Under the pieces are notes generated by a model. It did no database searches. It saw only the letters and a program-made list of their open reading frames with translations, and was not told where the DNA came from. The position numbers were made by a program, and so were the translations under genes. DNA of 64,000 bases from Apostichopus japonicus (taxonomy: Eukaryota > Echinodermata > Holothuroidea > Aspidochirotida > Stichopodidae), in the NCBI RefSeq assembly GCF_037975245.1, contig NC_092572.1, positions 20,152,489-20,216,488 on the forward strand. The letters are read 5' to 3'. Positions 1 through 64,000 of this stretch are shown piece by piece (within the stretch, counting starts at the first letter, position 1; each line of letters starts with the position of its first letter).

Positions 1-1315
1 CCAACCCCATGTATATTCGACATCCCCCTACCCCATCCTGTTAATGAGTGAACTTATGCTTTCTTTGAAGAGAGCTCACCTTATTCAATTTATTAATTGC
101 AAACTATCCATATATTATTTTCTGCAAAATTTGTAATCTAGAGTCACCATGAACACAATCCAATGGAAGCTATCTGTGCCATCTGTTATTATTGTAGATT
201 ACTTGATTTACTTTTACACAAGGACTGGGAAAAGTGGAATTCTATTCAAAATCTTCAATAATTTACTTTTTTCCTTATGTGACATTAAACAAAATTTGCC
301 CAATAGCTGACTGGAGAGTGAGCTGTTCAATATATTAAGTCTAATTAAAAAAAAAAAATCATTATATTTGTGTGTGATTCACCTCAAAGATATCAGCTAG
401 TTTTTTCGACACCATTCACCACTATCAAAATTTCTCTATGCAAACGAGTCACATGACCACACTTTAATGCAAGATAAAAAGTTCCATCCCTGACATTTAT
501 GAGTTTACATCATAAATCATGTTGTCTTGATCAAATAATATTGATATTTATGATAATGTTATCTTGACCTATAACATTTAATATAAGTATATTTTGAAAA
601 GACATAAAATTGCCCCCACACCATAGAATTATATCAAAATAATTAAACAATTATATCACAGCACATACTCAGTCATGTCTAATTTCCTGCTTGGGTGAGC
701 ATTTCAAACCTTAAAATTTTGCAACAATGTATTAAATTCACTACCAATCTAGCATACTTAAACATGGTTATACTATTCATGCTGAAGTTTGTCCAAATGT
801 GCCAACAATTGATGGAAACATACTTGAATGCTAATGTAAGGATAAATAAAAAATTAAATAAATTACACAAAACGATGCAAGGTTGCTTTTATGTTACACA
901 TTAGCCTCAATGAATAAACCATTGAAAAAACTCGCTAAACAAGAGGAGCCAATGAAGTATTTTTAAGTAGATTAGTGAGTTATTACTGTTGAAGGGTTCA
1001 ATCAATGTCTGCATATGACATGACTTTATCAGATTAATATAAGATGACCACCCTACCTCAATATACAGCATTGTAGAGGCGGACTTCACTGCTTAACTTA
1101 ACTGTATCTTTCTATTTCAAAGGGATATAATTACAGACCTCCCAGCGGTAAAATAAAGGATTTTTAACATTGTAAATGAGATATAAAGAACCCTTTTACA
1201 AATAAATAATTACATTTACATCAAAACTGTTCCTCAGGGACAGTACTCCCAAATAAACCAGTTCAAAGGTAAACAGAATAGTGTGGTCATGTGAAAAGCT
1301 ATTTGCATAGAGAAA
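1..1315 (-). other. SELENOS 3' UTR and downstream sequence
   Basis: This AT-rich stretch follows the SELENOS stop codon on the minus strand. A selenoprotein mRNA needs a SECIS element in its 3' UTR, but I could not find a convincing one here (quartet ATGA, a stem of 11-12 bp, an AA apical loop, then TGAT). The SECIS may be divergent or may lie beyond position 1. A weak stem-loop at 1218-1268 pairs CAGTT with AACTG but lacks the apical AA. Nothing else coding is visible. Confidence 0.5.
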
Positions 1316-1317
1316 TT
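428..1317. repeat. Inverted repeat pair flanking the SELENOS 3' UTR
   Basis: Arms at 428-463 and 1281-1317 are inverted copies. Both contain GTGTGGTCATGTGA and TTTGCATAGAGAAATT, 30 matching bases split by a short variable spacer. The right arm touches the stop codon of SELENOS (TAA at 1316-1318). The arms may be copies of one dispersed repeat or the ends of a degraded inverted-repeat transposon. Transcribed together they could form a duplex about 820 nt apart. Confidence 0.6.
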
Positions 1318-4300
1318 AACCTCATCCACCTCGACTGAAGTTCCTCCGTTGTGCTCGAAAACCACCGCCGATATCTCCCGCCAAGGGATTGAAACCTGTG
1401 AAACCAAGAAGATCGAAAAAAGAGTCTAGTTCAGACTTCAAGCAGCTTGTTGTGGTTCAATAAATTGACTAGCATTATAACAGACCTTGTTGTTGCACAC
1501 TCGATACATCCAACTTCTCCAATCGTGAAGCAAAAATATCGAGAAAATAATGAATATAATAAGTGGATAAATTCAAAATGAATTTAAATTGGAAAACAAT
1601 AAAGCCAACTACTAGCGGAATAATTATCCATCTTCCTCACCTTCACGTAGAGGCTTTTTGGGCTTTGGTTTTGACGACCCTGAACCATTGCTTGTAGGGT
1701 AGTTGTCCTGAAAAAGGAGGAAGAAACATGAAATAAGTTTACAACCATAAATGACTCTATTTCAAAAGCCAATTCAGATCCTTCAGAATAAAGAAACAAA
1801 ACACGACCCTCCTCTTACCTATGACAAGAAAAAAGCCGTTCATGGAATAATTAATCTTTTATACAAGGCAAATTGGCTATACGAAATGGCCAAGTTGCTT
1901 TTATACAAATGAAGAGCTGTATAAGGTAAAACAGGAAAATTTTGTATTTTCAGTGTTTCATGATATGAAAAAAAAAAAAAATTGCATGCAGTTAATACTT
2001 TCTTTGTCATATTGAAAAGGCAGAGCTATGGATGCAGTTGCGATTTGATTGGGATTGGCAACTAAAGAATCACTTTGAGGGTGCAAAATCTGGCCTCAAA
2101 GAGGTGGGAGAGTAAAGGGTAGAGGTTAGGGGGAGGGGAGGGGGAGGGGGAAGAGATGAGGAGTAAACTAATCCTTTATAATCTTCATAACAGTGGAGTA
2201 CTAACAATCATTTCTATATGCGGTGCTAACATATTCTCTTCAATACAGACCGCTCTCAGTTATATGTTAAAAAAGCATTGAATAAAATAAGAAGAGGAAT
2301 GACATCAGCTTTGCAATCAATATTAATTATGGAAGATCCTGCCACAACCTCTATCAATGTTGCTTACACAATTTATAGACTATAGACAGAACAGGGTGAT
2401 ATTATTATTTTGGCGATGCTTGCAAAGATGGCACTATCTTGCCATGGCTACTGTCAGGTATACCACCTTCCATTAGATCCCAATCTCAAGAAATGAAACT
2501 AACACCCACGATGCAGAGTGGATTGAATAGTTATTTCTTCTTTCTGGATAAAACCAACTCCAATTACCATGGGGCTGAGTGATGGGATGTTCGTTTGATG
2601 TCGAGAAATTACGATCATTCAACTTTCTTGAAGAATTAACCAATCATCTCAATTGAGGAGAGATCCTAATTCCATTCGTGGACAAAGATAGGTTGTTTGA
2701 TGGGTGATTTATTTGAGATCGCACTAATCTTTGCAAATTGCACTATTCCAAATAAAATGGAAGAAATTTCAAACTTTTATCATCTCAGGAATTACATAAG
2801 CTACCAAGATGACAGTTGGACCTGCAATATGGCTCTTTTCACTTGAGCTCTGAAAAACATCCTCTCTGATCCTTAGGCTTCTTTTATAGAACTTATCAAA
2901 TGTACATCTCTCTACTGACATGATCCCCTTTAAATACCTTTCCCATAATTAACCTCCCCCTTCCCCCCCCCCCCCTTCACTCATCATCTTCTCACCTCTT
3001 CCACTTTCTTCTTCGATTTATAACCTCTTCCTTGCTTGTGTCTCTCCCAGTCTTCTATTTCTGCTTTCCGTTTTTCTTCTTCTTTCTGTTGCCAAGGAAA
3101 CCAAACAGACAACCAATTAGGAACTGTAACTGCTTTGTGTGATTAAATTTCCTCCTAAGTGCCCTACATACTAACAGGTCTGCAAAACTTGATTTTCCTA
3201 TGTCTGGCTAATCAGACCTCTACAACAATTGCTGCAGAACGACGATGAATGGTTCTTACACTCTGTTATTGCATTACTCATCGTTAACTTTAAAACATCA
3301 TATATTTAAACTAAATACTGCATATTTACGACTGTTTGATTTTCTCACCAATTTTTGTTTTTCGGCATATTCTTTGGCTTTCTGGTCGTGTTGCTCTTGA
3401 AGTTTTCTCCTTGCCTTCTCTATTGCCTCCTGTCTATCAAGTACCTCTGATGCATCTAGTGTTATGACCAAAAAAAACATCACATGTCGTTAATTATCCA
3501 ATCACACAGTGAATTGATAATATTCCTTGGTAGGCATACCTTGTTTCCTCTGCAACACATACTGTGTTATTATATCATATTTGATTTTTGTGCAATTGTT
3601 CTGTTGGCAACTCGGCAAAGTTTGGTAGGTGCATTTTATTGGTACTACTGTTAAAAATGACAAAAAAATACAGTAAAGCCACAAAAAGATTTAAATTTGA
3701 ATTGGGTTTCAACATTGTGTTGTTTTAACCAAGCCATGTGATATGTGCTTCATTCCATCTCTCCATTCAAGAGATCTTTGTAGATAGATAGAACCATTTG
3801 GTTGTTCCTAAGAAGCAAGTTATACATACTTACTACAAAATTAAAAGTAAGAGATCATCCAACAATGGCCTCTTACCAAAAGCTACGAAATGCAGAAGCG
3901 GATAAATCAGTCAAAGCCCAACCTCTCCCCCCCCCCCTCCATGATAGATATATTATTTGTTTTACTTTTGGTATATTCATACGTACTGTATCTGCTTGCA
4001 CTTTGTCTGTCTTCCCTCTGTTGTTGCCATGAATTTAACTGTGAACTGTATCGATTTCTGATGTACCAAATTCCAAGGACAGCAAATAGTATATACCAGC
4101 CATAGAGAGCAAGAAAGTCTGAAGCTGTGGCCATGAGAAAAAAAGTAAGGAAGTAAAGAATGGAATGAAATACAAACTTATACACAAAACATACATTTAC
4201 AAAGAGTGACATTGATGTTCTTGAGGAAAACTACCTTAACTTTAGGCATTATCAAAGAGAATATGTTTTTGACATCAACAAAGGGCATGTTATTTTCTGA

Positions 4301-4806
4301 GGAAACAGATATGATTAGGGCAGTATACTTATCATTTTCTAACACAGATCCCCACATCTGTTGATTTTTGTATTGTCTAAATACCAATCAAGCAAAATGC
4401 CATCTTATGAATTTATATATATATATAGGCCTTAAATACCATTTAAAGATATTTATGCAGCCTAGGCTAGGCCAAAGGCTAAAGCTGTTCTTGTTAATAA
4501 TAATATCATTGGATCAAGTCTCTATAATCTGATGAGAACGACACGACCCTTACAATAATTGCGGAATATAAACAAAACTAATCATAAAACTACTATCAAC
4601 TAGCGTACACAGGCTACAGTATGTTTGTGCATCACGGGTGAAGTTACACTCCAACTGTAGGCTAACGTTAGGCTACCTGCGGCAAATACTGCAGCGCCAG
4701 ATTCTGGTTGTGGTACGACTTTCTCAGGAAGTTGATCAGGTTCCTCAATGAAATTGCCAGGATCATCTGGTTCAATCTCAACGAGACCGTCTTCAACATC
4801 GGCCAT
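1316..4806 (-). CDS. SELENOS: Selenoprotein S (VIMP), six coding exons
   Basis: Spliced minus-strand gene: 4806-4677, 4124-3987, 3455-3349, 3085-2996, 1707-1641 and 1395-1316, 203 residues. Selenoprotein S is a single-pass ER membrane protein that links the p97/VCP ATPase to the Derlin complex in ER-associated degradation. Residues 1-43 are an acidic, proline-containing N-terminus. Exon 2 encodes the membrane segment, with LALYGWYILFAVLGIWYI matching the vertebrate ATYGWYIVF region. Exons 3-4 encode a charged coiled coil (RQEAIEKARRKLQEQ, then KEEEKRKAEIEDWE). Exons 5-6 encode the low-complexity tail FNPLAGDIGGGFRAQ. The tail ends Arg-Gly-Gly-UGA-Gly-TAA, with UGA at 1324-1322, the same place as the penultimate Sec of human SELENOS (189 aa). 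I start at ATG 4806; the codon two before it is GTG. The exon 2 donor (ACA|GTACGT) was chosen for phase and consensus; AAA|GTGCAA is an alternative. No SECIS was identified. Confidence 0.9.
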
Positions 4807-7800
4807 ATTCACGGAGTTCGTGATTGTATGTTTTCGCGTTTTCTTTTGTCTGCTCCTTGGACAGGTCTAATGTTCTTCAGTGTACGAATACAGTTAGGCC
4901 TAACAGTTTGGTTGAAAAATTTGCGTTAGGCAATAGATCTGTTGCAACGAAATTACTCTGTATGTGATTCAGCTGTTTACTTGTTTAGACTTCAATAACC
5001 AGTCGTTTGAAATACGCGAGCGTAATTATGGTCTCGAAAGAGAACCATGAACATTGTCCAATTAAGTGAAAATTAATGCATATACGTCAGTAGTAGGAGA
5101 ACAGGAAGATGTGAAAGAGAGACGAGGAGCTCCAAGTTTTAGCCCACAAAGTAATGATAATATTTGTAAAAAATTGAATAATTTTTACTTACTAGCAAAA
5201 CTAGATTAAAATGTCTCAAACTTATAACAAATTCTTGCTGTTTGTGGAAAATCTGGAACTCCTTGACCTTCACCCTTATTTACACATCCTCATATTTTGT
5301 TAACAAATTTTCTATCCATTAACAACAAATTTACAAGGGCCACTGATAGTAAGGCTGACAAATAAATGCCAAATCACCATCAAATGTGGGGAGGAACAAA
5401 AAACCCCTACTGATTGACCGCTACAACCATCCCAGGATCACCTCCCCCTAATATGCAAAATTTTCCACCTCTAATCCTCCCATAAAGGTCCATTCAGGGA
5501 ACTTTAGAATTAACCCCCTCCCCTTTCACGGCTGTAAACAGCCACCGACTGAAAGTCAGTAGGTGACTGCAGAATACCTGTACCATCTAGCAAGACAACT
5601 GAAGTTACACTAAATTGATCGGCAAACTTTTTCTACCGTGGGCCTTCATTAGATTTGCAGGTAACAAATGAAATCCAATCTTTAAGAATGTTAAGTAAAA
5701 AGAGAATGAGTGTCAACGACGAGAAGGACAACAATAACACAGATTTGTTTTATTCTTCTTACTTTGATATTTATTTTCCTAAGTCCATGAACAGCATAAC
5801 AGCAGCATATGTATCAGAATACTCCACTAACAGAACATTCTAGCTTGCAATTGTTAGTAAGCAGAATACAACATTACAATTTTACCATATTTTACTTAGA
5901 AACTGTCTTCAACCTTAGAGAAAGAGGTGACCTTCAAGGTGGGGCGATGACTTATTCTCTTATTAAATCTAGATAATATATGGATCTGTTACAAATTATG
6001 CAATGGCATATCATTACCACACTTTACAAGATATTCTTGGTACTGGATATCTCATTGTAGTACCTTTGAAATATGTATTTTGACATTTGGAATCGGTCAC
6101 AATAATACTCATTTACAATGTTTAACAATGTGAAGGATTTATACGGTCAAGTCAATTTTCATCATGTTCGTAACCAATAATACACCTTCATTTTTCGCAA
6201 AAAGCCGGAACAAAGCAAAGTGTATGCGATGTTTCAATCACGACTTGTGTCTTCTGCAAACAACTTAATGCTCGCAATAGGACAAGGTAGTACAATTATG
6301 ATGCTGTTGAAATATATATTCAAACTTATGCAACAGCCATTCTCCAGGAAATGTTAGTATGGGATAGCTTTTTGTAATGCAACGTCATCACCACACCCAA
6401 CAAGACTTTTTTTGGGCATAATAATTAGCTTTCATTCATTTTGCTTAAAGTTAGTCATATGACTGGACTAACCAAGGTAAATCATTGTACCACTGAGGAT
6501 ACAAGTTGTCAAATGTACACAAGAAAGCTGTCATACCAATTCATGATCATATGGATAAAGGTCCACGTGGATGTATGACATATCCACAACTCTCATTCAT
6601 TTCAAATGGAAATTGTATCAGTAAATACCTCTCTGTGTAAACATTACTGAAGCTGATAATAAATCATTTCTTTTCATAGACTCAGGAAAATAAATACACT
6701 TAAAATAAACTTAAAAACTTTCTGAATTGTTCATGGACAGACTGTGCCTTTCGATAGTACGTTGCATTTTTAATGCACAAATATGAACTCGTTTTGATTT
6801 TTGTAAAATAGGTTATTTAATGTCACAATTCAAAGGCCCCTCTTTTTGGACAGTATGTATGTCCTGTTTCTATTAAACAACTGTTCCAAACTGTTCATGC
6901 TGTTACTACAGAATCTTTGAAGCGTAACAAGAAAGCACCCCAATGAAGAGTGTTACTAGCCCAAGGATATTGTCCCAACTGGCTGCCCAAAGAAGTATGT
7001 ATACCAGCAACTATATCATCATCAGATTTTAACTGTGCGATACTTGCAGTCTTCACTGAATTTAATGCAGGGCAGAAGCTGAATACCACCACACTGACAT
7101 GTCCCATCAACAGGTAATTGATACATCTCATTCTAATCTGAGGCGATTCCTGATCACCCGGACAACTTCATTATTGGTGTTTAGTAGCCTAGGTAACGTT
7201 TAGCTGAGCTTATCCACTGTCTGCCAAATGGTCCATACAAAGATATCACAACAATGAAGACATCACTATGGCCATATCCACCAACATACAAGGGAGATAC
7301 ACAATGAACATTTTTGCCTTCCATATTTGGCGTTAAACTATTGCGTTATAACGATATTCAGACTGAAATGAATAAATCGGTCGTCCCAAACTAAAGTGTG
7401 ATTGATACACAAACTGGACAACTTCCAAACCTTGTGCTTTCAACTGATTGCAAATGTTCGGTCAAAGGTGGTCATAGAACAAAATTTACTTTTACAATAG
7501 GAAAATGAGTTTAACAGCAATTTCCATCAACAGAATAAACTAAAGGTTTCTACACACTTTGAGTAAAGGCACAGTATGTCCATGATACATCATATTTATA
7601 TAAAGAAAAAAAGCTTTTCCAAACGCCCTTCCTCTTTCTTTTTACTTCGTTGTTTTAAGTTACTAAATAAAATTCTTTCCCCTCGATTTTGTTAGTGCAT
7701 TCTTTTTGTTTAACTTAACGACTATAAAGTGTCGATAACAGACCATCCATGCTACCAGATGGAGTAACCGATGCATAATATTTATGTACTTATTTCTTTC

Positions 7801-10800
7801 GGTTCAGATGAAAATATGCAAAGGGCTACCCATAACCCGATTGGTTACATCACAAGCACACCACTGCTGTCTGACACTCGAAGGACCAATGAAACCCTTT
7901 AATTTTCACAGACAGTGAAGCTTGCAAACTGCTCTAGTTTCATCAATGTACTCTCGGTATCACGAAGAGTCATCAAAACCCTCCCACATTGATTCAGAGA
8001 GAGCAAAGAGTAAGTCTGAGAATATAACTTTGTATGTCTGTTTTGAAGTATCACAGGGTAAGGAAAATGGCTCCACTCATTCACAGATGTAGGACAACAT
8101 GTTCACATTAGGGTCGATATTTTACACTCTTTGCACAACAGATAATGCATTTGTGTTGGACGTTTTTCAGAAAGTCTTAAAAGGAGCACATTGCACTTGA
8201 GACGTGGATGGTTTGTAACAGGCAGAAGCCTTACTGAATACAGCCTAGTAATGACAGCGGAAGTCATTGCAACAAGTCTCATGTTAAATTTTCATATTTT
8301 AATTGCCAGACTTTATGATCAAATATGGGTCTGGAAGGTCTACTGACATATACATGCCGTTCTCTCTCGGACCATAATTTTTACTTCACACTTGATTTTT
8401 CCTGTGTAAGCCAATTCTCCATCTACTCTTCAACTTCCAATGTACTCTGTCATATTATCCCTGTGAACATTGTTTGGTTCACATGAATATAAACCATTTA
8501 CAACATCTGCAAGAACACCAAACATTTCACAGCCACAGAATGTTGTGCGCCTGAGAGATTAATCTACTTTAAAGGTGTCCCCAAAGTTTTCATCACAACT
8601 GCTTACTCTCTTCCAACTATAAAACCATGCAAGGATTAACAGAGCAAACTGTCGTGAGGTTGTTCGGTTACTGTGTAACTTGCACAGCAGTACAGCTTAG
8701 ACTGATTCATACCAATAACTTCCCCTCCCCTATCTAGGCAGCCCCTTCTCCCTTCCCTCTCCCCCCTTCTCCCTTCCCTCCCCCTCCTCATCAACCTAAA
8801 AAAAGGTTCTGCAAAATATCTTGATAGACCTGTTATACAATTTCTAAGCCAAACACAATTATATAAAGAAAAGAACATTGCAACTTTTGTGAAAACAGCA
8901 AATAACTCAAAACATTTGCAAAAACAATTCATAATTTAAACAATTTTGCAATTTCAGATAGTTAAAACCGTAACAGTCATCCAGATGTTTACACCCCACC
9001 CCCCACATCACCCCTCCCCAACTCAAAGCAAGGAGAAATAACACAAGAAACTTATGATCAAATCAAAGGCGTTTGATAGACTGACACATATAAAACTAAA
9101 GCATGAACCCAAACATCTGCATCCCCTTTCACATAAAATCTCCAGATTCAAAACAAGGTGGTTATCAAATATTTGACCACTGCTTTCACTTGACCTTTGA
9201 CCTGAAATGTCAATGTAAATAGTTGACATACCTTCAGATTAAAAACCCAGTACACTGGCATTATTGAGTTGATGCCTCTATTTCATACCCCACATAGGGC
9301 ATTGGGGGCACACATCAAGTGTGGGAGGGAACATTATGACTGTTCAATGTACTGGGTACAAACATTAACCCAGCCAAATCAGGTCAAATAACATTTTAAA
9401 ACGGAAGACATTTCTATCACTACAGGACACAAAAGTAAAAACCTCACTCAAGTGGTGTAACGCTTCTGTAGTACAAAGATCATCTGAGCTGATTTATATT
9501 AATCTAGGGTGGGACAACTGGACACCAGAATTCACTTGTGAATAGCATTTCAAATCCATACCTCACTTGGACAGGGCCTCAAGCATGGTAAAGAGTATCC
9601 ATCTACAGCATATATGGTCAATTGTCCTCATTGCATCAATCAACTTCAATATCCTCACTAGAAGAACATCTCAATCAATTCCATACAACTTGGGCAGTAC
9701 TAACACCTTTTGGAAACCTTCAGCTACACTAAAGTTGATTCAAAACTAAAAAGGCAAAGAATGTTCCCTCCCCTACCCCCCCCCCACCCACATTACCAAT
9801 TAACTGGATCCATATTCTGAGTGTACCCCTCCCTCCCTGTCTGACAAATTTCTGCAAAACCTCACCTCTATCAGGGATACAAATTTCTCAAGTAATGCAT
9901 GGTGTAGAAGTTCAATCTTCTCACCATCTCACATTTTAAAGTACTCTTCAAGGTGGGGGGAGGGGGTCTTCTCCCCCAGCAGATTTACCAGTCACACATT
10001 TCCCAATTCTTGCCTTGATTTAATCGACCGCAGTGTTACATAACCATGGTCAACCAAATCAAACACGACAACCAAGACAAATTGTGGGAAAGCCAATTTC
10101 TCTTGGGTTAACTTTTTAAATTATGCACAGATTTGCCCTCCCCCATCTCTCCTGTGTGATCCCATCCCAGTTCCCCACCCAGTGTCCCCCCCAACCCCAC
10201 AAAATAAGGTGCAAGACAATAAAACAAACATTTTAATGTCAATAGCCTACTCCAGCATGGTAACATTACATGCATTAGTGGTGCCTTTAGTAATCACCTT
10301 CATCCCAAACCCCTTGGGAAAGGCAAACCTGTACATTATTTTTCATCCTGGGAGACGCCACCTTTGTGACAAAAAATTAAAGGCCTCTCACTTTATCCCC
10401 AGGATTGCAATAAAGTGATCTTCGCACTACCAGTTGCCTTGTGTTTACACTTACAAGCGTTTACTAATGCTCGGTTTGTTCTGCTTCATATACCTCCTCC
10501 AAATACTGTCTCTCTATGGGAATCATTTCTCAAACTAATAGAGGAAAGACTAAATGACCGTTCACAGAACGTTACCCCCATTGCTACTCACACTCTCTCG
10601 ATGAGCGTTAGGAACTCTTTAAAGCCCACGAGAGGAAAGATTCAATAATGATATCCTGTTTGTTATAGGACAAGATTGTCAGGGCGTACCTATGAGATAA
10701 CTGTCTCGCGGTTCTTACCATTCGTGACACAATCCCTGACAGCGCTCTCTCCCCAAAAATTGAATTCAGTCTACCAATGAGAGAGTCAAGACTGAAGGAC

Positions 10801-13587
10801 AAAAGAATTGGGACCAATGGACATCGGCCATGTAATTATTATCATTCCCGGTAATCTACTTTGGAGGAGAAGATTATCTAACATAACTGACAATCTCAAA
10901 GGACTCAAAGAGACAAGAAGCATCTTCATTTTGGTCAAACTTGGATCCAATATAAGGAGGATAATTTGCATATGAAACGAGCAAACTGTAAGTGTGAACA
11001 CAAGGAACATTTGAAAACTTTCCCTTGTAGTCTTAGGCCATTTAGATCCATTTGCTACAATCGTTCTTCTCAAATTAAAAGTTGACCACTCACTGGACAA
11101 ACAGACACAAATGTTTGTTATTCTAGATACAATCTACACTTTTAAATGCACACGTGGCTGCATTCCACTAGATGGTGTAATGCGCTACTCATATTAAGCA
11201 GCCACTGTGCACTGCCCCTTGACAGTTCACTCGAGGGTGCTGTGCTCTATGCACGGCCACCAACTACACACAGGCCCCTTTCACACACAGGCACCTTTTA
11301 CACATGGGTATGGTATACTGCTCCTTGACCTGGTTTACTCAATGATGCCATACACTACTCATAGGCAGTCTACAGATGGGCACATGAACAACCTCTTTCA
11401 AGCTGTTAAATAACACTACCAATGGGTGCCATCGACTCGTAAGAGCACATTAGGCACAGGATACAGTACATTTACTCGTGGACACCATATACCATGGCTT
11501 CAAGACTCTGGAAACAAACACCACATTTTTGTATACGCCATAGACACCATCCTGTCATTATTTCCTTAATCATGTACTTCATTGGATTTCCATTTCCAAT
11601 AACCCACATAATTACTGCAGTTGAGCAATAATACCATCATCATATAATGACATAACAAACACCCAGAATAACAAACACAAGGTTTGTTAATGTATTCACA
11701 CTTGCACTTCTTACAATAATTTCAAACTTTAAACAACAAGTACCCTGTTTTTAATCCGTTTTGTCGTATCAACACTGCTGGTCACCGTGCTCACACCGGG
11801 TGGCTAGTGCTCAAAACCAACAGTGTTTACATCATTGCGAAGTGACCTGACAGATCAAAAACAGAGTAAGTTGCCAGTGTACAACTGACAGAGACGCTCA
11901 TACCTTGGAACACTTCCAAATGACCACATGAATCTAACACAATTTCCAATAGGAGGGGATCGCCGATTATACCAGCTAAAAAAGGAACGCAGGATTTTTT
12001 TCTTTCCATAGCTATAGGCTTCTTTCACATGGTTTCATATTATACATCTCAGCTACACATTCTTGCTCTTTCAAATCAACTTGTAACCTCTAATGCCATG
12101 CTTCTCCCTAATACGAGCCTAGCGTCGAATTAATGAAATATCTGGAGAATAACAGAACACATCCCTGATCTTTCTGTAAAATTTAAGTACTGTTTAGGAT
12201 GACGATAATAAAGCAAAAAAAAAAAACAATTTGTCATGAAAGAGAAAACTATGGTCGTTTCCTTCCAAAGTTTCCGTTTTGCTTGTGGTGGCACAAAGAA
12301 GCTAGATTTGACATCATTTTCCGGCAGAGTTCTGACAAGATACACATGTACAATGAAAGGCAAGACAGATTATTCACTTGCACAGACTGGCTGCCACCTG
12401 GTGAAACTAAAAGAGATATTCTGATCATAGAACAAGGTATTGATATGTGGGTTGAATGGACAACTATTACATGAGGATCAATCATATGGGGAAAAGAGGC
12501 CATTTTTACACGAGGGTCACGGCAAGAGTACCAAGGTAAGAGCGTTCTCCAGTTACCCCAATGAACATACCAAGTTTATAAATCTCTCACATCAACTCCT
12601 AGCAATAAATTATTCCGAAATGAAGACTTTCCACTGTCCTACCTCAAACATCAATAAAACACATTTTTTCTTACATTTGCAGAGATTATTACGAAATGAA
12701 ATTACTGACAAACTTGTCCTTTGGGTGGAGGGGGGGATTCAAAATCCTGTGGCTTCCCAACACACTGTGCTCTTCATCTTAACCTATAATTTGCCATCAA
12801 AAGTCAAAGAAACCCCTTTGGTGGTTTAAAATATATACTAGAAATCAATGTAAGAACTTTTATAAACTTGATTTTCATACTCCCCTGTTAATGTTGATGC
12901 TCAACTTTTGAAGTTGACCATCAACTTTAACTTCACTTTTTTGTTACCTCTCCATTTTCAAATCTTTTCTTACAAAAAAAAAAAAAAAAAAAAAAAATAG
13001 AAATCTGCTTCAAAAAGTCAATCTTTTCGACCAAATTTCATATTTTCAGCTGCATTCTGTTACGTCGAACTGCAACCAATTGGCAGTTTCTGTCTTTTAC
13101 TCCCAACTAACAAAACATATCCCATTAAATTAGAATTTTCCTTTCTTTCCACTTCATTACATGTCAGATTATTCTAGTGAAATGGACAGTTCTCAGCATG
13201 TTTGACCAAACCCATTGTTGTTTGGGAATGATGTTCCAACCTACCCTACCTACTTGTTGGTGATACTTCAACACTGTACATAAACCTACAGACACTTTCA
13301 GTCGGCAGTGGAAACCAACACTCCGAGATTCGGATCGGCGAGGACGAAGATTAATCTTCCATCCCGACCAAAGAGAAAAGTGAAAGTTGTGAGATCCGAG
13401 CTGAAAATATGTAACATCATTGAAAAGATTGCAAATTTCAGTGGTATCTGTGATGAGAATTTCATAAATTGAGAGTGAAGAAAAAAAAAGTCTGTGTGTG
13501 GAATAACGGCACAAATCGTCTCCATGATCGCCGTTTCCCAGAAGAAAAAAAAATTTGGAGTTGGGTAGAGAGCCCCCTATGAGACTT

Positions 13588-13682
13588 GCATTGCGCTACC
13601 CCTTGATAATGTTATGTACAAATTTCTCATTTACAAGCCAGTCAAACTGGCTGATATTTACAAGAATGGGGTAGCGCAATGC
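13588..13682. repeat. Nested palindrome, 15-bp arms
   Basis: GCATTGCGCTACCCC at 13588-13602 is the exact reverse complement of GGGGTAGCGCAATGC at 13668-13682. The 65-base spacer contains a second hairpin, AGCCAGT-caa-ACTGGCT, at 13636-13652. Structure is seen directly; function is unknown. It could be a structured RNA element in the DDX6 3' UTR or the ends of a miniature transposon. Confidence 0.7.
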
Positions 13683-13752
13683 CCAGCGCAAAAAGTCGCA
13701 ATCGGTTAAAAATAAGTCTTATTTTATTTGTCAAGTAATGTCCATTTTTGCT

Positions 13753-13828
13753 GAGCACAGCCGTGGAACTAACAAGCTTATGCAATCAAATTCTGTGCTC
13801 TAATTAACTTTGCATGAACTGTTCCACG
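13753..13828. repeat. Interleaved inverted repeats (pseudoknot order)
   Basis: Two exact 8-bp inverted pairs alternate: GAGCACAG (13753-13760), CGTGGAAC (13762-13769), CTGTGCTC (13793-13800), GTTCCACG (13821-13828). The order A-B-A'-B' is that of an RNA pseudoknot. An additional TGCAA/TTGCA pair (13781-13785, 13810-13814) lies inside the B stem. Confidence 0.6.
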
Positions 13829-16800
13829 ACATTAAACACCTCTCTGAGAATTTTTAGGATTCCTTCCTTCATCACAGTTTTCAAAGTCCTTTCACGGTAT
13901 CACCAGTCCTGTCCACCGAGCATTCTTGTATCGAACATCCAAAATTGTGAACATTTTTGTGTCCTCCAGTCTTTTAAGATTCAACATCTTCCTTAAACCG
14001 TCATCAATATTCATGATTTTTTGTTTAAATACCATTTTTTAGCATACTGGATATTCATGACTGTCTTGTTTGAACAGAACTACTCAATGGCCCCTTCCCC
14101 TAACTGGACACACGATTCCTTTTGACATGTGACCACTTTGAATTCGGCTCCGATCATATACAATGCCATTTCTCGTTTTTTCCTTTCACGATACAAAACT
14201 AGTGTTCGACCATGAAACCCATAAATTCTCATAAGGCGTGTCTCTCTCTCGTTAAGCTTTTATGTTATGGCAGCGATTATTTCCGTCCACATTTGGAGTA
14301 CTGTCACTGCATAACCTTGCCCGAGGTTGGTTTACTGGCCATTATTTCCAAGTCCACCACTACCCGTCGACCGACACCAGGCAATCTATATTGCATAGAT
14401 CTCTCTTAAAGGCATCCATGCTACAAAGGCATCCGTGCTACAAAGTTGCTGCCTTAATTAAATAAACCACGGTCATTCAACAACGCTTGACAACGACCAT
14501 TCCATGGTATTCAGTTCCTTTGACCACACTCCTTTCATTCCTAACCAAGTCCATTCGATTTTTTTTTTTGTTACACTACTAATCTCACCACCGGAACGAG
14601 TCGTTTGGCGCGGTGATACTCCTTCCTATTGTTTATCAGCAGAAATACATTTGCTTGTTTGCAGACGACCTGTATACAACAGCAAACAGTCCTGAGTTGT
14701 ACTGAAAACAATCCCTTTGAAAACTCTTTTGCTGTCCTCTCCACCTTCTTCTTTGTTCCAGTATTCCATTCGTTCCAATGTGACCAGCTGACCACCTCAA
14801 AGGTTCTAGATATGACAAACTTGGCTCCTCTGATTCAAATTTCCACTTTTCATACTCCACAGTTCTGATTTAACTTGAATACTCTACGATTCTGGAAGCC
14901 TAAGCCAAGAGTGAAAGTCAACTGTTTTTTTTTCCCTTTTTGTTCCTGAATAGTTCCACATCCTCCTACGACGGATCACTTGACCTGTCCGAAGTCCAAT
15001 CTTATGAACCATCACGCTCCAACATAAATTCTCAACATTGTGAACATCTCTTTACGAGATGTTCGCTTCGTTATCTTTCCAAAACACTGCATGTGCAACA
15101 TCTTCTAGTTCGAGGGCACCTGCTATAAGACAGCTATAAATTTTAAACCGTCTGGTAGAGGTCTGTTCAACTTGGATCAAAACACATCCTCATACATCTT
15201 CTCAGTTAACTGTATGATCTTTGCTCAATCCCTGTGCGCCTACTTCGAATCCTACAGAAATAGGTATCTTCGACTCCACCTTCAGTCTCCGCACCAGTGC
15301 AGAGAGAGGTACGCTATTGACCCGCATCTCTGTGCTACTGCGTCAACCTGTCCTATAAGAGGGCTGCCTCCTAGCTGGCATGCGTATGTGTGATTGCATG
15401 GTGTATTTCTGTCAACTACATCCCTCTAGTTACTGTGTGAAGTTGCGCGATATTTTGTCGCTCAAACACGAGACAGTTAACATGGTTTCTAATGGGTAAC
15501 TTCTAGTAATAGGCCGAGTGCTTCAGCATCACGTACTTGGCATTACACACTTGCTTTAAACTTTTGGCATTAGGTAACTACAGTTTTATCTTAATATCAG
15601 GTAGTTTATTTTTTATTGATACTGCTAGCTACCAGCCAAGTACTTCTGCCTGCAGAATCACATATTAGACTTTGTAACGTAAACATCAGCTCTGCTCGAT
15701 AAACTGATAACATCTTCAGCTTTAAAGTCAGCTGTCTTTTCGTAGTTCAGCATCTAGAGATAATAAATTATCTGGGAGTTGTCGTCAAACAACAGTCCTC
15801 TAATATCAGACATCTGGTGAAGTGTAACAAGCACTGATAGATACTTCACAAGACTGACACAGTGCCAAACACACTTTAGCCCTTCGACAGGCTACTGCCC
15901 TTGATGTTCAATCAACGGCAGGGTCAAGTCAAATTTGTGTTCAATGAAAAGCTGGAAGCTCACAGGGGGCGCTCTACCCATTATGTTGCTCTCTGTTGAA
16001 ACAAGTACTGTTCAATAATCTGTTAACATGGGAATGAATGTTGGACAAGCACCATAGGAAGCTTCAAAGCTCCTAGAAATGACCAGGATTTACAAAGCGT
16101 TAATAAGGGTTGGGCAATACTTACAAATTTTCCTGATCACAACGGGCCACACTTTTCCCTCAAAACACCATTTACCTACACATTGCAATATCTCATATTG
16201 AAAGAGTATCCCTGTGAAAACTGTCTCTCCTCATCAAAACTCCTCCCCTAATATATCTGTACATCACTGCCAGCATGGTAATAATTTTTTATCCCCTAAC
16301 GATTTAGGGGTACCTGGTAGCTGCTACAATGACGGTTACAGCTATCGCCCAACCCTTAACGCATCGCCCTCTACCTCGATCAAAATCAACTTCCACAATC
16401 CACAATCCCATCTTGCACTTGTCTACGCCACTCATTAAATATGACTGACCTTGTGACTGTATAGTAAACAAGGCACTCTTTGGACTAAAAAAAAAAAAAA
16501 AGTGACATTCAATCACAAAATTAAAGTCAGAAAAACAAAGTAACATTGCACATACAAAGGCTGAACAGTATAATCACCGTATGGTGGTGACTCTGGTTTG
16601 TCGACTTCATCAACCAACAGAAAATGCTGTTATTTTACTTTGCGCCCAACCGTGGGAATACTCAAAAGCTTCAACTCGGGCAAATTTTCCTGTGTTTTTT
16701 TTCTTTTTTTTTCATACTTTTCGTTCCTTTCCAACTCAATTGGTGTCACAAAATTCTCTTTTTTCCTCCTCTTTAAGTGTTTGGTTTTTAGGGACCTAAC

Positions 16801-17206
16801 CAACTTGCCAAACAGAATCATCACAAATAATTGTCACCACGATGGTAATTAAAATTCAATTGTCCTTCTCTTCTTATTTTTTTGCAGAAAATTTGTCAAA
16901 TTTTTTAGGAAATCATAAAGGAACACCCTGTTTGTCCAAATCCCACATTTTCAAATTCTCAGCACAACTGGAACGAGAAAAAATTATTTCACTACATGTG
17001 AAAATCATTCAAACTTGGGTCAAAGGTTAAAGTAAGAGCAGTTTCCATTGGTTGGTCTGACAAAATTTGTGTCAACTGAATCAAGATACATCCTTTTTGT
17101 CTCGGGAAAATAAAAATGAAACAAACTGGACTTTAGAAATTAGAATCCTAACAAGCTTAGTTCTTCTTTGTGCTTATTTCTCTCTCTTCTCCTCCTCCAC
17201 CTCCTC

Positions 17207-20200
17207 TCAAGTCTCGGCCTCGCCCGCGGCCTCATCCTCCTCCCCATCTCCATCTCCACTGACCATCTGATACTCGGCAACGTAGAGCTTCTTGTCCACG
17301 TACGCCTTGCTGGGGAAGGGCTTAATCTCTGTTTTGAGTTCTTTCTCAATGTTGTACAAATTGAACCGGTCGTCGTATGTCACCAAGTTGATTGCGATAC
17401 CGAGGTGGCCGAACCGTCCGGATCTACCGATTCTGTGCAGGTAGGTTTCCGCATTTCGGGGGAAGTCAAAATTGATGACGACGTTCACTGCTTGTATGTC
17501 AATACCTCTGGTAAATAGGTCTGCAAAACAAGAAACAGAAAACATGAAGATAGAACTAAAAGATGAAAAATATTTCATTAACTGCAGCTATATGTCCTGT
17601 TTCTTGTTGATTCTTATTCTAAATCAAATAAAAACAGAAAGGTGAATCCTGTCAAAGTCCAATTTTAGTTGATGGAGGGCAAGAGACTTTATCGGTATCA
17701 CACCCTGGGCACTGCTCAGTTCTCTTTGGTCGGCAAGAGGTGTTAGAGGGGAGGGGGTAGAATCAATGTTGCCAGAGAGCCATGCCATAAATTTCCAATG
17801 CTGTAATAAATTTCCACCACTTCTTGAGGGCCCAAACAAAAAGAGAAAACCAAAGATTGTGGAGTAGACTTTATATAAATATATATGCTACTGTACAACT
17901 GATAATTACCTATTCCACAATTATTCTACTTCCATATAGATCACACAATTAAGAATGACCTACATTGTTCTGTCACAGCCGTTTCCACTGTGCAAAAGCA
18001 TTGAAAGGCTTAGGCACAAGGATATTGAACTGTATTTAATATCTGCTCTTTCTGACACTCCACAACCATAGTTTAAAGCAGTGATGTAACACAAGAGCAA
18101 CACATGGGTCATGAAAGGGCAAGACCCATACCACAAATATCTTACCCCCTTGCACACGAGCATGGATTTACAGAACCTACGCCAACTTTATTAAGCAATA
18201 GTTGTGGCAAACTTTCAAACTATCTCCCTATCAAAAGATCTCTATGACATATACCTAGCAAGACAATCCCGTGGGGGGGGGGGGGGGCAGGCAGATCATC
18301 AAAGAAACCTTTACGGAATATTTCAACAAAAAGAGACTGACCTGTGCAGACCAGATTCCTGCAGGCTCCATTTCTGAAGTCGTGGAAAACTCTATTACGG
18401 TGTTCCTGTCCCATCCTTGAGTGAATGTAGAAGCAACCATACCCCAGTTTGGTAATGGTCCTGGCTAAAAGCTCTACACGTTGGGTTGAGTTGCAAAAGA
18501 TAATGGACTGGTTGATTTGTAGCTGAAGGGTTACAACAAAATAAAAGATTTTTCATGATGCAACAATCACATCTGCCAACATAAATAGTGTTCTTTTACA
18601 CTTGCCATTTTGACATAGTTTGAACTTTTAATCATTCTGGAGGGGGTGGGGGGGAGGGATGATCTTTTTCCCTGCCAGTGGGCATGTGAATGTTGCTCTT
18701 TGGTATGTGGCCAGGTCATGTGACGGCCAACCCTTTGAGAAACTTTGTTAACCGCCTTCAGAATATCCCGACTGACAGGTACACAGCATTGGTTATTATG
18801 TTTTAGTGCCTTTCTGTTCTTGTTCATTTGGCTGCATTGATATGGTGAAAACATTTGGTACGGATATCAAACTCCACTCATCTGTGCAAACCCAGTTTGG
18901 ACATCACCACTACTGTGTCCGGTGCCTCTGTATCTCTCCAAAGAAGCACCCAGTTACATCTAACAGTTGCTGCAGAACTCTTCTAAAATCCCTTTCCAAG
19001 CACTGCCACAACCTTTAGGCTTTCTTGCTAAGTTTGCAATGGAGCCCCAAGAGTACACATCGATGCTGGGATATCACTACTAACTTCAATTGGATACTTT
19101 ACCTTGGAGAATAGAGTGTTGAGGCAGCGAACTTTCTGTTTCTCTTCCACAAAAGCATAGTATTGTGTGATACCTTTCAGGGTAAGTTCTTCCATTAGAT
19201 TGATCTCGTGTGGCTTGTTCAGGTATCTTTGCTGCAATGAGAGACAACCAACAGTCAATGCAAAATCACATCCAGATGAGTTACATAAAAACATATGAAA
19301 TGCCCAACACACCTTTTCACATCGGCACGGCAATTTTACAGTGCCTCCCAGGAGTTCTACGAATTAGAACTACTTTGTTCAATTTCAAACATCTCTTTTT
19401 AGAAATCTTCCCCAGTTGAAGCTTAAGAGAGTGCTTCCATGACATTCTATCTACCAGATGCTTCTTCAATATAGCATAAACCACAAAGCAAATTGGAAAG
19501 TTCCAAACTGTAGAATTGTACTTTACATTTGAAATGAAACTATTCATCAGCTGTGATCTACATCGTTCAGGACTTAAGTATTGATAACCCATCAAGAAAT
19601 GGCACATATTCAACTAAAACATATCTTTAAGGGGGTGGGAGGGGTTGAACATATCTTTTAGGGGGGGGTTGGATGCTAAAATGCAAGGAATATAAAGGTC
19701 ATTGTAGAAATAAAATGGGGTCCACCTTTAACACTCTTGATGTCCTTCAAACATATATGTGTATCAAATTGTTTAACACTGTCACAGCCGTTTCCACTGT
19801 GCAAAGGCATTGAAAGGCTTAGGCACAAGGATATTGAACTGTATTTAATATCTGCTCTTTCTGACACTCCACTACCATAGTTTAAAGCAGTGATGTAACA
19901 CAAGAGCAACTAACGGGTCAGAATATGGCAAGACCCACACCACAAATATCTTACCCCTTGCACAGCACAAACTATGCTGTACTCCCCCCACTGGGCACCA
20001 CCTTGCATTGCCTTGATATAATTTTCCTGGTCTGGTGGAGGCACTGCACATCTTTTCACATATCAGACAAGCCCACAAAACGATGTCACTGGCTGACAAA
20101 GGTGGGGTATCTGCTCCACATATCTTTTCTTACACTCTTGTTTGAAAGTAAAACGAGGTGGTGATCTAACCCTACATAAACTGACATTTTCTTCTTTTGG

Positions 20201-23200
20201 TTTCTCAATGGCACTACGTCCAAAAAATTGACAAAGATTTACAGGGGGTAGAAGATTGTCACTGATGAGAGCACAACCTGTGGACAACCACACACATTCC
20301 TCCTCCTCCTCACACATCAAAACTGATATTCCAGTGTCTTCCCACCTCAGCAAGAAGACTGTGAACTTGTACAATGGTAATTTAAACTTCCTTCAAAGAC
20401 TCACCTTGAAAGACTTTACACAGATTGGGAAGGTTGCTGAAAAGAGCATGACTTGACGATCCTGCGGCAGAAGTTGGATTAAGTCGTCCAAAAGACCCTT
20501 GAAGTCTTGTGAGAGTAATTTGTCCGCCTGAAGTGAAAAGTTGCAAAAGTTAAAAACTTCACTACTTTAAATTGACAACTGAAAAACAATCCACTTATAC
20601 TCCCCAATTTCCTATCTTACAACTGATAATTACCTATTCAACGATAATTCTAGTTCCATATAGATCACACAATTAAGAATGACCTACAACGTTCTGTCAC
20701 AGCCGTTTCCACTGCGCAAAAGCATTGAAAGGCTTAGGCACAAGGATATTGAACTGTATTTAATATCTGCTCTTTCTGACACTCCACTACCACATAGTTT
20801 AAAGCAGTGATGTAACACAAGAGCAACTAATGGGTCAGAATAGGGCAAGTCCCATACCACAATATCTTACCCCTTGCACACGGGATTTCACAAGGGAGTT
20901 TTGTGGGAAACAATGTAGTATGGGGTCTACAGTAGGTAGTGTTAATTCCACTCTCATACGCTGTGTTTATATCTTCTGCATGAGAGAATGAGCAGTCCCT
21001 GAGGTGGGTTCTTACTTCGGTCTCTAAAAGTGCTCACCTCCAGCCTCTATGACTGGTCATTTTTGGTGAAACAAAAAAATGGTTCCAGGGAATTAGGATC
21101 TAATTTTCATATTGGTTATGTACTAATGGAGAATGAGGTTTGGGGAAGGCAAAAATTAGTTGCTTGCACTTACTTCATCTAATACCAACATTCCACATTT
21201 GTCCATTCTGGCAATATCTTTACTGATCAGGTCCAGAGCTCGTCCAGGCGTCGAGACCAAGATTTGAACTGCGATAACAAAATGGTAAATAAAGGTAGAG
21301 TAGTGAAAGATGTGAATTTACCATGCTCTGTATTGTACTAAACACTGTGAACATCCAGGCTACAGCAAACAAGTGTGTTGATATGGAGGTAAATTAATCT
21401 GAGCCACAATGCAATTTAATTCAACTCTTAAGAATTAGAAAATGTTGCTGATGTATTATTTCAAGGAAAATGCTTGTGGGAATTTGATTTTAGCCATTAC
21501 ATTTCACATGGCGCACTGGCAGAAATTATGAAATTCTGGGGCAGTAATGTGTCGATTCTTTCCACTGCACAACGATATTAAATGATCAGAGGTACAAGGA
21601 TATGAAAGGAGTTTACTGTTTTGCTCTGTCTGACGCTTCTAGGCTAACCATGATGTAGCAGAGAAGTAACACTACTGAGCATTATATTGTCACATCATTT
21701 ATTAAACACTGAAGTGGCAGGGTTGAAAAATCTTCCAATTTTAGCCCTTGAGACAGCTTGGGTTCTATGGAACATGGCAACTGGACTGGAAATTGTCATG
21801 GCAAGTATGAGTGCTGTCACAATGCCACTTAAATACAAAAGTTCACAACAATAGAGACCATCAAGAATTTATGTACTATCTCTGGCTTAGAATACCACAT
21901 CTTTGGCCATTTGCTCAAGATGAAAGTGCTTCAAAAACTCTTCTTGCTAAAATCAAGTTCACTCATCCACACATTATGTACCGTATTGATTTTGATGATT
22001 ATGTTCTTAATGCATACCTGCAAAAAAATGCAAAGTGCCTTTCTTTCTCCTACTGGCAAATTGCAAATCCACCTGCATTTTGGGTAGTAAATGGCCTGAT
22101 TTCAAGGCATGTATCTACAGTTGAAATGTTTTAACTAATGACGTACAGTTGAAATGTTTTATACTAATGACAAGTAATTTATCTACTTTTTGAGCTAGGT
22201 CAATTTGAGTGCATTTGTAGAATGGAGACAGGATAAGACGACAAATTCCTAACGCAACAGCAACATACAGAAGAAACGAGTGTTTCCCCAATAACAAGTT
22301 ATTGTCATACATAAGTGTGACGAGACTGACCTTTGCACAGCTACATTGTTTACTTATATCTTATCATGTGCATCTGGTACACAGTATCTTTGCACCTTTC
22401 AAAACAAACATGAACCCAAACACTTGTGTCACCAACTAACTTTATCCAAACTTGATGTAGTTCTTACCTGTTTTGTCGAGTCTCATAATGTCATCTCGCA
22501 GGCTGGTGCCACCGGTGGTCACCATAACGCTGTGCCCTGTATGCTTTGCAATTTGTTTACAAATATGACTTGTCTGTAGGGCAAGTTCCCTCGTTGGCAC
22601 AAGTATCAATGCTATGGAGTAAAATGAAGCAAAAATCATAAGTAACACTGAACTCATTGAACCTCAGTAGAAGAGTTTCTTACAACATATATGTGAGTAG
22701 GTATTGCATAGATTACACCAGAGAAAAGGACCAGGGCAAAATTGTATTGGTTGTCTGAGTCAACCATCTTGCTCTTTGGAAAACCAAACCATAACGCCAG
22801 CAGGCTTAGTGATCCCTTTCCTTATTATTATAAGTTTATGCTGTACATGGAATCACTTGATTAATAGAGCTACTGAGGAAAATGTGATCTCAAATGACCT
22901 TTGACCAATACCAATAACAGTCAAAAACCAGTTCTACCTAGGGGGAACCTACATACCAAATATGAACATACCCCAGTTGTCCTTCTGAAATTAGAGCATT
23001 GCCAAACGTTTCACAAACACACAGACGCAACCACCTCGCATACACTCCTACTGGTTATCTACGAAGCGCTGGTATTGGTACCTGACAAGCACGCAACAGC
23101 TATTTATCAAATCTCAAACGATCTACTAATCAGGGATGAGCCTGGGGTAAAAAAAAAAATCACAGAACTTTGCAAAATTGCGGTATAGGTTCAAGTTTGC

Positions 23201-24863
23201 GTATGCTACAGTGTGTTAGGATAATTGTTTTTGTCCCCGAGGTAGAAAAGAAATCACAGATATTCCGCGAATTCGCGGAAAAAGCTCATGGCTGACTATT
23301 TCAAGGCCTGCTACTCACCTTGTATTTCATCTTTTTCTGGCGAGACCCGTTCTATTACTGGTATGAGGAACGCCCCCGTCTTTCCTGTTCCGTTCTTTGC
23401 CCTGGCCATAATGTCCCTCCCGGCGAGGGCGACAGGGATGGACTCTTCCTGAATTGGCGATGGCTGCTCCCATCCCTTCTCAAAGATGCCCATCAAGAGG
23501 TTGCGAGACAAACAGTAATCTTCGAATTCGTTCCCTTTCGTTTTGGTTACATCCTGAATAACAACGACGACGTCACAATATGAAGGTATGTTGTCAGCCC
23601 TATCAAACATGGCCAAAGATTGAAAACAAAATCCAATCTAGGGCCCAGATTCAGGACCTTGCATTTACAAAGTACTGTCTGCACAAGTAGAAAGATTTGC
23701 ACAATGTTCAAATTTCCTAACCGGTACTTTTCATTTTTTATCGATCTTCAGACTGTCACACCAAACAGTTGAATTGGTCACTGTCACAAGCATTCAATTC
23801 CTTATAGTAAGCTTAGTTGTCTTGAATTTTGTCACCATATGTCAGTTCATTGACTGATATGAATTCACCTGATCTAGTATCAAAATGACAAACTTTAAAG
23901 CATAAAACTTACCAATTTGGGATTGACTTTTAAAGTAAAAAAAAAAAACATTCGCACATCTTACCGAGGTTCTTATTCTGTTGTCTTTAGGTGGGAGCTT
24001 TAGTTTGGACTTCCAGTTGGGATCTCTGTAAGAGAAAAGGAATTGAAATATCAACAGATGGTCTGGAGAGACACTCTGCTTTTCACTACTTTGTGGAAAG
24101 GTGTAATGTACCTCCTGCCAATGTTCTTTACTGTATTACTAAATTATTCCTTGCTTCATCCACATAGCCATTGAACTGAGATTTAGTAACTGCAAGTGAC
24201 TTACCCTGACACATTTGCAGTCAAGTATTATGGCGGGCAATATACAGAAGCCTTTCATGATTCATCCACATGTTTGCATTCAATCACCTATAATTTACTC
24301 TCAACCAAGGATCTTAATAAAACCATCCACTTACCCGGTAGTGTTTTCTGTTGTAAGAAAAACAACTCACACCCCTCATGAGCACCCACAAAGTACTCCA
24401 CACATCTCGATGCTCCTACCACCCCCCCTTCTTCTCACTACCCCTAGTACCCTTACACCTACAGGCATAAATCCGACTTAATGTTACTCCCAGTAAACAC
24501 CAACTTACATAGCTACAGTATCTACAAGATGCTGTAACTTACAAACTGTAGTTACACTATCATGCTACTGTACTATGAACCAAACACACACCCAGCCATC
24601 CCAAGTACTCTGTTACTCCTAAAGTCCTAGTTACTGTCCACTTACTCTGATATTACATCTTGATCGTTCACTGGTCTTGAATTGTTTCCATTTGTCGTCT
24701 CGCTTCGTGCCGAGGACACCCCTTGTGACCTTTGACCAGTCTGTCTTGTCTGACCTTCTCCGTCCGCCATGTTTCTTCCCCCTGCACTTCTGCTGGGGCT
24801 GTGGGCATTTGTCGCGTTAAATCTATTATTGAGTTGAGTTTGCTGTGGGGGAGCTGTTGCCAT
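17207..24863 (-). CDS. DDX6: ATP-dependent RNA helicase DDX6 / Me31B, nine coding exons
   Basis: Exons: 24863-24646, 24025-23965, 23553-23319, 22611-22468, 21268-21174, 20527-20405, 19231-19103, 18522-18342, 17520-17207; 1500 nt, 499 aa (human 483). DDX6 is the DEAD-box protein of P-bodies that promotes decapping and translational repression. Residues 1-72 form a variable, Gln/Ser/Asn-rich tail. Then come LKLPPKD near residue 82, the Q motif [10 protein letters not shown] (Gln128), motif I AKNGTGKT (145-152), PTREL (177-181), TPGR (226-229), DEAD (250-253), SAT (281-283), and motif [10 protein letters not shown] (424-431). The C-terminus is acidic ([16 protein letters not shown]), replacing the vertebrate tail. 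All key helicase residues are intact and all splice sites are GT-AG. Introns 4, 5, 6 and 8 each carry an H/ACA-like RNA. A non-coding first exon near 27.5 kb is likely. Confidence 0.96.
17968..18101 (-). ncRNA. H/ACA snoRNA-like RNA, DDX6 intron 8 (type 1)
   Basis: On the host-sense strand, hairpin 1 closes with TGCTCTT/AAGAGCA. Its pocket bases are GTGTTAC (left) and GTCAGA (right), and it has a CACT/AGTG upper stem. The hinge ATATTA fits the H box ANANNA. Hairpin 2 has a lower stem ACAG/CTGT, an upper stem CCTTGTGC/GCACAGTGG and an inner AAGC/GCTT. The unit ends in ACA (17973-17971) plus 3 nt. Directly upstream lies a third hairpin ATGGGTC/GACCCAT. Homology to the intron 5 copy continues through both flanks to about 17895-18157. 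These features are read by eye, not by a folding program. A snoRNA-derived retroposon is the alternative. Confidence 0.55.
19777..19910 (-). ncRNA. H/ACA snoRNA-like RNA, DDX6 intron 6 (type 1)
   Basis: Near-identical to the intron 8 unit across both hairpins, the ATATTA hinge and the terminal ACA (19782-19780). The upstream extra hairpin is GTGGGTC/GACCCGT: both arms changed relative to intron 8, and the outer pairs survive as G-U wobbles. Homology upstream extends to about 19974, but the downstream flank is unrelated to the other copies right after the ACA tail, which helps define the 3' end of the unit. Confidence 0.55.
20692..20827 (-). ncRNA. H/ACA snoRNA-like RNA, DDX6 intron 5 (type 1)
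   Basis: Third type 1 copy, with the same TGCTCTT/AAGAGCA base stem, hinge and terminal ACA (20697-20695). It carries a small insertion in the loop of hairpin 1 and a change in the hairpin 2 right strand (GCGCAGTGG). Both flanks match the intron 8 copy over about 263 bp (20619-20881), so the duplicated unit is larger than the RNA itself. Same sense orientation as the host. Confidence 0.52.
21545..21683 (-). ncRNA. H/ACA snoRNA-like RNA, DDX6 intron 4 (type 2)
   Basis: Type 2 member, nearly identical to the two FBL intron copies. Hairpin 1: TGCTC/GAGCA base, CTTCT/AGAAG and GCTA/TAGC upper stem. Hinge ACAGTA fits ANANNA. Hairpin 2: CCTTGTAC/GTGCAGTGG with inner GAT/ATC. It ends in ACA (21550-21548) plus 3 nt. 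Its downstream flank shares over 100 bp with the FBL intron 6 copy, including GGCTAAAATCAAA, so this copy and that one derive from a duplication that includes flanking DNA. Confidence 0.55.
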
Positions 24864-27487
24864 TGTCTCTCTCTATTATTATTTCAAACTTTCAAGGCAG
24901 TTTTGACAGCGTATGCAGCTATTGATAATACTGTTTTAAGTGATTAATAGTGTTCGAGAGCTTTTGTCCACTCAGCACTTCTTTTGAAATTCCTGCACAC
25001 AAATATGTGTGTTTGTATGCATTTACAACAGAACGACACGTCTCCACTTATAGAAGACTGTTCTTTTTTACACAAAACAAATATACAAATATATAGATAT
25101 AACTTTGCATAGAAAATCTGACTCCAAGGAATATAAATTAAGTTCTTTGGAAGAGTTTCAACGAAAAGGAAAATTTGATGACTTTTGACGAGCAAAAGTC
25201 AAGTATGAAAGTGGAGTTCAATTGAACGTAAAAAAAAACTGAAGAAAAATCAAATCCCTCCACCACGTGGACGGATGAATTGCACTGAATCTCCGTAACA
25301 AGGTTGGCAATATTTGTCGCAAGAGTTTGAGTTCAAAACTGTTTACGGCACCAGTTTAATTACCTACAGCGTAGGTAAGCACTCCTATGACTTAGACAAA
25401 ACTTAGGTTCTAGTTGTTGGTTGAAACGCTGGTTGAAGCACACCAAGTGTGTCGCAATCTCATTCTGGGAGTAGAAAACAAAGAGTAAACCAAGATGAAA
25501 TATGGCAAACAAACAGAGATTAGATAATTGTTACACATTGAACGAAGATAAAGCATTTTGCATAGAAACATTAAAGTGGTTGAGTCATATACAAATTACA
25601 AAGGGATATACGTGTTTTACAAATATTTCAGTTTTATTCCTGCAAGGGACAAAAACAAAGTCATTGCAAATCCCTGTCAGTTTGGACTAGTACTGATAGT
25701 GGACTTTTTTTGGTAGTCGATTAATCACATTGTTTTTGATCGGTTACTGTAGGCTATTATTCAAAACCAGTTTATGTGTAGTGCTAATTTGTAGTCGAGT
25801 AATCGCAACTTAGGTCTTGAGCGTGATTAATCGAAATCCAAAATGTATTTGCAACTACTGACGATTAATCGATTACGACTATCAGCACTACTTTGGACTA
25901 GCAAGTTTTGGTAAACTACTGTTTTTTTTTTTAAATTTGTACAAGAAACAAACAAAGAACAAGTTGTTTGGAAATAACGAGTTGTTTGTGAACTATCCCT
26001 CCAATATGCCTATAATTCTCATCAAAATTGCTCTCTGTTGCAATGTTGATGAGTTTACTGATTGGATCCTGTGTATCTTCAGCAATGGTAACTACACTAC
26101 ATACATAGCATATATAGTCCAATGCTTACACTCCACTACATAATCTTATTCTGGAGTAAATTACAGTGCATTATTTTTTACATTTGTTTGATTTTAGTAG
26201 TATGATTTGGTTCTATGTTGGTAACAAATTTCTGCAAACATTTTGGTCTCACATTTACATTTTTTTTAACATGTAGTCTAGTGCAGGGATGGTCACAAAG
26301 TGGCCACATTTGGATTTGGACAGATGATGCACTCGTCCTTTAAACCTGGGTTTACAGTGTTAACTGTGCTCTTAAAGATATCAAGCAACATTTTGGTATA
26401 TAATCTACGATAAATATTTACTTTACCTGCGTTATACTGATAATGTGTAACTTTACACAGTACCAATATATCTACAAACAAAACTCAACTCATAACTGCT
26501 TGATTTTTAATATGCAAAGTTTAATTATTCTTTGGTTATTTCTTAAAATGTGGTGAAATATGGGGTGGTTCATAAAAAGATGAATATGAGGCATGCATCT
26601 GAATTCAATTGTTTGTTTAGGTTATGCTAGTTTTTCGTACATAGCTTACCAATAGGCCTAGTTTTCCTTACAAGTTACAAGCAAATGTGCAAAAATTTTG
26701 CAGTTGCAGGGGTTCACCAACTACAGTTAGACCTAGTTCTTTAACGAATACAAACGTCATAACTAATGACCACCATTGTTTTTTTCTCCATGCCATCATG
26801 ACATATGGCTTCCAATGCCTTCGATGAAAGCCATTGTTGAACTGAAGAATACTTATAAACATAATAACATCATTTGTTATCAAGGGCAATCCAAAATGGA
26901 ACCAAGAAATCTAGCAATTGGGACATCCTACTTAATCTTCATCTGGACTGTTACTTTCATCAAACATTGTATTTCATTTTGTCAAAGCATTACAAGTGTA
27001 CTAGGCCTTCTTGCAGGAGTTGACTGAAATAATTACTATAACGCGACCAAAAACAATTTGAATAAGCCTCAGCCTCTTTAGTTAGGCCTAGCAGAGCAGA
27101 CTAAGTAGTAGCAACTTAAGCCCGATAAATTGTCTAACATTACAAAAGTACAGGCAATTAAAACACCAATCTATAAAGAAAATTTTTTCCTAATGGCTCA
27201 ACTCCACCAAAGTAAATAAACTCTGTAAGATTTTGGCTAAGCGACGTGTCTGTTTGGGGTTGCAATAAATACTTTTCACATTGAGTGCGGCTTAGAATAT
27301 CTAAGCTTTTGGGCAACCTACAAAGAACCGTTCTGATTTAAAGTCTCTATGAAGTGCTTATAATAGACGCATCTTCACATATTATGTACCAAAAAGTATC
27401 AAGAAGAATATATAGTTGAAGCTTTATTGACAATATCTTTTTCACTTAAAGGATGAAAGAGATATTTGAAGATGGTTAGTTACTTAC
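24864..27487 (-). other. Probable DDX6 5' UTR intron and leader
   Basis: No coding region is supported here. If the candidate first exon near 27.5 kb belongs to DDX6, most of this stretch is one intron of about 2.6 kb. The acceptor is uncertain: ATAATAG at about 24873 lies just upstream of the start codon but has a poor pyrimidine tract. It contains the 203-bp MITE at 25688-25890. Confidence 0.4.
25688..25890. mobile_element. hAT-type MITE, 203 bp
   Basis: Inverted ends TAGTACTGATAGT and (reverse complement of the right end) TAGTGCTGATAGT are flanked by 8-bp duplications GTTTGGAC (25680-25687) and CTTTGGAC (25891-25898), one mismatch. Eight-bp target duplications are the hAT hallmark. Inside are repeated CGATTAATC-like words, typical of subterminal transposase sites. 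No transposase is encoded. It lies in the likely 5' UTR intron of DDX6. Confidence 0.75.
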
Positions 27488-27600
27488 CGTATTCGAATTT
27501 GTGTTTCTCGCGTTGAAGCTGGCTTGGTACCACACTGTACTGATGTACTGTACTGATGTACTGTGTTCGCTAGTTAGCTCGCTGTTTATAAATAAAACCG
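27488..27600 (-). other. Candidate non-coding first exon of DDX6
   Basis: On the minus strand a strong donor, ACG|GTAAGT, sits at 27488/27487. The sequence upstream of it has little coding character and includes a short tandem repeat of TGTACTGA (plus strand, 27535-27565). Its position about 2.6 kb upstream of the DDX6 start codon and head-to-head with UFC1 suggests a 5' UTR exon. The 5' boundary is a guess. Confidence 0.4.
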
Positions 27601-27960
27601 TACGCGAAGGCTATACGTAGGGCTAGGGAGAGTCGTTGCAGAGTTTAGGAAATACGAATATTTTATGATAATTAGGACAACAAGTTTTTCGTGCTTTCAT
27701 TGTTCAGAAGCCATTTTCACTCATCATTTATACTCCTGTTATATATTATAATCATTTAATTAAGCATAAGGGACAAATATATAAGACAATTTCTACAAAT
27801 TTAGCCAAAAGATCGAAAAAAAGTTTTTATTCGAAATGTTTATAATTAATTTGTCAAAGTTGAAAGGTCATTCTATTTCTAAGATTTGACCCTTTCAACA
27901 TTTACATTTACAATACTGGTACACATGACGGTGGTCTGCAGCTCCTAAACTCAAGACAAT
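27601..27960. promoter_or_regulatory. Divergent DDX6-UFC1 promoter interval
   Basis: About 360 bp separate the candidate DDX6 first exon from the UFC1 start codon, and the two genes are transcribed away from each other. I see no TATA box at a convincing position for either. The call rests on geometry, so it is an inference. Confidence 0.4.
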
Positions 27961-30900
27961 ATGGTAGATGCAGCAACCAAGAAGACCTTGAGTGGTATTC
28001 CCCTCCTAAAGACCAAAGCGGGACCCCGAGACAAAGATTTGTGGCCGACAAGACTGAAAGAAGAATATTTATCGCTTATCAAAGTAATTTAAAAGTTTTA
28101 TTTGGTTAGTTTCATATTCGAACCGTAGTGTGATTGACGTTTTTGAACGTGATTGAGATAGGTCTAAGTAGGGGTGAGCCTAGTATCTATTAATTTATAG
28201 TTTTTATAGTATTAGTAATTTATAGTATTTACGGCCCAATGTAGGAATAAAATAGGCTAGTAATAAGAACTATATTATGTAAGCCTAAAAGGATATATAC
28301 TAAACAGGTCCTACATTATAATCAGGTAGATCTCGGTGACGTCCACAGGCTTGTAAGTAATTGTATTTACAGTCGGCTCTTTTTCCTATCACTTCACAGC
28401 AAAGAATGGCAGTATGTCATTCATGTAGGGAGAAGGCAGATGGGGGGGGGGGGGACTTGAAAGATGCTTGTCTTAGTTTACACATGGATGGGTGACCAAA
28501 TTAATTGACTATCTAGGATATTTAAAGGCAATACTGAAGTGTGAACATAACTGGCCAATCCTTGTCTTACTAAAATGTTTCGTAATAACACTTATTCTCT
28601 TTAAAGAACCATACAAATATTTTATATAAGAATTTCCAATGGTAGTTAGGGATAGGCCTATATACTTTTGTTTTCCCAATTGGATTTTTTTTTGGGGGGG
28701 GGGGGTATGGGTAGATTTAACTTATTACGTGGGAGTAAACCTTCAAAGAATCACCAACTGATGCATTTCAATGTCATGAGTCCTTTCACATCTCTCTTTT
28801 AGTACGTTGAAAACAACAAAGCTGCGGACAATGATTGGTTTAGACTAGAATCCAGTAAAGATGGCACCAGGTGGTTTGGAAAATGCTGGCATATACAAGA
28901 CCTACTCAAATATGAATTTGAAATTGAGTTTGATGTAAGTAAATTCTCATAGAATTACTGTGTATCCTCCAAGTTCCTGCTTCTGACATACAGCAGTTTG
29001 CGTGGCCTGGCACCCGAATGTATATATTTTCAGTCTTATTTCTTCCGTCTACACACCTCATCACAATCTATGCTCCTCAAAGTCTAGTAATTATCTGGTT
29101 CATCCTACAAGCAATTCTCTCTTTGGGGAGTAACTCATTCTTTGCATTGTCTGCTCGAAATCTTTGGAAACTCTTTAGAACTGCAACTTCAGTAGACTTC
29201 TTTAAAGGAAGGTTAAAGACACAGTCTCCTTCAAAGCTTTGCTTTGATCTGTATTGAACAGAAGGCATGCATGCCATTTGGATTTACTTTGTGCAGCACC
29301 TTGAGCAGATGACTGTTTCTGGATGTAGTGGTGCTTTCTATAAATTTTGTATATTATTATATTATTTTTTATTACATAACAATAGTGGACAGCATAACAT
29401 GGGTTCAATTTATATAGTAAAACACATATGCGCAATAGCCGTTAAAGGGTTGGCTCGATATTGTGCGCATGTACAAACCCACCCACATGGAATTTCAGAA
29501 TAATTTATTTTGTGTAGCTTTGTTTTTGAGTGTATGATATTTGTCCTATAACTATTAAATATATTTTTTTAATAAACTAACTGTGTCCAATCACAGCTGT
29601 ACATCTTTGCCTATATGAACAGCAATTCATCCATTGGTAAGCAATTCACTTTAGCAGATTAGTGAGCATCGGGATCATGTTACTGAAATGAAGGTAACTT
29701 ATAAGTTAATCCTTTCAATTATGAAAGAATTCAACTGTATAGTGGATCAGAAGAACTGATCATTTAAAAAAAAAATGTACAATGAAACCTTTTCCATCAG
29801 GAAGTAAGGTTTACATTTTTAAGTTTCAAGGATGTGGTAAACAAAAAACACCCAGACTGTTAAATTCAGTATTTCACCACTTCAGGAAAGTGGCATCGTG
29901 TGTTAATTTTAACCTTGTAAAATTTAAAAATAAAAGCAAGAGGGCAGTGTGCTGTAACCAATAGTCACTGAACTTGACTTCCCAATTTTCTGGAATGATC
30001 AGTTTAGTTTAAGAAAAAGATCATCAGATTTATGGAAAGTTTAAAATTGCAAATTATTGTGGTGTGTGTTACAGTAGCAAACTTTACAACATCATGAACT
30101 GTAGTACAGCAACAACCAAAGGCTTCCTAAACTTCAGGTGTACCGAGTTGAATAGAGTCAATTGACCCATTATTAAAGTCCAGGAGTGTCTCATGGCTAC
30201 ATTGTGTATGGAACACAGGGATTCCATCACACATTGTGTGTGTAACTTAATTACTGCACACTGTATGGAACACAGGGAGTCCATCACACATAGTGTCAGT
30301 AACTTTAATTACTGCACACTGTATGACACAGGGAGTCCATCACACATAGTGTCAGTAACTTAAAAATAACTGTACACTGTATGGAACACAGGGATTCCAT
30401 CACACATAGAGTCAGTAACTTAAATAACTGTACACTGTATGGAACACAGGGATTCCATCACACATAGTGTGTGTAACTTTAATTACTGTACACTGTATGG
30501 AACACAGGGATTCCATCACACATAGTTTAAACATAATTTACATCCGGGTGTATTTTTGCTTTCTTCTTTTCAGATTCCTGTGACTTATCCAGCAACTTCA
30601 CCTGAGATAGCCCTTCCAGAATTAGATGGGAAAACTGCTAAAATGTATCGAGGAGGCAAAATCTGCCTCACAGATCACTTCAAGCCTCTCTGGGCCAAAA
30701 ATGTTCCTAAATTTGGAATTGGTCACGCGATGGCACTCGGGGTAAGGAGCATCAGATTGTGATGTGAATTTTGTTTTGCTGGTTTTTCCAGTTCAGTTAC
30801 ACAAATACACCCATGTGCATTAAAGAGGGCTGATTTTAAAAATGTTAGTCCGGGATGAACGTAATTTTTGTCTTTTTAACTCATGAAAAGAGGAACATAT

Positions 30901-32409
30901 TCTCAGCATCCTGGTGAAATTTCCAGTTCAGTTCTACATTGCATTTTTGAGACATTGATAGTTGAAAAAGTCACATTTTGTACCACAGCTGAAGCAAACT
31001 GGTGTGATGTCATAAGTTCCGCACCGTCAACAAAATGTTTTTTTTGTTCTTCTTCCTTATTTTTCAATTTAATATTGTTTTCCCCTTGGAATGTGTGAGT
31101 TCCAACTGTAATGCAAGGGGATGTGAAATGCACTATGTCCCTATGACGGTAACTTGTATTCATATTGACATGTATTATCCCACTCTGAGAAGTAGAAAAT
31201 TGTATGCAAAATTCAATTGAATTTTCCAATGTGTATCAGTGAAATACCCTTTGGCTACAAGTTCTACTCTTGGTGCAAAGATGCGTTTAACATCGAAGGT
31301 TTATCGACTGGGAATAATTTAAGATCCCTCTTCTGTGTATCAGTTTTGAAGGCTCTGAAGTATTGAAGTTTCTTGTGTGCAAATACTGGTGTTTATTGAA
31401 TGTTATTGACTGGAATAATTGAAGGTCCCGCTTCTGTGTATCAGTTTTGAAGGCCCTGAAGTTTCAAAGTTTCTTGTGTGCAAATACTGTTGTACATCTC
31501 TGCAATTTTATATAGTAGTCTACCCATTATGCATAATGTGTGATGACCAAAACAGGATAAATTGTTCCCTGTTTGAGTGCTGGATTCTAAAAGAAATTTT
31601 CTATGATGATCAGGTACTACTGGGATGGGTGTCATTCTGGTTAATTCTTTAAGATTAAATCATGACTTTAGGCAGAAGATTTGGTTTGATATGTTTGTTG
31701 TCGACTTATTCAAACTCACTGCTATCAGTCTTGGTTGGATTTTCATCATGCTTTTTATTTTTGGAGAAATGACCCTCTACACAAGTGAGGATTAACAGTT
31801 AAAGTGACTGGTCTATTCAGTCTAATATACAGACTGATAGATCAGTTCCTCAGGTGCTACATGAAACTCAATGAAAAGACAAATTGATGTCCTCAAATGA
31901 CATGTTTACAATACGTTAAAAATTTGTAGAGGACAAATGGTGTTGATTGTCATCTTAGGGTGCTCTGTTGTTTAGTTAGGAAGTTAGAAGACCATGTTTG
32001 AGTTTGGACTTTTTATTTATTGGAATTTGTAAAACAATGTATAATAATTAGCATTTAGGCCAGCACTGAGGAGACCACATCATCATGTCTGCAGGCTAAA
32101 AGGAGCAATCCAGAATTTTAGCTTGAGAACCTTAATAGCTATAGAACCTTAACTAGGAATCAAAGTTGTCTACTTTCACATACCAAGATTAACATTTCTG
32201 CTTAAAGGCACCCTTTAAGATATTTTTGTGAAACCAGTAACAGCATCTTATTTCCATAAATGTTTGTGTCGTTTTCATAAAATTATTGAAAATCGATCTC
32301 ATTTTTTCCTCTCTTCCAGCTCGGACCTTGGTTAGCCGTTGAAATTCCAGATCTCATCAGCAAAGGACTGGTTAGGCACAAAGATGAGAAGGATGGTGAA
32401 GATAAATGA
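27961..32409 (+). CDS. UFC1: UFM1-conjugating enzyme 1, four coding exons
   Basis: Exons 27961-28083, 28803-28934, 30574-30741 and 32320-32409 encode 170 residues (human 167). All introns are phase 0 with GT-AG ends. UFC1 is the E2 that receives the ubiquitin-like modifier UFM1 from UBA5 and passes it, with UFL1, to targets such as ribosomal protein uL24 at the ER. The catalytic cysteine is Cys116 in [14 protein letters not shown], the same number as in human UFC1. Other conserved blocks are [16 protein letters not shown] (13-28), [18 protein letters not shown], and [15 protein letters not shown]. The C-terminus [10 protein letters not shown] is longer and more acidic than in vertebrates. The start ATGG has a good context. 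A polyadenylation signal AATAAA lies at 32857-32862. Intron 2 carries a 58-bp minisatellite. Confidence 0.97.
30199..30532. repeat. 58-bp minisatellite in UFC1 intron 2
   Basis: Six copies at a spacing of about 58 bp (anchor GGAACACAGGGA near 30209, 30267, 30325, 30383, 30441, 30499). Each unit contains a small palindrome (GGAA...TTCC) and a variable TAACTTTAATTACTG segment. The array ends 40 bp before the exon 3 acceptor. Confidence 0.85.
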
Positions 32410-33289
32410 CCCAATTTTTCTTAACCAGAAATAATGAGAAAGAGTCATGGTTTCCGGGGAATTCCCACAGAGTTTACAAAATTCTTGATAAAAAAAACAC
32501 GGTCAAAAACAGATAGCCTTGTTAGTTGGAGAAAAAATTCTACTGCATGAGATACACTGGCTATGTTACTGAATGGATGGTTTTGTACAGATCCAGTCTG
32601 AAGATGTCATTATTTATATTAAAGAAGGATCAGTAATTTTGAGACCTGCTACTTCCCTGTGAGTCTGGTCTACATAGATTTTGTATTCCTTGCCGGAGGC
32701 AAAAGGAATCTATGAGATGTTGATTGTGTGTGGGTGTATATGTATGTAGCATTCTCTTGTAAACATGGTAATTCAAAACACAACAAATTACACAGCATAT
32801 CAACGTATGAAATATACAGAAATGTTCCAAAGACTTACATTTATAATTTTAAAGTTAATAAAGTGGATTTCACAAATTTGAAATTGGTAAAAATGTCAAC
32901 AATTAACATGGGATCATGAAATTAATTTTTTATTAACAACTCACTCTTCTCAGCATTTGATAATGTTTAACATTATTATTTGGCTGACAGATTTGACATA
33001 GGACAAATAGTATAGTAACTACTCACATATCTCTATATTCGTGTCTCGAGTGCCGACGACACCAGAAGTTCAATTTTTAGTATTAATAGAAATAAGTCCA
33101 TGATTCCAACCGTATTTGGTTTGCTTAAAATGTTACCAAGTGAGTAAAGCAAGGTGCTTGTTGTAACATAGATCTTGACTCAGCTTCAGTTGGGAAAGTC
33201 AAACTGGGGTTGAAGGTAGTGAGTATGGTGGTCACAAAATGGATTATGGTTATTAGTCATTTGACAGGGTGTAGAGTTACATAGCCTTA

Positions 33290-33328
<39 letters not shown>

Positions 33329-34836
33329 TATATATATATATATATATATGTCGAAAGTGTTATTGGCTTACTATGGTTATGTTCTGTAGTAAGTTTAAGA
33401 ACCATGCCGGAAGTTTCTAGTCTATTCCAAAGTCATTCTTCCAATGCATCATTTTGTGTTCATTTAAATCTTTACACTAAATGTACGTTGAGATTACCAA
33501 CATATGCATGGATGATGGTAGGCTTCTTACTATTAATTTTCCAAGAATTTTCTCTTTTCTTTTGCTCTGTAAGTATATCTGGATGTTTACTATGTACTGA
33601 AACTAACGTGCAATTTAGAGTGTGTTTTATTATAAAAATTTTAAGACCTATCGCAACCAGGGGAAACAGACCCAGGTGACCCATCCCTCTGCCTCCTTTG
33701 CTTCATGACAACTTTGATGTAGCTACAATAGCAACAACATTTGTCTCAGACCCTCCCCCCCCCCCCACTACATGCCTCTTTAGAGGATGGTGGTATTGAT
33801 CCACACTCTTGGTGGTGCTTCTATCCTGTAAAGTCAATCTCAGGGGGTATCATCTCAAATCTAAATGGAAGGAGGTTTTGTTTTGGGGAGTCGTCATATA
33901 TATCAGCAGGAATGTACGAGTATGTCTTTTTATTCTATTGCATGTTACAGTGTTAGTCCTGCTTCTCCAGTCTTGTCAGGTCTGGCTCTCCTTCAGTTGC
34001 AGTTCCTGAGTGGAGCTCCTGGTAACCCCTCCCCCTCCAAATGCAGCATTTATTGTGTGCTGATGCTTGTAGCCCCTATCAGTTAGCAATTCCTTTGTGG
34101 CAACCCACTAAATAAGCTCTTTTGGTAGTCAAGTCCCTCTTCCCAAACATCTTCCACAATTCTCCCCTGCCCCCCCCCCCAAAAAAAATCCTTAACAACT
34201 GTTATTAGGCTCAGTGGTGTAGCAATAAGTTTATACAAGACTGGAAAAATATAAAATATCCTCACAAATAAAAAAGGAACTTTTCTTGAGTCTTCACTCT
34301 TATATCTGGTCTCACTATTTGGTTGCAGTTCCATATATAGCTCTTTGTACCCCTCCCCAATTCTAGCCCTTCCCCATTCTTCCCCCTCCCCAGTGGCTGT
34401 TGATACTAGCCCCCCCCCTTGTAGCAGCAACACCCCTAGTAGCTCCTGCCAAATTAACAACTTGCAAGTTGCAAGTCTCAATCCCCCTCCCCCATTCACC
34501 AACCCCTACTACGAGTCCATTCAACAACCCTTTTTCTATCTTCAGTGGTGTAGTTTCAGGTAAAACATGAAATCCTCATCTCAATTGTAATGCTTTACAA
34601 GTCGATTCTGTTCATTTCTAAATACAGTGTTATAATACAGTAATATGTTCATCAGTATTCCTATCCATTTCGATTACAGGGCGGGCAGCTTCGAAATATA
34701 ACTTTCATTGTTTGCGCTTGCATATCATAGTCAACCCTTCTCAATTTTCTCGCATAGCGCCATCTATAACGTGTCAGCTGTGTTGGTTATCGTAAACATG
34801 CAGATAAGGATAGATAGAATGCATGCGTATGGAGAG
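32410..34836. other. UFC1 3' UTR and UFC1-FBL intergenic
   Basis: UFC1 3' UTR probably ends soon after the AATAAA at 32857-32862. The rest is AT-rich intergenic DNA with a (TA)n tract and C-rich low-complexity patches (33750-34500). No gene is visible; the 139-residue open frame on the minus strand at 34083-34502 is low-complexity. Confidence 0.55.
33292..33349. repeat. (TA)n microsatellite
   Basis: Alternating TA run interrupted once by GAAA (33323-33326). It separates UFC1 from FBL and is likely polymorphic. Confidence 0.95.
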
Positions 34837-34850
34837 CACGTGTATAAATA
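34837..34850 (+). promoter_or_regulatory. FBL core promoter: E-box and TATA box
   Basis: CACGTG (34837-34842) directly abuts TATAAATA (34843-34850), 60 bp before the FBL start codon. CACGTG is the canonical MYC/MAX and USF site, and fibrillarin is an established MYC-responsive ribosome-biogenesis gene in vertebrates. The transcription start should fall around 34875. Confidence 0.6.
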
Positions 34851-34909
34851 GAGACTATTACTACACTGGTTTGTAACGGAGCAGAAATCGCAAAGAAATA
34901 GACGCAGCT

Positions 34910-37900
34910 ATGGTTAAACCTGGTAATTAATGATGTATTTCATTAAAGAGTAGTTCAATTTCTCCCAAATAACATTATATATATCATGTGTGTTTGTCGC
35001 AAAGTGAGTGAAATCGTGATAGTTAATTTCTAAGTTTTTGATATTTAACATGAGGCCTAAATTAGGACTAGCCTAGGCATTGGGCTACTGACAGTTACAC
35101 AGGCAAAGTATAGCCTAACTTAGGCTAGGCTAACTTAGAATGTTAGTGTTTCTATTGGTCTGTGCAACTTACGCCTAAGTCAGGGTTTGGTCTAAGCAGT
35201 GGGAAACTTGAAACATGAGCATTGATAATAATGGCTGATGCCAACCTCGTTTGTTGTTGGAGCTGGGAACTGTGTAAGGAGATGTAGGCCTATGGCAATA
35301 GTTTCCAATTACTAGTACTAGACTTATTGACTAAGTTAGGCTAGGCCTAATTTTAGGCTATATACAACTAGACAACAACAGGCCTAACCCAAATTAAAAA
35401 CTATGCTTGATGGGAGTACACATTGATAATGTGCTAATTTTGTAAAATGTCATAGATATTTTGTTGTGTATGAATAGAGCGTGACAATAAGGAACTTCCA
35501 CCGTAGGCCTAGGCAAAAGTCACAGAAATGTTGGTACAATTACAGAAGAAAGGGCCACATGAGAGATCTATCCTAGCAAATTGGTTGCCCATTCAATGGA
35601 ATATGTTATCAGAATCTATTCCTATCATCCAATAGACCTTGAGTTACCTCACTCTCCAATTCCTTACTTAAATTAATGAGTTTAATGGGGATTAACGCAA
35701 CTGAAGTGGTTGGCCACGTTGTCTGCAATTAGACCAAAATGTGTCCTTTTAGAGGCTCAACATTAGGCTTTTTCAAAATTTCATTTGCTGGTTCTTACAT
35801 GTTAAATAAAGATAGGCTGTAGGTGAGGGGCTGAGGGTGATTGACAAATGTTTGATCAAGCATTAAATTACTAGAGACACTACTGATGACCTTAAAAACT
35901 GAAAGCCCGAAGAACCCCAGAATCTCTTGGATAGCATCTGCTTTTGTTTGCATGATAAAGGTGAAAATGCACATTAGCTGTTTGTCAAATTCTTATCTTC
36001 TTCATAACCACTAAACTTCTCTTTCAAAACAGGACTCGGATTTGATGGTGGCGACAGAGGTCGTGGCAGGGGAGGTGGTGGCAGAGGTGGTGGTGGATTC
36101 CGTGGTAGAGGTAAGTAGAATCAGCTCATCTGAGAATATTTGTCAAGGCTGAGTCTGAAGATAGTATGTTGGTCATGTCTTGGTGGTACAATATCACTTG
36201 GTCGCCAGATGCCAAATGGTTTGGAGATTGGTTCTTTGGTATGTGTGAGGACTCTGTGTAACTCCTTCAATTTTATAATTTAATCTGTACCCCTTAAGCA
36301 AAATCAGGCCTCGACAAATATTTTCAAAAGAATTCGCCATTTGGCAACAGTGACTAAAAAGCTAATCGCCAAAATGCAATATTCAATAAATTTGCAAGAA
36401 ATCATGGCAGCAATAACAGCAAACTTGTCTCAAAACTCATTAAATTATACATTTTGCAAATTATGACCCATTGCATGTGGAAAATGCCTCAAGAATTAAT
36501 TTAGGTGTTTGGTCACCTTAAGTGTTTTGGTATTCTGACACCAAACATTATGCATGTGCAGATAGCGAACTATTTTCCACAGTTAATTCCCATTTCGATT
36601 GGTCATTGACAAAAATCAGTTAACAAGTTTGTAACTTGCTTCAAGTTCGCTAGTGTACTTCCTTAATCATTCCGTGTAATGTTTGTTGTAACAATAGTCT
36701 TGCTAGTGTTGGGGTTTGACTAGCCCATGAGTCACTCACAAAAATGTCAATTGTAGTGCATTTTGTATTCAGCCAGAGCTAAAATTCTACTCGCCAGGGG
36801 TGATTTGACGACTGTATCTGTAAAATGAAATACTATTGCAAGGAAAAAACGTGTTGTTGTTGATATTTGATAAATAATTTGTAAATGAAGACAAACGAAA
36901 AAATCCCATTTTTATCCATCAGGTGGAAGAGACAGTTTCAGCCCTCGTGGAAGGGACAGTTTCAGCCCTCGTGGAGGCAGAGGGGGCCGAGGTGGCTTTA
37001 GTCCTCGTGGAGGGAGAGGTGGCTTCAGCCCTAGAGGAAGAGGTGGATTTGGTGGAAGAGGTGGTAGAGGTGGATTTGGAGATAGAGGTGGTGGCCGTGG
37101 TGGTGGCAGAGGTAGAGGAGGTCGTGGTGGTCGTGGAGGACGAGGTGGCAGAGGTAAGTAACAACCCTGCACCCTATCCCATAACCACTGAGTTTCTGTA
37201 CATTAGCTTTTCTTCAAGTACCTAGTATGTTGTATAAAATTGAATCATTGCTCTGGTGGGTATCAAACTAACTTAGCAATAAATGGAAATCTTTTCAATT
37301 AACTACTGTTTGATTGTTTATAATATCTCAGTTTTTACTCAGCTAATTGGTTATAGTGGTATGTCTATCTGATATCTGTGTTAGTAGCCATACATTGACT
37401 TCATTCTCACTGTTCCTTTTACAGGTGGAGGTTTCAGAGGTGGAATCAAAGTTTATGTGGAGCCTCATCGTCTTTCAGGTAAGCAACTATAATTACCTCG
37501 CAAGAGAGGCTGGCATGGAACACAGCCCCTACCCCCATCCCCGCCCCCAACAGCCACTCGCTCCAAACTAAAGAATAGTAACAACCATTTGAAGTAATGC
37601 CTACATAGGGTCCAAGATCGTACATTTTTGATGAGCTCTGCTTGTCTAGTGTTACCTCCCCGCTCCAAACATGGGCTCTGAGGTGTCAAAACAAGCAGAA
37701 ATTAAACCCCAGTCATCTATCTAGCCAAGCAATTGAATGCCTGGATTGCTTGCTACAGATGATTTGCTGGGCACATTCAATATCATTTTGATGATGCATA
37801 ATCAAACCTGTCACTCTTCAGATTGCTTCCAGGCTCTCACATGTAAAAGCAGCTATTACTGAGGAAAAAAGGAAAAAAGGAACAAATTGTCTTTTATCAA

Positions 37901-40900
37901 TAAATACTAGTTTTATTGCAATGCATACATCAGGGACTAAATAACAATGCTAGTTAAATGCAGTTTTGAAGGGTCTTACTTTTGCCTCTTTTTTGTAAAA
38001 TATCAAGTTTCCTGTGTTCAAAACATCTGTACATCGTTGCTCCTGTATAGCCAATTTGAACATTTGCATTGCATTTTGTGATGCAGTACTGGATGAGTTA
38101 CTCACTACTGTACATACTGCTAAAGAAGTATGTGTAAAGTCGGGTTCATAAATGTCTTTATTGTCGTAGCAAGTTGCAATGTATAGCATTCTGTCTCCCT
38201 TCTTCAGGAGTGTTTATTGCCCGAGGCAAAGAAGATGCCCTTGTGACGCTGAATCTGGTCCCTGGCAATGAGGTTTATGGTGAAAAGAAGATAGCAGTAC
38301 AGGTAAGGGGCCCAAGTAACATTGATGAACAGACGGACCATCCGTCTGTCTGAGGTGATATTGTTGGAGGTGTTGGAAGGAAATTACCTTGGCACTAAGA
38401 GGAGTCATTGTTTAATAATTGATTATCATGAACAAATACGGTACACACTTAACATTGCATGTGGTAGCATATGTAGTGTGTGTGTGTGTAGACTTGGGTA
38501 CTTTTCATGGGAAATATTTTTCTTGTAATGTGGCTTGGTTTGAACATTGTGATTTACGCTCAGTGTATAATCAATGTTATGCATACAGTATGTTATAATA
38601 TATATAGTATGTTATTTGTCTGTTTGGTCCATAGATATCTGTCTAGTTTTCTTATAAATTTTGCTCTTTCTCTTCTGTCTTAAGATCAAAATATTAAGCT
38701 CATTCCAAAGGAAGAAAGAAAAGGAAATTTTTTCAAAAAATCATGGTTAGGTCCACACTTGTACTTGACTCGCATTTGTACTTGATTTGTACTTGACTTG
38801 TACTTGAAGATTTTATAGATGTGGTACGAAATTTCAATATCTTGAAGTTGATATGTCACATCTACATTATAGCTGTTCTTTGTGTTGGTCAATCTAAATG
38901 ATGTAATATTCCACACATATAATTGGTAATCCCTTATGCTATATCTGGCTGCCATCTTTAAGGTAAGCCTAATCTATGAGTTGTTAACCATTTAATGTCC
39001 AAAAGAAATTGGTGTAATGCACATTTTCTTGTAAGTTAGTGTCGATTCACTTGCAATCCTTTTGCCCACTTAAATCAGTTTCCGGTGGATTAAGGACTAC
39101 ACAGATTGTTTTCTTGTATCTGGTCATCCCCATGAGTATGCTATCACTGGCTGGTATGGCATATGAGTAAATGTATAATGATGGTAAAGTATTGAATAGT
39201 AATGATAATTAATAATAACTTGGGTCTTCTTTTTTGTCATTGGCAGGACGGTGAGAACAAGGTGGAGTACCGTGCCTGGAATCCTTTCCGTTCAAAGTTG
39301 GCGGCAGCCATCCTGGGCGGTATAGACAACATTCACATGAAGCCAGGTTCTAAAGTACTCTACCTGGGAGCAGCCTCGGGTACCACAGTATCACATGTTG
39401 CAGATATAGTCGGTCCGGTGAGTCCAGGAGTAATAATAATATTTGCTTTTAACAATGCGCTTTATACCAGCGATAGGTCTCAAAGCGCTTTACAGACGTT
39501 ATATTACCCCTGGTCAATGATAACCTGTCCCAGAGACAATCCCTCCAGTCGGCAGCGGTTATATACTGCGCCCAATGACAAGTTACCTCACAGGTACCCA
39601 TTTAACCCCTGGGTGGAGAGAGGCAATTGAGATAAAACATCTTGCCCAAGGACACAACGTAATGAACTAGGCAGGAATCGAACCAGCAATCCTTGGATCA
39701 CGAGGCCGACGCCTTAGCCAATTGGCCACCACGCTCTCGACTAGTCTTGCAGATAGCAATGTAGCAGAAAGTATGACATTGTAGGAAAAAGATGAGAATA
39801 ACTTAGAGAACAAGGGTGGAGAATATAAAACAAAACTTGATTTGCCTCTCAAATACTTGGAGAGAAGGTTTGTAAATTTTATGCATTAGTTCTGAGAAAA
39901 CTTCAGTGACTTGTCATTCGGGGAGTTAAATGTACTTTGCTTCTGTATCATCATATATGTGGGATGATAGAGGTTGGTAGGTTTGACAGAAAAGGTATTG
40001 ACGCTACTGCAAAACTTGTAAATTTGACCCTTTGTTAGTTCAAAGTGATAAGGGTTTCATAGACATAGACATTAGAATTTACTATTATGCTCTAGTAGTG
40101 TTACTTCTCTGCTACATCATGGTTAGCCTAGAAGCGTCAGACAGAGCAAAACAGTAAACTCCTTTCATATCCTTGTACCTCTGATCATTTAATATCGTTG
40201 TGCAGTGGAAAGAATCGACACATTACTGCCCAGAATTTCAGCCAGTGCATAAGAAATCTACTGGCTAAAATCAAATCCCCACTAACATTTTCCTTGAATT
40301 AATACAATAATACATATAAGGAGTATAACATTCATATTAGGACATAACCATGGTGATATTTTTTAGAAAATAAAATGAAACAAAAAGAATATTGTATAAA
40401 GCTGCATATGAATTTAATTTACAAATTATTAAATGTTTTTGAATGAACCATACGTTGCAAACTACATACTACTATGCAACCGGTATTGAAACGGTATCCA
40501 AAGGAGACAATTAAACCCTATAATGTTGGTTTTGTTTTCTCTCGTCGCCAGGAAGGACTTGTCTATGCAGTAGAATTCTCCCACAGATCAGGTCGTGACC
40601 TTATCAATGTAGCTAAGAAACGAACAAATATCATTCCCATCATAGAAGATGCCAGACATCCACACAAATACAGAATGTTAGTAGGTAAGTAGTGTCACTA
40701 TCACCACCTCTTTTATCATCTTGTTGCTCCATTTCATAAACATCTCGACATTTGGCAGACAAAAGGAACTTGTTGGTGTCAAGAAATGCATAGACAATGA
40801 AAACACTAGTTTCCATGTGATGTCAGGATTTCTTGTTTTCCTTCTTTGCTGAAACTCAGATTTGCTCAGTTTGTCGAGATCTTTCCATTTTCACCGTTCA

Positions 40901-43096
40901 CACCGTTTGTGATGTGTTGTTGTGTTGCCTGGTTGGGTTTTTGTATCTCTGCATAATAACAACAACTCAAGGTCTGTTTTTGTAACTTGACCAAATTGAC
41001 TATTATGCTCTAGTAGTGTTACTTCTCTGCTACATTATGGTTAGCTTAGAAGCGTCAGACAGAGCAAAACAGTAAACTCCTTTCATATCCTTGTACCTCT
41101 GATCATTTAATATCGTTGTGCAGTGGAAAGAATCGATACATTCATGCCCAGATTTGGATAAAGTGTACCCTTCGTGCATACCCGAGCTTGATGTCGGTAA
41201 GTGTGGGGTAAATGTGGTCAACTCTACTAAGGGTTTTGAATTGCAGCATGTTTTACAATTCTGGTAACTAGATATATCAAGCTGAAGTTTTCTCTAATTC
41301 TGACAGGTATGGTGGATACGATATTCGCAGACGTAGCTCAACCAGACCAGGCTAGAATAGTGGCCATCAATGCACACCATTTCCTTAAAAACCTCGGACA
41401 TTTTGTCATCTCTATAAAAGTAAGTAATAATCATGAGAGGATATGAAATGGGCAGGGTTGGAGCATCATTTTGTTGAAACAAAAGTGTCTTTTTTTGTGA
41501 GACTTCAAAGAGGTGGACGTAAGTTACTGGCAAGAAAGTGCCACTGCGTTAAACAAAAGATTGGAGTCTCTCTTTTTTTTGGTGATGAATGACAATATTT
41601 GACAGAAATGTACAGTCATTGGAGTAAATATGCAGCCAAAAAATGTTACCTGGACAGTTTCTGAGGTCAAGTCACAGAATGAGAGAAAGCTTGGAATGCA
41701 TAGAGCATCTGTCAGTGTAACAGAATCTATGTCAGGGTTTCTTGTTGTTTTTTCTTAGTGCGGGGGGAAATTTATCCGTTGTAGAGAAATACTAAAGTTA
41801 ATGTATCTGAAAATTTGAAGTAGCGAGATCCTCCATGCATCTTACAGTTCATTACAGACTGTAAGAGAATTTGTGCTAGTCAAAATTTACTGGCTCTCAA
41901 TACATAATTTATGCACTGGTTCATGTTTGGTTGTGGTTTTGTACATTGTAACAACACTGTGACATCACTGAAAAAAACACTGCAAGTTTCTTGAAGAGAA
42001 AAGGCAAATTGACATCAGGTTGATATTAGGCAAAGATTTGCCTGTCACAAATAAATTAGTTGTATCAATTATTTAATGCTCTTAATAAACATTAGTTTTC
42101 TTTTGTTTTTAGCTATCAGTAAATAACAATATTCTTTATTTTGTTTTGCCCCCATGCTAGGCCAACTGTATTGACTCAACAGCACAGCCAGAGGCAGTTT
42201 TTGCAGGTGAGGTGAAGAAACTCCGATCAGAGCAGCTGAAACCAGAGGAACAACTGACGTTAGAACCGTACGAAAGAGACCACGCAGTAGTAGTAGGCAC
42301 ATACAGGTTAGAAGGCTACCTAAATATCTTCTCTTCTTGATAGAAATGTTCATTAGCTCCAGACTTAGAGTTCAAGTACAACAGCATGAGTACAAGCACA
42401 AGTAGAATACCCCTTGGTATGAGTACAAGGCTGTATGTGAAAGTACAAATACTTAATCCCTTATTATTTGTCTATGTACTAAATTTTCAAAATGATTTTT
42501 TAGTACAAAGCCATGAGGTTGAGTACAATCAGAGGCAACTATGGTAGAATTTGAGTACACTTTGTACTTGCCACAAGTCTTGGATTTAAGTATTACTAAA
42601 CAGGCTGAATCCTTTATTTGTATTTTCTTAGAACTGGTTTGTCTTACGAGACGAGGGGGTGCATTTTTACATGGGCTTTGAATGACGGCTAGCCTATACT
42701 GATGTGAAAATGAAATTTTAATTCTTTTAATCGAAACCTTATGTTCTTCAAAAGTGTTGGTAGCATTTTCATCTCCGAACTGTTGATTTGCATGTAATCA
42801 TTACTTAGGATCAGACTGAGGTGTTTTGCGCAGAAGTTGGTCGTCCAGTGACATTTCTCGTGTTTACAAGGCACAGTCTGACTACCGTTTATTCGCCAAT
42901 CAAAATTTATCATCTTGTCAGCCGTAACAGGAGAGTCTTTGGTAGATTTCTAGGACCATCTGACAAGCCTGTAATTATTTATTCTGATGATCGAATTAAT
43001 CATGTGTATTTATTAATCCTCGATCAATAATGGCTTTTTCTCTCTGTCCCTCTTCACAGAGCACCAGCAAAGGGGAAAAAAGATGAAGACGAATAA
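34910..43096 (+). CDS. FBL: Fibrillarin, 2'-O-methyltransferase, ten coding exons
   Basis: Exons 34910-34922, 36033-36110, 36923-37153, 37425-37478, 38208-38302, 39247-39417, 40552-40684, 41307-41419, 42161-42306, 43060-43096; 356 aa. Fibrillarin is the catalytic subunit of box C/D snoRNPs in the nucleolus and also methylates histone H2A glutamine. Residues 5 to about 113 form the glycine-arginine-rich (GAR) domain, including repeated SFSPRG units in exon 3. The methyltransferase fold follows: [44 protein letters not shown], the SAM-binding GAASGTT (198-204), [34 protein letters not shown] and [16 protein letters not shown]. The tail is [12 protein letters not shown], unlike the vertebrate PPPKVKN. 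Exon 1 encodes only MVKP plus one base. Introns 6 and 7 host H/ACA-like RNAs; intron 6 also has a SINE 13 bp from its donor. Confidence 0.97.
36306..36830. repeat. Dispersed repeat in FBL intron 2
   Basis: Starts with CAGGCCTCGACAAATA and shares about 190 bp with 58468-58680, including CTTGCTTCAAGTT, TAGTCTTGCTA and AGCTAAAATTCTAC. The other copy ends TATTGTCGAGGTCTG, the reverse complement of this start, so the family probably has inverted ends of the hAT kind. The right boundary here is degraded and estimated. Confidence 0.5.
38758..38810 (+). repeat. TTGTACTTGA short repeats, FBL intron 5
   Basis: Four near-exact copies of TTGTACTTGA within about 50 bp. Reverse-complement units (TCAAGTACAA, GAGTACAAG) recur in FBL intron 9 at 42372-42580. 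Confidence 0.6.
39431..39740 (-). mobile_element. tRNA-derived SINE in FBL intron 6
   Basis: Read on the minus strand it opens with a tRNA-like head: an A-box-like TGGCCAATTGGC and an exact B box GGTTCGATTCC (39683-39673). The body contains the common SINE words CTTGGGCAAGATGTT and AAAGCGC, and the tail is ATTATTATTA. It begins 13 bp after the FBL intron 6 donor and is antisense to FBL. It is not a tRNA gene: there is no proper acceptor stem. Confidence 0.75.
40086..40225 (+). ncRNA. H/ACA snoRNA-like RNA, FBL intron 6 (type 2)
   Basis: Sense to FBL. Hairpin 1: TGCTCT/AGAGCA base, left pocket AGTGTTA, upper stem CTTCT/AGAAG with GCTA/TAGC, right pocket GTCAGA. Hinge ACAGTA fits ANANNA. Hairpin 2: CCTTGTAC/GTGCAGTGG with inner GAT/ATC, then AAGAATCG leading to ACA (40220-40222) and 3 nt. 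The lower stem of hairpin 2 is weak here; CTTTC/GAAAG offers an alternative pairing. It aligns without gaps to the type 1 units from the hinge through the ACA. Confidence 0.58.
41004..41143 (+). ncRNA. H/ACA snoRNA-like RNA, FBL intron 7 (type 2)
   Basis: Nearly identical to the intron 6 unit from TATTATGCTCTAG to the ACA box (41138-41140). Differences fall mainly in loops (CATCATGG to CATTATGG) and in one base before ACA. Flanks diverge soon after each end, so the conserved block coincides with the predicted RNA. Located 163 bp before the exon 8 acceptor. Confidence 0.58.
42372..42580 (+). repeat. AGTACAAG repeats, FBL intron 9
   Basis: Scattered units of GAGTACAAG and TCAAGTACAA, complementary to the intron 5 cluster at 38758-38810. 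Spacing is irregular. Confidence 0.45.
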
Positions 43097-44126
43097 ATAA
43101 AAAAATCACCGTCATCCAAATGTTGTTGTGGAGTCTTCTGTTCAGGTTGCAAGAAAAACAGGTGACGGAGGGCAGCAGACTGAATTGATCATACCGTGCC
43201 TTCTGGTAATTATTTGTAGGTCAATCGAGCTACGACTCCACAACTATCTTGTGTCAGACTTCTCAAAGGTATCTGTGACCCCATCTGGCTAGCATTTTGT
43301 TTCGGTTCTGTCACATTGAGTTATGAACATTTGGCGGCCAGTACTGACGAGCAGATGACACTGCTGTCCATGCAACAGCTTTTAATATACAAAGACTTTA
43401 TAGTAATCAATACGAAATTGCTGCAAGATATGTTTTTTGACTCGACTTATTGGTCACCAACTTTGACAGTTTGCAGGAAAAGAAAGAAAGACAAACGAAT
43501 CGAGTCATTTCATGGTTTTTAAATCATTGTGACTTTGTAAATAGTTCTCTTTTAATTACAACGCTCTTTTGGGATGAAATGATGTTATCTTGATTTTGTA
43601 TAAGTGCAGTCATCTCCAAGTCGAGGGTTTAGGGTGGTCTTGCAGCTTTGCCATTTGTCATGAGGTCTGCTGTGTTTTGTTCTTGCGTAAAGCGTAGTTT
43701 CTTCAACTTTTGGGATTTTAGGTCGTATACAGATGAATGATCATAATTCTACAAGACTTTTTTCCATATTTAAGTAGAACATACCGTTGTATATTGAGGA
43801 CGGAACCAGACATAAATGGGCTGTTGTAAGGGTCAGCAGTTAGCACATTTCTGCATGCAAATATACCACATGAAAATTATCCCAGAAGTCACAAGGCAAA
43901 TCTCTGCGGGGTTTGGTATTGAGCAAATGGTCAGTTACGGTAAATGTTGTAACAAATAATGTTGAGATAGTTGAGTGCAGGGAACAGTTCAACTTAATTC
44001 ACTTTGTATATATATATATATATAGCACTCTCTAAGCAGCTTGAATTTAACAGCAATCATAAAGTTTTGGGTATGATCCAACACCCTCTGAGATCTTTGC
44101 ACTTTTTGGTTATTCAGTTCTGAAAG

Positions 44127-44630
44127 ATATATCCATGTCATATAGGATATTCTAAGTCTTTAGGATATATCCATGTCATATAGGATATTCCAAGTCTTTA
44201 GGATATATCCACATCATACCGGATATTCCAAGTCTGTAGGATATATCCATGTTACACAGGATGTTCCATATTTATAGGATATGTCCATGTTTTATAGGAT
44301 ATATCCATGTCTATAGGATATGTCCATGTTTAAAAGGATAGTCCATGTGTTATAGGATATGTCCATATGTTATAGGATTTTCCAGGTTCTATATGTCCAT
44401 GTTTTATAGGATATATCCATGACTAATAGGATAGTCCATGTGCTATAGGATATATCCATGTCTAATAGGATAGTTCATGTGCTATAGGATATGTCCATGT
44501 CTAATAGGATAGTCCATGTGCTATAGGATATATCCATGACTAATAGGATAGTTCATGTGGTATAGGATATGTCCATGTGTTATAGGATATGTCCATGTAC
44601 TATACGTCCATGTCTGTATGGTACGTCTAT
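44127..44630. repeat. Minisatellite, ~20-bp unit TATAGGATATGTCCATG
   Basis: About 24 imperfect units of TATAGGATATRTCCATGT. In the right half two variants alternate (ATAGGATATGTCCATG and ATAGGATAGTCCATGTG), giving a dimer of about 41 bp. It lies 1 kb past the FBL stop codon. Confidence 0.85.
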
Positions 44631-47600
44631 AATGTAAACATTAATGTTGCTGCTGTAATCGATATACCTGACAACATGAAGCACATTTTACATTGTTACA
44701 GCCATATACATATCTCTTTGGAACGTCATATCTGCTGATCCGACTTGGCATTTAGCCTACGGGATGATGATCTGAATTTAATCAATAGTTTTACTTTATC
44801 GAAGTGGCTAGTGTGTTGCTATGGGGATTAAACCTTTCTGCAATTTTTTTTTAGTGCTTACCAAAATTAGGGAACAGACGATACCTAAATCGAGCAGCAT
44901 CATGTACACGTCAGTTTGCTACCGCAACATTTAGAGTTTCAATCAGTCACATATCAGTTAATGTCAACCACATTTATTAGGTCGTATATTTCATGAGACC
45001 GTTGGCATTTCATAGACAGTTGTTGGGTACAAGGGGTACATTTCAAACAAAAATCCATCGACTTATAAACTAAAGAAAATGCTAATTATTAGTAAACTTG
45101 TAGAAGAAAGTTTTAGCAATGTTTCTTTCTTCTACTTTTTTGTTTTTAAGTGAAAGATATTTAAAAGGAAGAACTGATATTGACAAGTAATCCTTGGTTT
45201 TAATTGTTCATATTATACTTGTAAAATCATGTTAATTATTTATGTTGTTCCCTTGAAAAAAAAAAATCACAAAGCTAGCTTTCAAATACATGATAATACG
45301 GTGACATCTAAATTGCCTGTATCACGTACCGTAACACTGACACCAGTATTTTTCTGTGCAGATGTATTTTTTGGATACTTGCTAAATTGAGTTTGGGCTT
45401 GTTTACCAGTAACTTCCTAATAGTGAATTATGCAATTAGATTGGACGTGGGTAGTAGTAAAACAATTTTTGTCTGCCCTGTGGTTTGACGAAAACGATCG
45501 CTCTAATTTATAACTGACAAAGATATACTTGATGATGTCACTGAAAGCATTAACTAATATGATTTACTGATGTAACTTGATTTAGTAATGTTATTAATCA
45601 TCTCATCTCCCTACATGTAAATATATAGGGGTATGAGATATTGTACTTGAACCCCCGCATCAGAAATGTGAGGAAGTGTTTGAGTGTGAGTGAGCAAAAC
45701 AGTGTGTCACGAACTCCTCCTTGGCCGTAAGTCCGATCAAGTTCAAACTTGGTGGGTAGGTGCCTGACCATGTGAAATCATGCCTGGGTGATTGATGGTC
45801 AAGAAAACTAAGAATGGGTTTCTGGCCATTTTCTGCTAATCAACATGTAGAGAATGATGAGACGAATATTAAAATAGGGCAGATGGAAGGGATGATATCT
45901 GTATGTAACTCCAGGGACTGCAGTCTTGTTAGGTATTTTATCAGGTATGTACGTTTAAATGCCAGCCAAAGAAACAGAAAATTTGCTAATATTTGAAACC
46001 TCTCCTCGGGCAGATTTTTTTTCAGATTTCGAAGGTGTAATTTTCTTTTTAATCCATTTCTAGAAAATACCAATAATAACATGAGAAAAAAATGCCTGAT
46101 TTTCTTACTTTCTTTTCTTTACTGGTACTACTAAGAAGAGCAGGAAATTAAGAGGAGAGCAACCCCCTCCCCAACTCCCACCCCTCCCCAAATGGTGAAT
46201 TTTGAATGGATGTTGGACCTGTCTTTCTTCAAGAAAATTGAACTGATTGGGATCTGCTGGGAAGTAATGTTAGAGGGTGACAATTCATAAGAAAATTTTG
46301 GCTTCCGACCATACCAACTAGCTGGTCAGAAAAATCACAAACACACATACCAGTCAACTGACAAAAAAATAAATGATTTTGTCTTTGCATGGAAAAATAA
46401 CCATCTGATTGATATAAAGGCATATTCTGGTAGCAGGTGGCATGACTCAGGGAAAAGATATAAAGGGCAATTATTTTATACTACCTATTGAAGAAAAATC
46501 CAACACCTTTTTCTGTGCACCTAGCACAAATCAAACCCTTCATTAAGATAGCCTTACAGTCGGTAGTCTGTGATGACATCATGTCACATGACCGTCCAAA
46601 GGTTTACGTCATAATCAACATTGAGTTATTTGTCTTTACGTGCAGTAACTCTATCTTCTGTGACGTAAATAAGTAACGTTTAGTCTTTGCTTCAAACGTG
46701 TTTCAGATATAGTATATTTTGAGCTGCAGGAGAATATCCCGTTTTCGAATTAGTACTGTCACAAAGGTTGTTTTTAAGCCTCACGTGAAAGTACAGTAGA
46801 GACTGTTAGTAGCAATACTAAATTGTCCAACTTAAAGTGGCTGTTTTGTATTAAGAATATTGTGTTTTTCCTGTGGGTATATGAATTATAAATATCAAGG
46901 AAAACAGACAGGTTTTCGGTAATGATGTCACTCACTTTCGTGTTGCCAGATGCAATCATAAAAGTTAATACTATTGAACCTACGGCCTTCCTTGGTAATC
47001 AGACGAGTGTCTCGGGGGGGGGGGGAGTGGTGGTACCCACCGCCCCAATCCCCTGTTACATACAAACCTTAAGGAAGTGGTTATAGCTCAACATCATGGC
47101 TCGACTTAAATAAGTCTATAATTTATAGCCTTAAAGGTGCCTCAAATGGCTTTATTTGAAGTTAAATGTTTTGTTGTTATTGTTTTTTTCCTGGATGGCC
47201 GATCCCCAGATACCATTTCACAGATGTTGGCTTCAATGACCTCAGGGCCACTATCTTCCTTTTAAAGTTCCTGATCCGCTCCTGGTAATGAAATAATATA
47301 GAGTTCGGTAATAGGGATGTTGTTTGTGGAATTGGGTTGTTAATGTGCCAATTATCTGGAGCAGGAATGGAGCAAATCTCAGATTGCCAAGATGAAAGAA
47401 TGTGATATATCGTACACTAATGCTATGACAACCTCCAGGAAGTATTTTCATGGACCACTGGACAAGTTTAAGATTGGATTCGGGGGGGGAGGGGTAGATA
47501 TCCAGACGTGATGACATTGTCACCTTCGGTGGCACAAAGCCTGTATATTAAAATCATTGCTGTGAACATTATTGCGGGAATGAGTCCGTCCCACCACCCA

Positions 47601-48874
47601 CTCCTCATCCCCCAACCAGCCCCCCTCCCCCAACCCAGTGCCGGCGTTTCGGCACTTTGTTGATTTAAACAACTTTAAGATGCTGAAAAGTTCTGCCAAT
47701 ACTGACGAAATGGGCCTATAACACTCTCATATCAAAGATAGGGCTATATACACTTAATAGCCTAATCATTCTTATTTTAGCTTCAAAATGAAATAAAACT
47801 GTTAGCAAACTGCTTATCCACTAGAGAGCCTGTGTAGGAGAAATGTGTAAAAGTAAGTTGGTCTGACGTTCTGATCCTCGCAGGAATTCTTCAGAGGCTA
47901 AAAAGCCTTCAGAGGCTTAATTTTATCATTGATTTAGCCTCATACATACAAAGCCTTTTACACATTATTTTAGCTTCCGCAGTTACATACAAACTTCTGG
48001 AGGGACGTAATGTAGTTCTGTTGCTAATTGCGGGGTTATACACCCTGCTAGTTCAAGTTGTTACTTATCTCATTATGCCATTGTTGACGAGACTTTACAC
48101 TTCTTTAATCCGATTTTAGAGTTGATAACATTTTGGTAAATCTTTTATGCTCTGCTATATATAATCCTATGACAATACAGGTCATTACAGGTGACAATTG
48201 GTTTCAGGGCACATAATGCGATCAATATCACAATGGGAAAAGTGTCTTAGCGAAGGTATTTTGACACTATGAATGGTATTGTAAAATGCTCGCTAATTAA
48301 CGTTCAAATGCTGAAAGAGGACACGATAAGCGCCTAATGTCTTAATTTCATCATTGAGAGGCAAATTGAGACATACATGTTACTTGTTTTTGTATTTCTT
48401 GTCACCAAAAATAGTCCATGTGGACGAAAACCGGACTCGATTTACCGTCTCAACACCTGCATTAAACCGTGTGATCACGACGGTGCAGGACAAGGTGAGT
48501 ATCGCGTGTTCCTCGCAAGTAGAAAGATATAATATAGATATTCTTTATACACGTCATGGTCACACTTGGTAACCAAAGGCGATGAGCTTCGTTCACTCTT
48601 TGAGGGGAAATACAATACCGTGTCATGTGAATATAAACAAAATAATGTTCACATTTTGTATAACGAAACACAACCTCGGCTACTCGGTAAAGCGAGAGCT
48701 ACGCACATCCGTACCTATAACACTTGTCGTAAAGTCAAGCGCTGACATTTTCTCTTTCCTGAAAATATGTGATCAATGTTACACATAAAAGTGTCTTCTT
48801 ACATTCTGTACGCAACATAAGAATTCCCATCATCCATGGTTTCTAAGCAACTCACTTTGGACCTTAGAAAATGT

Positions 48875-48899
48875 TGACGTCATCGAGTCTATGACGTCA
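48875..48899. promoter_or_regulatory. Two consensus CRE sites
   Basis: TGACGTCA occurs exactly at 48875-48882 and 48892-48899, 17 bp apart. This is the palindromic CREB/ATF site. No gene start is recognised beside it, so it may be an enhancer or chance. Confidence 0.4.
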
Positions 48900-49807
48900 C
48901 TGCAGAGATGAGAGTAGGTTTGCTTGCGCGAGTAGATCATCTCTATAATGTATATTATGCTAACGCTTATTACAGACTGTATACAAGTTTGGATTTGTTT
49001 CCGACGAGTTGAATTAATAAACGGGATTGGCAGGCCTGACAACCATGAGATGATGGCGAACACGAGCCGTCAATTGCAGTTGTTTAGATAAGTTCAAATA
49101 TTATAATATTTGGAGATTGGTCTGTCAAAAGACTATACATGTAAAGGATTAATTGGAGAGTATATTCACCTCCCAACAAAATCTGCTGTAGGAAATGCCA
49201 GACTGGTCCCTATGTGTTGTCACATATATACATGTGATAAAAGTATGTGTTCCATCGCAGAATAACGTGAATTAATTTATTAATGCCCTATTCATGAGAT
49301 TTTGTCAGTAGCGTTATAGAATCAACAGATCAACGCCATGGATTTCTGGCGATCACGATTGCTAAAGTATAAAAGGGATCCTCGTCATGGGGGAGGTTGG
49401 GGGGGGGGAGCGGTGGTTCTCCTCAGTACATGTAGGTTGCTGTAGCTTTTTGCCTTTTGTTCTCGAAAATTATTCATTTGCCACGACATTATTCCGGTGA
49501 TGTTGAAACGACGGGGGTGGGGTGGAAGTGGGCGGACACAACTTTCGCTGTACGTGAGAGATTGATGCCGATATGCGTGGGTGGATTAAGGTACGTGATA
49601 GTGACGGCAGCTACGTTTTGTTTCCAGAAATTGCCAGGTAATGAAACGAGAGAGACAATCCGTCTCGAAACATGTGAGAAAGTGCCAGGTTCCGATATGC
49701 TTGGTGTGGATTAGGGTATGAGATGGGGACGGAAATTTTGTATCGGATTTGTCGGATTCAGTGTATATTTTGTCAGCCGCTACCTATACCGGTATATATG
49801 TAGGCCG

Positions 49808-50084
49808 TGGCTATTCTTATGACTAGTCGTAACAATTATTTATAAACTATTCTTACGACAAAGGGTGAATTCAAGCGCAGTAAAGTAAATAAAGCAACTG
49901 CGCATGTAGTAGGGGTAACCCTAACCCTAACTTTAACCCTAAACCCCAATCCTAACCCTAACACTAACCCTAACCGGAAATTACTGTTACTCCTGGTCAT
50001 AAAAAATAGTACTCCTGTCATAAAAATAGCAACCGCGCATGCGTAATCGGAAATTATTCTTACGAACAGTTGTAAGAATAGCCA
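49808..50084. mobile_element. Inverted-repeat element carrying telomere-like repeats
   Basis: Perfect 12-bp inverted ends TGGCTATTCTTA (49808-49819) and TAAGAATAGCCA (50073-50084), with further similarity to about 26 bp inward (CGTAA shared). TATATGTA occurs on both sides (49795-49802, 50091-50098) and may mark the target duplication of a slightly larger element. No coding capacity. The centre holds CCCTAA repeats. Confidence 0.65.
49916..49975. repeat. Interstitial telomere-like (TAACCC)n
   Basis: Ten units of TAACCC, six of them exact or near exact and the rest variants (TAACTT, TAACAC, TAAACCCC). TTAGGG is the telomere repeat of deuterostomes. It lies inside an inverted-repeat element, which argues against a chromosome-fusion scar. 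Confidence 0.85.
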
Positions 50085-51060
50085 CTTTGATATATGTAAC
50101 AACTGTGCTCGATCCGCGCAATTGCATAGCACGAGAAGACACCAAAGTAGCCTATATTACCGATGTGAGAAATTCGATAATTGCAGACTATATATATTAC
50201 GCACTTGAAGGTACAAGAAATTTTGTAGTAGAAGACGGTAAAAAGATAAGGCCAATGATTTGGACTTTATCAATACATGCTATTTGAACCTTGAAAATAA
50301 CGAATAAATATTTATTTTTCAATGGAGATTTACGTACGCGGACGGGCCTACTTCAATCGTCATATTCCACCAGTATATAGAATTGGGCTTAATGCATGTG
50401 ATTAGTACGGCAAGATGAGAAACCAACAGCCAAACAATAGACAGAACGTACCAATATATAACAGTACGCGATCCATGACGGTGTACTCAAGAACTTAGCT
50501 TGTTGAGTACATGCAAAGTTCTGATGGGGATAGGGGCAGGGTGGGTGCGAATGAGGGAAGGGTGTTAGGTGTGTGTTAGGCGAGAGGAAGGTGAGCCGTT
50601 CGGAGGAGAGGGGTGGGGGGGGGGGTGAGCTAAATCATCCAAACAATAGTAACCTTTGCGTTGTAGTACCATATCAAGCACAGTCTGCGTTGATCAGCGT
50701 ATAGGTGAAAGGAGGGTGTGTAGGGAGGGGATTGGTATGGGATGCCGCGATTAATTAGGATTATAAGTCTACAGTTCTTTAACTATTACATGGTGTAAGC
50801 CTTAAAGGTAAATGACTCCAATTTGAGGAATGATACTGTAAACACACATGCGCCGTACCCGTGGTAATTAAGGACATCGCCAATCAGTTAAGTTTGCTAT
50901 ACGGTAATTTATCGGAACCCGTAGGCCTATGCTTGAATGGGTTACATTCAAAATCATGTGGAGACATGTTGGCCACTTGCAGTATCTCAAATAGAATATA
51001 GGAATGTCAGCGTGGCTTCACGTACGTGAGTCGGGCCCTTGATGGAACGTACCCTGTCAC

Positions 51061-51348
51061 CAGGCGCGTAGCCAAGGGGGGGGCGAAGGGGGCAGCCGCC
51101 CCCCCTTGAGCTTATTTAAAAAAAATTTTTTTAATGTTTTTATGATATCGCTAGTATTTTCAAAAGAGAAAATGCTAAGATGCAACTTACAAGGCCTGGG
51201 AAGTGCCATTTCCAGCGATCTGGGAGGCATTTTCAGCCAAAATTTTCTTGTACGCTTCGCGCCAACCGGTGGCACTACGCTTAGATAGTTTGCAATGCCG
51301 AATCTACAGTTTCGCTCCTCCCTTGGCAAATTCCTGGCTACGCGCCTG
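51061..51348. mobile_element. hAT-type MITE, 288 bp, intact target duplication
   Basis: Starts CAGGCGCGTAGCCA and ends with its exact complement TGGCTACGCGCCTG. Perfect 8-bp duplications CCTGTCAC flank it (51053-51060 and 51349-51356). The clean duplication suggests a fairly recent insertion. It has no transposase; a 154-residue minus-strand open frame crossing it is incidental. Confidence 0.92.
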
Positions 51349-52129
51349 CCTGTCACATAGCCTTTGGAGGGCGGATGGGACTTTAACGACATAATATGGG
51401 AAGTTTTGAAGCTTTTAGTTATACCCCAACAACTTCCGGCCACGTGGGGATTTTTCAAGCGTAGGCTATGCCTATAATCGCGAGGAATTACATTGACATT
51501 TATGTGGTTAATATACCACATAATATGTTCGTCCTTTTCTCTACTTTATTTATTTCTAGACAAATTATAGGCGGCTCTCAAGTTTCCCGTCACCCACACT
51601 GACCCATCCAAAAAGGCTGCTAGCTTGGCTTTTATGCCCATTATAATACAAAGTACAAACTAAGGAAGGTCCTGGCCTTTGGGGAGGGCGCGGGATAGGA
51701 ATAACACGGTTCTTCTTTAAGATGAAATATTTTATAAATTTACCCCATTTATATAGGCTTATATGTTTGCTTCATGCCTGTGGTTGGTCATTTGCTAATT
51801 GCGGGCGAAATTAGATTGTAAGCTTTTCCACAACCATGATCAGTGCACCGCTGTAATGGACCCGACCTAGTTTTACATATAAATATCGATTACTCTTTTG
51901 TTGTAAAACTAACACTGTTACTTCATGTCAATTCATAAACTTGGGTAGATTGATTGGGGGTGGTTGCTTCACTACATACTAAAATGCTAGACCATATATT
52001 TCTATGTCTAAACTAAACATGTCGCCTCACGTGTAAAGCTGCAATGCTTCTTCCTCGATACATGCGTAAACAAACTAAGAAAGAATCAATGGTCACGTTA
52101 TGACTACACTTGTGTCACTTGCCCATTCA

Positions 52130-52890
52130 ATGATTTTCCCGCTTGCACAAACATTTTCATTTTCAAAAGGACGCGCTAAAAACGCGGGAAAACTGGAGTG
52201 TACGCCTCACGTTGTATTTACATCCGGGATGTCGTTGCATTCAAATTAGTCGAGTACAAAAAAGTCAAAGAAGGCGTGGCTTGCGTCAACACTCAACAAA
52301 ACGAAGGCACTAACCACAATTGTAAACAAGCCCCAAAGAGGCGCGGCTTATCCAGTACGTGGAATAATACATGATTGACGGTTGCTATGGAGAGAGCAGT
52401 CGCGATGCTCCGGACGTCACAAGTATGCACGTATGACGACAACTATTCACAGTGTCCGCCATGTTTGATTTGCACCATAACAGTATAGCGGCCTCGAATT
52501 CCTCATGATATTTATCGTTAACGGATTAAAATGTTGTGTCTATTATGAAATCTATTGTCATGGATCTTATAATTCGGAATATACGTGTTACAAGGGAAGT
52601 GATGTACGATAAGATGGATAAAATCGTTAATGGTTTATAGGTGTGTGCTTATTAAAATTCTATTTTCGCGCGCTAAATTTCAACTGGATCGTGTAAGTGA
52701 CCCCTCGACTTCTTGGACCCTGGGGATCCTAACGAAACATTATTTGGAATATAATTGGAATAATACTCTTCGTTGAAATCTGTCAATTACAGGTAAGACT
52801 TTTGTTCAAAAATTATCAGCTTTTGGCAATTTTCTGAACAAGTTTCTAAACTGTTTTCTATTCATGGTCGCGGAACCACCGTTGGTAAGT
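52130..52890 (+). promoter_or_regulatory. Orphan promoter-like region with E2F, CRE-like and RFX-like sites
   Basis: CpGs are denser here than around. E2F-type sites: TTTTCCCGC (52134-52142), GCGGGAAAA (52184-52192), TTTTCGCGCGC (52663-52673). A CRE-like GACGTCAC lies near 52418 and an RFX half-site GGTTGCTATGG near 52380. Two plus-strand donors follow: ACAG|GTAAGA at 52792 and TTG|GTAAGT at 52884, the latter after a short open frame starting ATG 52864 (MVAEPPL). This looks like the start of a gene whose coding exons lie outside the window; direction is not proven. Confidence 0.4.
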
Positions 52891-54527
52891 CTTGTCGCTT
52901 TCTACTTGAACAGCTGATTATCTCGCGTCCAATCAACGTTTGGGTTAAATCTCATAATTACAGTTGAAGCGAATTTTAAAGTCATGATATAACGTAGGAC
53001 ATGCTTTAATTATTGATAAACAATAATTCTTGTATTACTTTTCATGTACAACTCCCCTTTTCGAGTACATTTTATTCCCACTCATGATTCACTTCAAAGC
53101 TATCGCATAGCTGTTGTGACTCACATGTGTACATATTTACCTTAGCATGTAACTTCAAATGCTTGCAAAATTATGTGTCATTGATTGCAAGCATTTATGA
53201 ATGATAGTCTTTTCAAAGGCTTGTTTTCTTATAGTCTAAATTCATCATCATTTTTTAGTTGAAACCAAATCATAGGAAAATTTAGTTCACGAATGGAACA
53301 ACATAGTTGAACTTACTTTTCCGTGAAGGGCAAATTATTATTAGGCTACACTGTCACTGTGTTAGAGCTTCTCTCAAAACAGTCACATAGACGGCATCAT
53401 ACATTAGATAATTTTCACCCAAGGACTAATTACTTTGAGTTAGCACACAAAAACACTAAACTTGAAAGTTAATGATTATGTTGTGTAGTTTAACCCGCAA
53501 AAATGGTCATAATGATGGAAAAACGTACTGTTCTAAGACAAACTTTCGTTGTAGGTCTGTGTAATTGTGAGGCTTCTGTTAAGCAACACACAAGCGGCAC
53601 TTGTTTTGGACGGTCCAATACTTTCGTCAAAATCCAAGTTTAAATGACAACTCTTGCCCATTATTGAGCGAGAAAAACTAAATTGTATTCCTACGTTGTC
53701 ATCATCATCATTTATTTGACATGATATGTAATCGTAATTTGTCACTATGAGATGATTTGTTGCACGTGTAGAGAAGCTACCGCGTGGTGTTGTTTTGGTT
53801 GGATCAGCTGACTACAGTATATAACTCTGTATTGTAAAAAGGGTCGCGGTGTCAGATACAGGATTTAGTAGCCGCCAAAAACTGCTTCATTCAAACAGCA
53901 AACAAACTTGTTTCTTCGATGGCATTTCAAACATTAATTAGTTGCCTCAGTAACATTTGCGTTTCCCAAAATAATGTGCAGAATTTTGGGGTATTATCAA
54001 GTAAAATGTGCTGTCGTAATCTCTTGCCGATTGGAATATGTGCGTCTCTTTTGTTCGTGTTAGATTAGCTTGTATAACGTGTATGTGTATTGAATTGGCC
54101 ATTGGGAGTAATTTCCGCATTGTGGATGGGCTTGTGTTAACGACATTTTTCACATTCCATCTTTTCTTCATATTAGTGACGAGTGCCGTCACTGGCCCTC
54201 GTCGGTATTTTCGTCAATAGGTCATATTTATATAAGCTATGGTGATAATCTTTCGGTTTCGGCTAAGCTTTGGATGTAAATTAGGTGACATTTTGTCGTG
54301 GAATATTTCACCGGTCTCACTGTCTGTCTAGACGTGGCTGCAAGCCTAATGAGCTTATTGCTGTGTGCTACATTGCGCTTACTCCCTACATAAATGTACA
54401 CTGTTGAACAGCTGACGTTGTGTACGGAGTGAGTCTGTTCGGAAAACAGTAGTGGATCTGCTGAATTATTGTACCATAGACATATCAAACGCAGTTCAAC
54501 TATGCAACATGAATGACCCCCAGTATT

Positions 54528-54637
54528 CTTACTTTCATTTTTGGGTGTCCTTCAAGTTATCACAAAGTGAAAAATTATTGGATCTTACTTTCATATTTGG
54601 GTGTCCTTCAAGTTATCACAAAGTGACAAATTATTGA
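54528..54637. repeat. Tandem duplication, 55-bp unit
   Basis: CTTACTTTCAT...TGGGTGTCCTTCAAGTTATC...AAATTATTG occurs twice in direct succession with few differences. Confidence 0.85.
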
Positions 54638-57189
54638 ATTTCTTTCCAGTTACCATGGTACTTAACGGCAAAATGTAGGTCACCAAGATTGTTTAGCCCT
54701 ATAGCATGGCAAAATTTGTGAAGCTAACTTTTAGTGGAGGGAGGGTCAATCAATTTGGAGGAGTGGGGAGGGGGGGGGGAAGAAACACTGGATGGAAGGA
54801 AGGGTGATGGTAAATTTCCCAGTCCTCACTAGCACATATGGCAGTGTATTCTCTGTAAGCCTTTGACTGTTGCATAACTGAGAGTTGCTAGCAGAATATT
54901 AAAAGTGTAAATATTGTAGGTCCAGTAACGAAGAAAACAAGTTTTGTAGGAACTAATAAGTAATTACCCAAGGGATAAAGTAGCAATGGTTATATGGTGA
55001 CTTAGTAGGAACATAGGGTAGAGGTATATATGTGTTAAGGAGGGGAGTTTTAAGTTAAGTCCAACAAACTTTGACTTCAAAATAAATATATCTTCAGACA
55101 ATTGACTTGATGAAAGAATGAATGAAAATTCCACACTCTTGATTTTAACATGCGTCTGATCAATGTTTTCCTCTTGAACAAAACAGATAGCAAAATATGG
55201 AACAAGTTTTTCTCGAGTAATTATTTTCTTCACAAAAGTTTCAACAACAGATCATTTATTTCGAGCATCGAGATTGAATGCATAATTGAGCTTTATCTTA
55301 AAAAATAAAAGTAAACTGTAACATGTCTTTATCCACCATACACTTACACTGTGAACATAACACAAATCGTAATTTTCACAATTTTTTCAGCATTTGTTTT
55401 GGTATGGAATGAAACTCATTCAAATCAAAACAGATTGGACTGTGGCAATGCATCGTTGTAAGTCACAAAGTGTGAGACATTTGTAACTACACATAATAAC
55501 AAAAAGAAAGAAAAAAAACTAAATGCAAAGGTTCTTTATAGTCTTTAATACTAAAATTTGGTACCAAAAAAAAAATGTGCTCAACCAGTTTTGTGGCAGT
55601 TCATTAAACTTATTCCAGTCTGCTCTAGAATTCCCAGATTCTGTCACCAAAACTTGACATAAGTTGCAATTTGTTTCTTAATGGTCTAATAGCCCACCAG
55701 AGTATTTCATATACTTTAGCAGCATGTTTAGTACTAGTTCTTGTTGCATTCTCTAGAATGGTATCATATGTCAGGGTGTCAAGTGCAGGAACCTAGATTG
55801 TCAACAAAGTGCAGTGGCCTACAATTTTTGTTTTGGTACACAGTACGTTGACCTATGTGGTCGATTATGGTGCTGCCAGTTTATAGCTTGTATTTCGATG
55901 ATCCACTTGGTAAACGTGAGTTAGCAACTCCAGGAAGTTCGCAAAAGTTTCTTTCAATTGACAAAAATTGATTTGGTTGATTGTTTATCTTCATATAATA
56001 TTTTGTTGTTGTGGGGGAGCGGAGGGGGGAAGGCATGGGGGTAAGCAGAGGGGAAAGGCATGGGGGTAAGCTATTGATTGATTGACTGTACTTTGATACT
56101 TTTTTGAAAAACTAATCATATCGTATGTCATGTTGCGTGAGTTGTTAGAGGTACTCAACTGATTACAGTACCTTAGGATTGATGAAATAAAGTCACGTTG
56201 ACCTAGTCAACCGGTCAAGAAAATCTGTCTGCAGATTGCTCACTGTTACATTTGGATAGAATTTTCACAGATCTGAAAAGGTACTTGATAATGCTTATGA
56301 AAGTTTTAGGAAAACCCTGTGAGTATCATGATCCTGGTGTAGCTTGGTTATATTTTTAAAACAATGTTCTCTATGATAAAAGTAAATGGAAACTTGAAAG
56401 GAAATCGTGGTGCATACAGTAGGTCAGATTTTGATCAATGTTGTGCATGGTGACTTTCCACAGAATCTGTAGTTGTGATCATTCTGTATGTAAGAGAGAC
56501 TTTAGGTACAAACACATCATCTGTATATATATAATATATCTATATTTATTTTCTAATAACTCAATCAAAATGTGTTCTGTTAAAAGAATAGTCCACAGGT
56601 TTTTACTATTTTTTTGCAACTAATCCACAAAGTGCAAATCAACACTTCACCAAGGCTGTAAGGCACATACTCATATGAATTACTGTACAGATAAATACAA
56701 TATGACGTTTCCTTTGTTGTATTTTGGCCTTTCCATCTTATTAGTCTTCATTTTGGGGCAAAAATTCAAACTAATATGATGATTTCTGATCTGTAAGTTC
56801 TGACAACCATGATTTGGAGGAATATTTGTAATATTTGGCAGAATTTGTGGAGATCGACAATGCCCGAAAGCTGGCCCAAAAAACTTGCTGTTAATGCTTA
56901 ATTGGGACATGCAGTGATAGTTCATGAATTGTCAAATTGATGGCAAAGCTGTACCAGTCTTCATGGACCCAGAGTGTGTCTACACTGTACAATTTGAGTA
57001 GAGAATTTGAAGGAAATCGGCTGAATGGTTAATGTAATAATCGTTTTAATACTACAGGTCAAGTTGCGTACCATATGTACTACCATACCATACTGTATGT
57101 ACTACCATACTGAGTTGAAGCCAGTGTAATCTGTACTATAGAGGAAGCACTACTGTATTAACTATTCATGTTACATGTTACTGCTTGCA

Positions 57190-57440
57190 CTATAAACCCC
57201 TTGGTAGAAAGACTCGCTGTTTTGGCATCAAAACAAAAACGTGAGGAGTTCTACACTTCCACCAGTGGTGATGCAATCTTGGGGGGCTTTCCGACCCTGA
57301 ATGGCGATCGGCCAGGGCTGTTTTTAATTGAAAGTTTCCACCTGGTGTGGTCAGCGGAAGAACAGGATGGCTTACATTTGAGCACCCTTCCGGGTGGATA
57401 TGTGCGCGTTATAAATCACCATTATTATTATTTGGGGATC
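57190..57440 (+). repeat. Possible SINE remnant
   Basis: The 3' part TGCGCGTTATAAATCACC followed by ATTATTATTATT is the kind of tail found in tRNA-derived SINEs, and the FBL intron 6 SINE has a similar GCGC...ATTATTATTA end. No tRNA-like head is visible, so this is weak. Confidence 0.3.
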
Positions 57441-57601
57441 GATGATGTGTGATTCATGATTAATATTTAATTTATATTAATTGAGGTCAATTTCCTGGGG
57501 AAACTTTTCATCAACGGATTTTCTATGTTGTGAGTAGTTCGCAGCGGAACTCTTCCCTTGGCTGGCAAAGCCTGGCGTGCACAGTACTACTTGTCTCAGA
57601 T

Positions 57602-58455
57602 GAACGAATGAATGAATGAATGATAGAACCATCAAATATGTGAATGGAATACTTTATGAATGCAAGAATTAATGAATGTATGGATGTTTGGATAGATGAA
57701 TGAAGATATGAATGAATGATTGAACCATCAACTATATGAATGGAATAATTTATGAATGAATTAATGTATGGATGGATCGATGGATGAAGGAATACATGAA
57801 TAAATAAATGAATGATTGAACCATCAACTATGTGAATGGAATACTTTATGAATGAAAGAATTAATGTATGTATGGATGGATGGATGGATGAACGAATACA
57901 TGTATGAATGATTGATCCATCAACTATATGAATGGAATGATTTATGAATGAATTATGTATGGATGGATGAATGAATACATGAATAAATAAATGAATGATT
58001 GAACCATCAACTATGTGAATGGAATACTTTATGAATGAAAGAATTAATGTATGGATGGATGGATGAACGAATACATGTATGAATGATTGATCCATCAACT
58101 ATATGAATGGAATGATTTATGAATGAATTATGTATGGATGGATGAATGAATACATGAATAAATAAATGAATGATTGAACCATCAACTATGTGAATGGAAT
58201 ACTTTATGAATGAAAGAATTAATGTATGGATGGATGGATGGATGAACGAATACATGTATGAATGATTGATCCATCAACTATATGAATGGAATGATTTATG
58301 AATGAATTATGTATGGATGGATGAATGAATACATGAATAAATAAATGAATGATTGAACCATCAACTATGTGAATGGAATACTTTGTGAATGAAAGAATTA
58401 ATGAATGAATGGATGGATGTATGAACGAATACAGGAATGAATGAGTTAACCATCA
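57602..58455. repeat. Dimeric minisatellite, ~179-bp higher-order unit
   Basis: Built from GAATGAAT/GGATGGAT words organised into half-units of about 90 bp. Anchors CCATCAACTATGTG at 57821, 58004, 58179 and 58358 give periods of 183, 175 and 179 bp; the alternate half-unit reads CCATCAACTATATG. Array length explains a 191-residue minus-strand open frame of His/Ile/Ser repeats, which I do not call a gene. Confidence 0.9.
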
Positions 58456-58467
58456 ACTATGTGAATG

Positions 58468-58680
58468 AAAGAATCAGTTTACAACGTAAACTTGCTTCAA
58501 GTTTGCCAAGGTACTGCTTTTATCATACTGTGATATGTTTCTACGGATAGTCTTGCTAACATTGGGATTTGACTACGAACCACTCGCCAAAATGTGTAGC
58601 GTAGTGCATTTTCTATTTGCCAAAGCTAAAATTCTACCCTCAAATGGCGAGTTGGCGATTGTTATTGTCGAGGTCTGACT
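58468..58680. repeat. Second copy of the FBL intron 2 repeat
   Basis: Aligns with 36612-36800 over words such as CTTGCTTCAAGTT, TTTGACTA and GCTAAAATTCTACC, and ends TATTGTCGAGGTCTG. Directly abuts the dimeric minisatellite. Confidence 0.6.
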
Positions 58681-61600
58681 AAAAATATTAAGATAACGTA
58701 GGAAGCTTTATCACAGGAATCCTGAAGTGTGTGGAAGTTTGCAAGCATTGAGTGAGATCAAATTAATGAGTGAAGGAGATACAGGACATGACTTTCAAAA
58801 AGAAACAACATGACTTTCAAAGAAAAACAACAACAAACGGTTGCATCAGAAATGCAAGTTAGTCATTTTTAGGAATTATTATTTTTGTAATCGATAGATA
58901 TTTCTTCCCACCCACGCTACTTGAGTACAGTATCTTTGCACTTGGTTAATAATGCGTCGCATTTGTTTAGAAATGAAAGAATGAGCTGTGACAAAAGTAC
59001 TTTGAAGTCTCAAACTCTCAATACGTGTTTGCTGATGAATTTCGGAAAACTTAATTTATATTAAATGCACATTGACCAGGTAGGTTAAATGGAGAAAAGC
59101 TGTCGCAATTGAAAGAAAAAAATATATTTTCGTTTGCCCTTATGGTGTGAACGATTTACCGTAAAATCACTGCGACCGCCCATGTCAGCATGTTCATTAC
59201 ACAAATTTAAACCAAATAGTCTACACATGCAGCACGATCAAGATTGTAATGCAGCCCTATACTCGTATCATCCACTTTTTACAATTCCACGTAGGAAACG
59301 TCTGAAAGCACTTGTGTATTCAATTCATTGCAAGGGACGGGAATGACACAGTTTCGCAAGCTCAATCGGTAAGACCGAGAGAAAGATACAAGAGTATGCA
59401 GAGACCTAAGAAAGGCTAGCCATGAAAGTAAAAGTAAGCCTAGGCCTAACGATCGTAAACAAACAAAAGAGATTTGATTGGGGCATGATCTGCTGGGCGT
59501 GGATTGCAAATTTTGATTGAAGTTTGTAGAATCTATGGATTTGGGGTGTCACTTTCACTGAACTTTTAAGTGCAATAAGTTGGAAAGTTCAAAGTTGGCA
59601 AAGGTGTCCTGAGACTATAAGCTAAACCAAAACAATCCATTAACAAGGCAGTAAACTTTTGATGGCTGTACTTAGACATCATCAAGACTAAATATCATTA
59701 TTAGGGGGGAAATTGTGAACTTCATGTTAATCATGTTAATCTCGGTAGCTCTACAGTTGTCAGTCTGTCTGCTTCAACAACTGAAAGTGAGAAAACTTTT
59801 CTTTGAAAGTGAATTGCCCAACAATTACAATAGTCTTTACTGTAGTTCTCACTTGAACTGTAATAGGTTTCGCCTGTGATCGTTTGCGATAACGAATGTT
59901 TTTTTCTGTTGGCATGTTTTCTTCTTTTATTCACGGTAAAGAACAAATGGGTACAGTGCGGTGTCGGGGGAAGGAAGGAGGTCACGGTGAAAACTTTTAT
60001 CATAAATCTGTCTTTAATTTACTTAGACTGAATCTACACAGGATAGCTTTTCATGAACATTGCATCATATATTAATAGTTAACTAACTGCAAGTACTGCA
60101 ACTGACAATCACACAATGGCAGTGTGAATGACAGCAAGCTACAGCACACATTACCGAAACTTACAGAAGTTTATTACACCACCCCCCCCCACCCCTCTGT
60201 TAATGTTCTAATTCTTCTGCCTGGTTTAATTTTTTAATGGTCAGTTTTCACTTTGAAGGCAGGCAGAGGCTGTACAGTATGTTGATGAGATGTAAACTGT
60301 GTATTTGGAAAGTTAATATTAGGGAACAATTCAATGGTTTAGCACTTGTGATCAATGTGACTTTCACACTTGTTTAGTAAGTACTCATATTTTGAACATG
60401 ATTCGAGAGTTATTCTTCTCACCTCAGAGCCTGTTTATTCTTTCCTTGTGTGTTTATTGTATTAGCCTATGGATGTTTTATACATATATATATATCTACA
60501 TTGTAACTTTGTATTGGATTAGTCTGCTGCATTTTCCACATCTGATGAAGATTTTATTACTGTGATACTTTTTAAATCTGAAGTTTTCTTTCTTATAGTG
60601 ATGTGAGCGTTGTTAAGGAAAGATGGAAATTAATCATAGTGAGCTTTATGACTTGCAATTTTCAATTTTGAAATCTTTACCTCATAATGTAGGCCATACA
60701 TTCTGTTATCCAAACATTATTTCTGTGTTAGTACCCCCACATGCATGCATGTGGAAGTCACACAAAATGACATTGATGTATTGGTGTGGGAGTGTGCAAG
60801 CCCTGTAGAACAGCCAGCAATGGATGACAATAAAGGCCATTGCTGTGGTTCAGTGCACACACAGGGAACTCTAGTTACAGTTCCTGCATTGCTTACACTA
60901 AACAGTGTGTATGTGTGTGTGACAGTGTGTGTATGTGTGCATACAGTAGGTACAAAACCCAGTCTGGCCGTTGAAAAGAGAACACAGGTATTATATTGCC
61001 GAGTATTATGTACAGTACAGGCTATAGTGTTGAGTGTGTAAAGATACAATTGAGTGGGTTTACTGGTATTAATCCAACACTTGGTTTTACACACACAGTC
61101 AATGCAGTACTGATGTCCTCCACACAAGGTTAAGCTCAGTTGGAATGTGGGTAACTTATGTGGTTTTTAAGGACTACTGAATAGAATAAAATGTGTGGGA
61201 AGTTTGAACAATCCATTTCTATAGAGACAAAAAAATTAACAATGAATGAGATTTACACAAGAATGGGAAAGGAAGTTTTGGTGAGGGTTGCCTTTTGTAT
61301 GTTTTTTTTTTTTCAAATGTAAATGGCTACTCAATCCACTTACTGGAGTCAAAAGAGAGAATAAAACAACTGGACTATCTGGACAGAAATTAATCGCTGA
61401 TGCCCAGGCTTTCTTTCAAATAGTTGGAGGTGTGTTACAAACCGAATGAACCAAACTACCATAAATAAAACTTGCACACGAGTTTGCTGCAGTGTACAGT
61501 AGTATGAATTGAAGTCTAGGGTTACTGTCCCGAGGTAGCCTACCATGCAGTTATTGCCACCGTAAGATCTACAGTTAGTATTTTCAGGTACACGTCTACC

Positions 61601-64000
61601 GTTAGGCAGCTGTGGTGTACTTATCCTACGCAGTCAACACTGAGTGCTTCCCTAAGTAGGTCTTGTCTACTCATCTCCATGGATGTTGCAGTGTTTACAC
61701 AGTCTGACGATAAAACATGAACTTTGTTCCCACAGAGGGGAAGCAAAGACTGGTAGACTGATGATAAAGAAGAAAGTACAAAGTTCAGAGCATTGCACAC
61801 ACACTAATGAATATCTGCGATGGTAACACTTTATGAATTTATCATTTGGTTGCACTTCCCAAATAATGTGTTTTACCGGTAGAAGAAAGGTTTTAATAGA
61901 TATATGTGACCAGTGGCACGGTGGCTTGATCAGATAGAACCATCTGCTAGAATCATTGTAGATCGATCGAAGCTGGATCCTCCTGAAAGCTACAGTAGTA
62001 CTCTCAACATGTATGAGAGAGGCAGAGGTGGAGACAGAGGGAGCGAGAGAGAGGACAGGGACAGAGATGGATAAGAAAGTCTTTATGGGAGTTGAATTGC
62101 ACGGATGGATGGACAAACAAACAAGCGGAATCTGATAAGTAGATAAATAAATGGATAAATATATAGATAGATAAATAAATAAATAAATAAAAATAAAATG
62201 ATTGTTACAGTCATTTGTTAAGTTTTCAAAACCAGGAATTTGGGGTAACATCTTTTGTGTATATAACAAAGTTACTAGTTGCTCAGTATCTTTCACAAGT
62301 CTTTGTAAATATTAACTAGAACTCAATCCAAACTACCGCAAGATCTATTGAGAAGGCTTGAAATTAATATTCTTTGAAGTTGAAACAGTATTAACCATAA
62401 TGAACTTATTTCCTGATAGTAGACAGGATTCATCACGGGATTTTATTAAAAATAAAATTTGTACAGTCTGTTAGAATGCATACTTAACTTGTACATACAG
62501 TACAACAATTTGACAGAGTGCATTGTTGCATGAGTATGCAATGTGTGCTCCATATCTACAGAACGAGACATTGAATTTGGAAAAGGAAAAGTGTTGCACA
62601 TGCCATGTTCTCACATATAATGCAGCTTTTATGACAAGAACTCTGTCTGTAAATTTATAAACCTGTAACCTTTAAATCGCACAGCTGAAATAGTAATGTG
62701 GAATTTTGGATACCCTTCGGCTAAACCACTGTCTCTCAGTCAAAAAGTCTTACTGCAGATTCGTCGAAAATTTGTAGCGTGAAAACAAGATGCCCTTAGG
62801 CGAACAAATCTTTTGTTTATATAGTTTACTCTACAGTCGGACAGTAATTGCTAGTTTTGCTGTGTTCTTGCGTGGCCTACATTTGTTAGGAAATCCCTGA
62901 ACTATTTTTTTTTTATGTTGTACTGTAGGGTGCTGCAGAGATCACCATGACAACAACATCCTTATTTGTTGCAGGCATCGCTTTTGGAGAGCCCACAAAA
63001 CAGTGTCAAAACATCAAACTTGTATTTAGGAGCCTTGCAAATATCATTTTGATCAGCTTGTAAGAACCCTTCTCAAACAGAAAATCTCCACAACAGACTA
63101 GATTTGTTTGCTACTAAAATATTTCAGTCTTTTCAGGATGCAATATGGATTTATAGCATGTAGTATCAGTGTGACAGAGTATGCTGCATTAAAGTTGAAT
63201 AAAAATGATGAAAAGCTGCAGACTGTCACTACTCTGGAATTGTTTTTTTGTATTTATGTTTGACATGCAAAATTCACAGAAGTACTAGAAGGGTTCTGGA
63301 TCTGGTGAAGTCAACAACATTTGGTAAAAAGAAAATATATCTATGTAAAAGAGAAAGGTGTGTCCATGTTTTGGGATATATATCTACACATTAAGTGATT
63401 GTTATTAAAAAATATGCTAAGGAACCACTTAGCCTGTTGGCTTTTTTTTTAAGCTTGATTTTTTTATATAGACTTGTCACTACTGTCCGCCTGCTACCGC
63501 GGCTGTAAAAATTCCCACAATATTCACGTCCGATCCAATATTCCATCGCCGTCACCCAAAGTGGGCCTAGGGGTGATTGCCCGCTGCTAGACCCACAGAC
63601 ATATTTATCAACTCTATAGCCACATTTGCCTTTCAAATGTTGTCACTTGTCTGTAACAGCGAGGTTCTTGGCAATACCCTGGGAGAAAAACTTCAAACTT
63701 TTGACTCGAAAAAGAAGGGAAAAAATATCCGTCGACGACAACGGGGAAAGACGAGGGCCTCTAGCAGGTCAGCTTAAAGAGTTGTTTACAACATGATGTT
63801 CTTCTATCCAGGGACACTTCCCGCCCAGGAGTGGACTGATCTTATGTCGGCCATCGGTGGCTCGATTACGTCAAAGGCAGGCGTTTGACACCTCAGCCGG
63901 TCCTTTTTCTGAGAAACCTCTTTACATAATTTTAGTCTCTGAGCCGGTCAACAAAGAGAATGTTGTTGTTTCAGCAAAATATCAAGATATTTTCAGTTTA

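Follow-up and report, generated by a model that had tools for sequence, protein, structure and literature searches.

Box H/ACA snoRNAs are stable RNAs bound by dyskerin, NHP2, NOP10 and GAR1, and their guide pockets are expected about 14-16 nt before the H or the ACA box. The described RNAs that compare most closely with those analysed here are human SNORA13 (RF00396) and fly snopsi18S-1377 (RF00543), the fly Psi18S-1377 copies forming a letter series. One fly copy is named Psi18S-1377b in print (PMC13228274), a name from which several fly copies seem to exist. In PMC12975130, SNORA13 is described as the homologue of yeast snR35, with the first intron of the lncRNA gene EPB41L4A-AS1 as its host, and as the guide for pseudouridylation of 18S rRNA at position 1248, which is the first step toward m1acp3Psi adjoining the P site. 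That a single host can carry snoRNA copies in several of its introns, and that snoRNAs move among broadly expressed hosts, has also been described (PMC8178906 and PMC3511168).

Here we explore a window, the whole stretch of 64,000 nucleotides that was analysed, in which seven units, falling into three diverged types termed A, B and C, very probably encode intronic box H/ACA guide RNAs of the SNORA13/snR35 kind. Types A and C resemble SNORA13 over its full length and have in common with it the 5' arms GUGUU/GUCARA, the 18S site and an intronic position (PMC12975130). In contrast to the single lncRNA host of SNORA13, the seven copies here reside in two protein-coding hosts; their scores stay below the Rfam gathering level, their 3' hairpins differ, and type B is linked to SNORA13 only through A and C. 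Type A is also alike end to end to snopsi18S-1377, which matches A and C more weakly than SNORA13 does. Whereas human H/ACA copies are described as mostly found in different hosts via retrotransposition (PMC8178906 and PMC3511168), the copies here are clustered in two neighbouring genes.

The finding is ordinary in kind and well supported: the SNORA13/snR35 family gains seven or more new members, housed in a pair of neighbouring genes. Its interest lies in m1acp3Psi being among the most complex rRNA modifications, the probable guide for which is here located in an animal whose copies score under the Rfam gathering threshold and is found amplified within introns of two RNA-metabolism genes, in what is otherwise ordinary intronic snoRNA duplication. 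The SNORA13 model, to which type B is invisible, could be improved with these units. Among the titles and abstract openings of the listed matches in the SNORA13/snR35 and intronic snoRNA literature, these copies are undescribed.

Methods

Anatomy, homology, target pairing, position relative to host introns and copy number were computed for all units. For the covariation test a structure of 27 pairs was hand-drawn from unit A1 and applied to the seven units (188 cells). Flank homology was determined by strict-scoring alignment. The rDNA for the target scan was cut from contig C5; 3301 of its 8301 bases, comprising 18S and spacers, are readable and 5,000 read N. The readable bases showed no landmark of 28S or 5.8S. 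The U2 scan used locus U2b on the right strand and locus U2a on the wrong strand.

Units, hosts and flanks

The first host is a DEAD-box helicase gene of the cgh-1/DHH1/p54 type, DDX6, with coding exons, as far as mapped, at 17267-24863 on the minus strand; it was recognised by the exon map, a PDB match to cgh-1/p54/DDX6 for one exon and a Pfam DEAD match for another. The second is the fibrillarin gene FBL, with coding exons, as far as mapped, at 36889-42307 on the plus strand, recognised by open frames, the exon map and a PDB fibrillarin match (E 6.1e-29) for one exon. The original prediction called the two genes adjacent; since at least UFC1 sits between them, they are neighbours rather than adjacent.

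The six units that had been reported, in DDX6 introns 4, 5, 6 and 8 and in two FBL introns, are all present in the sequence, and the DDX6 intron numbers match our map, in which only coding exons are counted. The total of six does not stand, as a seventh unit, type C, which surfaced in the Rfam scan of the window, sits in an earlier FBL intron. The window thus contains three units of type A, three of type B and one of type C.

Type A lies on the minus strand, within DDX6. A1 (17968-18099, intron 8) has its guide arms at 18088-18092 and 18051-18056 and its H box at 18037-18042; A2 (19777-19908, intron 6) has arms at 19897-19901 and 19860-19865 and an H box at 19846-19851; A3 (20692-20825, intron 5) has arms at 20814-20818 and 20775-20780 and an H box at 20761-20766. 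B1, also on the minus strand (21545-21681, intron 4), has arms at 21668-21672 and 21629-21634 and an H box at 21614-21619. The remaining units lie on the plus strand in FBL: C at 37639-37778, in the intron preceding exon 38207-38302 (arms 37649-37653 and 37685-37690, H box 37699-37704); B2 at 40088-40225, in the intron at about 39418-40551 (arms 40098-40102 and 40136-40141, H box 40151-40156); and B3 at 41006-41143, in the intron at about 40685-41306 (arms 41016-41020 and 41054-41059, H box 41069-41074). Every unit lies in an intron and has the orientation of its host gene, with C, B2 and B3 in three separate FBL introns; the six A and B units measure 132-138 nt.

Identity inside types is 95-98%, against 59-61% between A and B, 63-64% between A and C and 53-55% between B and C, in a MAFFT alignment that misaligns part of the type B basal stem. 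The basal stem of B1 carries a one-base deletion relative to B2 and B3. A descriptor of GTGTT, GTCA, ANANNA and ACA at set distances returns exactly the seven units on both strands of the whole window; it was written after the units had been seen and is therefore no independent test.

Some copies share flanking sequence as well. A1 and A3 have about 73 nt in common upstream and 74 nt downstream, A1 and A2 57 nt upstream and 4 downstream, B1 and B2 5 nt upstream and 93 downstream, and B2 and B3 about 12 nt on each side. Most likely the copies arose by local duplication among the introns of the two neighbouring hosts; snoRNA copying between introns is known (PMC3511168 and PMC8178906). For B1 and B2 the RNA is identical at 137 of 137 positions plus one indel, and the aligned 3' flank at 73 of 81 plus 12 gap columns. 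The contrast is weaker for A1 and A3, the RNA agreeing at 130 of 132 positions plus 2 gap columns, the upstream flank at 62 of 65 plus 10 gap columns and the downstream flank at 68 of 74.

H/ACA anatomy and folding

The original reading of the units as intronic box H/ACA RNAs is supported by structure, boxes, spacing, covariation, host-sense position and a pocket with one clear 18S target. Each of the seven units has an ANANNA hinge and a terminal ACA plus 3 nt, the hinge reading AUAUUA in type A, ACAGUA in type B and AAAUUA in type C. The distance from H to ACA is 69 nt in the six A and B units. When folded with proper ends, all seven show two hairpins in the minimum free energy structure.

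Compared with shuffled sequences, A1-A3 (z -2.12, -2.29 and -2.85) and C (z -3.88) fold better, and B1-B3 show no clear excess stability (z -0.25, -0.55 and -1.14; with ends off by 1-6 nt, -0.14, -0.02 and +0.56). The 3' basal stem of type B is weak.

In the 27-pair structure 87.8% of the cells pair, and 8 of the 27 pairs are changed on both sides. When the structure was slid along the alignment, 25-48% of cells paired and 0-2 pairs had changes on both sides; the covariation score of 0.358 compares with 0.02-0.14 in the slid versions. None of 500 shuffles reached the observed percentage paired, number of both-side-changed cells or covariation score; 23 of 500 reached eight both-side-changed pairs. 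Further pair types give no support, as 500 of 500 shuffles reach the observed number. Taking the structure from A1 biases the percentage paired in its favour; stronger evidence comes from the paired changes between types, above all those at the four base pairs of the 3' apical stem.

A possible though doubtful alternative is that only some units, say A and C, work as guides, the type B units being duplicates that are decaying or have another role. Decay of some B copies may be suggested by their folding near the level of shuffles, the weak 3' basal stem, the deletion in B1 and the failure of the Rfam SNORA13 model to match any of the three. Against this, type B retains both 5' guide arms, the H box and the ACA, with pocket spacings of 15 and 14 nt, and in the 3' apical stem it differs from type A by, among others, paired changes. 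In addition, the identity of B1 and B2 in the RNA lies far above that in the 3' flank, which would fit constraint, and recent gene conversion could also explain it.

The 5' pocket and its 18S target

The 5' pocket is formed by a left arm GUGUU and a right arm GUCARA, the latter beginning 14-15 nt ahead of the H box in all seven units. Across the readable rDNA, all three types pair best at one and the same place, UUUGAC-U-C-AACAC in the 18S rRNA of the animal itself, in which the target base is U1254 when counted from an assumed 18S start. We take this base, by its sequence context, to be human U1248; as a second basis, the Rfam SNORA13 consensus carries the same arms as the units. Pairing scores at the site are 13.8 for A, 12.6 for B and 14.2 for C, with a runner-up of 7.8 for each. 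In 1000 trials with permuted arms the observed 18S score was reached 3 times for A, 21 times for B and twice for C. A target base common to three diverged types is stronger evidence than that of each type alone, although the types are homologous. In U2 and U5 no better pairing was found for the 5' pockets, the best scoring 7.3.

Transcription, processing, RNP assembly and modification can be predicted from this arrangement. Once released from the spliced DDX6 or FBL intron, each RNA would associate with dyskerin and its partner proteins and would take up 18S rRNA in its 5' pocket. With UUUGAC-U-C-AACAC held there, the U would be converted to pseudouridine, presumably beginning the formation of m1acp3Psi beside the ribosomal P site.

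Regarding the scanned RNAs, the matches listed in the genome include tandem U2 genes, often in 645-bp steps, on contig C16 (31015207-31155899), and tandem U5 genes, in steps of about 620 bp, on contig C11 (4443518-4465623). The rDNA array on contig C5 (75795-1294850) has steps often near 14 kb and copies on both strands, with frequent direction changes that may be an assembly error.

The 3' pocket of types A and B

In the 3' hairpin the arms AUAUCC (left) and UGGAAA (right) are identical in all six A and B units, although their 3' basal stems differ, and the pocket they form lies 14 nt before the ACA. Type C is without these arms. No convincing target for the 3' pocket was found in 18S (best 9.0, with 3+4 pairs), U2 or U5, in a scan confined to these three RNAs, 28S reading N. 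The conserved A/B 3' pocket provides a concrete candidate for a second target.

Tentatively, A and B might mainly serve via the 3' pocket, guiding a second site in 28S or in another RNA, and share the 18S role with C, a possibility compatible with the SNORA13/snR35 assignment. It is suggested by arms that stay unchanged, at constant distance from the ACA, next to differing basal stems; it is weakened by the poor pairing in 18S, U2 and U5 and by type C having no such arms. A more far-reaching and rather unlikely scenario would be that SNORA13 paralogues of three types, long diverged and multiplied within two genes of RNA metabolism, retained the pocket for the 18S P site while their 3' pockets split, A and B having a second target absent from C, and that the amount of m1acp3Psi guide depends on the expression of fibrillarin and DDX6.

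Family assignment

The RF00396 model matches type A end to end (model positions 1-134), with 45.9 bits (E 7e-6) for A1, 47.7 bits (E 2.7e-6) for A2 and 49.3 bits (E 1.2e-6) for A3. C is matched over the same model positions with 37.9 bits, corresponding to an E-value of 0.0019 in 19 kb and of 2.2e-5 in 221 nt. The snopsi18S-1377 model (RF00543) yields 30-31.7 bits for A1-A3 (E 0.005-0.013) and 18.9 bits for C; it also spans B2 end to end, yet with 14.3 bits and an E-value of 2.5. None of the three B units is matched by RF00396, the seed of which is largely vertebrate.

SNORA13 was found by E-value for A and C, and no Rfam family matched the window at gathering level, the best SNORA13 score of 49.3 bits comparing with a gathering score of 53, the curated cut-off for automatic naming. 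As the scores lie under this cut-off, the name SNORA13-type is given to the units for their target and homology, and the Rfam criterion itself is not its basis.

A model built from A and B alone recovers C with 41.2 bits (E 5.6e-8), the next best match scoring 18.8 bits. Type B is joined to the family by alignment, by the paired changes and by this recovery of C. The 18.8-bit match (42395-42523) was rejected as an extra unit, its letters being without the pocket; two further matches of the A and B model (17.3 and 15.9 bits), antisense to B2 and B3, were left out of account.

The units had been proposed to form an undescribed guide RNA family. This is not supported, because A and C match RF00396 and, more weakly, RF00543, and because the 5' pockets of all types fit the known SNORA13/snR35 site. 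An undescribed H/ACA family unrelated to SNORA13 would agree with the sub-gathering Rfam scores, but is very improbable given the end-to-end SNORA13 matches of A and C and the identity of pocket and target.

Copy number in the genome

DNA searches of the genome (671,581,487 bases) found three places for type A, three for type B and one for type C, all inside the window, in a search that skips very common words and a genome in which some stretches read N. As a control, the SINE from the FBL intron that holds B2 returned 1916 candidates, of which 40, from many contigs, were scored and listed. Hundreds of scattered copies had been named with the original prediction as part of what would speak against it, and in these searches they did not appear. 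The many dispersed copies expected of a SINE or a snoRNA-derived retroposon are thus missing from the search results. That the units are a SINE or other mobile repeat merely resembling H/ACA RNA is hardly credible, in spite of several near-identical copies, some with short common flanks (A1 and A2 downstream, B2 and B3), with 3 + 3 + 1 copies in 671.6 Mb against the 1916 control candidates and with every copy intronic and host-sense.

RNA-family searches of the genome were less sensitive. One returned the three type A units plus one hit at chance level and missed C, and another gave a single hit of 25.7 bits on contig C10 and missed A. Seven is therefore a lower bound, as diverged copies elsewhere could escape such searches. 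As the same families also produced matches under the cut-off in 7 of 14 control genomes, every one prokaryotic, scores of this kind are at chance level. A candidate at C3:21949560 (25.8 bits) was rejected; it scores 15 bits with model R1, and neither of its strands contains GTGTT with GTCA after it.

Repeats in the window

The control SINE is a tRNA-derived SINE-like repeat at 39450-39745 on the minus strand, within which 39668-39731 weakly matches the Rfam tRNA model (26.7 bits); the 39 other scored genome copies are 96-98% identical to it. The UFC1 region contains a tandem repeat array at 30192-30562 with a unit of about 58 bp. A pair of 82-bp direct copies, 90% identical and spaced 101 bp apart, lies at 31311-31493. 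Beyond FBL, at 44081-44603, two overlapping tandem arrays have units of 38-39 bp, the printed copies being GGATATATCC-like.
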